Below are positions 1-64,000 of a stretch of 64,000 bases of DNA, in pieces (the stretch's first letter is position 1; each line of letters begins with the position of its first letter). This DNA is from Deuterostichococcus epilithicus. Taxonomy: Eukaryota; Chlorophyta; Trebouxiophyceae; Prasiolales; Stichococcaceae. The stretch is from assembly GCA_033439295.1 (NCBI GenBank), contig JAVTLE010000003.1, forward strand, positions 2,480,001 to 2,544,000. Reading direction: 5' to 3'. Made by a program: the position numbers and the translations under genes. Under the pieces are notes generated by a model, which did not search any database, was not told the origin of the DNA, and was given only the letters and a program-made list of their open reading frames with translations.

Positions 1-286
1 TTCAGAAAAGGGCCACAGGCCAGTCCTTGGGCAGCAGAGACATTGCCTGCCGGCGGCCGCAGCACAGATGCCGCCACCCAAAACTTCAGAACAAGGCTAT
101 CATGTCGTCACTGTTTCTCAACCGTCACCGCTTGCATAAAAATTTGGCCATCGGCAGCGGCTGCAGTCGCCAGCTGTGGCGCGTCTGAGGAGTTCACCCA
201 AGCGCCTCACAAGGCTGACGCGGCCGCGATTGCTGTGCTGTGTTTTTTGCTTGAAGCTCTTCACAAACTCTCTGGCTCGAACGCAG

Positions 287-1347
287 GCGTGTGCGTCAGC
301 ACGGCCCTTGGCGCGCTGCCCGGGTACGGCGCCAACTGCACGGCGCCGTTGCTGCTCAATTTCTGGGGCGCCTGCCGTCCCACCTTTGCCGGCGGCGTCT
401 CGCCCCTGGTCGTCGGCGGCAGCTGCAGATCCGGCCTCACACTCAACACGGAGGTGGGAACACGGTCCCCAGGTCGCCAGTTGCAGCCTTGCCCCTACTG
501 CCCTTGAAGGCGACACACTCTTGACAGCCCTGGGGGCTGAGGAGCACCGCCTTGGCACGGCTGCAGCCACACGGATCACCGCCGTCCTTCGCCATCCTGG
601 TGGCACGACACTGGTGCCTCGAACCCTGCCGCCACGACCGCCGCCTGTCCCCGCAGGGCCTGTGCATCGCATCCGACTACAACTATGCCGCACCGCCCAG
701 CTACATCACCGGCACCTGCTCCGCCGGATTTGCCGTTTACAACGTCCAGGGGGCCTGCGTCACCTCCAGAAGCAGCATCGTGTACCCGCCGAGCGGCATC
801 GGCGGCACGTGCACCGCCGGCACCGCCGTCTTCAACATCCAGGTGTGCGTCGTGCGCCCAGCCCAGGACCGCCAGCCCAGGGTCTAGAGTCCGCAGCCCA
901 GGGGTTGAAGTCTGCAGCGCCATGCAGCCGCCCACGTGCAACCGGGTCGCCCGCTTCCTGCCCGGCTTCGGGCGCGGCCTGCGCTTTGTGATGTGAGAAG
1001 GTTCACTTCACGCCTGCAGTCGCTGCACTATGGGGCCGACCCCGCTAAACCCCTGCGCTAAACCCCTGCGCTAAACCCCTGCCGGACCAGGGAGCGTTCC
1101 TGCTGTGCTTCTTTCTGCTCCAGGGTTGAGCTCTGTTGCCGCTGCCACGCTCCAGGGCGCTTGCGTGAACTTCGCGGGCGCGGTGTCGCCAGACCCGGTG
1201 TCCGACACCTGCCTCCGGGCTGGCGATGTGCTGACCACCTACGGCGTCTGCGCCCCTGCCCCGAACGACGCCGTCGACGCCGACTACCTCGGCACCTGCC
1301 CCAGCGGGGCGACCACCAACACCCCCTTCTGCATCAGCACGCCTTAG
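287..1347 (+). CDS. Cysteine-rich repeat protein, 3' part
   Basis: I do not recognise the family. Three exons are supported: 287-453, 657-842 and 1156-1347. All have canonical AG/GT borders and compatible phases, and the last ends in TAG. Each exon opens with a Gly-x-Cys-(Val/Ile) motif and carries further Gly-(x)-Cys motifs such as YGANC, GTCSAG, GTCTAG and GTCPSG, in a Gly/Ala/Thr-rich background without charged clusters. This looks like an extracellular or cell-wall protein built from exon-encoded cysteine modules, but that role is inference. Upstream exons and any signal peptide lie before 287 or outside the window; nothing before 287 was resolved. The intron 843-1155 holds a 13-bp tandem repeat containing CTAAACCCC. 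Confidence 0.55.
1043..1081. repeat. 13-bp tandem repeat x3, telomere-like
   Basis: The unit CGCTAAACCCCTG occurs three times in perfect tandem inside an intron of the cysteine-rich gene. It contains CTAAACCC, one of many CCCTAAA-like motifs in introns of this window. Confidence 0.9.
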
Positions 1348-2241
1348 GCACGTGATGAGGCACCTGTCGCCCAGGGCCGCGGCCGCCACCAGTCCCGTGG
1401 CAGCCTCAGGCCGTTGCTCCAGACAGGTCACACTGTCCGCATCTGGTGGGTCCCATCAGAGTGCACTGCACGCCGAAACTACGTACCAGTGGTTAGAGTT
1501 TGCCGTCTGGCCGGCAACTGCGCCCGCATGCATGCGGCAGTACTCGGGGCGTGTGTGGACCCACGTGCAGCTGCGCCGCTCTGCTGCCTCCGCGCAGCAG
1601 AGTTTTGACAGCGCTGCAGCTGCACTGTACAGTTCTGATGTGCGTGTGGTATCAGGTTTTCGAGGTGTTACGTCGCTCGGTCGCCGTTTTCACCGTGCCT
1701 GCAAGCATCGGCCCTGTGACTTCTGTTGTGAACTGGGGGGTTTTGCTGTGTGATTTCCAGTGCGTGCTTTGACAGAATGCATGTAGGTAACACGCATGTA
1801 CGGCCGTGCATGAATTTTGGCGTTGTGACTGGCGTGACCGTTGTTATTGCTGTAATATTGTTGTGACTGTGACACATAGACCTCGAGCGAGACATACCTA
1901 CAATTGTCTATTGTTGATGCTGGTTGCGGCGTGAGGAACAATTGTGGGCAAGCAGCTGCAGCAGGTCCAGATGTCAAGGGCGTCCACGATGCTTAATCTG
2001 AAGAGGCGCCAGCCAGCTGCTGGGCAGCGCTGCCAAAGCACGGTGCGGGGGTGGTGGTGGGAGGGGGGGGGACCAATTGCCCTGAAATTTCCACAAACTT
2101 CGAAAATGAACTGTTGCAGGGCATTGCATACCGACGCACATCAGAGAGCTTGCTGCAGCTCTTGTGTGGGTGCCAACATTGCATCACAGACTCGACTTCT
2201 GAAGCAGGACCTCATGCTGTAGATCGGCGACGGTATTGGCG
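1348..2241. other. Convergent 3' intergenic region
   Basis: This 0.9 kb lies between the stop of the cysteine-rich gene and the stop of the opposing helicase gene. I see no convincing coding exon; the open frames lack start/splice support. A TGTAA motif at 1851-1855 on the + strand could be the polyadenylation signal of the upstream gene. An AT-richer stretch around 1780-1930 and a G-run near 2060-2070 are the only other notable features. Confidence 0.5.
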
Positions 2242-5200
2242 CTACTCCGCTGTGGTCGGCGGACAGTCCGGTGCATGCGCCGCCAGGGAGCTGGCGTTCG
2301 AGACGCCCTCGCCTTCCAGCTCAGCCGGCGAAGGCGCCGCCGGCGCCGCCGCAGGCTGGCCGGGCGCCTCGCCCGAGGCTGTCGCAGCAGCGGCCGCTGA
2401 CGCGGCGGCGGCCTGGCCACGGGACGGCACCCCGCCGCCGGAGCTCAGCGGCGCCGGCACCGCATGGATTGGCGAGCCCCGCGCATTTCGTTCAACTATG
2501 TCCTTCGCCAGGCCCACCTGCACATGCGCAGCATGGTTTGCAGCGGTCGGCAGGAGTCAAGCAGCGCACCAATGAGCGCCTGCATGGATCCGCATGACCT
2601 GTCGCTGCTGCAGGGCAGCCTGGAACACAGCCGCAGCCCTGCCGACACGGCAGATGCGTCTCGGCAGCACCGCCCGCTGCGCCCGGCTGGCATCGCCCCC
2701 CGGCGGCTCTCGCTGTGCGAGCTGGCACTCGGCACAAGCCCAGCAGCCGCCGTGTCCGTGTGCCACCCTGCCTAGACGGCGGCGCCGGCCAAAAGCCACG
2801 GGTCCCGCTTCTGCCGCCCGCCCTCTGCCCCATCTTTCAGCACACAAACACGGTGCTGCATGCTGAGTTGACACCCTAAACCCGAAACCCTGCACCCNTC
2901 TGATTCAAACCCCCTCCCCCGCACCTGGCGGCCCAGCACCAGCAGCGACACCGTGCCGCGCCCAGTGGCGCCCCGCGCGGTGCGCCCCGCCCGGCGGACG
3001 TACTCCGATGGGTCCCGCGGGAAGTCGAACAGCACGACATGGCCGACGCCGGGCGCGTCAATGCCGCGGGAGGCGCGGTCGGTCGCGACGAGCACCGCTG
3101 GCGCGTCGCCGAAGCGCGGGGGCCGCATGAACGCCTGCGGCGCGGCGCGGCATGGAGCTCGGGCGGCAACAGCACAGCGATGCTGCCAATAACAGGGCGG
3201 GGTTGGGGTTTGAATCAGATAGGAGGCGCCCAGCTGCAGGTGTTCTGTCACCGTGTGCTCGATCACCGGCTGCCGCGAGCCAGCCTGAGCACAAATGCGG
3301 GCGGAAGCCGATGCATCAGGCGCGCGACCAGCTTCATGGCTGCGTGGGTTGCGTGCCGTAGTCCAATGGTCAGCGTGATTAAATGCCTTCTGCCATCAAC
3401 CGACTGAGCGCTCGAGTAGGCTGTTGGGCTGCCAGCATGCATCTCCAGGAGGGCCGTGCAGGACTGCTTCTCTGCTGTGTCATTCGCACTACCTGGAGGT
3501 TGCTGGATCGCAGCCGGTCTGCAATTGCTGCATGGTACGGCAGCACCTCGTACGCCGGCTCCCTGCCGCTTCCGCCTTCCGCAGACCCGTCCAGCAGATC
3601 GTCCTCGTCGCCCGAGTCGTAGGCGAAGTCGTTCACGGCGCCGCGGCCGCCGCCGCGACTGTCGCCGGGTGCACTGTTCGAGCTGCCGCCCCGGGCGGCC
3701 CGATTGAGCAGGTTCTCCACCTTGCGGCAGGTGTCGATCTTGTTGCAGAAGACGATCGTGCGCTGCGCCGGCTGCACGGCGCGGCACACACAGCGCGAGT
3801 TGGTGCCCGGGCAACTGGTGTATGCTGATGGGTTCGGGGTTAAGCGCACGCAGGCAACGAGCCGGCCGCCCGCACACAGTCAGGCAATGCCAAACAGCGA
3901 CCAGCCCGGTCAGAGCCGCGTCGCACATGTCAGCAGCAGCTGCACGGAGCCACAGGTCGTTAGGGGCGACAGCGAGTCTGGCGCCTCCGGGAATCGATGC
4001 CAGATGGAGAGCATCCAAGGTCCTTCAAAGTCATACCAGGGCCCAGTCAAGTCATGTCGACATTTCATCGCAGCCCACCTGGGAGCGCAGCAGCTGCAGC
4101 AGGGCGCCGGCTTTGCGGTTGAACCCTGTCTCCTCGTTGATCTCCTCGCCGCCAGAGCAGTCCACCACCTGCTCCAGGACGCCTGTTGCAGGGAGATGTA
4201 GGGTTTGGGTTTTCAGGGTTGCGGAGGCCTGCAGAGTCGCGCACAGTGTGCGGATGGCAGCACCACCGGCCTGGAAGCAGCGGTGCGCTGGCTCTGCCCG
4301 CATCGAAAATGTAGCAGCTGCCAGCCTGAACCCGACTGCTCGCTTCAGGGTTGCCTGAGCTCACAGTCTCCTGAGCTCAACGATTCTTCATCCCACAACC
4401 TCTTCAGCGGAGAGTGCTCAGCTAGCCAAACAGAATTGAACCCCGGGGCCAAACATCACTCACATTCCAAGCCCTCAAGTGCACAGGACCCCCAGCCTCA
4501 CCCAGCGCGCTGCACTGCCGCTTCATTGAGCTTCAGCAGTTCAGCAGCAATGCTCGGATTGCCACACCTGGCGCGCTGCGGTGGAGGCCTGGCCCTAGTG
4601 CCGGCGCGATGCCGGGGAACTCCAGTTGCAGCTGTTCGTACAGCGGCGCCGGCAGCGTGGCAGTGACCAGCACGAAGCGCGTCGCCTGCGGCGCGGCCGT
4701 CCGCAGCGGCGCCACCTGCTCTGCGAACGCCGCGGCGTCGCCTGCGGCGGCAGGGAGTCCACGGCAATGAGGCGACCCCCCAGCCCAAGGGTAAAGGCAG
4801 GCCTTCTGGCAGGCCTTCTGCTGCCGGAAGCCAGGGACGGGTCTGGAGTGTTGCTGCACACAGCAGAATGGTGCTGAGCGCAGATTGAGACATGAGAGAA
4901 TGAAGGCATGGCCTGTCGAGGAGGGCTGCCATAGCAATGTCCAGGGCTCTGGATGTTTGGCAACGACCGTAAGGTCCCACTCAAGAAATGGGCTGGGGCG
5001 AAATGCTTACTCAGCAGCAGGTCCGCCTCGTCGAGGACGACCGCCACTGCATCGTCAAGGCGCAGGGTGCCGGCGCTGAGGTGCTCCCGGGCCCGCCCAG
5101 GCGCCGCCACCACTACGTCCACGCCCTGCATGGCGGTCGGTGTGCCACAGCCTGAGCCCCACAGGATTCACTCCGCCAGCCGCGGCGAGCTGCGGCGGAT

Positions 5201-7511
5201 GTGCTGCCTTGCAGCTGAGGAGGCTGCGCACACGAGCATGCAGCGAGACCATGCAGGGCTGCGTGCAAACAGTGGCTGCATGCAGGCAGCATGCATGATC
5301 CCAGGGTCGCAGCTTGAGCCACATGGTCCCGAGAACAACGTGGGCAGTCGTACCTGGTCGAGAGCATCCCGCTGCGTCCGCCAGGGGCGGCCGCCGGTGA
5401 GCGCGGCGGAGCGCAGCGGCGCACCCTTCGCCAGGCCCCGCACTACCGCCAGCACCTGCTGGCACAGCTCTGCGGAAGGGGACGGCACGCGGGCGTCAGG
5501 CAATGAGGCTCAGTGCCCATGCAGCAGACAGAACACGGGTCCCGTGCCACCGCCAGCAACCTCTGGCGCAGCTCTGCAGAAGGCAAGCAGATATTCGGGT
5601 GTCAGATCCACTGGTCGTGCTCGGCAGCCTGTCAAGGAGGGCCCTGCACCAACGTTGGTACTGGCTGACACGGGTTCAAGATCTGCCAGCCGCCTCTCCG
5701 AATCCAGCCCATGCTGCCTGTCACCTTGCCCACCGCCTTCCCTTCCACTCGATGCCCCACCAGCTAGCACATCTCGAGGAACAAGCACCTTCGGAGCAGC
5801 GAGCACCTTCTGTGGGCGTGATGATGACGAGGCGCGGGCAGTTGGGGCGCGTCACGGGTCCGCCAGCAGCGGCCTCCTGTGCCCGCAGCGCTTGCACCAG
5901 GGGGGCCAGGTATGCCAGCGTCTTGCCGCTGCCGGCGTGGTCTGCGACCGCCACGTGCGGGGCGTCCGACTGCAGCGCCCGCCATGCCGCCGCCTGCGTG
6001 CGGAGGCGACGGAGGCTTCAGCACGGTCCGTCGCCGCCACATGCGGTGCGCTCAGCAGTCGTGCCCAGCACGCCGCGACCACTGCAAGTGGGTTTGTGGC
6101 CGCTTAGGCACTTTGAGGGTCCCATACAGAGGTTGTCCCAGGAGACGATGGGGAAGCCACTGGCAGCGTGCAGCGGCGCCCTATCAGCAGTCTGTGCATT
6201 GGAGAACACGGGAGCTACGCAGGGAGGCAAAGTAGCAGCGGCCATGCGCGAGTTGGCGCCACAGAATAGTCTAGGTAGCCAGATGGTGCTCTATGCAAGC
6301 ATCATGTGCATCGGCCGTGACATTGACTGTGCCGCCAAGCATCGCTACACTGTACGGAACCTGGTTAACTGCAAGACGGAGACGAGCTCAGTCCATTTGC
6401 ATGTGAGGAGGCGCGTGACGTCGACCCACTTCAGCGGCTCTGCCTTCCCGAGCCGAGGCTTTCAAGGAGCCAGCAGACACGCCCCTCAGAACCCACAACG
6501 ACAGCTCACCTGGATGTGCGAGGGGCGAGTGATGCCCAGCCCCTTCAGCGCCTCCACCATTTCCTCCGAGGCGCCACCTGCCTTGAAGCTCTGCGAAGTG
6601 AAGAAGGTCGCCTTGCTTACAGGGCCGCCCTGCTGCCCCCGGTGCTGCTGCTCCTGCCGCCTGCAGGGGGAGGTATGCCCCAAGCCGTCAGCTGCGTGCT
6701 TCAGCATGCAGGCAGCGGCTGCCCCAGAGGTGACACGGCGCTGCCGCAGCTTGCGGTGGGGTTCAGACTCCCGGCACAGCCCCACGAAGGGCTGCAGCCG
6801 CACGAAGCGCAACTCATCCGCGCTAGCGGGATCTTGTGGACCCGTGAGTGTGATGAATCAATGCTCTCCCAGGAGCACAAGTGAGAATCGCAAGGGCGCA
6901 CATGGCGGCGCAAGCACTTGGGAGACTGCAGCAAGCTATTTCCTGCTGCCAGGATACTTTCTTGGTGGGCCCAAGAAGAGAGCCTTACCTCGGTCCGCTG
7001 TCACGATGCGATCGGCTGCCGCCATCCCTGTCTCGGTAGCCGCCGCCGCCGCCCCTGCCGCCGCCTCCGCTGCCGCCTCTGCCAAACTGCCGACTGGGCC
7101 TGCCAACGTCATCGTCGTCCTGGTACCGCCGCTGCGGAGATCTGCCTCCGTACCTGTCCCCGCCGCCCCTGCCGCCGCGCCCGCCGCCGCCGCCGCCGCG
7201 GCCCAGACGCCCCCCGCCGCTGCTGTGACCCTCCCGCTGCTCGTAGGCTGCAAGTGCACCAGCCGGCCGGCCACTGGTTCCTGCAGCGGCGCCGCTGCCT
7301 CGTCTGTCCGCGAGGACGCTGCTGCTGTGCAATCCAGCGCCCCTGCAACCACCCAATATGGAGCATTGGTGGATCGTCGCACTGTGCATCGGTTTGCATG
7401 GCAAATATGGGCAGATTCAGACGGTTTCCATTAGTTCATTCTCAGCCACCACGCGCAGCAGACAAGCCGTCGGGCAGATTTGCCAGCTGCGCCGCGCCTG
7501 AGAGCTTGCAT
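2242..7511 (-). CDS. RH50: DEAD-box RNA helicase, RH50-like, probably plastid
   Basis: ATP-dependent RNA helicase. Exons in coding order: 7453-7511, 6989-7342, 6510-6822, 5807-5993, 5354-5469, 5011-5125, 4568-4741, 4079-4182, 3493-3771, 2925-3134, 2242-2517. All phases join, giving about 728 residues. Visible motifs: Q-motif region ITRPSHIQ, motif I AGSGKT, Ia TPTE, GG (LTGG), APGR, motif II DEAD, motif III TAT, motif IV IVFCNK, motif V DRASRGID, and motif [13 protein letters not shown]. The stretch from motif V to the C-terminal [12 protein letters not shown] matches what I recall of Arabidopsis RH50 and its relative RH39, which are chloroplast proteins. The N-terminus is Arg/Ser-rich and transit-like, followed by a Gly/Arg-rich (RGG) segment. 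An Asp/Glu-rich insert follows motif IV. The start is inferred: ATG at 7511 joined to 7342. An ATG at 7389 in the same frame is the alternative. Confidence 0.88.
2900..3218. repeat. Inverted repeat flanking a helicase exon
   Basis: CTGATTCAAACCCC at 2900-2913 is the exact reverse complement of GGGGTTTGAATCAG at 3205-3218, with weaker matching just outside. The arms lie in the two introns around the exon at 2925-3134. One ambiguous base (n) lies at 2898. Confidence 0.75.
5547..5605 (-). repeat. Decoy copy of RH50 exon start
   Basis: This intronic stretch repeats 5443-5501, which holds the acceptor and first bases of the exon beginning at 5469, at an offset of 104 bp. On the minus strand the copy keeps a pyrimidine-rich tract, a CAG acceptor and an AGCTG-type exon start, then diverges. 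Confidence 0.75.
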
Positions 7512-7969
7512 CTGCAGCCTCCGACGGCGATCCGCCTGATCGGCACGCCGCCGGCGCCTTGCTGGACAGCCTGCGGGTGGAGTGCTGGTTTTGTGTCGGT
7601 GTATACAATCGAACTGTTCGTGCGGCGCCACGAAAGTTTGCTATACAAAAGTTTGCTATACAAAATTTCCGGAAGCAGAGGAAGGCGCGCTCAATGCAGG
7701 CAGCGGGGGATGCACTGACTGGCACAAATTCAATTTGACTTGTTTTGTTGGTAACATCCTGCTTGTGTCCTGTTGCGCACCAGAAGACGCCACTGCCACC
7801 TCGCTCGCTGGCGCCAAAGTCCACATCCTTGGTCGGTTCCCGACCTTCAACCGAACACCCGGCCGCTGCTATTCGGAACATATCGTCTTTGTTCGCTTCG
7901 AAAACGACGTGACTCCTGTTCCACACTTTCCAGTCGTCTCGGAACCACACCCTTCACAACTTGACAACA
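7512..7969. promoter_or_regulatory. Divergent promoter region, RH50 / PDCD5
   Basis: This 458-bp stretch lies between two outward-facing start codons and should hold both promoters. It contains a perfect tandem pair of a 15-bp unit, GTTTGCTATACAAAA, at 7636-7650 and 7651-7665. No clear TATA box was identified. A long minus-strand open frame here has no recognisable protein and is treated as chance. Confidence 0.5.
7636..7665. repeat. 15-bp perfect tandem pair in promoter
   Basis: GTTTGCTATACAAAA occurs twice head to tail between RH50 and PDCD5. It is AT-rich in an otherwise GC-rich region and could be a promoter element; function is unknown. Confidence 0.85.
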
Positions 7970-9254
7970 TGGTGCGCGTGCTTTCGCTGTCCAGCTTCTT
8001 TGGGGACCGCTTTCCAAAAGCAAACACCCCCAACACGTCCTCTCACCGCATGCTTGTGCTCACAAGGGCGGGTTGCGCACAGATGCCGTCCTCAGCGCAG
8101 CATTGCCAGCAGGCACCGCATGCAGCGCATGTCCAGGGCCGGCGGCATGACCTGATGCTGCCGCTTACAGGGGGACGACCCGGAACTGGAGGCAATCCGG
8201 CAGCGCCGCATGCAGCAGCTCATGGGGCAACAGTATGGCGGCGGTCAGGTGCGCCTCGGCAGTCATCGGTGTTGCCTGCCAGGGCTGCTGACTGATGCCA
8301 GCACACCCTCCTGATGTTCAGTCACCCTCAAGGCCTGCGACGCCATCCCGTGCCGCTGCCGCCGCTGCAGGGCGGCGGGCAGCAGCCGCTGACGCCGGAG
8401 CAGCAGCAGCAGCAGCAGGAGCAGCAGCAGGAGGCGGACCAGCAGCGGCAGACCATGCTGCACGCCATCATGCAGCCGGCCGCCCGCGAACGATGTGCGC
8501 TTCTGCAGCTGCACACACACAGGGGCAGCAGAGCCTCCTTGGGACCGTGCACCTGCAGCCGTGTCCTGCACTGCGCACGCAGGCATGTGGTGCCACTTAA
8601 CAGCATCCGGGCAGTGAGTCGCTGGCCGGTGCTCTGGCAGCCTGAGCGCACAGCCAAGGCACAGGCTGCATGCCACGCTTCCCCAGCACCCCGACTGCCG
8701 GGAAAACGCTCAACCAAGATGTGCAAATCAGGTTGTGCCACCCTGTAGTGTCGCGCATCGCGCTGGTGAAACCCGAAAAGGCGCGCGGCGTGGAGGACAT
8801 CCTACTGAACGCCGCCAAGCGAGGGCAGCTGGGCCAAAAGGTGCGGCATCCGCCGGGGTGCTGCCAAGAGGTCCCTCAAACCTAGTGCTGAAACAGGTGC
8901 CGAGGTCAGCACCCCTTCCGGGACCGCTGACGGGGCAACAGGCCCGCGGGCACAGCACAGCGCAGACCCTGCTCCCCCGCCCTTTGGGCCCCATGCCGGC
9001 AAAGACGCGCGGGCGCCGGCACGCGCATCTGTCGTACAGCAGCGGACGACACCTGGGCCGCGCCACCCCTGCAGCGCCGCAATGCTGACACTGTGACATG
9101 CTCCTGACACTGTGGCCTGCCACATACCCACACACTTTGGGCGCAGGTGACGGAGGACCGCCTCATAGAGCTGCTGGAGCAGGTCAACGAGCAGACGAGC
9201 AGCAAGACACGTGTTACCATACAGCGACGCCGCGCACTGGACGACGACTTTTAA
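7970..9254 (+). CDS. PDCD5: Programmed cell death protein 5 homologue
   Basis: Small nucleic-acid-binding protein of the PDCD5/TFAR19 family, found in eukaryotes and archaea. Exons: 7970-7972, 8171-8248, 8371-8494, 8749-8840, 9147-9254; every junction is GT-AG and all phases join. The protein is about 134 residues, typical of the family. Diagnostic sequence includes DPELEAIRQRRMQQLM at the N-terminus, the core LSRIALVKPEKARGVED, and a C-terminal RLIELLEQVNEQTSSKT followed by a basic patch and ALDDDF. Exon 1 appears to encode only the initiator methionine: ATG is followed directly by GTGCGC, and the next exon opens with GGGGACGAC in the right phase. A CAG-rich tract at about 8396-8431 encodes a glutamine run in the usually less conserved linker. 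The upstream neighbour is RH50, transcribed away from it. Confidence 0.93.
8396..8431 (+). repeat. CAG tract encoding polyglutamine in PDCD5
   Basis: Glutamine codons, mostly CAG and interrupted by GAG, lie inside exon 3 and give two Gln runs separated by Glu. Confidence 0.85.
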
Positions 9255-10108
9255 GCGGAGTTCAGCAAGGGGCCATTGGCGCACGGCTGCAGGCGCTTGG
9301 AGAAGTGTGCTTCTCAGCAGTTTGAGCATCAGGCCTGCTGCGAGCGACCGGCGACCTGCGCGACAGACTTTGTTCCGAGCAGGTGGCCTCCCGGCAGCAA
9401 GCTTCGGCGCTGGGCGTCCAATGCAGACCTAGGCCCTGCGGTGGATCAAGCAGTCTTGATGATCTGGCGGGCCACTTGGTGGAGGCAACAAGGGCGGCGT
9501 GCTTTTGACGCATTGCCTGTTCTCAATTGAGGTCCTACGGCGCACAGGCAACAGCAGAGTGCAGTTGTTGAGTTGTCCGAATTGGAAGCGGTGCCGCCAA
9601 CATTGCATCAGTGTTCAGTTTCCGGCCTCATTGGAAGTTTTCACCCAGAAGGAGCGTGAGTCTTCAAACTCACACCTACCCATGTGAGCGCCTCCACAGT
9701 CGTCAGGCCTCATGTAGCTTGGTACGTAATCTCTAGGAAAGCATCGAGAAAGAACAGAAAGGGCATTTGACCAGAGAAAACGCAAACACTGGGTCACCAG
9801 GCGTCAACAGCGGCAACTGCAAACCCTGAACCCAGCAGCAGCGGCGGCAGCGGCACGAACAGGGCATGATCAAACCTCGTCCCTGGGCAACACTGACAAG
9901 ACGGCATCAGGTGGCATCTCAGTCAGGTCTGCAAATTCTTCGCTGCTCGGCTGTCCGTGACTGGCCTGCGGATCGCTGTCGAGGTGCTCCTGGCAACAGG
10001 AAGCACGAGCATGCGGTGAGGTGCGGCAGCCGCAGCCCCGCTGCTGCTCATTTCACTACCTACGAAGTTCGAAGCTAGAATCTGCGTAGTCAAGTGACAA
10101 ATTTGAAA
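9255..10108. other. Convergent 3' intergenic region
   Basis: About 850 bp between the PDCD5 stop and the stop of the CBM20 gene on the other strand. No exon with family support was found. I did not see TGTAA in either orientation here, so the polyadenylation sites are not located. Confidence 0.45.
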
Positions 10109-12227
10109 CTACTGGCTGAGCCTGCCCAGGATGTCCCTAGCCAGCTGCTGAACGCCCTCGTCCTCAGGGTTTAGGGAGAATGTGATCGACCCGTCCTCCG
10201 CCACCGCCACGTCGCTGCGCCCCAAAAAGTTCCCATCGCCGCGCGCCGCCGCCGCGGAAGCCGCCGAGTTGTGACTGTTGCTCCTGCCGCTCCTGCTGCC
10301 AGAGGCATCGCCGCCGCTGTCGCTCTCGCTGTCGTCATCTCCACCCCTTACTTCTGTCCCTTGAACAGCGTCCTCAGCCACTGCACCGCTGCGGGCACCT
10401 GCCTGCGTCGACGGTCACACGCTGAGCTCGGTGCACCGTTCGTGAGAGGCTTCAAAAGTAGGGCTCCGCAGACAGGCTGTTACAGAGCCCGGCCTTACAT
10501 GCAAACGGCAGATCCTTGGACAGTGGTGCACCGCCCGTCCAATGAACCACCCGTAACAAACGCTGCAGCGCCGCAGCGCTGCCACAGACACACAAGGGGC
10601 TGCCGTGAGAGGCGGGAACAGCGCGGCTTCGATGCCAGCGACGGCGCGCCGCGCAGCTCGCATGTGCGCGCTGGCGCCCTCGAGTGCCGCCGCGTGTGTC
10701 AAGCCAAGCAAAAGGAGACTGGGGTAGCAAATCCGAAGGACTTGCCGTGTCAGCCGCGGACTCCTCGGCGTCCGCCGGAGCGCCCTCCGCAGCGGCGCCT
10801 GGCTCCTCCGTGAAGTCTTCCTCGGCAGGCGGGCCCGCCGCCTGGTATGTCTCCGGCGCCTCCCCAGTCGGCACCGGTTCCTGCCCCCCAATCTGCGGAG
10901 AGAAGGTATGCAGCGGCTTGCTGGCACATACAAGGCCAGCAGGGGGCCGAGGTCGCAGCCCGATTGCGGGCGGGCCGTGCGGGCATGGCGGGTAAAAGGG
11001 CTCCTCAACGAGGCCCTCCATGCCTCGTCTCAGCCTGCAGAGCGCTCTTGCTGCCTGGTGTGTAGTCAGGAGGAGCCCTGCTGCAGGCACAGCAGTCCAA
11101 CAGAGGTCGCATCGGGTCGCGAGACGGAAGCTGCAGGCTGGATGGACATGCTGGGATGGCACCTGCTCCTCGACGAGCTCAGCCGCCTCAGACTCGACAG
11201 CCGGCTCATCCGCCTGAACCTCGGAGCCCTCCGCGCCGTCGTATCTTGCCTGCAGAGAGACAGCGTTGTCGTGAGTGGACCCAGACGCTACTGTGGGGTG
11301 TCATGTGTCATCGTGACCGCACCAGCTCACTGATTCATTGTCATATGGATGCAGCGCTCTGCAGAGCTGGAGCAAGCAAGTGGCCTGGGCTGCAGGCAAG
11401 GTGACCTTCCAGCTGGGCCAGCCCCAAACGACCCAGTGTTCAAACTGTCGCATGAGGCACTCGAGCCGGCAGGCGCGCCTGCATGTTGAAGGCCGGGTTC
11501 AGCTCCTTGGCGGCGTCCATGTCCACGCTCATATCAATGGCGCTGGCGGGCTCGTCATCAGACGTGCGTGCCTCCGCCGGCGACTCGGCCGCGGGTTCAG
11601 GGTTCTCCGCCGCATGTGTCTCTGCCGTACCGCCGCCGGCTGCCTCGACCTCTGTTGCGCCTGCTCCGCCCATGTGGCACGTGACAGCCAGACCGTCGCC
11701 TGCCTCCGGGACTTCCAGCGTCCGGTTCTCCGTCTCCTCCCACCATGCGGAGCCGTCGCCGCGCATCACCACCACCTGTGCAGAAGAGCTTTCGCGTCCG
11801 CTTCCAGCAATGCTACCTTCATTGAGCCGGCCAATGCCCATTTGGCACCTATCACGGTTGAGGGAAGAGACGCCAGCATGCACTTAGCAGGCATCGGGCG
11901 AGGTCTGATCAGGCCTTGCAGCAGGTCGCAGGCTCTGCAGACGCTAGGTGCTGTCTTCGGAGGACATATGCACCCGTGCCAGCCAGGCACAAAAGCCACT
12001 AAGAGGTTGCGCAGGACGAGCGGCACCTTGAACTCGATGGCGCCAGGCGGCAGTGCGGCCTCAGCGGACCAGTTGTCGCCATCCGACCAGTCCAGCTTGA
12101 GGCCCGCCTCTGGGTCCCAGGCACCCAGCTCCGGCAGCGAGCCGACGAGACGCAGGTGCTCCCCAAATGCGAGCGGCTGTGCGGGCACGGTGAAGCTCGT
12201 TGCCGCCGCGCCAGCGGCTGCTGTCAC
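10109..12227 (-). CDS. CBM20 starch-binding-domain protein with acidic tail
   Basis: Exons supported: 12027-12227, 11461-11775, 11163-11249, 10742-10892, 10109-10380; phases join and the last ends in TAG. The first two encode a carbohydrate-binding module family 20 domain: FTVPAQPLAFGEHLRLVGS, LPELGAWDPEAGLKL, then VVVMRGDGSAWWEETENRTL. These match the CBM20 pattern, including the GS.ELG.WD motif and aromatic residues expected at starch-binding sites. The rest is Ala/Glu/Asp-rich and probably disordered, with a short conserved-looking end, EDEGVQQLARDILGRLSQ. No catalytic domain is visible, so a role as a starch-granule-associated or scaffold protein is inference. The first codon at 12227 is GTG directly after a CAG acceptor, so a 5' exon is missing. 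An ATG at 12589 starting a transit-like stretch with RRKQHRRSA is a candidate but its donor is weak. Confidence 0.75.
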
Positions 12228-13549
12228 CTGAGCGCGATTAGTGGCGTGTCACCGGATGTGCCAGAGGCTGACCTGTCGCACTGTTGCAGGTCTCTAGCGA
12301 GTCACGATGGCTGTGAACAGATGTGCAAGATACTTGCGGTGCTGCAGTCAGCATTGGATTTCTAAGCTGGTGTGGGTCTGAGACGCGATCCATAGGCGGG
12401 CAGTCAGATCGACGCCAGGAAGGGAGATTGACTCGTATCATGAGAAAGCAGCCTAAGGAAGTTATCAAGACTGACCGCTGTGAGGGCAGACCGCCGATGC
12501 TGTTTTCGCCTCGCGGAGGCGTGGAGGAGCTGCTCCCCGGCTACGCACACGCCGTGAAGGTTAGTGCCCATTGCATTCCGGCACGTCATGAAAAGTGTAT
12601 ATGTCAGAAACCGACTGGCATGAGTGGCATGATCTGGCTGCACATGTCTGCGAACTGTGCACCTGGAAGTTGGTCAAGGGTCAAAAGGGGGTCAAAAGGA
12701 TGTGCAGTGTCGTCTGCAGGACAGGTGAGCTCGATGGATGGATGCGCCCTGATACAGGATGCCGCACCCTGCAGACGAGCGGTGGAGCTGATGCGGGCCA
12801 AGCGGGTGGCAGGCGCGAGCTGCGAGCGAGGCCCTGAGCATACATTTCTGCTGGCCTGCTGTGATTGCTGAAAGGTTTGGCAGGGGCGCAATCGCCCGCT
12901 CGGCGCTGCAACGCTTTGCATCGGAGGGCCTGTTAGGGCTGGCCGAGCGATCCCACCGCAGCGAGGGGTGCTGGGTGCCCTATGGCTTGGCTCAGCAGTC
13001 TTCAGCGGCCTGGCACGAGCAACCAACCTACTTTAATGGACTTGCAGGATGGCGGTGAATGGAATTTGACGACTGACTTGCGCACCATTGGTGCAGGTCG
13101 TTTCGCAGCAGCCAGCACAAAATTGTTGAGAAGGCATTTGTCACAAAATCATTCTTTGCAACATTTGCCGTCTTCGGACATCATCAAAGTACAATTTTCA
13201 GACTCAGATCACTTGCAGCAGCACCTTGTTGACACAACAATCGTTGCTTGGATCTTAAACCACGTCGATGCTGCAGCTGGCCATCCTTCGCGCAGTAAGG
13301 CAGCTGCCTGAGGCTGCAGGGGGCAGTCTTGCATCATGTGTTCATCGCATGTCTGCGTGCACTGCCTGCGTTCCGCCCAGTGCTTCCGCGGCCGCGCCGG
13401 CTCAGCTGACATCCCTGTGCGCCACATGACCACTCCCTGTGCATGCTGCCATCTTATTTGAGGGCTCGTATTCTGCAGGCGGGCACATCAGGCAGGTGAT
13501 GACACCACTCAGATGGCGTTCCGACGCAATGGTCCCTTACACCTTGCAG
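12228..13549. other. Divergent region between CBM20 and HSCB genes
   Basis: This 1.3 kb should contain the first exons and promoters of both neighbours. At 12440-12589 both strands read plausibly. On the minus strand there is an Arg-rich transit-like ATG frame. On the plus strand an ATG frame from 12440 runs through PPMLFSPRGG to an AAG|GTTAGT donor. I cannot decide between them. An unsupported 109-codon plus-strand frame starts at 12982. Confidence 0.4.
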
Positions 13550-15803
13550 GCGTTCCTTCGTGGCCGTGGGCGACAATGGTGGGCAGTGCCCGCAAGGTCG
13601 CCAATTTGCAGCGGCGATCGCCAACAGCGTCAAGGTGGTGGCAGGCTGCACCTCACAACACCATGCGGCGCACCAGTCTGTGCGCCGCGGCTTCGCCACC
13701 GCCGGAGCGGCTCCCACGGGAAGCAGCCCCAAACCTGTTGTCGATGCAGCCGCCAGGGTCTGCTGGCGGTGCGGCGTCACGGTGAGCAACGACTGCCATC
13801 CTGGCATCCTGGCTCAGCCTGTGCATTTTGGCTCGCTCTGTACCCTGCGCTCCATGATCCTCAGTGGCGCACAACGAAGTCTGCTCATGGGCCCAGCACT
13901 GGCTTGCGTCGCACCGCCCCTGTGGCTGTGGCGCAGGTGCCGCGAGTCTCATTCTTCTTCTGCACGGAGTGCAACGTCATCCAGCCCGCCGTGCCGACTG
14001 CAGACTACTTTCTACTTCTCGACCTGTGCGGCACTGTGCACGCCCTCCTTCCTTTCAGTATCTGCGCCGAAGTTCGTGTATCCAAGTCGGCGTGTCGCCA
14101 TGCCCCCCTCGCTATTTCATCACTGCGTCTGCAATACGGAGGCTGTTCAGCCGCCTTTTGCACGGTCGAAGCTGCAGCGCATTCCTGTCAGCGCTGCAAC
14201 ATGTCCTGCTGAAACGCAGGCCGCCAGGCTTTGATGTAGACCCGAAGCGGCTGGAGGCCAGTTACAAGTGGCTGCAGCGGCGGGTGCACCCTGACAAGTT
14301 CTCCACCGCCTCCCCGGTGAGCTTTCGATATCTCAATTGCAGACACGAAACCACTTGCCACCATGTGCTGCACTGCACAACCCGCATCAGACGCTGCAGC
14401 TCGTTGTGCAGAGGCTTCGGCATTGCCGGCCCGCAACTGCTGTGCAGTCACCCCCCAAGCCGCGCCGCCTCGGATGGAGGCAGTCATCAGGCTTTTGCGG
14501 CGTGCGGGCATGAGGAGTCACAGCATAGCATTGCCAGCACTTGCAGCAGAGCTCAGAGAAGCCACTGTCTCAACGACGCATTTCAGAGACACACTCCTAC
14601 ATCAGCGACGGCTCGAATCAAAAGACTGTCTTGCGCGCGCCAGGAGGAGAAGAGCCATTCGGAGGAGCAGTCGTCCCTCGTCAGCGGCGCATACTCCACC
14701 CTGCGGGACCCGCTCAAGCGCGCCATCTACCTTGTGCGCTTATCGTCTTTGCTGGCATCTCATCTATAGTCACTCTGTGGCGGGAAAGCATTGAAGCCCC
14801 AAACTGAGACCCGAGGCGGTCCTGTTAGAGACAGCGCTGCCTGGCCCAGGTGTTACGGCTGTGCTACTTTGCCGCTTGCGCGCTTGTCAAGGAGCCCGTC
14901 AGGCGCAGCACACTAGGTATGTCAAGCCTCACCGCCCGTCGTGTCTAACAAGTAACAATCTGAACAGAACTAGACTTCCGGCGCTGCAGCTGGAGCGCGG
15001 CGGCAAGCTGGAGTCGGGCAGCGACGGGGAGGGCATGGCGACAGCCGACCCGACGATGCTCATGCGCGTCATGGAGGTCCGGGAGCAGATCGAGGCGGCG
15101 CAGGTGGGGTTAGGGTTTAGGATTATCAGGCAGGGTGTCGTTCGCTGGTCTGGTCCGTCTCGCAGGAGACGATAGCCATGCCTTGCGCACGATGCCATGC
15201 GGCCTCTCGCAGTTCGGAAGGGCGTCACATTGCATCGCTCAGAGCAAGGGCGTGTCCCTTGAAGCCTTGTTGCAGAGCTTGAGCTCATTAGAGGTTTCAT
15301 CGCTTGAAAGTATGCGCACACTCTCCTGTGACACCTCCAAACTCTGAGCAGCTCCCGCATGTGATGCTGCCCGCAGGGCGACGCAGAACTGGACGAGCTG
15401 CGAGCGGAGAACAGCAAGCTGGAGGCACAGCAGCTAAAGGTGCGATACACAAGAACAAGCACAGACAACATGCTGTTGTTGGTGCACCAGCCTTTCGTCC
15501 CTACTTCCACGAGCTCGTCCCGGCATGGCAGCCGGCATGCCTGTGCCGCAGAGCAGCTTAGCGCGCAACCCTTGTGCACAGCCCCATTCCTCACCTCGCC
15601 TGTCTGTTAATACGTAACCCGACTCGGCTTGTCCTTGGGGCACCTGAGGTCAACACTGTACGTGATTGAATGGTAATTCACTGCGGCAGGCGCTGTCTGC
15701 CGCATTTGGCGCCGGCGACCTGGACACTGCACTGGACCTGGCGGCACAGCTGAAGTACACCGAACGCATCAAGGAGGCGATCGCGGAGCGCACAGAGGGC
15801 TGA
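13550..15803 (+). CDS. HSCB: Iron-sulfur co-chaperone HSCB/Jac1
   Basis: J-domain co-chaperone that delivers the ISCU scaffold to mitochondrial Hsp70 during Fe-S cluster transfer. Exons: 13550-13781, 13937-14025, 14220-14316, 14644-14733, 14990-15103, 15377-15439, 15690-15803 (TGA). All junctions are GT-AG with matching phases. Visible features: an Arg-rich, presequence-like stretch ending RRGFAT; a zinc-binding N-domain with CWRCG and FFCTEC (two CxxC pairs, as in animal and plant HSCB); DYFLLLDL; the J-domain with RRVHPDKFST, including the essential HPD; then SLVSGAYSTLRDPLKRAIYL; and a C-terminal scaffold-binding helical domain with MLMRVMEVREQIEAAQ and AAQLKYTERIKEAI. The 5' end is unresolved: the frame enters through an acceptor at 13549 and no in-frame ATG precedes the CxxC domain, so a short upstream exon is missing. 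An ATG at 13513 is in another frame. Confidence 0.88.
15105..15124 (+). repeat. Telomere-like motif at HSCB donor
   Basis: The intron following exon 14990-15103 begins GTGGGGTTAGGGTTTAGGA. It thus joins a splice donor to two TTTAGGG-like units within the first 20 bp. Confidence 0.75.
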
Positions 15804-16499
15804 GCGGTTGCCGAAACGTCTGGGCAGCAACTGTGCCCCTGCTGGCGCAGTTGACGGCAATCATAGCACAGGCGGCAGCGGAGAGTACTTTGGCTTTCGA
15901 GCGCTTGAGAACCGTAGTGGGGTTTCTGCCCTGTGTGGGCGACCTCGCTGGACTGCAATGAACTACATGGTGCTGACTTCGCGTCCCTAACATGGCGTGA
16001 GTGCGACTGTTATGCCAACTGAATAAATTTCCACTATCTGCCGCTTCGTTGCACCAGTCAAGCAGCAGTGAGCTTGCACTTCCACCGCGTGGCTGCTCAC
16101 GGCATGTCTCCTTGACAGTGAGTCTCGCTGCATATTCAAAGATGGCACAAACTGAACCCTCGACCGTTTGTGCAGCACGATATACCTATACCTTTGTTGC
16201 TTTCACATCGTAAGTGCCCTGTGCAATCGCAAACAGGAGAAGCAGCGTCTCTCTGCCGTGCTTCGAAAATCAGACACTTCTGTTCTACGTACGACCAGCC
16301 ACCAGGCATAGCACTGGGAGACGTTGCAAGACATCTGGGCACAGGCGCCCTGTGCGAGAAATGCACGGGCGCCCGGCGGTAGTCCAATTTCCGCAAAGCA
16401 GCAAAGTGGTCCACTACAGGCCCCCCAACAAGTACCCACGGTCATGCGGATGTAGGGGTAGGCAAAGGCGTCGCGGTGCGGCCAATCACGGGCAGCAAC
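15804..16499. other. Convergent 3' intergenic region
   Basis: About 0.7 kb between the HSCB stop and the uncertain 3' end of the LRR gene. I see no supported gene. Minus-strand frames extend into it from the LRR gene, so the LRR 3' end may lie anywhere between about 16200 and 16580. Confidence 0.4.
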
Positions 16500-19183
16500 G
16501 CCGGTGCGGTAGCCAGCCTGCAGCAAGTTGGTCTGTTGCAGCTGCGTTAGGCAGCACAGGGCGTCCACGCCCCTGCAGCGGAAATGACCAAATTCAGGGT
16601 TCGGCGCTTGGGTATCACTCAAGAGGCAGGTGACAGCGCTCTGCATTCTGCAGCACAGCCACGCACCGCCAAGGGCAGCACGGTCTGTGCCGGCATCTGC
16701 TTCGCGGCAGGCGCTGTGGAGCATTTCTCACAGGGCAACAAGCAACGACACCACAATTACAGCCGCGCCCTGGGAGTCCAGCCTAGCCGATGCAATGAGG
16801 GCATGCCTGGGGGTGATCTGACTGCACCATGTCAGATCCAGCTTCCGCAGCCGGTGCAGGCGCATCAGCTGCTGCAGGCCGGCGTCTGTCACCTCAGAAT
16901 CTTGGATATGTAGCTCAGTGAGACTGGTCAGCGCTCCGTCTGCCGCCATGGCCGCCATCGGCAGACTATCTGTGGCGAGGCACAGCACTTGCAGGCACGA
17001 CACTGCAGTCAGTGACTGCTGCCCCTCTACCAGCGCCTGAATGCGAAATCTTCACATCGCAAGTCATCGTCAGAATTAATCTTGAACTGCATCCAATGGT
17101 TCCGTGAAGCATTTCATCCCACAAGTGAAGGCTTATAATTAGTATGCTGAGGCACTAGCGTTGTGAGGCGGTGCGCCAACTCACGACAGGTCCTGCGGCG
17201 CAAAATAAAATTTGTATGTCGTCAATGTGGCTTGCCAGATAAGTGAAATGCATGAATGTCATGCACAGCTGTCTGTTGTATATATTGCTGTGCAAACCCA
17301 CTGTTACACTTCGTCCTTCAGCTTCGCAGTCGTGGTGCCCCGTGCGCCCTTGCATTTGATCGCAGTCACTTGTATATATGAGCACGACGCAGATTGGGTG
17401 GCACGCAGACTGTACATACAGGGTGCATCTGCATGCACACATCATGTCACATCATGTCACATTGATGGGTGTGCGGGGACGACACACCGCTCCGTCACAG
17501 CGTCTCGGCAGCAACTGATGTCGAGGCTGGTCAGCGTAGGGAAACGGCGAACGATGTCCAGCAAGCCAGCTTCCGACAGAGACACTGCGGCCCTGAGGTC
17601 CTGCAGCTGCAGGCAGTCAGGTGGCCACTGCTATAATAAAGGACGAAAATCCTGTACCTACAGCGGGAGTGAGGCACACAATGCTTCATTTGCAACCTTG
17701 CCGCCGGGGTTTGTGCACGCTTGTAGACTGATTCACTTGCTTGAGTGAGACTCCGAGATTTCTGCTCCTACAATGCAAGACAACATTCATCCCTCATGAC
17801 ACGTTGCTGTTTATGCATCCAGCCGGATGCACAGCATGCATGGTCTCTTCATGCACATGCAGGATAGGCGACAGCGGGCCATGCGGCGGCACCTCCTGGT
17901 ATCCGGCAAATTTTACGGCGGTAAGGGCGGTCAAGCCCGCGGCGCCAACAAGCCAGTCCAGCTCCAGATGTGTAGTCCTGCCAGCACTGGCAGAATCGAC
18001 AGACAGATCCTCAAGGATGGTCAGGTGCATAAATGCTGAGCGCCGGCGCCTGCGAAGAATGTGGCTATCTGGCAATAGTCTTCAGAATAGTCACCTGACC
18101 GGACAAGTACATCAAACACCATCCAGCGTGGAGGTACGCGTCTCCCCAATCAAATTTTCATCATCAAAATTGATGATGCGAGGCAACTGGGAGGATAGAG
18201 GCAGAGAAGATAGTCCGACAGTAGTGTTGAGAGACAATTGCATGCAAAAGCGTATTTGTACCGTCTGGGGTTGACGATGTCGATCCAAGCAGCTGCAGCA
18301 CCCGCAGCTGCGTCATCCCCGCCAGCGCCGCAGAGAGGGACACAGGCTGCATCTTGCGGCAGCCAGCCAGCACCAGTCGCGTCACTGCCGTCAGGCCCGA
18401 CAGCCCTTCGCCTGTCAGCTTGGAAGAGCCTGTCAGGTCCAGGTCCGAGAGCGAAGAACAGGTCTGCCCGATGCGCCAGACGTCTGCATGCAAGAACACA
18501 CCTTCGTGATGTGACAACGGCATGATGGCTCGTATTGCGGCGAACCAGCCAAATCTCTGCAGCGTCTACAGATGGATGCATGTACTGATGGTCAAGGAAG
18601 GCATGCCCACAGCAGCCACAGATGAACAGCCCCCACCCTTGGCTTAGACATGGGAATTGCGCAGTCCCAGCTTACGCAGCGATGTCAGCACACAAAGATG
18701 AAGCTGAAAATTGAATCATCGGACAGCATGCAAGTCACGCCTGGCCATCGGAGCACCAGCGAAGCTACACCCATTCAGCTCGAATTCTGATCACTACTGC
18801 AGCAATGCGCCGCTTGAAATGCCAGCGGTTGCCTCAAAGTCGACCTGACTACACTAGAAAGCCGGCAATTCACTACAGTCTGGCCAGAGTCTAGCCTCCT
18901 GATGGGGGGCAAGCTGAAGCTAGTCGAACCTGTATACACCTCGGTGTTGCAGCCTACTCCAACAAAGGCAACAACTGACATGAGCCGCCTCTCCAGCGAG
19001 GGGTGGGTTGCATCGCGATAGTTCCTCCGCTGGAGAATGCAGTTTGACGACTGTACCTAAACGAGACGCAGGAAGCTCCAAATGTGGTTGACATAGGTCG
19101 GACACCGTGGTTGCTCGGCGGCTCTTGCAAATTTCACAGACTCGACCCGCCGAAAACCTCGACCAAAAAGCCAGTTTGTGCAT
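16500..19183 (-). CDS. Leucine-rich-repeat protein, AMN1/FBXL-like
   Basis: Resolved exons: 19057-19183 (ATG at 19183), 18262-18483, 17893-18035, 17499-17606, 16823-17036, plus a last repeat-bearing exon near 16510-16575. The stretch 18500-19056 must hold further exons that I could not join; a fragment near 18650-18700 reads VLTSLRKLGLRNSH. Repeats follow the cysteine-containing LRR pattern: LSDLDLTGSSKLTGEGL, VTRLVLAGCRK, LTSLDISCC, LTELHIQDSEVTDAGL, LRKLDLTWC. Such solenoids occur in FBXL/AMN1 proteins, which usually recruit ubiquitin-ligase substrates. No F-box is visible here, so the partner is unknown. The gene lies only 88 bp upstream of the GT69 stop on the same strand. Both ends are uncertain. 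Confidence 0.6.
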
Positions 19184-19271
19184 ATCCGATGCCTGTACGT
19201 CCAGTCCAAGCCTGGCGCCTCAGAGCACACTCAGCCATCACGAGCCAAGCTCTGCAAGCTGCAGCTCACTT

Positions 19272-22200
19272 TCAGGCTGCGACGGCCAGCGCTGCTGCCG
19301 TATAATTGGTGGCAAACACGTCCTCCAGCGAGCAGTCGCGATCGAAGCGGATGGTGTCGGTCTCGGGCCGCAGCGAGCAGCAGTCCACCTAAACAGACCA
19401 TAATAGCAAGTCGATGTGCGCGCTTAGCATAATGGGCAGGAGAGCGGCCAGAGAGCAAGCTGCAGCACGTTTCGCTGACCCCTCCACGTCAGACCCGCCC
19501 CACCAAGCTTGTCATCTCGTCTGCATCAGCGCTGCCCACCTTGGCTGGAGGCGTGTACGCCGCCCAGTCGATGGGCGGCGCGGCGGCGACATCCGCCCAG
19601 GTTGTCGCATTGGCGGCAACAAAGGGGGCGCCGCCGGCGCCGGCGCTCCGCACCGCCTGAGCCTCCCGCAGCGTGTACGCCTGCGCTTGTGGACAGGGAC
19701 CGATCTTATGTGACGGCGACTAAACTCTGAACGCTGAAGGGCGCCGCGTACTTGCCTGCACCTCGTGCGGCGCGTGCGCCTGCGCTTGCGGACTGGAGAA
19801 TGCAAGGAGGAGAGGGTGGCTCAAAAAGATAAAAAGAAGTTCGAAAAGTCGGCGCATCTGGAACCTGCGGCTCGACGCTCTCCCTATGGGACAGAGCAGG
19901 TTTGTCTAAGCAATGATTGGCACCATGCTGGCGCAAGCTGCGGGGCAATTGAGGATTGAACAAGAAGAGAGGCCGCCTCGCCCATGCAATGCCCCGGGCG
20001 TGGTCCAGCCGCAGGCATGCGCAACCCACTTCGAAGGCTTCTACACTATTGGCAAGAAACCCCCGTGCCGGGTGCCGCTCTTGACATGGGCATGGCTGCC
20101 CGTCACGCACCAAACGGACGCCAGGATCTATGATGAACTTGTGGCGCCCGAGGCGCGCGTAGTCGGCGCAGAGCAGGGAGCACTCCGACGCCGCGCACTC
20201 CCCCGGCTGGTGCGCCCTGCAGCATTGCGCAGTTCGAGCTGTTTGGAGGGTGTTCACNGGACAAATATGCGGGAGCACCCCCCCCCCACAATTGCAAGAC
20301 ATGCTGAAAGCTTGACAAACTTGAGCCTGTTCATCTCGGTGACTTGCTGTCGCAACAGTGGCTATTCCTGCGCCACGCAATGAAGCAGCTGTGCTTGCAG
20401 GTTGCAGGACCGGCGGGGATCGGCGACGTGTTCACAGGGTGCCAGCCAGGTCGCGCGCTGCCGCGCACTCCCTGAGCTGACTGCGCCCTGTGTCGCCACC
20501 TCAGCAGATTGCGCAAGCAACCGTTCGGACTGGCAGCGTGTTTGTGGCACTCTGGCTTGACGCATGGCTGCCGCTGCTGCCAAACCTCCTGCTGATACGT
20601 GACAAAGGCATCACATGGGTGCACATCAGGTTTCTGATTACGACCGCTGCTAATGAGCGTGGCTTGCGCAGCTTCGGGGCCTGGCTACTGGACCTGCCCC
20701 AGCAACACTCTTCGTGACCCCGCTGCCAAGACGCCATGGTGGCTTGGCCGGCAGGAGCCGGCCGCGGTTACCCAAGCCTGCAAGTATTTTAGTGTTTAGT
20801 GGTTTGTATTGCGCTGCTGGCGGAGAGCAGTCAAAGGAGAGCAGACAAGCACCTCATGCGCAGGCCGGCGCGCAGCGGCGCAGCGTCGAGCACCGCCAGC
20901 CCGTTCNANNAGCAGGNGACGGGCGCAGGCAGCCCCGCCGCGATGCGCGCGCCGCCGGCGGGCTGCCGCAGGNNNNGCGGCAGCTTGGCCGCGGCGCCGC
21001 CGGCGGCGTCGCGCGTCACCCAGCTGTCGTACAGCTGCAGCGGCGCACCCACCTGGGAGTGCAAAAGGGTTTTGAGCGGTGCACGCACGGTAACGTGCGG
21101 CAGCATAAGACCAGGATGCATGTGGGTGCGGAACGAGGTGATTCTCTTTGCATATTTCAAGGAGCACATGGCTGCAAGACAACAAATACTAGGTTCTGAA
21201 GGAATATAGTCCCAGTCGGCGCACCTGGAAAGCTGCGTCTGTTGAGGCGGCGTCGCGCCACTGCCGCAGCAGCAGCGTCCAGCGCCCGATTGCGCGTCCC
21301 AGCGGCCGCGGCACCCAGGCGCGGGCCGCCAGCCACTCTGCAAACAGCCGCCGCTGCTCCTGCGAACAAGAGGACAGCTGAAGGCGAACCCGTGGCTTGC
21401 TGACAGAAGGGGCAGCTGCCGCTGGCTCTGCACGGCCAGCGGACGTCATGCTGTGCGGCCACAGGCTGCGCATGGCTAAGCAGCGCCTGCCCGACATGAC
21501 CCACGACCCGGGTGCCTGGCATGAAGTCAATCCCAGGCTCGCTGCGCCTCTGAGGAACTTCCACTGATGATGCAGGATGCAGGATGGCGGATGCGGGAAG
21601 CACTGGCAACGCCTGCCTGCCCAGCCGCGCAGCGCGGCGCTGGTCGACGTTAATGCTGCAGGCAGGGTGTTCAACTAGCTTCCCCAAAGTGGGTTGGGAC
21701 ACTTAGATGGGACACGAGGTACTGATCGTCATACTTGGCGGTCCATCTGCGCGATGCGCGGCCGGTCGAAGTCCATGCCGCAGGCCAGGTGGGCGCCCTC
21801 ATGCGCAAGCAGCCGGGCCACGTCGCCGGCGCACGCCCAGACATCGTTCAGGAAGACGACGCGGTCCGCCGGCCACGGCTTGTCCTGTGCAGGAACGTGT
21901 GTGAACATTCGCCAGGGGGACCAGGCGCCAGCGCAGGCGCCCACGCGGAAATGGCAAGTGCGTGCGACTGACGATCTGCGCGCGGCTTGTGCGGGCAGTG
22001 ACAGCCTGGCAGCTCGGTGGAATCGCCTGGGCCGCAGCCCCGAGCCACCGTCTCGGTATCGGAGTCATTGAGTCGCGGATAAGTGCCACGCCTGCCAGAG
22101 GGGCGCCAGCGCGGCGTTGCGCACGCCCGCCAGGAAGGCGATGCGGTCCTGACCGGCGCCCCGCCGCAGCCCGCCGCCTGCCTCGATGACCGATGGCTGT

Positions 22201-23895
22201 GGCAGCCACATGGCCAGCTGTCGCAGCACGCCCAGCCACGCGCCTGCAGGCAGGGTTGGGTTTCAGGGGCAGTGTGTCAGCGCCCTCTGTTCTGACCAAG
22301 CAGGTGATCCAGGACAGCCCACGCCCCAGGGGCGATTGCGGAAGCAGGCACCGCTGTCGCCGCCACGCCTTTCCTGACAATCCAGCCTGACCACAGCGGG
22401 CCGCCTCGCAAGCCCTTCACCCTGGACCCCCTCGCCAGGGGCACCTGTGCTGTCGGAGCTGCCGCTCTCGTAGATGGACAGGTAGACGCTGCGCTGCGGG
22501 AAGTAGACCAGCAGCGCCGCCAGCTGGAGGATGAGGTGCGGCATGAGAGCCGCTGCGTCCTTCAGGTTTGCCGCGACCAGCAGCTTGCCGTACCTGTGCC
22601 CGTAGCACCACATGTCAGGAGTCCAGACTTGCCGCGACCAGCAGCCTGCCATACCTGTGCGCGCAGCACTGCAGGTTAACGGTGGCAGCTGCGGCTGCCT
22701 GCAGCTGCCTTCTGCGGGCTGAGGTGCGGCGACAGCGTCCCTCCACAGTTGCATGTTGGCGGCCCCTATGAGCAGCTGCCGACACCTGCTCGGATGGCTT
22801 TGCGCTATGACCGGAAGGCTGCTGCCGGTTGCAAGCTTGGACATTTCCGTGCGCGGTGTCGGCACGTCTGCATTCCTTGTCCCGCTGTGCGGTGGCACCC
22901 CTTTGCTCACCGGGCCGGCTCGGCGGGCAGGGTTGGATCCCAGGGACACGGCAGCGTCGGCGACGCCGCCTGCAGGCCCACCACGAGTTTCGCCAGCTCC
23001 TGCTGCAGTGCCGGGTCTGGGCCGACGCCGGCCGTTGCCGCTGCCGCACGGCCCGGCAGCAGGCCCGCCTCAATGAGCACCCGCGCCAGCGCTGCTGCGA
23101 CTTCCTGCCGCTTGTGCTTGTGCAGCTCCGCGCCTTCCACCTGCCTGCAGCACCACCCAACACAGGATAGGGCCGTGCAACCTGTGCCGTGTGCGCACGT
23201 TTGACATTGCCGTCACGCGTAACACCAATCCGAGATGCACTGCCGCGTGCATGCATGGATGCTTGACAGGGTGCGTATCATCCATGTCTGGGGGTGGGCG
23301 GCTGCTGGGCTGTTGACCAAGCCGCACAAATCAAGGAACAAGACACACACATCAAAGGTTCAAGACCTGAGCATCTCTGAGGCGGCCAGCAGCGAGTCGC
23401 GGGAGCCAGCGTCCAGGCCGGCCTTGAGCACTTGCCGCGCGGCGCCCGGCGGCCGCCGCACAAGCAGGAAGTAGGCTACCAGCAGCAGCATCTGCGATGC
23501 AAGACACAGCATGCACTGGTGAGACGGGCGCCGTGCTGAAAGCGGACGGCATGATGACATAGCCACGGGGGCGCAATGCATCACGCTGCGGGCATTCCCG
23601 CTGCTGAACTGTGCAGCAGGGCAGCCGACGGCATGTCGCCTGGACCGATTGGCCACGCGCTTGCCAAAGTGGTTGGCGGTTAAAGTAACTGGTTCCAGGC
23701 GCAGGGATGGCAGCACACCGCGCCCCAAACCGCGCCGAGGGCCCTTCGGCGCGGCTTCCTGCCGCCAGTGCCGCGACCCCGCAGCGGAGGCGACGGCGGC
23801 CGGGACGGCATGAGGGCTTGGGGCTCTGATGCTCCGGCTGGCTTAATGCCGCGGCCACTGCGCTGCGTCTGCTGCATGCCGTCAGCGTCTGCCAT
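19272..23895 (-). CDS. CMT1-like GT69 glycosyltransferase, type II membrane protein
   Basis: Resembles the cryptococcal alpha-1,3-mannosyltransferase CMT1 family (GT69), which uses a nucleotide sugar in the secretory pathway. Exons: 23719-23895, 23367-23491, 22950-23144, 22445-22593, 22092-22243, 21735-21884, 21225-21359, 20853-21052, 20111-20216, 19540-19680, 19272-19388. All phases join, giving about 548 residues. Order of features: an Arg/Pro-rich cytoplasmic tail, a signal anchor (MLLLVAYFLLV), a stem, then YGKLLVAANL, VYLSIYESGSSDST, DRIAFLAGVRNAAL, DRVVFLNDVWACAGD (the D-containing motif of the family), ACGMDFDRP, YDSWVTRD, GECAASECSLLCADYARLG, and a cysteine-bearing end (VDCCSLRPE). 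The donor after 22092 must be GC to keep phase. Eight ambiguous bases fall in the 20853-21052 exon and one (20258) in the next intron. The acceptor substrate in an alga is unknown. Confidence 0.83.
19753..19792 (-). repeat. Decoy copy of GT69 exon-10 start
   Basis: It repeats 19654-19693, the acceptor and first exon bases of exon 19540-19680, offset by 99 bp into the upstream intron. The minus-strand copy keeps the AAGCGCAG acceptor followed by a GCGCACGCGCC exon-like start. Confidence 0.75.
22627..22672 (-). repeat. Decoy copy of GT69 exon-4 start
   Basis: It repeats 22566-22611 at an offset of 61 bp: the CACAG acceptor plus about 36 bp encoding YG(K/R)LLVAA. In the copy the frame runs into TGA a few codons later, so its use would truncate the protein. 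A weaker, inverted look-alike occurs at about 22799-22840. Confidence 0.85.
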
Positions 23896-24613
23896 CAGCT
23901 CTCGGCACAGTGCTGAGGAGCGTCATGCGCGCGAGGTGATCGGCTGGCACTGCAAGCTGACACTCGCAGGCATCCATGAGGTTACTGTCTGCCTGCAGCA
24001 GCAAAGCAAAGGCTGTGCGCCGCGCTTTCTGCAGAGAGCGATCTGCGACTTCGTGACCTGTCGACCTTGTGTGGCACCGGCGACGATTTGAATAGCGTGC
24101 AAGCTACTCCGCCCTCAATTCTTCAGGCAGCAGGCTGCACAAAGGGTGCGTTCGCCAAGTGCGTGCACGGACTCTGTGAAGACGGAATGAACTCGGGGCC
24201 AATAGGGATGCGGAGTGCTTGTATCCGTGGAATGCTGATACGCTCAACAATGATTGTGAGCAAGATCAGACACTGATTCAGCCGCGGCTGAGATGTGCCC
24301 TACATCTTGCGAAAGCAACGCCGGGGACGCTCAGGAAGCTGACATGGTTCACACTTCACACTCTTCTCCGCATTCCGCATTCCGCAATTTGCACAAGCTT
24401 ACCAATCGGTGACCTGGCGGCCGAGTCGTGATCATGCACGCCGGGTGGGGGTGGCGAATTGGCCATCACGACTGATGCCAATCAGCCGTTCGCGCCTACA
24501 AACACAACGGTGGCTGATCGAGCGTGCCCAGCCTGCGCTATACATACCAATCAGCAGGCATCGCAGAGCGTCCTGCTACTCCCCACGCGCCTAAGAGGTC
24601 ATCACAAACCACC
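23896..24613. promoter_or_regulatory. Divergent promoter GT69 / EMC1 with CCAAT boxes
   Basis: This 718-bp region separates two outward-facing ATGs. CCAAT pentamers lie at 24402-24406, 24478-24482 and 24547-24551 on the + strand, and at 24458-24462 on the - strand. They cluster within 150 bp, 63-212 bp upstream of the EMC1 start. CCAAT is the NF-Y binding core, and clustering suggests a genuine promoter, though this is inference. No coding exon is seen. Confidence 0.6.
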
Positions 24614-27600
24614 ATGGCCGCAGCGCCTCGGCGCCGGCGCCTGCCGCTGGCCTTTGCGTTCCTGGCAGCGGCTGCGCTGCTGCCAGAAGCTTCAGCCCTC
24701 ATCAGGGAGACGCAGCTGGGGGAGGTGGACTGGCACCGCCAGTTCGTGGGCCAGGTCACGCGCGCGGAGTTTGCGCCGGGCGCTCGGCCAAGGGTGTTTG
24801 TGGCCACCGCCGCGAGTGTGGTCGCCTGCCTCAACCTGCGCGATGGCGACATCGTCTGGCGCCAGGTGGGCCGCTGCCGCCTTGTCTGCACCATTCGGAT
24901 TCGGACCCGCTGACATGAGCACGACACTTCTCTGCTGTGCATGACAAGCGGCATGATGCACTGAGAAGCCTCTGCGGGACGCCTCACGGGGACCTGGCGA
25001 CTTGCAATCGCGACAGGTGCTCGACGCGGACGACGGCATCGAGGCGCTGGCGCTGCTGGAGGCGCCGTCCGGCGCCGTCGTGACGCTGTCCGGCGGCATG
25101 CTGCGGGCCTGGGCCGCTGCCGACGGCGCGCTGCTGTGGGAGCACCACCTGCCGGGCGCGCTGCCGCCGCCGCCGCTGTCTCCAGCTGGTGGAGACGGTG
25201 ATGGCGATACCAGCCTGCCGCCCGGGGCGCAGCGGGATGCCGCGGCGGCGGGTGCCGCTGCGGCCGGGGGCGCCGGCGGAAATGCGGCGCTTGCAGTGCT
25301 GCCGGCCGGCGAGGGGCGGGCAGCGCCGCTCGTGGCGGTGCTTATTGGCAGCACCGTGCATGTGAGTGGGCATCCAACAAGCACCACTTCTGCAGCGACC
25401 ATGAGCAAAGTGCAGCGGCGCTGCAGATGATCTGCTGCAAGTGCACTGTCCGCTGCCTTGCACACCAGCTTGCCCCCGCCAGTCGTGCATCTGGCCAGCG
25501 ATGCTTCTCTCTGACCTGGAAGATGCCGCAGCTGATGCGAACCCCAAGGCTGATTCCCCAAGTGGGTGCCCCGTTCTGGCACAGGGCATTACTGTCGGCA
25601 GCGGTGGCGCCACGCTCGCCTGGAGCCTGCCGCTCGAGGGCTGGGAAGCCGCGACGGACGTGCAGCTGGCGGCTGGTCCCGCCGGCATCACCGCTGCCGG
25701 CCTGGTGCAGGGGTGCGCTCTGGAGTCCTGATGCACCGAAAAACCTATCCTCCGTTCATGGCCGCCAGGGCACCTTCCATACAAGACAAGCTCAAGCTCA
25801 ACTGCCTGGGGAAAGCTGTTGTGCCTTGATTTCCTGCTCAGGCTGTCACCGCCTCTCCTCCTTCGGGCCGGCAACGGCCTCCGGGTCAAGGGCGACAATA
25901 TTCTGAATCATGCCCTTGCCGACTGTTGATGCCGTGCCGCCCCGCACCTGACGCCTGGTGTGCCTGGCTGGTGTGTCAGGGGCACCTCGCTGGGTGTCGC
26001 GCACATCGAGCTGGCATCCGACGGCGGCGCCTCCGTCACGCGGGCACAGGCGCTGGCCACGGGACATGACCTGCAGGTGGCGCCTCTGAGGTCTCACTAG
26101 TCTGCCGGCAGCTCAAGCTCTCAAACAGTCACATGCGGCTCTCCATTGGCAGCTCGTGACACGAACGGGGTGTTCACGGTAGCTTGTCTCGTGCGAGGTA
26201 GTGCACATGCCTGCCTGATGGCGAACATGCCCCAGCGTGTGGCGTGTCTTCTGTGTCTTGGGTCTGACGCCCATCCCTGACGGAGACATCCGTTATCTGC
26301 GTTGCTGCAGGGGCCACTGCACCTGGGTGCTGACGGCATCGCATCAGCGCTGACATCCAGGGGCGACCTGCTGTGTTCCGCAAGCGTGGCCGGTGCGGAC
26401 CGTCCGATACAAATCTGCTGCAGTTCTTGGTCGTGTATAGTACAAAATTCCTCTGTAAATCACTGTCACCTGACACGCTCACGACATTTTTCTGCACAGT
26501 TGCGCCTTCGCATTTCCCAGCAGCAATCTGAAACCCATTCCCGCGCACGTGCCGCAGGTGGAGACATCGTCGACTGCCGAAGAGTGCCGGAGGGCCTTGG
26601 CGCCAAGCCCCGCGTCCTGCCGGTCGCCAACGTCACAGGCGGCGTCCTGCTGCACACAGGCGACGGCGTTGCGGTGCTGCAGCCTGGCTCCGGCGACGCT
26701 GCAGCTGTGTTTGCGGGTGCGTCTGAGCTGTGCCTCATTGGAGTCCCAAGGCGCAGCAGCCTGCAGGCACAGGCACATCCACCCGGAGGGGCCAGGCCAG
26801 CATGTTGGGCAGACCACTGCAGGCCGCTCCGTGCCTGCAGAGCCCGCAGCAAGCGGTAGCTTCACGCCTGTGATGCCAGCCGGCATTTTCACGCCTGCAA
26901 CGCCGACCCCTGCGATGCCGACCCCAACACTGACGTCCGCAGGCGCGACAGCGGCGTCAGACGTGGTGCAGTCGCGCGCGGGGCCGGTGCTGGCCCTCGC
27001 CGGCGCCGATGGCGGCGCACGCTGGACGAAGGTGGTCCGCACCGCCGGCTGGCAGGTGAATGTTTTGTGCCAAGCGCTTGACGGGGACAGCGCTGAAAAC
27101 TCGCTGAAGAAGCCCGGCAACAGGGACCACGTCCTGTATGCCAGGGCTTGCCTTCATCTCCGCTGCGCCACAATCTCTAAACCCTAAACTCTAAAGCAGG
27201 GAGCAGCACTGCCGCCGCTCGGCGTCTTCTTCAACCGAAGGCTGGGGCGTTGGCCTGTTGCTTGGTCTGTGCCTTGACCGTCGCAGAAACTCGCGCGCAA
27301 CCGCAGACCGCACGGCGCCCAGCCGGTCGTCGGCGAGGAGCAGGCGGAACATACTGTGTGCTGGATGCCTTGGGGGACCGCCTGAACTGCTCAACATCGT
27401 GGTGCTAGACTTGGCAGGTCATCTTGGCCGGTCACCAGGGTGGAGTGTCTGGAGGTCGCCTGCCTTTCGAATCTTTCATAGGACGTCGTTGCTTCGCCTG
27501 CCTGACTGTCTTCTCGATCCTGCACGAGGTCGTGAGCGAGGAGCGCGTGGAAGGTGCGGGCCTGCTGGACGCGGGGGGGCAGCCGCTGCCGGTGGTGGCC

Positions 27601-30600
27601 GCGGCACTTGGCGCCTTCCGTCGCAAGGACGACCAGCCAGGCTTCAGGCGCGTTGAGACTTCCGAGGCTCAGCAGTTCCCGGTGATTGTCCAAGTGTCTA
27701 CTGCAGTTGTGGCTGGCGCACTGGCGACGCTGGCAGAACAGCACTATAGCATTGGTGAAGCGGAGTGGCCTGATATGGCACAGGAACCTTCGTCCAAGGC
27801 CCTCATCCGTGCGCCGTGATCGTCCCTCACTCGTCTATCGGCAGGGGCCCAGCGATGCTGATAGACCGCCCAACGGCGCTGCTGCAGGGGCGCCGTCACT
27901 GCAAGTTGAAGTGATATCCAGATGGTATACTGTCTCGACAGAACCGTTCACGCTTCTCGGCTTGGCAGGGTGCTGGCAATGCTGGCGGACCACACCACGG
28001 CGCTGCTGCAGGGGCGCCGTCACTGCAGTCTGGAGTGGCATCAATCGTGTTTCAACATGACCATCCATGCTTCATGTCTCGGCAGGGTGCTGGCGATGCT
28101 GGGCGACCACACCACGGCGCTGCTGCAGCAGGGCGTGCTGGTGTGGGCGCGGCCGGAGGCCCTCGCCGGCGTGCTGGCGACGCGCTTCGTGGAGCTGCCG
28201 TCCAGGGCCGCCGGCGGCGTCGCGCCGCTGCGCTCGCCGCTGAGCCTGCGGGAGCGGCTCGACTTCCAGCTCCTGAGCCTCAAGGCGCGCTTTAAACCCT
28301 AATCTCGTTCGTGGAGGCGCGCAGACCCTGCCGCAAAGCACCGGCTGCAGACGACCAGCGAACAGGCGGTCGTCTTGGCTGCAGCAACACCCTGAAAACT
28401 CCGAGTCCCGATCTGGTAAGCGTGATGCGGCGCTGCATAGAGTGCTCTGAAAGGCTGCCGATGCAGGCCTGGGCACGAACTCAAGCATGCATCCCACACT
28501 GCTGTGGCACAGGACATTGCGATCCTGGGCGAGCCGCTCAAGCCGGCTGCGCTGCTGCACGACCTCTGGGCGTCTGCACAAACATGCCGGGCTGGAGCTG
28601 ATGCAGACGTGCCCTAACCCCCGACGTGGCCGTTGTCATGCGCAGGACAGTGTGATGCTGGCCAAGCCGGCCGAGACGGCGGCGCTGCAGGCGCGGCGCT
28701 CCGAGCTGAGCACCAAGCACCTGCCGACGCGCGATGGCAACGGCTTCCGCCGCCTCCTGCTGCTGCTGACCGCCTCGGGTGCGCCTGCAGCGCGCACGGT
28801 CGACACCGAGGCCGTCCACAGCTTGCATGTGCCTGCAAAGAACATGGTCGAAACCGTGGCTGTCCCATAGCTTCCATGCGAGAGGCATTCTGGGCCGGTT
28901 TGCACCAGTGCCGCGGCGTGTGCACCCTCATTTCCGTCGCCATAGGGCCGGATCCCGGCTGCAACGTGACCTGGAGGCCGCTGAGAATGAGACCCTGAAC
29001 CCTTGGATCCGGGAGCCAAACAAGCTCCTCCACGAACGGTGCAGGTAAGCTTGCGGCACTGCACAACGGTGGCGGCGGCGTGGTCTGGTCCGCAGACTTT
29101 GGGCCGCCGACGGACGGACAGCTGTATGGCAAGGCATCCGCGCAGCTGTTGCCCTGGCGGTCGGCGCACGATACCCAGCACGCGCCCGAGGTGCGGAGCT
29201 GTTACTGTTGCCCCACAGGGGAGCGCCATTCCTTATTTCGTACTTTCCCCTGCTCCCTCGACAGCAGACAGCAGCTGCTGTGCGTCATTTTTCTGAGGGT
29301 TCGGGCAACCAGTCGCTCCTGGGTCTCATGGCAGCAGACCTCAGCAAGTGTCCTCTGCTGCCGCTTCAAGCAGGGTTGTGACTGATTTCCAGACCTCCGC
29401 TGCCGATGCCTCGTTTGGTGCCTCACCACCATTATCGACGCCTCATTGACGCCTCATCAAATGAGCTATTCCTCGTTAACACCTCAGTCAGAAGCGAATG
29501 GGAAGCCGAGGTCCTTCACGGCTGGCGGCGGCACGTGAATTGTACCCAGGCTGCCTGTGTCCACTACAGGTCCTGGTGCTGCTGAGGCACGGGCCCGGCA
29601 CCACGCTGGCGGCGACAGTGAATGCACACACAGGGCGTGTGCTCACGCAAGACGTGCTCCCGATGGAGGTGACACAGGTGGGCAGAGACACAACCCTGCC
29701 CTGCCATGCACGATTTGGAAGACAGCTCTGCTGCCAGAACCGGATCGCTGGTTGGGTCTTAAACAGACCCCTTCACTCACACGCCGCTCCTTACCCAGCA
29801 CTCTGCGTCAGCAGCCGTCGTCTTCTGTCGTCCTTCCCTGTCATCCTTCCCTTGTGACACAAACAGCGACGGTGCTGATTGCCTGTCATGCGGCGCACAC
29901 CTGTTGGAAGACGATCGATTGCACAAGGCGGTGCTGCTGAGCGCACAAGCCTCTACTCTTCCCGAGTGCTGTGACTTTTTCCTTACATAAAAACCACCAA
30001 TCCAGATGGAAGTTGAAGCAAAGCTCTTGCCTCCCGCCAGGCTCGATGGCCCGCCGCCGAGCAGCGGGTGTACCTGCTGTCAGCTTGCGGATTTTCCGAC
30101 TGCTCATGTCGACGCCTGCCTCATGTTGGTAACCCCTATACCCTATTCAATTTGCCAGGTGCTGGAAGTGCCGCGCTCCGTCAGGGAGGGCGCTGCCGAG
30201 CAGCGAGTGTTCCTGCTGGCGGCGCCGCCTCCGGCGCCTGGCGGCGCGCCGACGCTGTCGGTGATGCCTGACTCGCCGGCGGCTCGCGCAGCGGCGGCCG
30301 CCGCCGCGCCGGCCATGAACTTCTGGCAGGCCGACGCTGCCACCGGTGCGTTTCCTTGCGCACCCACGACCTGTAAAGCAAGCCTGTGTGCTATGCGCTG
30401 CACTGATGAAGGCTGGCATGGTCGCTCATACCGCAGCGAGACTCTTTCCGCTCCGACTGCCGGGGCGCTGTGAGCATGTCACCGGCTCATGGATGTCGGC
30501 CCAACGATTCCGCTCCTCCTGCGCTGGTCTGGTAGTAAACACCCGTGGCCATGAGATGTGACCGGCTAGCTGCAGCCGACCAGGGGATACTGAGTACAAA

Positions 30601-33600
30601 CTTAGTGTCCCCTGATCCGGCTGGTGAGGCCTGGTGTGTGTGTGTGTGTGTGTGGTCACGATGCCTCGTCAGCATGCAGTGTCCTGCCCAAACACTGCCT
30701 GCGACGGTGACTCTGCGGCCTCATCCCCCCCCCTCCCCATTCTGCGCAGGCGTGCTGCGCGGCTGGGGCCNGGACGGCCAGCTGCGCGCGGAGGAGCGGT
30801 GGGCGGCGGCGCGCCCCTCGGCGGCGCCGGCGCTGCTGGCGGTGGTGCCGCGCCAGCCCGGCGAGCCGCTGCACACGGCCGCCAAGGTGCAATCGCGGCG
30901 CGGCCGAGTGTGCACAAACGACGCCAAACAATGAAGAACGTGCATGCATGTCACATGGGTGCTTCCGATGGCACGCTCGAATGCGCCGACCTGTGCGGAC
31001 CCCGAGCTGCGTATGGGTTGGTCGGTTGTTTTTGGTACAACACCAATGCTCAGCGCGCTTCCTCTTTCAAGATCGACCGCACCCTCTGCTGCACGCACTC
31101 TGGCGGAGGACTGGCAAAAATGTGGTGCGTCAGCTGCCGCGGCTGTGGGCCACGAGGGCAGCATAGGATGTCAGCGCCCCACAGCGCAGTTCTTGCGAGG
31201 TTTCCTGGCAACACGCGTCCTCCACCAAACAGTCGTCGACACTGTGGAGGGGACTGAAAACCGACCGAGCCATCACCGAGGTCCCTCCTGGTGATCGAGG
31301 CAGTAATGCCCCTAAACCCTGCTGCCTCGACAGGTCCTGGGCGACCGCAGCCTCAAGGTGAAGCACCTCAATCCGCACGCGCTGCTGGTGGCGAGCGGTG
31401 TGCCCAAAGGCCGCCCGGCGCCGCCGGGCGAGCTGCAGCTGCACGTGGACATCCTCGACGCGGTGACTGGGCGGCCGCTCTTCCGCCAAGTCCACCAGGT
31501 GCTGCGGCGCTTCGGGAACGACTCCAGCCGAACATGGATCTCTGCTGCAGATGGTCGCCAATTAACAGTGTATTCCTCTCAATGTGAGGGAACCCCCTCA
31601 GTGTGAGGGAACGCCTGCTGGCGTGCTCGCACAGCAAGCGCTTCTGCAACCTCGTCTGCTTGAAGCAGCGCATGCCGCCCTGAACCCCCAACCCAGCCCA
31701 ATCCCAGTCTCAGAGCTCGAGCGACGCCCTGAGCAGTATGCCGCATCTGTCTGGGCGTCCCGCCCACCGCCTGTCCTGGCTGCTGCAGAACAGCAGCCCC
31801 TGCACTGCCATTCCCCTTGCTGCCTACCTGTGCACCCCTGATAGATTCTGTCCCCGCACCTCCGGTGCAGGGCTGCCGCGGGCCCGTCCACGGCGTGGTG
31901 GCGGACCACTGGGCTGTGTACTCCTACTGGAACGCAGACGAGCGCCGCTCCCAGGTACTACACCCCAAACCCTGAACCACGTGCCCCTTCCTCTTCCCTG
32001 CAATCAGTCGACGTCAGCTCACCGCTACCAGGTCCTTTACACTCCTTGCCGCGCTGGCGTGAAGGACGGCGCGCGCACGCCCATCGACTGTTTCTGGTGG
32101 GGTGAGTGACGCTGTATTGCGTGCTGCTGACGTGCACGCAAGTCATGGTGGCAGAGTCGGGTGCTCCAGGGCGTGTACGCTACCCTCGACGTCAGCAACG
32201 GTGTTACCCAAGATCAGCGTTTCCGATCCCGCACCTCGCTCCCGCAGGTGTCTGTCGTGGAGCTGTATGAGGCCCAAGGCGCCGCCTTCGACCTGCGGGC
32301 GCTGCTCTTCGGCGGCGCCAATCGCACCACATCCGCCTACGCGCCAGCGCCCTTGGAGGTGTGTTTCCAAGAACTAATTCTTTAAGAGAACACCCCACCA
32401 CCTTCGGATCCTTGAGCCTCGCTTGACTGAGCCACGTTGCTTCGACAACCTTCTGGGGGCCTCAAAGCGGCCTGGCTTGCCCGGGAAGCAGTGACGCCCT
32501 GCGGCGCTGTCAGCCCACCGTGGCGAGCGTGCACAGTCCGTGCACAGCACATTCGCTGCACAGCCGGCGGGCTTGCGCGACGCCGCGCTGGGAGGCTGAC
32601 CGCTGTTTGAGACGCTGCGGCTGCCGGCTGCAGCCGCGACGACCACGCGGCGGCGGCCGGAAGTGTTCCGGATATGGACACGATGTCATCATTGCACTTG
32701 GGATTCTGTTTTCATAAAACATATATGAGCCCCGCCTCCTGCAACGCGCGGCCTGCTGTCGCAGGTGCTGAGGGAGAGCTTCTTCTGGAGCGCCCAGGTC
32801 ACAGCGGCGGCGGTGACGACCACCGCCCGTGGCATCACATCCAAGTTCGTGCTGCTGGGCACCGCATCCGACCAGGTACGAGGGTTTAGGGTTCAAACCC
32901 ACAGCGCACAGCTCAAACACAATGATGATGCGTGAACTGCCTGTGCGTTCTCTCACTAGAAATTCGTGCTGCTGGGCACCGCATCCGACCAGGCACGTCC
33001 ATCGCACAGCTCAAAGACAATGCTGATGTGATGGTGGCCTGTGTGCTCTCACCATGAATTTGTGCGGCATCACCCTCGGAGGTCGTGCTGCTGGTCACCG
33101 TATGCGACAAGGTAGGGGCAATGCGAATGAGGCGACACTCAGCAGCTTCAGTAGGTGCTGCAGCGCCAAAGAGGACGTTTGCTGCGAGCCGCAGCCTCGC
33201 CTCATGCGTTGACGTTTTGAAGCACTTGAGAAGAGAGCGAAGGCTGCATGCCCAGTCGTTTGACAACCCAGTGGCGCAGCTGCACAGGGTGCAACTGCAC
33301 ACGTGTGACAGCTGCTTTGACTTTACAACACGGAAGATCGACACGATACAACACGGAAGACACGATGGAGCTTCGTCTCCGTTTCTGTGTACATGATGCA
33401 GAAGCACTTCCTGAACCCGCGGCGGCCCCGCAAGGCGGTCTAGGAGCCAAGACCCGTGCGGAGCAGGAGGAAGCCTGTCCTTGCTGATATCCACAGCTTT
33501 CAATGCAGAGACCCCTAACCCCTCCCCTGCCACAGGTTTACATGGCTGGCAAGTTCTTCTCGGAGCGGCGGAGTTCCCGGCCGTTCCCGCAAGACGGCGG

Positions 33601-34744
33601 CAGCCAGCGTTCAGCAGCTTAAATAGAGGCCCCTCTTTTGCTGACAATGTTACCGCTGCACGCTGCAACTGATTCAGAACGTTTCCCATCCTGTGCAGGT
33701 CTACATGATGGACAAGCGGTTCCTGGACCCGCGGCGGCCCCGCAAGGCGGCGAAGGAGCTGACGCTCGCAGAGCAGGAGGAGCGCCTGGTGCCCTTCTCG
33801 CCGCTGCTGCCGCTGGCGCCGCAGCTGTACGCGTCCTACAGCCGCCGCGTCGCCCGCCTCGCAGGTGCATGTGCCTGTAGCCACTTTGTGTCGAGTACAA
33901 CAAGGACCCCAGCAGCTGGGAAGACAGCAGGCGGAGCGCCCCTTGTGCCCTGCTGCTGCCGCTGACGCCACAGCTCTTATTGCCGCACAAAGCCGCCATG
34001 TCACCCGCTTGGCGGGTGCATGCGCGGCAGCGAGCAAGGCAGCCAACGCGGAGCTGCAGCGGCTGCATGACGCAATCCTGCAAGGACGCGGCGGCAGCCA
34101 AGGCCGCCAAATGTGGACATGCGGCGGCGGCAGGCCGCGGTCTTGAAGAAGGCAGCGGCCGATGCGGAGCTGCGACGGCGGCAAGCCGCGGCCCTGGAGG
34201 AGGCGCCCTGATCTTCAACCGCCTCCTCCAGGACCGCAGCCTGCCGCCGTTGCAGCTCCGTGTTGGCGGCCTTGACTGCCGCAACCGCCCTCTCGTCCGC
34301 GTCATGCTGCCGCAGCTCTGCGCCGGCGTCCTTGGCTGCCGCCGCCTCCTCGTAGCCCGACTGATCGTGGCTGCTGCCTGAGCGTCCTGGTATGGCGCTC
34401 ACTCGCCGCGTCGCAAGGCTCTCGGCTCAGGCGCCGGGGTTCCCTCCCGCCGAGGAGCCCGGTCCAGGCTTTGGCTCCATCAGCTCCTTGGGTGCCCCCG
34501 TCCCACCGTCGGTGATTGCGCAGGCATCGCCACTGCGCCGGCGGCCATGGAGTCGACGAGCCATGTGCTGGCGCACGGGCTGGACCTGTTTTACACCCGC
34601 GTTGCTCCAGCGGCGAGCTTTGACGGCGTCGCCGACGACTTCCCCTTTGCGCTGCTGCTGCTGATCACCGGCGGCCTGGCGGGAGGCGCATACGTTCTCC
34701 GTGGCCTGGCTGCACGCCGGGATGTACGCCGCAAGTGGGAGTGA
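24614..34744 (+). CDS. EMC1: ER membrane protein complex subunit 1
   Basis: Largest EMC subunit, which helps insert tail-anchored and multipass proteins into the ER membrane. Twenty exons: 24614-24865, 25017-25361, 25585-25712, 25980-26076, 26311-26392, 26558-26716, 26841-27055, 27529-27647, 28086-28284, 28646-28778, 29045-29190, 29570-29677, 30159-30345, 30750-30886, 31334-31498, 31871-31954, 32248-32358, 32765-32875, 33699-33864, 34524-34744. Phases join throughout, about 1054 residues. A signal peptide (FAFLAAAALLPEASA) precedes the conserved EVDWHRQFVGQV and a beta-propeller lumenal domain with VATAASVVACLNLRDGDIVW. The C-terminal DUF1620 region holds RGITSKFVLLGTASDQ and MMDKRFLDPRRP. 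It ends HGLDLFYTRVAP, one membrane helix (FALLLLITGGLAGGAYVL) and a basic tail. Exon 7 adds a Thr/Pro-rich insert. Exons 8 and 9 need GC donors. One n lies at 30771. Confidence 0.92.
27171..27193 (+). repeat. Telomere-like motif in EMC1 intron
   Basis: CTCTAAACCCTAAACTCTAAA in the intron before exon 8; close to two CCCTAAA units. Confidence 0.75.
27833..28132 (+). repeat. ~120-bp tandem triplication at EMC1 exon 9 start
   Basis: Three head-to-tail copies with GCAG acceptors at 27841, 27965 and 28082 (offsets 124 and 117 bp). Each has a CGGCAG or TTGGCAG acceptor, then a GGTGCTGGCGATGCTG-like exon start and ACGGCGCTGCTGCAG. Only the third continues into the true exon; the first two run into CAGGGGCGCCGTCACTGCA and intron-like sequence. 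Confidence 0.9.
30633..30654 (+). repeat. TG dinucleotide microsatellite
   Basis: Eleven or so TG units in an EMC1 intron. Confidence 0.9.
32843..33111 (+). repeat. Tandem copies of EMC1 exon 18 end and donor
   Basis: The last 33 bp of exon 18 (32843-32875) recur almost exactly at 32960-32992 and more divergently at 33082-33111. Flanking intron sequence (GCACAGCTCAAA.ACAATG) is duplicated as well. The true copy is followed by GTACG, the second by GCACG and the third by GTAGG, so potential donors persist. Confidence 0.9.
33387..33470 (+). repeat. Decoy copy A of EMC1 exon 19
   Basis: About 84 bp closely match the start of exon 19 (33699 onward), including TACATGATG and CCGCGGCGGCCCCGCAAGGCGG. 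The acceptor CAG is lost (TGTGTACATG) and an in-frame TAG interrupts the frame. Confidence 0.9.
33531..33597 (+). repeat. Decoy copy B of EMC1 exon 19
   Basis: A more diverged copy of the exon 19 start. It retains an intact CCACAG acceptor, GTTTACATGG and a modified GGCGGAGTTCCCGGCCG tract, and reaches a stop in frame at 33619-33621. Confidence 0.75.
33938..34027 (+). repeat. Downstream copy of EMC1 exon 19 end and donor
   Basis: This repeats the 3' half of exon 19 with its donor (33788-33872): the CTGCTGCCGCTG.CGCC core, the AGCCGCC.TGTC.CCCGC tract and a GGTGCATG donor-like end. It lies in the following intron. Confidence 0.8.
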
Positions 34745-34762
34745 TGCTGGTGGAAGCAGGAA

Positions 34763-34897
34763 GTAGCATCGGGGCCTCCTGGCAGTCGCCAATGTCTTTG
34801 CCTTTGCACTGCTGTTGCTGACCGCCGGGGTTCTGTTGCACGGCGCATGCATGCTCTGGAACCTGGCGTGGCACCGCATGGCGTGCCGCATGTGAAA
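34763..34897 (+). pseudogene. Decayed copy of EMC1 C-terminal exon
   Basis: Just after the EMC1 stop there is a stretch resembling the last part of exon 20: FAFALLLLTAG against FPFALLLLITG, then a similar hydrophobic and basic run ending in TGA. It is best explained as a degenerate tandem duplicate of the coding end of EMC1 lying in its 3' untranslated region. Confidence 0.65.
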
Positions 34898-35582
34898 GGG
34901 GGGAGACGGGGGTGCGGGAGGGGTGATGCAAGCAGGCAGATGGTGGCGTAAGCGGGAGACGTGGCGCCAGGGGGAACGTTATCCAGTAGCGCTGCGGTGC
35001 AAATGGTATGGGGCATGGCATGAGGCTGCATCAGCCCTGGTGGCCTACGGCAGGCAGGGGCTGGCGGCTGTTTGCTTGCTTGGCCTTCAAAGCCTAGGTC
35101 CCCAGCAGGGACTTGCCCTGCTAGCTGGAGCGCAGCTTGACGGTGTGATTCTGCTCGACAAGTGCTTAAACAGTAGCAGTTGATGATGCACCATTGCATC
35201 GGTGTCGGCACAGCAGGTGCCGGTGCGTGACCCTGGACGATCTGCCTGAGGTCAGGAGGTGTTTGCTATTCGTTGAAGGAAGCTCTGAAGGGTCACACAG
35301 ACAATACAGCTGACTGCCCAACAAACAAATGCACTTGACAATGAAAGCTTTGAATATGGACGGACAATGGCGGACAAGCATATACCCAATGCACGTGCGA
35401 CTTTCTGGCAGTTGATGCCAACCACCGGTATGAAGCTTTAGGCCTGACGGAGCATCATAATGTCCTATACGGGAACCACGATTGATACCTTGTACAAATA
35501 AACACTGCATTATGCTCTCGTATACAGTGGAGGCGCAGGGCCTTGACACTGCTGTGGTGATGGAAGTATTGCAGTGAGCCAT
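34898..35582. other. Convergent 3' region EMC1 / AUX1-like
   Basis: Non-coding space between two converging genes. No exon, RNA gene or clear TGTAA signal was identified. Confidence 0.45.
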
Positions 35583-38500
35583 TTAGGCGCTGCACTGGTA
35601 GCATCTGCAAGATAAAGAGTCCGCTCAGGCCAGCTACATCCTGCCTCTGCACTGCGGGAGGTTGCATGCGCCGCCATGGTTGTGATGGCACATGGTGCAA
35701 GCAGAATTACCTTGGGAACACACCGAACTTGTGTGCATTGTGGATGATCGACTGCAATCGTCATACAAACCAAGTCACTGGTTCGTCTGGAACATGGAAC
35801 ATTGAATGGCGAAGCGAGTGCAATCTGTCATATACAGCAACCATAATCCAGCCGTGCGCAGAGTAGAGTGGTGATGCACAGTGAACATTGAGCCACCTTG
35901 ACGTTGTAGAAGATGCCGAAGCCTGTAAAAGCGACGAGGTTGAAGGCCGTGAAGAGGATATTGACCGCAAAGACCGGCTTCCATCCCCACTTCGCAAGGA
36001 TCCTGCGGGCAAAACACGAGCCGCTGATGCTGGAAGCTGCCACAAACCCCTGCACGCGGTCCTCAAGTGCCGAAATCGCTGATCACACATCGCAAACTGC
36101 AAGCTACAATGAGACTCTGGTTTGCGTGTCAACATTGCAAGCCGTAGAATGCATACCCTGGCGGCTTGACGGGCGCATTCCTGCGGTTCTCTTCGTAGCT
36201 GTAGTACCAGTTGAACAGGGTGCAGGGGATCAGAAAGCCAATGATGGGCCCTGCGAACGTCGCATACAAGGCAGCAAGCCGTCAAAGAAAGAGCTCCCGC
36301 ACACCAGGTCCATTGGAAGTGTGCAGCCCTGATACAGGCCCACGCGAGGAACTGCTGCACATGTAGCGCTGCCGCACCTGTGATGGCGGCGAACAGTGAG
36401 TTGATGGTCGAGTAGAACGGAATCAGCACCCCTGCAAAAGCAACCGAAATGAAGTGCTGTTAGGCGAATGAGACACAGACACTTGTAGTGCCTCCGCGCC
36501 TCTCGTTAAGCCAGTGCTGAGTAACCCTTATGTATGTGGTCGGTCACACTCAGGGCAGCACAGAGGCAGCATTAATGCTTGGTATCGCGACTGCATCACC
36601 TCTCCAATACAGGCCCGCATAGCTGATGACATGATGCTTAACATGAGAGTTAGGTGGAAAGATTGTGCTTGCGGTTTGATCCTCGTGGAAAGGTCTCACC
36701 GACAAACCAGATGAGCACAGCGATGGGCAGGCGGGACGGCAGCCGGATCCAATATGGCTTGGTGTGCGTGTGGATGGCCTTTTCCCACCTGCGGGTAGAT
36801 GGGTCGAGCTGTTTGTGCATGAGAGTGGACGACCTGAACGTTGTGGTGGTTGCTCTCGAGTACTAGGTGGAAGCATGTGTAAGTTCTTGCATGCATACGC
36901 CGGCATGCCTATGTCAAGTGCTGACAGAGAATCCGCTGAGAATAGTACAAGGAAGAGGCGGTTCGAAGGCTCACATGTAAAGAAGCGGCGTGACGTAGAG
37001 GCTCCATGCGATGAACTGCAGTCCAATGTCTTGTCTCATTCCCGATGAAATTAACAAGGCATGTAAAGTCTAACAGTCATCACCCTTACGAGTGCCTCTC
37101 AGCAGTCATCAGATGTGGCCGCTGCTGCACAGCTGCACACATGCTGCCACCATTGTGGGGCATGAGCACCACACCTGGTGGATGATCATCAGCCACACGG
37201 AGACCTTCTTGACCGTGGTGACTGGCAGCAGTCCAAATACGTTGTCTGCGCGATAGGCCGCACGCTATTGTGATGGGGCATCTGCCATGGTGCCGCCGAA
37301 CACTGAGTGCTTCCAAACAGTCAGTCATGTTGCGCAGACCGGCCCAGACACCTAATATGCAGACAAGCGACTGCAGGGATGACACTCAGACACCCGCATC
37401 TCTGGCGGTCATCACAACTACGCAGCGAACTGAAACAGGGCATTTGCGATAACGCACCATTGACAGGAATCTCCTCTGGGTACGCAAGGTTCACAGCAAT
37501 GCTGTGTGGCACTGTCAGCACGTAAGAGTACCTGCAGCATCATTCACATGAATTGCAGTGGATAAATTGTCGAACTGGACATCTCCTCACAGGGCTCTGG
37601 CTGCAGTGCACGAACAAAAAACAAGCCATCTAATGGGACTGTTATACTCACAGAAAGCCAATGGTGAACGCAATGTCGTATTTCTTGCTTTGTTGCATCG
37701 CATCCACCATCTCTCTGCGCAAAGATGGCCGCAGTTGCATCTCACAAGTGCAATACTGTGCAGGTCTGCACATTGCACTTGATTGCAACTGCTGAGCTGC
37801 AGATCAAAGGAAAACATGCATGCTCGAGGTCCCTGGCCAACAACGCAAGCTTGGATGGGCAGCAGTGGATATTTATGGCACAGACATTGTTCTGAAAGAC
37901 GAACGGTGACGCACAGCGCATTGGAGTGGCCGCCGGATGCCAAAGTTGAGGCACCAATGAAGAAGCCTTGCAGGCTGACTGGGCTGAACTGCGCAAGGCT
38001 CGGCTTGGAGCCAGCAGCTATTGCGGTCCCCAGAATGTAGCTGGGCGCCAGAGACGGAAAGCATACATCCTCAGCGGTTTTGCGAAACGACTGCTGAGCA
38101 TTTCCTGGTGTGGACTTCACCATGGTATATAGACATCCTAGCCAGCGAGCAGTAGAGGGATGCCTGGACAAAGCGAGTGCACGCACAATTCTGTGAAGGT
38201 GGTGCCAATAAGGCCGATGATGTTCAATACACGGAAGTGGCGAAAGGTTGGCACTGTAGACACGAGAGGCATCATGTCAATGAGGAAGTGCCGCGGTCAT
38301 GCGACGCTGGCAGACATTGTCGCGCATCCTAGTTAAGCAGCTTCAAACTCTCGTAATGGCGGCATACAGATCGTGTGCAGCTTCAGCACATTCTCAGATC
38401 ACATAGTCAGAACGGCGATGCAACATAGATATGTACACGTCCTGCCCATTACAGCGCACCAAAACTGAAGGCCACCAGAGCAGCGCCAAAGTACAGCTCG

Positions 38501-40997
38501 TACGCCCTGCCAGACAGCAGAACTGACGAGGCTCATGGCAGTGCAACAGCTCCAGTGTGCATTCATTTGCGCCAAAGGCAAAGCCTGAAGCACAATGTTG
38601 CCGTATACACAAGTCCAAGATCCGCATTATGACTGCATTCAGTCGGAAAGACACTGCCAGCACTTGCCTTTTAGAATGCGATTTGTTGATGCTGTACAGG
38701 TTGCCCGCGGATGCCACGACCTGCGCGCAACGCATGGGCGAAATAATTTTTGCACTATTCAGCCGCAACGGCTCAGATTGCATATGCGGTGCGATCTGAA
38801 AACTTGTGCAGACGAAACTTGATTTTTCTTTGCCAGTTGCACGTGCAGCGCCAAATCACACCTGGGCAATGCCTGTCCCGAAGAGGCTCAGCCCTACGAG
38901 GAATTGGCCAACGATTCTGACGGTGATGCCAAAACGACGGCCGCCGAGTCGCTCAGCCATATGGCCCACGACTTCATGGAATCTGCACCAACACCCAATA
39001 ACTTATTGCGCATCTTGCATGCAGCAGCTGCTACAGCGCACTGTCCGTGCGTCTCTACTCACGGCTTGGATGACAGAAAGCGCTCGGCGCGAACATCGTG
39101 GCGGTGGTACGTAGCCTTGTGCTACGCTCGGCAGCTTTTATGCATGATCGTCAGGAAAAACGACGTGTGAGCATAGGTAGAGCAGTCATTATGAATTCGC
39201 ACTGGCTGACTGTGCGGCGGACGCCTCCCTCCTCCCACCATGTGCCGACCTTGATCTGCAGCAAATGAGAACACAATGAAATGCATGTAGGTGCCACTGA
39301 GCCTCCTCGCTCAAGTGGTTATGTGAAGCACACGGCAGCTGGTGATGGATGCAATGACGGCATTGGGCACCACATTTGGCCAGAGGTTCAAGCAGGCTCG
39401 TACCATGTAGTTTTTGCGTTCCTGCACGTCACAAGCACCATCAGACTGCTGAAGCAATCTCGAAGACGAGGGACAGGTTGGCTAGAACTGGACGTCCATT
39501 AAGGAATGACATGCAATCGAGAAGCACCCTAGGCACCAGCACATAGCACTGAATGCAATTTCGCATCAGGCTCACCAAGTAGAAAAGGATCAAGATGCAC
39601 CTGCAAGTCAGAAAGTGCCAGAGTTCAGTCTCGCCTGCTCAATGTAGATGTGGTTACGACTGCCCTCATGATTCGTGTATCCCGCAGGGCAGCTGTAGCC
39701 ATACACGCAAGTTGCAAGACTGCATACAAATGCGATGTCCTGCTGTAATGCGATGTCCTGCTGTGATGCGACACGATCGAAGCCTGCTTCATGCAAATTA
39801 CTTTGTGGGTTTGAACCTGAGGAATCTCACATTGTCCAAACATTCCACACCCCCGCGATGACCTCCATTATGACACCCGCTGTGATTCCTGTAAGGTACA
39901 TCTGGTGCGGCCACACCAGCATGACTTGACCCTGCACATGAAGACCTTCATGAAAGTCGGGGCCTTTGATGGATTTAGGACTACTTGGGCACTGTCACCG
40001 GCCATCACAATAAGCAAAGGTGGTACAACTCACGATCTGAGCCATGGCGACCGTCAGGACAGCGTCCATGACCGTGTGACCCTGCAGCGTGCCAATCCGT
40101 CACGTAGGGCATTTCTGCTATGATCCACGGATCCAGTGAGCTAGACATGTCGCTTCATGATATCGACACCTTGCAAAGCTTCCTAGTTATGCTGTTGCAC
40201 GCGAGTCAGAACGAGCCCCGATGCTTCATGTGGGTACTCGCAACATTGCGCAGTACGTCCTGTGGCGTTGACACGGAGACATGTACCAACAGAGCCACTT
40301 TTCTTGCGGCACCTCTGTGCAGAGGCGCCGCCATCCGTCGAGCGTCGCCATGTCACCGAGTCTGCGCGTATGATTGACCAAGATATACTGTCCTAATTTC
40401 TAACCATGTGTATTTCTGCACATGCTGTTGTCGGTTCGAGTTTTGGCAATTACTGAAATCATTCTGTCGTGTCGCACCTGAGCGGTGGGATCTGAAAGCC
40501 CCCAATAGCGCCGCGCACAGCGGCGGCGGGCTTCTCTGTGACATCTGCGATTTATGCATCCTACAGTCAGCCGGCCACAAGGCTTGGCAGGTGATGTCTT
40601 AGCATTGTGGCCGCACGCAAGCGGGCGGCCGATGCAGGCTCTCTCGTATTACGTAGGTACCGTCGCTCAGCTAATTTTCTGAATCATTCTTCATCCGCTA
40701 GCGAGGGCCGGCAAGAAATGACCAATATTGACAGCAGGAGCAGAAGATGTACGGCTGTTTAATGATGGTGCTCGACTCACCCTCGTCGTGGATGTGACAT
40801 CGCTTGTCCAAGACGATGCAAATCTACTGGTCGCACATTTCGAGCGAGAGGAGCTCGTTACTCACGATCACGCAGGTTCGCTCACCGGGCTGCGCCGTCT
40901 TGAGCTCCAGGTCGGCATAATAACCTGCGGCCTCGCCGAGCTCCGTGCTGACAGCCGAGTCGTGAGTCTGCAGGTGTAGCTTGCCCTCGCTGGCCAT
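35583..40997 (-). CDS. AUX1-like: AUX1/LAX-like auxin/amino-acid permease
   Basis: Proton-coupled membrane permease of the AAAP superfamily; plant AUX1/LAX members import auxin. Exons: 40886-40997, 40478-40544, 40313-40361, 40034-40081, 39831-39931, 39576-39600, 39404-39421, 39203-39255, 38862-38982, 38668-38720, 38460-38506, 38187-38253, 37915-38040, 37652-37714, 37458-37531, 37175-37245, 36975-37015, 36700-36788, 36378-36431, 36157-36250, 35897-36002, 35711-35751, 35583-35604. Phases join, giving about 513 residues; plant AUX1 has about 485. Blocks align with AUX1 along its length: GHTVMDAVLTVAMAQI (WHGGSVYDAWFSCASNQV), VVASAGNLYSINKSHSKR (IACASNIYYINDRLDKR), YVLTVPHSIAVNLAY, SRLPIAVLIWFV, STINSLFAAITG, and a terminal CYQCSA after KFGVFPR. 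Exon 3 (40313-40361) rests on phase alone. One donor is AAG|GCAAGT. Auxin as substrate in an alga is unproven. Confidence 0.86.
39730..39765. repeat. 18-bp tandem pair in AUX1-like intron
   Basis: ATGCGATGTCCTGCTGTA and ATGCGATGTCCTGCTGTG lie head to tail, with a third partial start following. Confidence 0.85.
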
Positions 40998-42175
40998 CGT
41001 GTCGCGCGGTCGACCTCCTTCGCAGCTGGAGGGCCAATGATCAGGTTATTAGTAAATGCTGGCGAAAACACGCACCATGAGCTAGTCGTCACACGAACCG
41101 CTCTGAGATATCGACAAAGACAGTCTTGCTATTCAGGAAGCCAAGCGCATAGTACGAAACATGCAGACGTAGAGGCGTTGCACGTTGTGTACTTCCTCGG
41201 AAGGGGAGGAAAATATTTGACCTCCCAAGAAAAACGTGCCACCGCACGTGCCACGACTGAGCACGTGCCTCATGAACTAAGAACTCGATGCTGCACGAAG
41301 TCATTCCAGCGTATACTCCTGGGCAAGCCAGTCCGCTTAGCAGCTGCCGCAACTCAAAGAAGCGTCTCAAGCTCATCGGCCTGTAAGCCAACTTTATTCA
41401 GGTAAGTGAAAGCGATGAGCCATTTGCACATCGTCGCGTCAAAAGCTCTCTCGTTACGCTTTGCGCTAGTTAGCAGCCGCATGCATTTGATGCGCTGAGC
41501 AGTCCCAGAAAGATCGCTGCCCGCGGCTCTCTAGGGTTGCCCCAGCTTTTTACCTATGAGTCATCACAAAAACACAAACAAATACACAGTCTTGGTACAC
41601 TTGCAGCAGGCTCCTGCTGCTAGAGGCACTGTGACTGCTGATTGACAGCATTTCCATTCATGGGCGGCCTTTGAGGCCGCGTGAATGCGTAGGGCTGCGG
41701 TCGGCTGCAGATGTCCTGTCGGACTTGCGCGAAGCTACCTGTGTGTCCCGAGAGTGATTCATCCCCTCCACTGTTTCGAGAATCGGAAACGACGGTGCTA
41801 TGAGATCACGCGGCAAGCCCGCTGGCAGCAGTGCACGGCACACCCACCTCTTGCGTGGTGTTGTGGCACATTCACGGCGACAACTTGGCGCAGTGAACTT
41901 GCAGCAGCCGACATCGACGTCCATAGCATGATCTATCTCGATGTACATGTCGATAGTTTCACTCTCTATACCGTGTTCTCGATGGGCAAGGCGAGTGCGA
42001 TTTGGCACATAAGTGCACTGCGTGCATGCCCAGTAGGGCTCAGGACGGCGCACCCTCGCTCATCCAGTTTGAGGTAGCTTTCACGCAATATTGCAGGTCT
42101 CTATGATGAAAGGTATCATCCATGGGATTATGTATCACGTTCTGTGTAGGAACCGCCTTCTGCTGCCGTTCCATC
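40998..42175. promoter_or_regulatory. Divergent promoter region, AUX1-like / TauD-like
   Basis: About 1.2 kb between two outward-facing start codons, AT-richer than the flanking exons. No supported exon was found; the open frames lack family resemblance. Specific promoter elements were not identified. Confidence 0.45.
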
Positions 42176-45100
42176 ATGGCCGCTGCTGTCGCATCGCCCG
42201 TGCTGGTTGGCGCAACAGCGCCTGCCAAGAGTGCGGACTTCGACTACCAGCGCTACCAGGACAAGATCAAAGAGTACGTCGTAAAGGTGCGGCTCCCTCA
42301 CATGTATGCACCTGTCGCCGCCACGAGTGCCGTGACGTCGCAGAGGTTTTGCATTGCTGTAGGCGGCGCGGGCTGCAGCCGCTCCTGCACCTGGTGATCC
42401 TGCTTTGCATGGCACTAGACAACATTCAGCTGCCGGTACCGTCCTGAAAATTGTGCCCGCCTGTGATTTGTGTACGCAGGCCGAGAGCTTCAAGCTGAAG
42501 CCTAACCCAGAAGTCGCAGCCACCGTCAAGTGCGAGCATGCTGTGCTGTGTTAAGCCTGCCCGTGACGTGATTTCCTGGTGATGGCAGCTTTAAAAGCAT
42601 ATCATGACGACTCTTTCAGAGGCGCACTGCATTCGGCAGCTGCGCTGGCGGCAGGAAGTGATGAGGAGCTGTCACGTTTTGGCGCTTTTTACTTGCCATG
42701 GCTATAGTGAGTAAGCTTCCCCAGCATGATGCACATAGCATAGATGTGATGTTGCGCATGCAGGCACTCGGGGCCGCAGGGCAAGGTGGAGCCGCTGACC
42801 ATCATCGACGACCCAGCGGACTGGAAGGCGGTCGACTGGCAGGGGCGTGAGGATGATTACACTTACTACTTCACCGATGAGGTAGACCCCTTCGGGTCTC
42901 GAACTCCATAGGGTTCGACTGCCTGTTGTTCCTCTCCTGATCCAGCCCGCAAAGTGTACTGCATGTCAGAGAGGCATCCTGCTTGCCTCAACATGCGACA
43001 GGACTGGCAGGGGCGGCGTATTGGATCATCGATGCATTTGGACACCAGATGCAACGCTTTGACAAGTCAACATTTTTTGTCAACACATCGCAATGCTTTC
43101 ACCCACCATCAACCCTGGCATCTGGACGACGGCGCAGGACACGCAGGAGCTGCTGGCAGCCGTGAAGAAGCTGAAGGACCGTGGCGTCGAGTCCGAGGAC
43201 GATATTCTCGCGGTGCGCGCCATGCATAGGACTCCTGTTTGCATCGCCACTGCGAGCACGCTTCAGTGCGGCTTGGACCTGCCAATGTGACACTGCCACA
43301 TATGGCAGCATGAGCTTCCAGTGCATGAAGTGATGTCTGTGCGAGCTCTAAGCATTGCAGGGCATGGCCAGCACGAGTGCCCTTGCAGGCGGGTGCCAAC
43401 TGTGTCTCCGTTTAGCATCCGGGCAAGCACGACAGGACAGGTTTGCCAAGTCGGACGTCGCTCCCCCAGGACCCCCTCTGCTGCATGCGCAGCTCACCGC
43501 GGAGGACTTCGAGCTGTCGAGCCTCGCGCCTAAGCTTCGGGCGCTGGGCAAGGAAGTCAGTCAGGGCAAGGGGTTCCATCTGGTGCGGCGCTTCCCCGTG
43601 GAGGCCTTTGCCAGGGACCGCGTCGGGCTGGTGCTGGCCTTCTGGGCGCTGGGCATCCACCTCGGCAGACCGCTGGTGCGCCTTCCTACTTCTGCATCTG
43701 GTCCTGTGCGCCCTGGTGTGGTGTGCTAGGAGACGAACACCGCGAAATGCACATGTGCAGTGTCGGCCTACTCACCCGGGATTGCCTGGTGCCTCCTCTA
43801 CATTAGCTGGCGGTCCCCGTGCCATGCACCTGCGGCTCCTCTGTGCAGTAGCCTGTGTACAAACATGCACCATGCCATCCATGGTGACTGATGGACAGCA
43901 TATTTGGAAGCGAGTGCAGGTGTCGCAGACTGACTACAAGGAGGACGGCACGGTCTTCGGCTCCGTGCTCAACCACGTCACCGACGGCCGCTGGGCTACA
44001 GGTGCTTCTGCCCCACTTGCGTTGATTGCCTGACACGGTGCATAAATCGCCCTGACATATGCAGAAACTTGGGCTTTGATGCGCATGCCGCCAGGTGGGC
44101 TGCCGCCTGCTGTGCAGTGCTTCCAGCCTTATGCACTCTACATGCACGGGTGTCAGAGCGGACCGTTTGACTGGCGCACCTGAGCTCTTGGTCCTTTCCT
44201 GCCCGCAGTGCACAGCTCGTCCATCACGCCGCCGCTGCCCAAGCGCAGCACTGAGGACGCCACCGGCTTCAAGTTCGATCGCAACCGGCTATCTTTCCAC
44301 TCCGATCAGGTGAGCCTGCTGGCCACCTTCTAAAACGGCCTGTCCTGTCATAACATCAGGCTGCGAGGCGCTGGGCCTCTGTGCAATCAGTTTCAGCTGG
44401 CTGGCGCACTTGCATCCCCCATGTGAGGCTTGTCAGCATGGCTCATCATCCAAGGTGGCGCTGTTGTAGCATTGGACTGTGCCTGCGCCCCAGAAGAACG
44501 ACAATAGAAACAATGGCCGGCGTGAGAAACTTACGAACGTGTGCGGGCTGCAGGGTGCCACTGACCTGATTGCGCTGCTGTCCATCAGCAAAGCCAAGGA
44601 GGGCGGCGAGTCCAAGTGCGCCGCTGCTGACCTGCTCGTTTCTGTTGTTGTGAGACCGATCTATGAAAATGGCGCGTGCCCCGACCATCCTTCATAGAAG
44701 CATTGGATTTGTCAGTCGACACTCAAGCTCGAACCAGTCGCTCGTCAGCGTCCTGGCGCTCAAGTGACAAGAGAGTTTGTGATGTTGACGGCGCAGGTGG
44801 GTGTCCTCAATCGCCATCCATAACGAGCTGCTTCGCCAGGGACGCAAGGCGAGTGTTCTTCTGTCACACACTGCATTTGCAGACGCCTGTGCACTGTGAC
44901 CGCGTGCACAACAAGAGAGAACCTGCAATTACAGCCCATACAGTACCCCCGCCACCATTCGAGCGGCATCATCAAATAATAGCTCTGTTTCTCACTTGTT
45001 GACATTCGATTATTCCAACTGCTTGCAGGACCTCGTCGAGGTGCTGTCCAAGCCCAACACCTGGTACACGGCGTTGAAGCACGACCAAGCGGCATACAAG

Positions 45101-46764
45101 CGCAAGCCAGATGGCTCCTTCGAGGTGCGGGGTGTTGCAGGTGCAGCGCTGGTGGCGCTTGGCATAGCTTGGTCTGCAGACTGAAGACCAAGTCCCTGAA
45201 TCAACATACAGCTGATGCCCCCCGCAGGGCTTCGAGGAGGTCATCCCCTTCGAGTACCATGACGGCTACCTCACCGTGCACTTCGAAGCGAACAAGTACC
45301 AGGTACCTCAAGTGATGACGATGACATGCTGGCCCGCACTCTTTCCAGCGCCATGGCCTTCATATATCTGAGAGTCGGTACTGTTGCCGCTGCGTGCAGG
45401 ACATTGAGCTGTCGCCCCTGCAGGAAGAGGCGCTGTGGTGCGCCTTTCAGCCCAGCTCTGTCTTCCAGTCTCGAGGTTTTGCGCCCGACAGAAACTGATT
45501 ATAAGGTTCACAGGCGAATCGGGGCGTCCGGAGCTGGCCCTGAGACGCCATCGTGAGGGGGCGGGGGTCGTGCTGCTGAGAATTTTAAAACACATGATGG
45601 ACACATTAGCATGCGCTCCGCTACCGCAACACGGGCGCTTGCAGGAAATTCACAGATTGCGGGCATCTGTATTGAGCAAGGGTTTATGACTAGCATTACA
45701 TTCGGTGCGGATTTCACGCCCTGCAGGGCAGTGGCGTCCCTGGCGGAGGACCCGCGCTTCCACATCTCCCGCACACTGGTGCCCGGCGACCTGGAGATCA
45801 TCCACAACCCATCCATCTTCCACGCGCGCAGTGACATCTTCGACGGGGAGGTGCGCCTGCCGCTCCGCGGGAGACGTTGCGCTGCCACCAAGCTCGCTCG
45901 TGCTGGGAGGGAGATTTACAGCAACAGCAACGAAAGGCGTCCTTGCTGGCGGCTGTAGCATGTTCTCAGCTGCAATGTTGTCTGTGTCGTCAGTGCCACC
46001 TCCTACCGAGTCACAGGAAGAGGGTCACCGCAGATAGTACTTGTGAAAATAGTTAAGGATTCAAGATTGATCGCCCTATCAGCTGCCGAGCAGACTCCGG
46101 AGGAGAAGCGACACTTGCTGCGCTGGTGGGTGCACACGCATGACAACCCCCGCCCGGTGCGTCCTGCAGCCCACATGCGGTACTCTTCAAGGAACAAGAA
46201 TCACGCATTTAAACTGCGTGATTTGAAAGCAGAAGTACACAGTGCCTGGTGCACACAAACAGTGCAGCAGCAACGGCAGCTGCAGCCCACCATGAGCAAC
46301 GTTGTGAAATGCAAAGTTCGCATGGTCTACAGCTGCACGTCGTTGTGCAACAAGCGCGGTCCACCAAAACATTGTCAGCAGACAGAATGACTTCTGGAAG
46401 AGTATGCAAAAGTCTGCGTTACAGTTTCAGCCGGTGTTCTGCAGGTTGCGCCACACTTTGCGCCGCGCAGCAACGTGCAGGTCAGCAGGCGCATCAGTGC
46501 ACATCACCGCTCTCTCTGTTCAAAACAGGCGCCATATTGCCATTCGCAAAATGTGTGATGAGTGTTGCTGACAGCTCGATGAAAGCCTTATATTAGACAG
46601 CCTCGTGCGCCGCTGTTGCCCAATTCGCTCTCGATATTGATGTGCAGGAGAAGGGCGGTTTCACCGTCCCACCTGGCTCCAAGCTGCGCCTGCCGCTGTA
46701 CCCCTACTCGCGCCACGATGGCCTGGGCCAGAGCCCCGCATCGCCTGTCGACGATGAGCAGTGA
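42176..46764 (+). CDS. TauD/TfdA-family Fe(II)/2-oxoglutarate dioxygenase
   Basis: Probable non-haem iron oxygenase. Exons: 42176-42286, 42480-42529, 42620-42700, 42764-42881, 43138-43212, 43493-43675, 43920-44001, 44209-44309, 44554-44615, 44797-44848, 45029-45124, 45228-45302, 45400-45437, 45727-45850, 46094-46156, 46445-46480, 46648-46764. With these borders phases join to about 487 residues. Family landmarks: GKGFHLVRRFPVE and FWALGIHLG; then LSFHSDQGATDLIALL, which supplies the metal-binding H-x-D; SSIAIHNELLRQGRK; PFEYHDGYLTVHF; LAEDPRFHISRTLVPGDLEIIHN; NPSIFHAR with the distal His; and KRHLLRWWV with an Arg in the 2-oxoglutarate-binding position. The donor at 44849 is GC. The exon 3/4 join is the weak point: the obvious GTGAGT donor at 42707 would create a stop, and the modelled donor at 42701 is GC without good consensus. 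Substrate unknown. Confidence 0.84.
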
Positions 46765-46975
46765 ACAGCCCCAAATAATGGGCGCTGGCTTTCGAACCAT
46801 ACCTACAGACAACCTGCAGCGTTGCCAGACAAGATATTACCGATTGTTGGGGCAGACTGTCATCCTTGCTGTTTGGAGCTGCGGACCCTTGAGTGCCACG
46901 ATTCATTGAGCACATATTCTTTTGACAGCAACTTGCTGGTAGTTGTAATTGACTGCATGTAGGTACTCTAGCAAT

Positions 46976-46988
46976 TTACAAGCTGTAA
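46976..46988. terminator. Back-to-back TGTAA polyadenylation signals
   Basis: TTACAAGCTGTAA places a TGTAA on each strand within 13 bp, between the converging TauD-like (212 bp past its stop) and CAP-G (159 bp past its stop) genes. TGTAA is the usual poly(A) signal of chlorophytes. That both genes use this pair is inference. Confidence 0.6.
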
Positions 46989-47138
46989 ACAACTGGGTAC
47001 CACTGTCCCGCACGAGGAAACTCTTTGGAAGCTTATGACGAGAATGCGCTCTTTGAGCTTTGCTGTGAAATCGAACGTTAACGAAAGTACCATTTTATGT
47101 CACATTCTATGTACTAGGAAAATATTGCATGCAACCTC

Positions 47139-50100
47139 TCACACACAGACGTTTTCCCTCAGCGCCTGCCGCGAGACGCCCCGCCCAGCGGCGGGCTTCG
47201 CCGCCTTCTTCGCGGCGGCAGGGCCGGCAGCCCTGCCACGCGACTGTGGCGCTGTGTTTTCTTCACCCTCTGACGACTCCTCGCTGCTGTCCGTGCCATC
47301 GCTGCCGACGCGGGCGTCTGCAGACCTTCCGGCCGCCATCGGCAAGCCCCTGGCATTGCCGCCGACAGGCTGCCGCCTGGCGCCGGCGCCTCCGCCAGCG
47401 GCGCTGTTGGCCCCATCGTCCGAGTCGCTGGCGTTACCGGACTGGCTGGCAGTGGACGACTCCTCTGACAAGTCCCCTGCCGGCGCAGCGTCGGCGGCTG
47501 CGGCTGCCGCCAAGGCACGGCGCCCCGCGGCTTGCGGCCGGGCAGTTTGTGGCGTGTCGTCGCCGGCGCCGCCCTCGCCGTCTCCAGCGTCGTCAGACGA
47601 CGATGACGACTCCGCAGGCGGCTCGACGTGCGACGGCTTGCGCGCTGAGCGGGCAGGCGCAGCCCGCCTCGGCGCAGGCCGCGGCGGCGGCATCGCCTGA
47701 TCCTGCAGCCGCGTCGCCAACATTGATCAGCATCTATCATGCCGGAAAGGAAATGTAAGGGAGTCAGGCATTGTGCACCCGCAAGCTCTGCCTGTGCACG
47801 GAGGTTTATGGAAAACCCATCCCGCGACTTCGTGCCCATCACACGCGATTGTAGTCCTGTCGTTCAAATTTTGCGCCGCGGCATCGCAAGCACTGCAGAG
47901 ACTGCCATGCCTAGAGACTGCAGCTACCATTTGCAGCCGCCATTCCACTTGCCGCAGCAGAATGGGTCGCTCGAGCTCCTTGCTCACTGCGCCAGCAGGT
48001 TGTCTGTTGGCTGATGGTCTCCACTGCAGGAGGAGCCGGCACTCACCTCGTCGTCTGACGAGTCTGCAGCGGGGCCGGCAGCGGCGGCGCCAGGTCGTCG
48101 GCGTGCGGGTGTTGGCGCACCGGCGGCTCCAGCGCCCTCGAATGGCAGCGGCCAGGCCGTAATCAGGTCGCCCGCACCATGCATGCTGGTCGCCTGCCAT
48201 CAAGGGGCCAGGGCTCAGGATTGATGCGTGGGGGAATGAGGGTGGCTCGCCGGCGCGACGTCTGCAGCACCGCGCGCTAGCAGCAGGAATGCAGGCCCAC
48301 GCGTGCTGCTGTGCGGAATTTGCTAGAACATGCGCCGCAGGCAGGTGATAGGGCGGGCTCCACAGGCATGCGCCTGCTGCCAGACACTATCGCCAGGTCT
48401 GCCCTGCTGCTCAGCACACCTCCAGCAGCGCCGCCAGGGCGTCAGCGCTCAGCGCCTCTGCGGAGCCGGAGGCCGCCTGCGCCTTTGCAGTCTTCTTGGC
48501 GAACGTCCCTGCGTCCTTGGCGGCGCCCCGGTCGCGGGCGGTGTGCTGCAGCAGCCGCGGCGCAAGCTCCGCGAGCGCGGGCAGCTCGGCAGCGCCCGGC
48601 TGCAGCGGCAGCGAGGCCAGCACCTACACAGCGGCGGCGGGACGGCGGCTAGAGACATTTCCATGAATTGGTGTTTGTTTGCAGACTCCCGGGCTCCACC
48701 TCTGGAGCCCAGCCTGTGACGCTGCCGTGTCGCCTTGCAATGCACGACCACTTGCAGCCGAAGTCAGCATTGTGAAGGTCACAGCCCCTACGCACATGAC
48801 CGGCCTCACAGGTTGTCGCAGCTGTGATGCGTACGCTCCGCCACTTCCTCAAACGACTGGCTCTGCCGAGTGGCCCTGCAGCGGAGGATACTCCAAGCCA
48901 GCTGGCCGACCCGACATCCCACCACAGACCTTCATCAGGCAGCAGCGCCAGCCGGCATCGCCCGAAACTGTGTCACACCTTGCACAGCGCGGCGACGTAG
49001 GGCTTGGCGGCAGCGCCCGCCACGCAGGCCAGCGCCTCCCTCGCCAGCCACACCGCCAGCGCCTCCAGGCCGCAGCCTCCTTCCGCGGTTGCGCCCGGCT
49101 GCTTCACCTGCAGCCGGGGCGTTGTAGGGTTTAGGGTATGAACACCTGCGCGCTGCCGCCATGAGGTGCTTCCAACCTTGACAGCAGCCCGTTTGCAGGC
49201 CGCAACGCCCTAAGTCGAGCGCCCCCAAACTTGACTCGCCCGCAGCAGCGCCGTTCCGCCGTGCCGCCGTGAGGGAAGCTGTGCTGAAACGACCATTCAC
49301 AGCATCGCAAGTACTCTCAGCGCCAGCCCTGGCCACACGCCGCCTCACCAGCAGCAGCTGCCCCATGAAGCGCAGCAGCTGCGGCGCCTGCCCCCGCTTG
49401 AGGCCGAGGGCCAGGCTGCGTCGCGCTGCCGGCAGGAACGCGGCCGCCAGCGCGGCCGTTGCTGGCGCGCCGAGCCCCGCGAAGGCCTCCAGCGCCACCG
49501 ACAGCGCCTGCCGCAGCGCCGGTGCGCTTTCGGTGGCCGGGTCGAACACCAGCGGCAGCAGCCGCGCCAGGACCTGTTTGGGCAGAGACTCGCTGTTTTA
49601 GCAGGTCTAGTGTATGGGACAAACGCTGTGACCTTGTCCAGAGAAAGGCTCAGCCGGCAGACAGACACCACGGCCCCCGGCAGCATGTTGGGTGGAGAGG
49701 TCGCATCGACTGCCCGCAGGAACGAGCTGCGAGTTGGATGACAGGGTCGCCGCTCGCCGGCACACCAGGCTCTAATGCCTGTGAGCAGGACCAGGCCTCA
49801 CAGCCCACGACAGCGATGCCCACATGGCTGCAGCGAGGCGATGCCCGCAGCACCTGACGATGCCGCAGGGCCCCAACCATGCTCGAGCGGCAGAGATTGG
49901 ACACAGCTGCTGCACATTCTCTTGGTGGCTGGCAGGTAAGACTTGGGGTGTTAACAACTTAAGTCCTTCAGGCTAGCAAAAGGTGAATACTTTTGTTCTG
50001 CTTCTGCAGCAGTCGTGCTACAGTTGCGTGGACAGATGCATCCGCTCACCTTGACCATGTCTCCGGGCTCCAGGCCGTGTTCGGTGTCGTCCACTGCGCC

Positions 50101-53100
50101 CGCCACCAGCAGCTTGGCCAGGCCGCCGGCCGCTGCCGCAGCCAGCGCCGCGCCGGCCGGGTCGTCGCCGTCGTCGCCTTGCCTGCGGGTGACGCGCAGC
50201 GATGCAGTCGTCGCAGGGCTGACACGCGCACAGGCGCGACGGCCGCCACAGGATGCATGGACAACCATGTGCTCGTCCTCAGCTGGCCTGGAGGGTTGCC
50301 GCAAGCCTGCTAGTCCCGCTACCCAGCCTGTTTCGATGGTTGCAGCCAGGCTCGTTGCAGTGCTGCACTGAGCACGTAATGCTGTTGCATTCAAGCCGAA
50401 TGGCTTTCTGGAGTGAGGAGTCGCACCCGGCCGCCAGCTCGGAGTCGAGCGCTGCCAGCAGCAAGTCCGACAGCGGCAGCGCGGCTGCGTCGTGGGCCTC
50501 TGGCTCGCCGGCGCGCGCCGCTGGCAGCACGGCGTCCACAGCATGCACGCCCCTGCGGCATCGCGTTGCTTTTAGTTGTCTCCGATCAATCTCCACTTTA
50601 GCATCTACCTGTTCGCTAACACTGTGACAAATGGCTTCAGGAGAGATGAATATGTGAGAGCAATAGGTGCAGGAGAATCCCCACAACTCTCGACAGAGAA
50701 GCCGGATCCGCTGCCACGTGACACTGCGCACCTGACCATTGCCACGTCAGACAATGCAGCGGCGGCCACCGCCGCGACGCCCGGCTCGTCAGCCGCCACT
50801 CCCGCGCGCAGCAGCGCCAGCGGCGCCGCCAGGGAGTCGGCGCAGTCCAGCAGGCAGTACAGGCCCACGCAGCGCAGCGCCTCCCGCCTGCACACGGTTC
50901 AGGTTTTGGTTCTTGTGGGCATGTCTTGTGTAAGCTGTGTGGTGGGATCGTTCTTGCGCCGCAGACTCTGCGCTGCGGGGTCCTCGCCGCTCCGCCGTGC
51001 GAGCGCCCACCTGCAGCTGCAGCAGACAGGCGTGCAGCACCCAAGAAAGGTTTAGACCGTGCTTGCACGACACGTTGTCTCCTAGAGCGTTTGTCCCAAA
51101 GCTCCCTGTCAAACCTTCCAGCTGTGCACTGATCGGCGCACTGAAAGAGCGCCAAAGCCATGTCAGCTCTGCTCGATCACAGGCTGGCGATCCTGTGTGC
51201 TATTCCCTTGTCAAGCATGACAGCGCACCTGACAGGCGCCGCCTGCTGCATGGCGGGCAGCAGCAGCGCCTCCGGCAGGTCTTGGACTGCCAGCGCCGCG
51301 CCGCTGCCATCGGCCGCTCCGGCATGGTCAACATTGTACCGGTCGGCGGGTCCCGCAGCGTCCAGGCTGGTCAGCAGCACCGCCGCCACGCCCAGCGAAT
51401 GCAGCCACGCGGCCTCGTCTGGCTCTGCGTGGGAGGGTTTAGGAGATGAATTAGGAGATGCATTTCTGAGCTTGACTGAGGTGCAGGCCATGGATGTGCA
51501 CAGTGCAGCTCGGGGTTGGGGCTGCAAAGCCGCAGTGTTGTGCGTTTGATACTATGTGCAGGCTGCAACCGACGCAGCACGACTGACAGCGTGAGCATGG
51601 TCTGCCCATGGTCTGTTCAAGCTCGCGGTCACAGGTTTACGTGGCCTACAGCGCGCGCAGCAACAATGTCGACTCTTGACGCCGCGTGTCATGGATGCAC
51701 TCAGACAACAGCACCTGGTGCGGTGGTGTTATCTGCCGCGGCGGAGCCATTGGTGGCCTCCGAGCGCGGCCAGCCTGGCAGCACATCGGAGACGGCGCCG
51801 AGCATTGCGCCTGCCATCTCAGCGGGCGAGCCGTAGACCTGCATGAGATCGTGTTGCAGAGTTCAAGGGGCTGATTGCATATGCCCAAGAGGCGGACGAC
51901 CAGAAAGTTGCACCAGGGGGACAGGGTCCGGGCCCAGGGCTGGCACAGCGCCATGCCGGACACTGGTGCGTTGATTCTGCGGCAGCGGGGCACGCGCCTT
52001 GGCCGCCAGCTCGGACAGCGCCTCGGCCCAGGCGCCGCCACCGAATGCGCCCGCGCCCGCCGCGTCAGCAGGTGCGCCACCGGCTCCGAGCGGCGCCGTC
52101 GGCGTCCACAGGCCAGAGCAGCGCAGCAGCGATGCCAGCATCTCGGTGGCGGCGGCGCGCCCTGCAGCGTCCGCAAAGTCCTACAAAGAAATGCCGTCGA
52201 TAAGCTGGGTCTATCACAGCACCTGCTCGACTTGTTGTATGCAGCTGCACTCCTGGAATGCAGACGGCTGACCGAGTCCTGCCAAATGTCAATGATCCTG
52301 TCACCGACACTCCCTGCGCCGGGATGCTCAACTCTGTCGTACAGTCCCAGAGCGAGACTGGGCATAACTGAAGAGATCCTTCTCAGGAGCGCACCGTGCA
52401 GCGTGCCGCGATGTGCAGGACCTGCCGGGTGGCAAAGGCGTGCTCTGGCCCTGCCGCCGCATGTGTCGCCGCCACAGCCAGCAGGTCGCCGACCGTCTCT
52501 GGCAGCGCCGCCTCCAGCGCCTGGTGTGCACATCATACGTATAAAATACTATGCCGACATCGCCACAGACCGCCGCGGCTTTCGGGATGGACCGGCTATG
52601 CAGCGGCAGCTCCATTTGTGCACGGACACAAGCGAATGCATGGCAGGGTGCGGAAGCGTTGGACCCCCACCTCGAGGCAGTCGCCGGCGAGCGCGGCGTC
52701 ACGAGATGACACGGCGCCGGAGCCATTTGCCGCGGCAGCGCCCAGAGCCGCCGCCTCTGCTGCAAGCCACTCGCAGGTGACGCGCCTGCGGCAGTTGCGC
52801 GTGCCAGCTGGTTGACCAATGGCTTTTCAGCAGTAGGAGAGCGGCGTACAAAACCCGGCATCGTGCTGGAGCAGGACGAAAGACCAGTCGATGCAGCCAC
52901 AGCGACAGTGACGCCAGCGCCGTGCGGCATGGGGGCGGCCGTGCGGCAACAGACAGCAGTCTCCGCCCCGACATTGCATCTCGAGAATGATGGCCGTGCA
53001 GCAGCAGCAGCAGTAGCAACAGCAGTGGCCACCGCCTCTGTCGCAGGCAGCAGAACGGCACCGTGACCATGAGCAGCGGGCGGCACCGCCGTCGCTGGGC

Positions 53101-56100
53101 GCGCCACCGGTGGGGATGCAGACGTTGTCAACGGACAGCTCACAGAAGCTCACAAGTACACAGAGTCTGATGGTTGAATGATAGTGTTAATCACCACAGC
53201 AGCGCCTCCTCGGGCGGCAGCAGCAACTGCGGCCCAGGCGGCGCCCGCAGGCCTGTCGCCTCCTCCGCGGCGGCGTGCGCCAGCGCCGCAGGGTTCACCA
53301 CCCCGCTGCTGATGAGCACCTTGACCACCGCCTCCGCCACTCCTGGGCAGGAACCAGGGACCAGCTTCAGGGCTCCAGGTTTGTTTGAGAGCTTGTCTTT
53401 TCAGGTCTGAGTGTTTGCAGAGCTCAGACAGCAGCTCCTGGGCGAGGCACCGAAGCGAGAGCGCAAGGGTTGCTGCTGCCGCCAGCAAACCTGCGAGCGA
53501 ATTGCTCTGACCGCGACCGGAGCAATGAGTAGCGCAGCAAGCAAGCAGGTGCTTAGATTAGCAAGGCTGCTTGTCGGAAGCACATGCGCAGCCGGCGGCA
53601 GCACCTTCGTTGGTGGCCACGTCCAGCAGCGACAGCAGCGAGGGCACAGCATCGTCCGCCTCATGAAGCCAGACGGCCAGCAGCGCCTGCCGATCGCAGC
53701 AGCAGCGGCTGATCATGGATAGTCTGGAGTCCTTCGCTGACAACATGAGTTTTCAGAAAAGGTCGCATGCGCAAGACAAGGCACACCTGAATTGTGGCAC
53801 AGCACAACGCGCAGTGGCCATGCCTTGGCAATCCGACGGCTGCACAGTCCTGCATGGCACTGGCCGCCTTTGCATGGCTGCGTTCGCAGACAGCCCACCA
53901 CTTGAGACGCTGCCAGTGCCTGTCGGGCCGCTGGCGCCCTACCTGAGCGCCGGCGGCGACGCGGGGGTGTCGGTCTGCCAGGCCGCGCTTCAGCAGCGTC
54001 GCACGCTGCGCCGAGCTGCGTCGGGACACGATCCACCGTTTGGTTGGCACCCGAAGGCGAAATAGACAAGACTTAGGGGTTCATGCAGGGTGATTATTCC
54101 AAAAGGACTGAAATGTCTTCGGCAAGGCGCCAGCACATGCATCCCTGCCAGACGGCTCCTGGACTTCGTGTGAGATGCCAAGCCTCCCTGCAGACGGCTC
54201 CAGTCAGGACAATGCAAGGCATAACACCAGTTGCGAAAACTGAGAGCTGGACTGATGGAAGGGAGGACTGCACGAGCGCTCAGCTGCACGCACCTGAGCA
54301 GATTCACATCAACCTTCTCGCCCAGCATGCGGTATGCCATCCGCCGCACCTGCAGTGCACATTATGCCGCTAGTGTCATCAGGTTGCGCGGGTGGTGTGC
54401 CCAACAGCGCCAGCGGTGCCTGCCGATGCAGAAGACGACAGCCAGGCTGCGGAGGTGGGCTCGACACGCGTCCTGTCCTGTCAACAGTTCCAGGACTAAG
54501 GCCAATATCGCGGCAACACAGGCGCACTATTAAAATGCCCGTCGGCATGCAGGGTGCGGCAGGACGAGCGGTCGAGCTGCAGCAGCGGATCAGCGCCAAG
54601 GGGAAAGCGCGGTCTGCGGCACCTCCGAGTCGACGTCGCGGGTGCGGTCGATGATGGCAGGCAGCGTGACATCCGGGTCCACCGCCAGGGCGCCCACCAC
54701 CGCCTTACGCACCTCCTGCGATTTGGAAAGTAGTAGGATGTCACATCGGAACCCCGGATGGATGTGACTGCTGCATGGTGTGCGCTTGGCGCCGGCCGAC
54801 CGCCGCCCCCATGCGTACATCCTGCTTGTTTGTGGCCAGTCACATCGCGAAGCCTTATTCAGGTTGTGAGTACGGCGTGTAGCACGGCTGTCGGTCCGCC
54901 GTGGCGCTACAACCGCCCTGCGCACATCCTGGTCGAATCGTGGCTGCGGGGCACGGGGACACCAAGTCGCGAAGGCGACCAGTTTCGATTCGAACCCTTG
55001 TGCTGATGGGGTAGTTGCACGGGTGCGAGCGCAACAGGGTGTCTGCATCGCGCGCCTTGAAGCACGCGGCGCAGCCTATCACTGGCATGGCGCGCCTCTG
55101 CGGTAGTGTTCACCGCTGGGCATGGTTGCTGACCAGCGCAGAGGCGGATGCACAAATTCTGCAGCCTGCAGGTGCTGTTAGGAGGACAGAAAGGGGGGGG
55201 CAAGCAAACAGGAACTGACCTTGTTGCTGTCGCTTTCCAGCAGGCGCAGCAGTGCAGCTGTCACCTCGTCCTCCTCCAGGCTGCCATCCTGCAGCAGAAT
55301 TAGTTTCAGGCCTTTGACATCACGCGTGTGGGGAGATCTGGCTCGTTGCACGGGCTGCTGAGCGGCGCCGCTGCTGTGACATGCCGGCTGCGTGCGGCTT
55401 CTGGCTGAAAGTGTGTGACATCTGCCAGCACCGCGCGGTCACCCCCGGGAAAGATACACCGTACCGGAGCAAAGCCACTCGAATGAACAGGGTGCGACAC
55501 CTCATCTGGCTGGGCGAGGCGCGCCAGCACAACAGCCGCCTCTGCGCGGACTCCTGGCGTCTTGTCCCGCAACCGCTGCATCATCGCGGCCTCGATGCCA
55601 TCCACCAGCTCCTGCGCAAGTGTGGCGGGTGCAGTAGTACAGATGTTTGGGCGGGCGCAACTGCAGACGCGCGGGAGAGGCAGATGCGCACATGGCGCGG
55701 GTGCAGCGCGCAGCTAGCAAGCTGACACGACGGCCGCAGCTGTCCTGCACCTTCATTTTGGAATGGCGCTGTACGCTCCTGGGAGGTGAAGAGGTGGCTG
55801 CCCGCTTGCCAGTGGGGCCATGCCATGCCATGGCATGGCATGGCATGGCATGGCATGGCCAGGCCAGGAAGCAGAGTCAGAAACGCTTACCTCCGACAGC
55901 TCGACGTCCACAGGCAGCGTTGTGAAGATGGCGCCCATGAGCTGGCAGGCGCGGAAGCGCACCGCCTTGTCCCCTGCCCCTGCCAGCCCCAGCAGGAAGT
56001 CCAGCAGGCCCTCGGTCAGCTCGACGGCGGCGGCGGCCGCCGCGGCCGGCGGCACGGCTGCGGGCACGAGGGCTACGAAGCGCACGATGCGCTCCACGTG

Positions 56101-56703
56101 CGCGTCCCTCTGTGCTCAGGCAAAGAGAGGGCTTGTTGGGCCTGAACAGCCGGCGGAGCGACTGAATCTTCACAATACGAGCTGCTGCTCAAACAAAAAC
56201 AACAGCTGCTGCGCGGCGCTCTGGTGGCGGTACCATGTATGACGGGTCTCGCATTTGCCCTGCAGCGCTAATGTGAGGTTGCAGTACGGATGTGCTCTGA
56301 CAAACACCAACAGAAGAACGGCGCTTTCCGCTCGCGCTCAGGCATGCGCTGTTCTGCCACAGTGCCATTTGCCTGCCTTCCAAGGAGTGTGATATCACCA
56401 GAGATGCTATGTGACAGGAGGCAATGACAATGTGCATGTCTGAATCGTAGGGTTCTGCATTGCTGGTGCGGACAGGCCGGTTGTGGCACCACGCCGCAGG
56501 GGGGATGCTATGAAAATCACCTGGCCAATCGGCAGCACGTGGCGCAGGCATTCGACCAGCTGCTCCAGAACCGCAGCGGGATGGCTGGTAGCCAGGCGCC
56601 AGAGAGCTGCTGCGCACTTTTTGTGCCCGGCGACAGAGCGCTGGGCCTCGTTGAGGATTTTGCCCACGGTGAACGACTCGGGCGCCACTGCGTCGCGCGC
56701 CAT
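47139..56703 (-). CDS. CAPG: Condensin complex subunit 3 (CAP-G)
   Basis: HEAT-repeat subunit of condensin I, needed for mitotic chromosome compaction. Exons: 56521-56703, 55891-56109, 55501-55611, 55220-55288, 54623-54715, 54294-54349, 53943-54015, 53605-53686, 53195-53342, 52671-52785, 52395-52520, 51998-52180, 51715-51838, 51229-51418, 50732-50887, 50427-50552, 50050-50182, 49349-49573, 48979-49107, 48420-48623, 48047-48193, 47139-47702. Phases join throughout, about 1151 residues. CAP-G blocks in order: ILNEAQRSVAGHKKC, DKAVRFRACQLMGAIF, MMQRLRDKTPGVRAEA, EVRKAVVGALAVD, DRTRDVDSE, VRRMAYRMLGEKVDV, RATLLKRGLADRHPRV, EEALLWRVTCEWLAAEA, FADAAGRAA, REALRCVGLYCLLD, LLPLVFDPATES. The last exon adds about 188 residues of Ser/Asp/Ala-rich, probably disordered tail. 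The donor at 51997 is modelled as GC. The start ATG at 56703 fits the family N-terminus. Confidence 0.9.
49124..49137. repeat. Telomere-like motif in CAP-G intron
   Basis: GTAGGGTTTAGGGT lies 17 bp from the acceptor side of exon 48979-49107, in the upstream intron. Confidence 0.7.
54791..54938 (-). repeat. Two decoy copies of CAP-G exon 5 start
   Basis: The acceptor and first about 20 bp of exon 54623-54715 (CGCAG then GAGGTGCGTAAGGCGG) recur at about 54791-54832 (GATGTACGCATGG) and 54897-54938 (GATGTGCGCAGGGCGG), at offsets of about 106 and 107 bp. Both keep a CAG acceptor in the upstream intron. The nearer-exact copy would encode DVRRAVV instead of EVRKAVV. Confidence 0.75.
55817..55860. 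repeat. Palindromic CATGG/GGCAT microsatellite
   Basis: A (GCCAT)n run turns into its own complement (GGCAT)n within 44 bp, so the tract can fold into a hairpin. It lies in a CAP-G intron. Confidence 0.9.
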
Positions 56704-58402
56704 AGCGGCTTCTCTAGGGACAAAGGACCGCCTTCAGGCGTGCCTCAACGAATATCAAGCAGCCAGTTGCGGTGCTTGTGTGGGTGTCGGATGTTGCGCG
56801 CAGCATGCACGACAGGCAGAGTTTGTAAAAACGTTCATTTCACAGCCCCTTTGCCGCGAAAACTTGAGAGCTTCGGCCGGTCGGCGGCCAGCTGAGAGCT
56901 GACCGGCTGCTCACAACATCGATCGCGGCGCTCCGCAGTCCGCGCACAAGTGCCAATTGCCGCTGCTGACCATCCGCTGCACCCGCAACGGTGCTGGCGG
57001 ACGCCCAGGCCACGTCAGCCATCGACATCGAACCTCTGCACATTTGGCTGTTGAAAACGCTGCTCGCGGCTTCCGACCATACGCCGCCGAGAGGTTGTAC
57101 CATTCATCAGCTCGGACGACTCGGGTGCATCGCCTTGCGGCATTCTCTGGCACCCACACAGAGGCGCGTTTTGTTAGTTCGGCTCGGCTTCGGATACCTG
57201 TAGCTGCGACAATTTTCGAGCGCCGTGGGTGTGCTCACGTCTGCGGGGGCCGGCCTCGTATCCGCCCAGATAAAGTGCAGCTCCTCGCCGCAAGGGCCAG
57301 GTTAGTCCCGGCGACCCCGGGAGGGCTATCCTCAGACAACGACCGGCAGGAGAAGGGAGCCGGGGGGGAGCCAGCATGGAGGTGGGCTTCCTGTGACAGC
57401 GCATGTGCAGAGCCGCTGGTTTCAGCACATCCCCCTCGTGCAGCGGCCCTGTGCAGCGCTCTGTACTCGCCAGCTGCCTACAGATTCATTGGCTTGCACG
57501 AAACCTGGCGCACTGCAGGAATCCTGTGTGTCTCCGCTCGAGACCCCCGCTGGGGCCAGAGCACACATTCGAAGTGCTGCGCCGCGCCGCTCCGCAGCAC
57601 CGGCTCTGGGCCAACTGTTCGCTGGCTGCTGCATTGGCTCATGCGCACATCCGTCTTCTGTACCCATGACAGCCCGTGGCACGCAAACCATCTGTTTCTG
57701 CGCCAGGGCGCTGGCGGCGTAGCGGTGGTACCGCCGCCATCACTGAGCACGGATTTGGGAGACGACCCAATGCGGACGGGCGCCTCACCAGACATCTCCC
57801 GTTCTGATGCGTCCGATTTCCACGCGGCACGCTCAGGACGCTCCGTCGACTCGCACAGCCTCCAGGTGTCTGTCTGTGACTCCTCCTGCTCTGGAGCGCT
57901 TCAAATGGTGCATCCGGAACATTTTGCATCTGGCGGGCGCGGCATGCCCGGCTGCTCACGACCAACAAGGCTCAACACCTGTCTTGCGCCCCTGGCGTGC
58001 AGCAGCGACGGCATGCGGCGATCGGCGCGGCGCTGCAGCGGCTGGCCCCGGATCAGCCGTCGCTTTCAGGCGACGCCAGCAGCGGCACGCCCCGCCAGCG
58101 CTGCTCCAAGCGCCCCCGCAATGTGGCACTGGAGAAGGTGCTGCCGCTTCCGCATCCGCTTCCACTTCTGTGTCGCATAGCAGTGTTGTGGGATGTCTGG
58201 CCGTCGTGCTGCTGCTCTGTGCAGCTTGTGTGCAACTCGGGCTGTGGCAGGCCTGGACTAGTTCGACCCCCGGCCAGCGCAGTGCTCGAAGTCCGCAGTC
58301 GTTGCTGCTGCGGCTCGCTGCTCTGATGAACACTGCAGTCGCACACCCTTGACCGCGCCTAGTGACGAGGCATCCCCGACGCTGAACCGTGCGCTGATGT
58401 AG
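56704..58402. other. Region between CAP-G and the next gene
   Basis: Contains the CAP-G promoter and presumably the 5' exons of the gene at 58403. A long plus-strand open frame (56957-58180) exists, but its sequence is compositionally biased and resembles no family I know. CCGCGAAAAC at 56854-56863 resembles an E2F site and could fit a cell-cycle gene such as CAP-G; this is speculative. Confidence 0.4.
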
Positions 58403-59510
58403 GTGTGGGGCTGGCTGGAAGGCGGCACCCTCGGCCAACAGCTGCAGCCGGCGCCGGTGCAGGCGCAGCCATCTTTTGCCAGCCCCTTCAGCAGTCCGGT
58501 GCCAGCCTGCCCGCCGCCGCCGGTCGCAGCGGAGCAGGACGGGCAGCAGGCTGCTGCGGCGGCGTTGGAGGCTTTGCCGCCCTCTGCGGCGGCAGCGGCA
58601 GCAGCGTTCGGCGTGCCCGCGGGTGAGGCTTGCTTGCCGCCGGGCGATGCCATGGTTTGGTGGGGGCAGCAGCCGGGAGAGTGTGGGCTTGCTGCAGCAG
58701 CCTGCTTGTCTGACAATAAGGCAATCAGGTGTCGTTCCTGATTGACCTATACACAAGGGCGTCATACCAAGATCCTGTGCCGGGGGTGGGGGATTGTGCA
58801 TTCGCACACAACCTGACATGAGCTAGCACAAACCATTGTTGTAGGTGGCCTCTCAGATGCGCTGGCAGCACATGACGCGCAGCCCAGCCGGCCGCTCAAG
58901 CGCAAGTCGTCGGTCGCGGTGGTTGCGTCGCCGTCGCTGTCGCCGCCGCCGAATGCTGGCGCGCCAGAGGTACGCTTGGCACCGCTGCCCGCAGCCTGTG
59001 TTTTCGTTGGTGCAATGGCTCTGTAGCTCCCGTCTCGTCCGGATGGGCGGCTTGTTGGGGGCATGGCCGTGGAGGACCTCTGTCGCGACCGAGTTTGGAA
59101 GTCGAATCGCTGCCCTCTCGCAGGTGGACATCGACTGCCTGCTGGCACAGTCGAACCTGGAGCGCTCCAGGGTAGCCCGTCTTGACGATGCCGCGCTGGC
59201 GCAGCATGACGCTGCCCTGCTGCACGACGTGGGCGAGCAGCCCACACCGCAGCGGCGCGGCCGCGGCGGCGCGGCAGCCGAGCCCGGCCGCCGGGCGGCC
59301 AGCCCTGCGATTCAAGTGCCAGCAACGCGGGCACCGTTTGGGCTGCCGGCAGCCGCTGCCTTCAGCTTCGGGGCGGGGGCTGCGGCGCCAGAGTTCACCG
59401 GCAGCCTCGGCGGCGCCGACGCCGGCGGCATTGCTGCGAGCGCACCCTCAAAGCTGAGCCCCATGGCGGCGGCTGCAGGGCAGCGGAGGCGCCGCGGCGC
59501 CCCTGCATAG
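58403..59510 (+). CDS. Unrecognised Ala/Pro-rich protein, 3' exons
   Basis: Three exons join in phase: 58403-58622, 58845-58969 and 59124-59510 (TAG). All borders are AG/GT. The protein part is about 243 residues, low in complexity: Pro/Gln/Ala-rich first (LGQQLQPAPVQAQPSFASP), then PLKRKSSVAVV, which resembles a nuclear localisation signal. A helix-prone stretch (DCLLAQSNLERSRVARLDD) follows, and an Ala/Gly/Arg-rich end with QRRRRG. I do not recognise a family; a nuclear regulatory or structural role is only a guess. Upstream exons, including the start codon, were not found, so this is a partial model. The minus strand in 58403-58720 is also open but reads as Ala-rich shadow. Confidence 0.5.
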
Positions 59511-60452
59511 CGCCGGCTGCAAACGGCTGCGAGCTGATGTAGCAATCCACTCCAGCCTGGTGGGCTGTTGCCAGGCTTACATGTGAATAATGAAGTCCTT
59601 CAGCGTCATGGGGTGCTCATGGGAAAAACGGTTGGACGAGATCCGGAGCGGGTGAACGAGATCCGGAGCGGGTGCACTGGTGACCGGGACCAGCCCCGCT
59701 AATGAATTGACCCCAGACTTAACATCATCGCTGGACTGCAGTGGGTTCTTGCTGGTATCTGCAGCCACTGTTTCAAGTCATTGATTTGTTGTTTCGGGCC
59801 TTCAGAACAATGATGCAGCAGTGCTCGGACTGCAGCTGAGCCTGACGCTGAGACAGCTGTGACATCAACTGCTACCTAGCTGGTCTTGTCAGGACGCACC
59901 TACCTGTGGCATATGTTCGTCTTGAGGGTTTAGTATCATAGCGCAGTGCGCGCGTCCTGCTTCCTGCTCTCGGCATTCCAATGACATGGCAGTGCAGCCA
60001 GCAAGAGGCCTTTGGCGGAATTGAAGCTGGGTTGCCAGAAGGTTATGCGAGCCCATCATTCAGCATGAAAAGAGTAGGCTTATTGTACGCTGTGCCGCAG
60101 CGCGCTTCCTTGCGACTGCTGCCATGTATAAACCATCTCTGGTGCCGCTATGCACCTCATCTGACTTGAGCTTCCCAGTTCTGCAGTAGCTACTGATGAC
60201 CCTCCGACGCTCATGCCGCAATTCTGCATTCTGAATCAGGCCGCTTGCTTCACCTGCTCAGCAAATTCCGCGCACAGAAATCTTGCTGCCACTCCAAGCG
60301 ATGCAGCGTGCTGCACCGGGGACTAGGAACAACGATCGAGGCGCCGGGGCTGCTGGATTTGCGCCATGTCTCAGGGGCCGCTCATTGCGCCCTCAAACCC
60401 CTGCCGCAGCTCCAGTCGCTCGCTGGTCCTTCGAGCTGCTGCTAGCCGGTCC
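59511..60452. other. Convergent 3' region before ArgJ stop
   Basis: About 0.9 kb without a supported gene. A 20-bp unit (ACGAGATCCGGAGCGGGTG plus one base) is tandemly repeated at 59636-59655 and 59656-59675. A TGTAA lies on the minus strand at 59577-59581, far (872 bp) from the ArgJ stop. Confidence 0.5.
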
Positions 60453-63400
60453 TCAGGTGGTGTACTCGGCATTGATCTTGACATAGTCGTAGCTGAGGTC
60501 GCAGCCCCACGCCATGCCCTCGCCGGGCCCATCGCCTGCGACAGTACATGGGGCAATCGCTTTGACACACCACAAGTGGCGGCCGGCTCAACCCCGGAGT
60601 CGAAGCAAGTGTTCGTGCCTCGCTTGATGTTGCCCTTGGCGCAAATCGCAGCCAGCCACTGCACTGCCAGGTCACTAGCAGTGCACGGGTTCTGCGCCAG
60701 GCGCTTGATTGAGCGCTTGCCCCAGTCTGACCTCGTTCAGAGCACGCACCAATGGACACGGCAATCTCCACGGTGCCATGCTCCGCCGTCGTCTCCGTCA
60801 GGTACTTGGAAGCGGCGGCGGCGTCAAAGTCCAGCGGCTGGCCTGCCTCCATGAGCGGCATGCCGCCCAGCGAGATGCGCATGTCGCCCTGCTCATACAG
60901 CACGCCCGTGTACCTGCAATGATGCAAGGGTTCGACCACCTTCAGACTCGCCCAGAGACTTGCCCAGGGACGCCCACAGCCCGGCAACGTGCGGAGTTGC
61001 CTGCCCGTGCTGGGGTCTGGCAGCGCCTGGCCGGTGTCTTTCTGCGGGCTGGCTGCCGCCCGGCCGACGGCAGTCAAGGAGTGCGGCGGCCGCACAGGCG
61101 CCTGCAGGCTTTCGTGGTCCGTGCAGCGCGGTCGCCAGCACGACAGAGGGCCTCACAGCGCACAGGGACAGGACCGCATCAGGGTGTGCCGTGCACAACA
61201 ACAAAACCTGAAACTTCTTTCGTGTGGAGTCCAGTCACACACCCGGCGGCGCAGGCGATGCGGCCCCAGTTTGGGTCGTGCCCGTAGACCGCGGCCTTGA
61301 CGAGGCTGCTGCCGGCGATGGAGCGCGCGACCGCGTTGGCGGCGGCCTCGTCCGGCGCGCCGCTGCAGGCCACCTCCATGAGGCAGGTGGCGCCCTCACC
61401 ATCCCAGGCGATGGACTTGGCCAGGCCCTGTGGTGTTGTGCAAAACAGCGCTTTGCAGAGCGCCGGCTCGGGACAATATTGTGCATGCCATTTCGGGCTT
61501 CCATTCTCTCCTCACTGGCGCGCAGTGGACCTGGCCGGAACCGGCGGCGACGGCGGCTGTGACACACGGTCGCATTCCGGTGGGTCAGCGAAGCTCAAGT
61601 GTTCTGAGCATGGCGCCCATCAGGGCCTTCCCTGAGTGCACTCGGCGGGCTGGCGCACTCTGATCGGGATGTGTACGACCCAGGCACGAGAACATCTTCA
61701 AGCGGCTCAAAGGTCTAGGCATTGCACACTTGGCTTAGACCTTAGACCTTTGAGGCGTACGGAGATGGTCTCGTGCCCGGGTTCTGGAATTACTGATCAG
61801 ATCTTGAGACACGAGGTGCCCACCTGTAGCAGCGCCGTGACGGCGGCCTCCAGCTGCGCCGCCTCCTCGCTGTGGGCGTCGGCGATGGGCGCGTTGCCCG
61901 CGGCGCCGCTGGCCAGCCCCAGCACCGTGTCATTGGTGCTGGTGTCCCCGTCCACAGTGATCTGCGCAGGTAGAGGTTCAATCTCCCACAAAGCCGAAGT
62001 CATCGGTTCGGCTCGCCATGAGAAAGCTGAGGCGATGGCCGGAACGGTAGCGCCCTGGCTGGCCCCAGCAGGAAGCCAATTTGTTGTTGCTCTTGTGGTT
62101 GGCTTGTGGTTGCCGTAGCTCGTGGTTTGCAGGGTGAAGTAAACCCTGAGCGACGGCAGGGGCCGTCTATCCTGGGGCTCCGGATGCTGCACAGCTTTGA
62201 GGGAGAAGGCTTCGCATGGCTGCAAATCCCCGCACACCACCACCGGCATGTTTCCGGCGGGAGTGGGCCAGTCTGAGCACGCAAGGTGAGGCCTCTGGCG
62301 AGTCCCATGCAACTCCTGCAACCCGCATCCACCCGGTTGGCAGGGCCTGACGGCACGCTGTCAGGCAGGCAGCACGCCTAAGGTGTTTAGCTTCTGCAAC
62401 CCTTCCAGCAGCCTTGCATTCATGACATTGCGGACGTGGCTGTTCTTTCTGAGACAGCGCGAGATGGACAGGTAGAACAGGGTCATCGACGAGGGGGAAT
62501 TTGGAAACCAGAGGGGGAAACAGAGTGAGACTTGGAGCTTGAGCTTCAGGTGCGCCGTACGCCCAATCTGCTCGAAGGAGGAACTTCCAGAAAACATCAA
62601 GGTCATTTTCCCATCAAGTCATTCCCCAGGCACCTGCTTGAGGAGCTGGCCCCCTCGAGCCAGTACAAGGACCCAGGCGCACCCGCAGCGCACCTGGTTG
62701 AAGGACTTCACGGCAGCGCGCTTGAACAGCGCCCGCCAGATGTCCACCTCGACGGCTATGTCGCAGGTGACGACGGCCAGCATGGTGGCCATGTTGGGGT
62801 GGATCATGCCAGACCCCTTGGCGATGCCGCCCATCCGCACGGTCTTCCCGCCGATCTCCACCTGCATTGCGACAGCGGCGAACATCGGCGTCTGCGCAGT
62901 GGTTTTGTCACTCGTCCCAGCATGTGGCCCCTTGGCGATGCCGCCTGGCCGCACCGTCTTCCCCCCGATCTCCACCTGCTTTGTTGTTGTATAGGCTGAT
63001 GTGCTTTATGGAAGCAGATCAGCATGGGCGCTCACCCATCGCTGAAGACGCTCAAGCCCTCCTTACACGTTTGCCTGGGGAGCCAGCCCGCGTCCTGCCG
63101 CCCGCTGACATGCAGCATGCGTCTTGTTCTCCTGACCTGAGTGTTTACCAAACAGCCGAGGGCAAGCACGGCTAGCTCGACGGCTGCCCCTCATGTGGCG
63201 CGCTCCTGCTGGCGAGGCGCGCCGTCATGACGGCGGCGGGGCCTTGTGACCCTCACTGAAGTGAGGGGCGGTAGAGCAGGACTGCTGACAAAAGGACCTT
63301 CACCTCGAGCGCCGCACTCTTGCTGACCAGGTCCGTTGTGGTGATGGCCACTGCCGCATGGTGCGCTGCCTCGGCTGTCGGCTCCAGGCTCTCCGCCAGA

Positions 63401-63795
63401 AGCGGGACTCCCTCCAGCAGCGCTTCCATCTTGAGCTGGCGCCCGATCACCCCCGTGGACTCTATGAGCACCTGGTCGGCGGGGATCCCCAGCGCCGCCG
63501 CGACCGCGTCAGCGCTCGCCCGGCAGTTCTGCGAGCAGGAGCAGGAGCCAGTGCTCTGGGCTGGCGCAACCACATCACGGCTGAAGCTTCGCACATAGTC
63601 TCAGGGTAGTGGCACTAAACACCCTGTTTCAAGACCGGCATTCCCCATGCGTGGTTTCAGGCCTGCTTCGTGGTGAAGCCGCGCGGACAACCCCTTCCCA
63701 CACTGCAGAAGTTGAAGAGCGATCTGGGACGAGCAACTCGCCTTATCACCCTCTGTGCCCGTGGCCGCATTTGCCTGCCCCGCATTGATGAGCAC
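60453..63795 (-). CDS. ARGJ: Ornithine/glutamate N-acetyltransferase ArgJ, 5'-truncated
   Basis: Bifunctional enzyme of the cyclic arginine pathway: moves acetyl from N-acetylornithine to glutamate, usually in plastids or mitochondria. Exons: 63742-63795, 63304-63528, 62694-62861, 61824-61961, 61243-61427, 60750-60913, 60453-60535 (TGA). Phases join. Family landmarks: [39 protein letters not shown], which holds the self-cleavage site with the catalytic Thr of [45 protein letters not shown]; and the terminal [15 protein letters not shown]. The N-terminal part, including any transit peptide, lies beyond 63795 or outside the window; I saw no convincing exon between 63796 and 64000. The first intron in the window starts AAG|GCGAGT, a consensus GC donor. 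Confidence 0.9.
62928..62983 (-). repeat. Decoy copy of ArgJ exon start
   Basis: It repeats 62814-62869 at an offset of 114 bp: a working-looking CAG acceptor plus about 50 bp that stay open and encode VEIGGKTVR(P)GGIAKG, against [16 protein letters not shown] in the true exon. Confidence 0.9.
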
Positions 63796-64000
63796 CTGCA
63801 CCAGAGGACAGCTTCAGATTGAACAGTCCCCTCGTCCTGGAGTGAGCGAAATCGGCGCTCTGATCCTGGCACCTGTGTGATCGCTGAGCGCCTGCGCCGC
63901 GTGCGGCGCCGCCGTCTCAAGGCTGCGTCCGCGGATGGCAACCACAGCATGAGGCGGAAAGAAAGGGCCAGCGGTGGGCACAGGGGACACAGCACATGCT

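What the first reader, a model, noticed from the sequence alone, without database searches (positions are those of the whole stretch)
5443..62983. Recurrent tandem copies of exon edges inside introns
In RH50, GT69 (two sites), EMC1 (several), CAP-G, ArgJ and perhaps the TauD-like gene, 20-90 bp covering a splice site and the adjoining exon edge are repeated in the neighbouring intron. Offsets are 61-124 bp, mostly 97-124. Copies are diverged to different degrees, so this is ongoing rather than one event. They preserve CAG acceptors or donors and could act as decoy splice sites. I know of tandem duplication as a source of exons and introns, but not of a genome where half the genes in 64 kb show it.
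Basis: partly seen in the sequence, partly recalled or inferred. Interest (0 to 1): 0.85.

Follow-up and report, generated by a model that had tools for sequence, protein, structure and literature searches.

The report
Relic tandem duplications across exon edges
In this green-alga genome about one sampled intron in eleven holds a decayed copy of the edge of the exon next to it, most simply the leftover of small tandem DNA duplications that stay visible only where one copy is kept intact as protein-coding sequence.

Summary
The repeats are real, direct, local and far beyond chance. With self-trained gene models, 43 of 465 introns (9.2%) hold a copy of an adjoining exon edge: 27 acceptor-side and 22 donor-side, against means of 0.39 and 0.32 in length-matched controls. 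The window (11 of 112 introns) is no richer than 19 other sampled loci (32 of 353). Exon sequence 65-125 nt from the edge is at chance level, and only one inverted copy scored above threshold. Offsets centre on 97-124 nt.

The copies decay like neutral sequence: divergence 0.163/0.170/0.246 by codon position, with mostly 1-2 nt gaps. AG or GT survives in 21 of 37 copies. Simulated random ~110-bp tandem duplications, mostly old, in introns with frequent indels reproduce most of the pattern, including the apparent preference for exon edges. That preference is then mainly survivorship: the exon copy stays readable while noncoding pairs decay in both copies.

Not supported: the TauD-like and CAP-G genes, "half the genes" (4 of 12 models), and a steady ongoing process (young copies are scarcer than it predicts). 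The mutation class is known. The density may be unusual, but no second eukaryotic genome could be compared.

The parts
2242..7389 (-). DEAD-box helicase gene model ('RH50' of the finding)
   Evidence: gene finder; Pfam DEAD 1.9e-28
5538..5581 (-). intronic copy of the acceptor edge of exon 5354-5469 (offset 104)
   Evidence: score 26; pair 5434-5479/5538-5583
6025..6076 (-). weak intronic copy of the start of exon 5807-5993
   Evidence: score 18
6389..6440 (-). weak intronic copy of the end of exon 6510-6660, in the same intron
   Evidence: score 21
19272..23895 (-). GT69 gene model
   Evidence: gene finder; CAP59_mtransfer 1.8e-19
22624..22676 (-). intronic copy of the acceptor edge of exon 22445-22593 (offset 61)
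   Evidence: 83% over 53 nt; spacer homology score 12
21614..21669 (-). intronic copy of the donor edge of exon 21735-21884 (offset 122)
   Evidence: 70% over 56 nt; score 22
19754..19796 (-). copy of the acceptor edge of exon 19540-19680 (offset 99); the gene finder reads part of it as an 18-nt exon
   Evidence: 79% over 43 nt; model
24614..34741 (+). EMC1 gene model
   Evidence: gene finder; EMC1_C 3.7e-27
27840..28013 (+). two successive copies of the start of exon 28086-28284 (steps 124 and 117)
   Evidence: families D3 and D4
30052..30084 (+). intronic copy of 30191-30223, inside exon 30159-30345 (offset 139)
   Evidence: 85% over 33 nt
32960..33112 (+). two successive copies of the end of exon 32765-32875 with its donor (steps 117 and 119)
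   Evidence: 95% over 38 nt; spacer homology score 27
33387..33579 (+). two diverged copies of the start of exon 33699-33864 (33387-33447 and 33533-33579)
   Evidence: 85% over 61 nt at offset 312; score 17
33954..34022 (+). intronic copy of the donor edge of exon 33699-33864 (offset about 151)
   Evidence: score 31
34785..34894 (+). copy of the last EMC1 exon (34628-34737) lying after the end of the gene model (offset 157)
   Evidence: 66% over 110 nt
60453..64000 (-). ArgJ gene model (runs off the window)
   Evidence: gene finder; ArgJ 3.1e-96 for the hand-joined part
62928..62983 (-). intronic copy of the ArgJ acceptor edge 62814-62869 (offset 114); the gene finder takes the copy's acceptor as the exon start (62975)
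   Evidence: 89% over 56 nt; profile continuous from 132 to 377 with the downstream acceptor
63184..63234 (-). weak copy of the donor edge of ArgJ exon 63304-63528
   Evidence: score 17

Best explanation
Small direct tandem duplications (unit mostly about 60-160 bp) have hit this genome repeatedly. Where the unit crosses an exon edge, the gene is unharmed as long as splicing uses the real site, so the extra copy of exon edge plus some intron stays in the intron and decays neutrally. The exon itself is held by selection, so the pair stays recognisable, while pairs lying wholly in noncoding DNA decay in both copies and vanish. Exon edges therefore look targeted when they are mainly the places where old duplications stay legible. 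Shown here: the repeats, their excess over controls, direct orientation, restriction to about 60 nt of exon, neutral-type decay of the copies, and homology across the intron part of the unit in most of the least diverged cases. Inferred: tandem origin of cases whose intron part is no longer alignable, the predominance of old events, harmlessness to splicing, and the molecular cause (fill-in repair at staggered double-strand breaks or paired nicks).
For: Excess of edge copies 49 against 0.7 per control round. Direct orientation: inverted edges 0 and 1 of 465 at score >=17, the one being an EMC1 inverted repeat. No copies of exon sequence 65-125 nt from the edge beyond chance: 0 of 189 and 1 of 187. 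Gapped homology reaching about one full unit and stopping sharply in the exon in several of 24 tested pairs. Of 6 events >=90% identical, 4 keep spacer homology at score >=12. Neutral-type divergence with frame-breaking gaps. Offsets modulo 3 even: 17, 18 and 16 of 51. Copies also occur past gene ends: EMC1, and 1 of 41 tested ends at score >=17. Simulations with ages 0.15-0.4 and 0.2-0.4 indels per substitution give edge:intron-only ratio 3.6-15.7, spacer homology 0.18-0.32 and flank identity 0.33-0.44, against observed about 7, 0.21 and 0.34-0.39.
Against: With the low indel rate seen inside the exon parts, 20 of 33 events have less spacer homology than whole-unit duplication predicts, and summed spacer score is 306 against 818 expected and 230 for unrelated sequence. 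Identity falls from about 0.8 in the exon to 0.34-0.39 within 5-10 nt of the splice site. ArgJ (89% over 56 nt, no flank homology) and the L014 and L022 events (95% and 93%, spacer scores 8 and 9) look young yet lack it. The indel rate and age range that rescue the model were chosen, not measured; the predicted gap density is 0.017-0.026 against 0.014 observed, and the share of events >=90% identical is 4-14% for ages 0.15-0.4 (23% for ages 0.1-0.3 at the highest indel rate) against 18% observed.
Confidence: 0.68

Rival explanations
1. Splice-bounded copying: a process copies only the exon edge, up to a few nucleotides past the splice site, into the neighbouring intron, next to an unrelated spacer.
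For: Sharp fall of identity at the splice site; 25 of 33 spacers not significantly homologous, 20 of 33 below the whole-unit expectation; ArgJ and two other little-diverged events lack flank homology; spliced-junction queries hit own introns 9 times against 2.3 per control round, though several of these introns hold known exon-edge arrays.
Against: 4 of 6 least diverged events do keep spacer homology; copies also occur beyond gene ends; flanks of copies do not match the other exon: mean 6.97 against 6.54, the two outliers both from one EMC1 intron; ageing reproduces the sharp border.
Confidence: 0.14
2. Staggered-break repair with filler: the exon-edge segment between two nicks is duplicated by fill-in, and new sequence is inserted between the two copies.
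For: Explains repeats flanking an unrelated spacer, as in ArgJ; short direct repeats flanking gained introns are described in Daphnia (passage in PMC3443670).
Against: Does not by itself give a border near the splice site; spacer homology is present in 7 of 33 at score >=12.
Confidence: 0.11
3. Functional decoy exons: the copies are retained because they modulate splicing of the adjoining exon.
For: Some copies keep strong sites; the gene finder itself chose copies in ArgJ and EMC1.
Against: Neutral-type decay, frame-breaking gaps; AG/GT kept in only 21 of 37.
Confidence: 0.05
4. Assembly artefact or split haplotypes.
For: None beyond 11 N bases in the window.
Against: Exon parts average 82% identity (1339 matches, 288 mismatches), with different breakpoints in the window and in 14 of 19 other loci.
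Confidence: 0.02

Closest known systems
Tandem duplication across an intron-exon boundary in potato RdRp (PMC4974935; abstract and Results section read)
   Different: There RNA reads show that both copies act as intron/exon structure and a new intron is gained; here there are no RNA data, and the copies look like decayed intronic relics, many per sampled genome.
Small tandem duplications from break repair (PMC8355091; passages read; the paired-nick and rice/Arabidopsis studies it rests on are recalled or seen only in listings)
   Same: Direct, local, short duplications.
   Different: Shown there in mouse and human cells at induced breaks and described as mostly short (<100 bp); cause here is inferred, and typical units here are near 110 bp.
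[quoted passage not shown] passages read)
   Same: Tandem duplication that involves splice-site sequence.
   Different: Predicts offset equal to intron length; tested and not found above score 16.
Short direct repeats near splice sites (PMC11782384; abstract and first part of Results read)
   Same: Direct repeats associated with intron borders.
   Different: Those are 4-30 bp and compare the two ends of an intron; here 18-90 nt of one exon edge recurs inside its own intron.
Tandem exon duplication, mutually exclusive exons (search listing only)
   Same: Exon sequence repeated within a gene.
   Different: Whole, usable exons there; partial, frame-broken edges here.

Membership tests
Small tandem duplication (mutation class) | Direct orientation, short distance | tested here: met
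   Inverted edges at score >=17: 0 and 1 of 465; offsets 57-265
Small tandem duplication (mutation class) | Homology covers the whole unit, so the two copies abut | tested here: inconclusive
   Met in 4 of 6 events >=90% identical and 7 of 33 overall at score >=12; 20 of 33 fall below expectation at the low indel rate
Small tandem duplication (mutation class) | Empty, single-copy site in a relative | not testable with these tools
   No relative of this genome is held
AGGT-type intron gain by tandem duplication | Offset equals intron length, with both splice sites in the repeats | tested here: not met
   0 of 494 introns at score >=16; weak excess at low scores: 8 against 3.7 at >=10, 1 against 0.15 at >=14
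Introner or other mobile element | Same sequence recurs at unrelated places | tested here: not met
Functional decoy or alternative exon | Constraint on the copy | tested here: not met
   Codon-position divergence 0.163/0.170/0.246; 23 of 28 gaps are 1-2 nt
Functional decoy or alternative exon | Used by the spliceosome | not testable with these tools
   No RNA data available

The most novel reading that the evidence does not exclude
This algal lineage has, or had, an exceptionally high rate of ~110-bp tandem duplication, so that introns grow largely by duplicating their own exon edges, leaving competing splice sites in about a tenth of introns. Scaling the best-fitting simulations to the 34 observed events gives of the order of 0.6-0.8 duplications per intron over about 0.2-0.25 substitutions per site (model-dependent). 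It would then be a natural system for how the spliceosome ignores near-identical decoys.
Probability: 0.3. Interest if true: 0.6.

Novelty: new member of a known kind. Interest (0 to 1): 0.42.

Why it matters
The exon acts as a preserved reference, so exon-edge copies give a way to read the history of short tandem duplication and intron turnover from one genome. If the density proves unusual, it offers many natural tests of splice-site choice between a real exon edge and a decayed copy about 110 nt away, and a plausible route by which introns lengthen and alternative sites arise. It also warns annotators: an ab initio gene finder took copies for exon sequence in ArgJ and EMC1.

Tried and rejected
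Rejected: intron gain with offset equal to intron length (0 of 494 at score >=16). Mobile element or introner family. Spliced-mRNA source of the copies (flank of copy against the other exon, 37 events, mean 6.97 against 6.54; two scores above the control maximum of 12, both from the EMC1 intron 33865-34155 that holds copies of both edges); a junction-spanning query gave 9 hits against 2.3 per control round, not pursued because several are in introns with known arrays. Coding selection on the copies. Exon-edge targeting as a necessary cause: a uniform-age simulation does reject random duplication, an older age range with more and larger indels does not. Rfam on the window: no match. Species identity: only 'green alga' (PsaB best match chain 9kqp; psaA/psaB on contig C21).

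Limits. Gene models are ab initio. At least the ArgJ exon start at 62975 and probably EMC1 exons 27969-28013 and 34156-34202 are false: the ArgJ profile is continuous without the first, EMC1_C skips the last, and 27969-28013 is one of the copies. Counts therefore carry some misassigned edges; ArgJ 62928-62983 is not among the 43. The excess also holds at exons >=130 nt (15 of 189, 13 of 187). Intron-internal repeats are above chance too (5 and 3 of 321 against 0.2 each). Dropped before counting: locus L016 (45-bp coding array), masked stretches in L009, L021, L023 and L027, introns under 70 nt or with an adjoining exon part under 12 nt (465 used of 537), and L001-L008 and L029, which are not 10-kb samples. 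One kept event (L021, copy at 8977) lies in a minisatellite-like run that the mask missed. The first pair list used a complexity filter that wrongly dropped ArgJ and others; one search replaced it. The 'about 5' intron-intron pairs in the observed ratio are what I left, by eye, of 9 such pairs after setting aside copies of copies.
Full report
What was checked. The window is G000:C3:2480001-2544000 of a 46.8-Mb genome in 21 contigs. PsaA/PsaB genes on contig C21 and the PsaB matches (best chain 9kqp) point to a green alga; the species was not identified. In the window, ungapped direct repeats at offsets 40-600 gave 22 pairs, and none at control offsets 3000-3560. With the final filter, 254 kb gave 89 pairs against 3, 3, 8 and 7 in four far-offset bands.

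Gene models. I seeded a coding model with 689 codons from Pfam-supported stretches (GC at third positions 0.87) and self-trained a two-strand gene finder on 254 kb: the window and 19 other 10-kb loci. It converged on 550 introns, donor CAG|GTGCG, acceptor YGCAG|G, median intron 213 nt. Window models include a DEAD-box helicase, a PDCD5-type protein, HscB, GT69, EMC1, a TauD-family enzyme, a HEAT-repeat condensin-like protein and ArgJ. 'RH50' in the finding is the DEAD-box helicase.

Is it more than chance? For 465 introns I aligned the adjoining exon edge (60 nt of exon plus 8 of intron) to the intron's own interior and to length-matched introns elsewhere. At score >=17 there were 27 acceptor-side and 22 donor-side copies, in 43 introns. 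One hundred control rounds gave means of 0.39 and 0.32 and never more than 4 together. The window had 11 of 112 introns and the other 19 loci 32 of 353; 5 of those 19 loci had none. Inverted edges gave 0 and 1 hits; the one, score 26, is an inverted repeat in EMC1 beside a doubtful exon. Exon sequence 65-125 nt from the edge gave 0 of 189 and 1 of 187. Edges of exons >=130 nt kept the excess: 15 of 189 and 13 of 187. Intron-internal repeats were also above chance but fewer: 5 and 3 of 321 against 0.2 each. The exon part is 18-90 nt, median 45 (51 events). Offsets have quartiles 97, 115 and 124 (37 events).

Where the pairs lie. By class, 53 of 89 pairs joined exon or edge to intron against 33.5 for random placement, 9 were intron-intron against 23.9, and none intergenic-intergenic against 14.6.

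How the copies age. Against their exons, copies differ at 0.163, 0.170 and 0.246 of first, second and third codon positions, with 28 gaps, 23 of them 1 or 2 nt. That is what a neutral intronic copy plus synonymous change in the exon would give, not coding constraint. Offsets modulo 3 are even (17, 18, 16 of 51). AG survives in 12 of 20 acceptor copies and GT in 9 of 17 donor copies (a cruder mapping gave 9 of 28 and 8 of 23), so decoy sites are not specially kept.

Whole-unit duplication, or copying of exon edges only? If a unit crossing the edge was duplicated in tandem, the spacer between copy and real exon should match the intron flank of the copy. In several of 24 pairs gapped homology spans about one full unit and stops sharply in the exon. 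Of 6 events with exon part >=90% identical, 4 show spacer homology at score >=12. Over 33 testable events, however, only 8 spacers are homologous at P<0.05, the summed score is 306 against 818 expected and 230 for unrelated sequence, and 20 fall below expectation when the low indel rate seen in the exon parts is used. Mean identity falls to 0.34 at acceptor positions -10 to -6 and 0.39 at donor positions +5 to +9. Taken alone this suggests copying bounded by the splice site.

Simulation. Random ~110-bp duplications over the real exon-intron structures with uniform ages fail: edge to intron-only ratio 1.2-1.6 and spacer homology 0.65-0.73, against observed values of about 7 (34 to about 5, the 5 judged by eye from 9) and 0.21. 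Ages of 0.15-0.4 substitutions per site with 0.2-0.4 indels per substitution, sizes up to 40 nt, give ratio 3.6-15.7, spacer homology 0.18-0.32, flank identity 0.33-0.44 and mean exon identity 0.80-0.83 (observed 0.82). Ages 0.1-0.3 at the highest indel rate give 4.7, 0.31, 0.40-0.42 and 0.86. So exon-edge bias, sharp border and scarcity of intron-intron pairs can follow from ageing, because the exon is the only part held constant. The price is an indel rate I chose, not measured; its predicted gap density (0.017-0.026 per bp) is above the observed 0.014, and 18% of observed events are >=90% identical against 4-23% in those runs.

Scope and cause. Copies are not confined to splice sites: EMC1's last exon has a 110-nt copy after the end of the gene model, and 1 of 41 tested gene ends, but 0 of 19 starts, had one at score >=17. 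Introns share no evident repeat family and the ArgJ insert has no second home found in the genome. Repair of breaks with staggered ends is a known source of small tandem duplications (passages of PMC8355091) and is the inferred cause. Event-bearing introns are longer (median 368 against 218 nt); longer introns also give more room for a match, so this is only consistent with growth by duplication.

Comparison with what is known. A tandem duplication across an intron-exon boundary, with RNA-confirmed new structure, is described in potato RdRp (PMC4974935). The AGGT intron-gain form, with offset equal to intron length, was tested and not met. Six literature searches listed, as far as titles and abstract starts show, no report of exon-edge copies at this density; most subscription papers are not in that library. 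No second eukaryotic genome could be compared, so whether the rate is unusual stays open.

Verdict. The residual puzzle is the sharp border near the splice site in a few little-diverged cases such as ArgJ.

Noticed in passing
window 34024-34153 and 34221-34342: An inverted repeat (72% over 130 nt) between two predicted EMC1 introns, on either side of a doubtful 47-nt predicted exon that also has direct copies at 34039-34080 and 34111-34153.
   Followed up: partly
L028 (C3:2470001-2480000) and window 657-843: Diverged cysteine-rich coding repeats recur at several offsets in L028, just upstream of the window, and a similar coding pair (offset 93) lies in the window's first gene model, as if one repeat-protein gene or cluster.
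   Followed up: no
all sampled loci: About 14% of predicted donors are GC rather than GT; some are artefacts of copies read as exons, so the true share is unknown.
   Followed up: no
L016 1-10000: The whole 10 kb (C3:900001-910000, GC 0.72) is a tandem array with a 45-bp period, about 85% alike between neighbours.
   Followed up: no
L023 1860-3259: A 342-bp tandem array, 99% identical between copies, by far the youngest tandem duplication seen in the sample.
   Followed up: no
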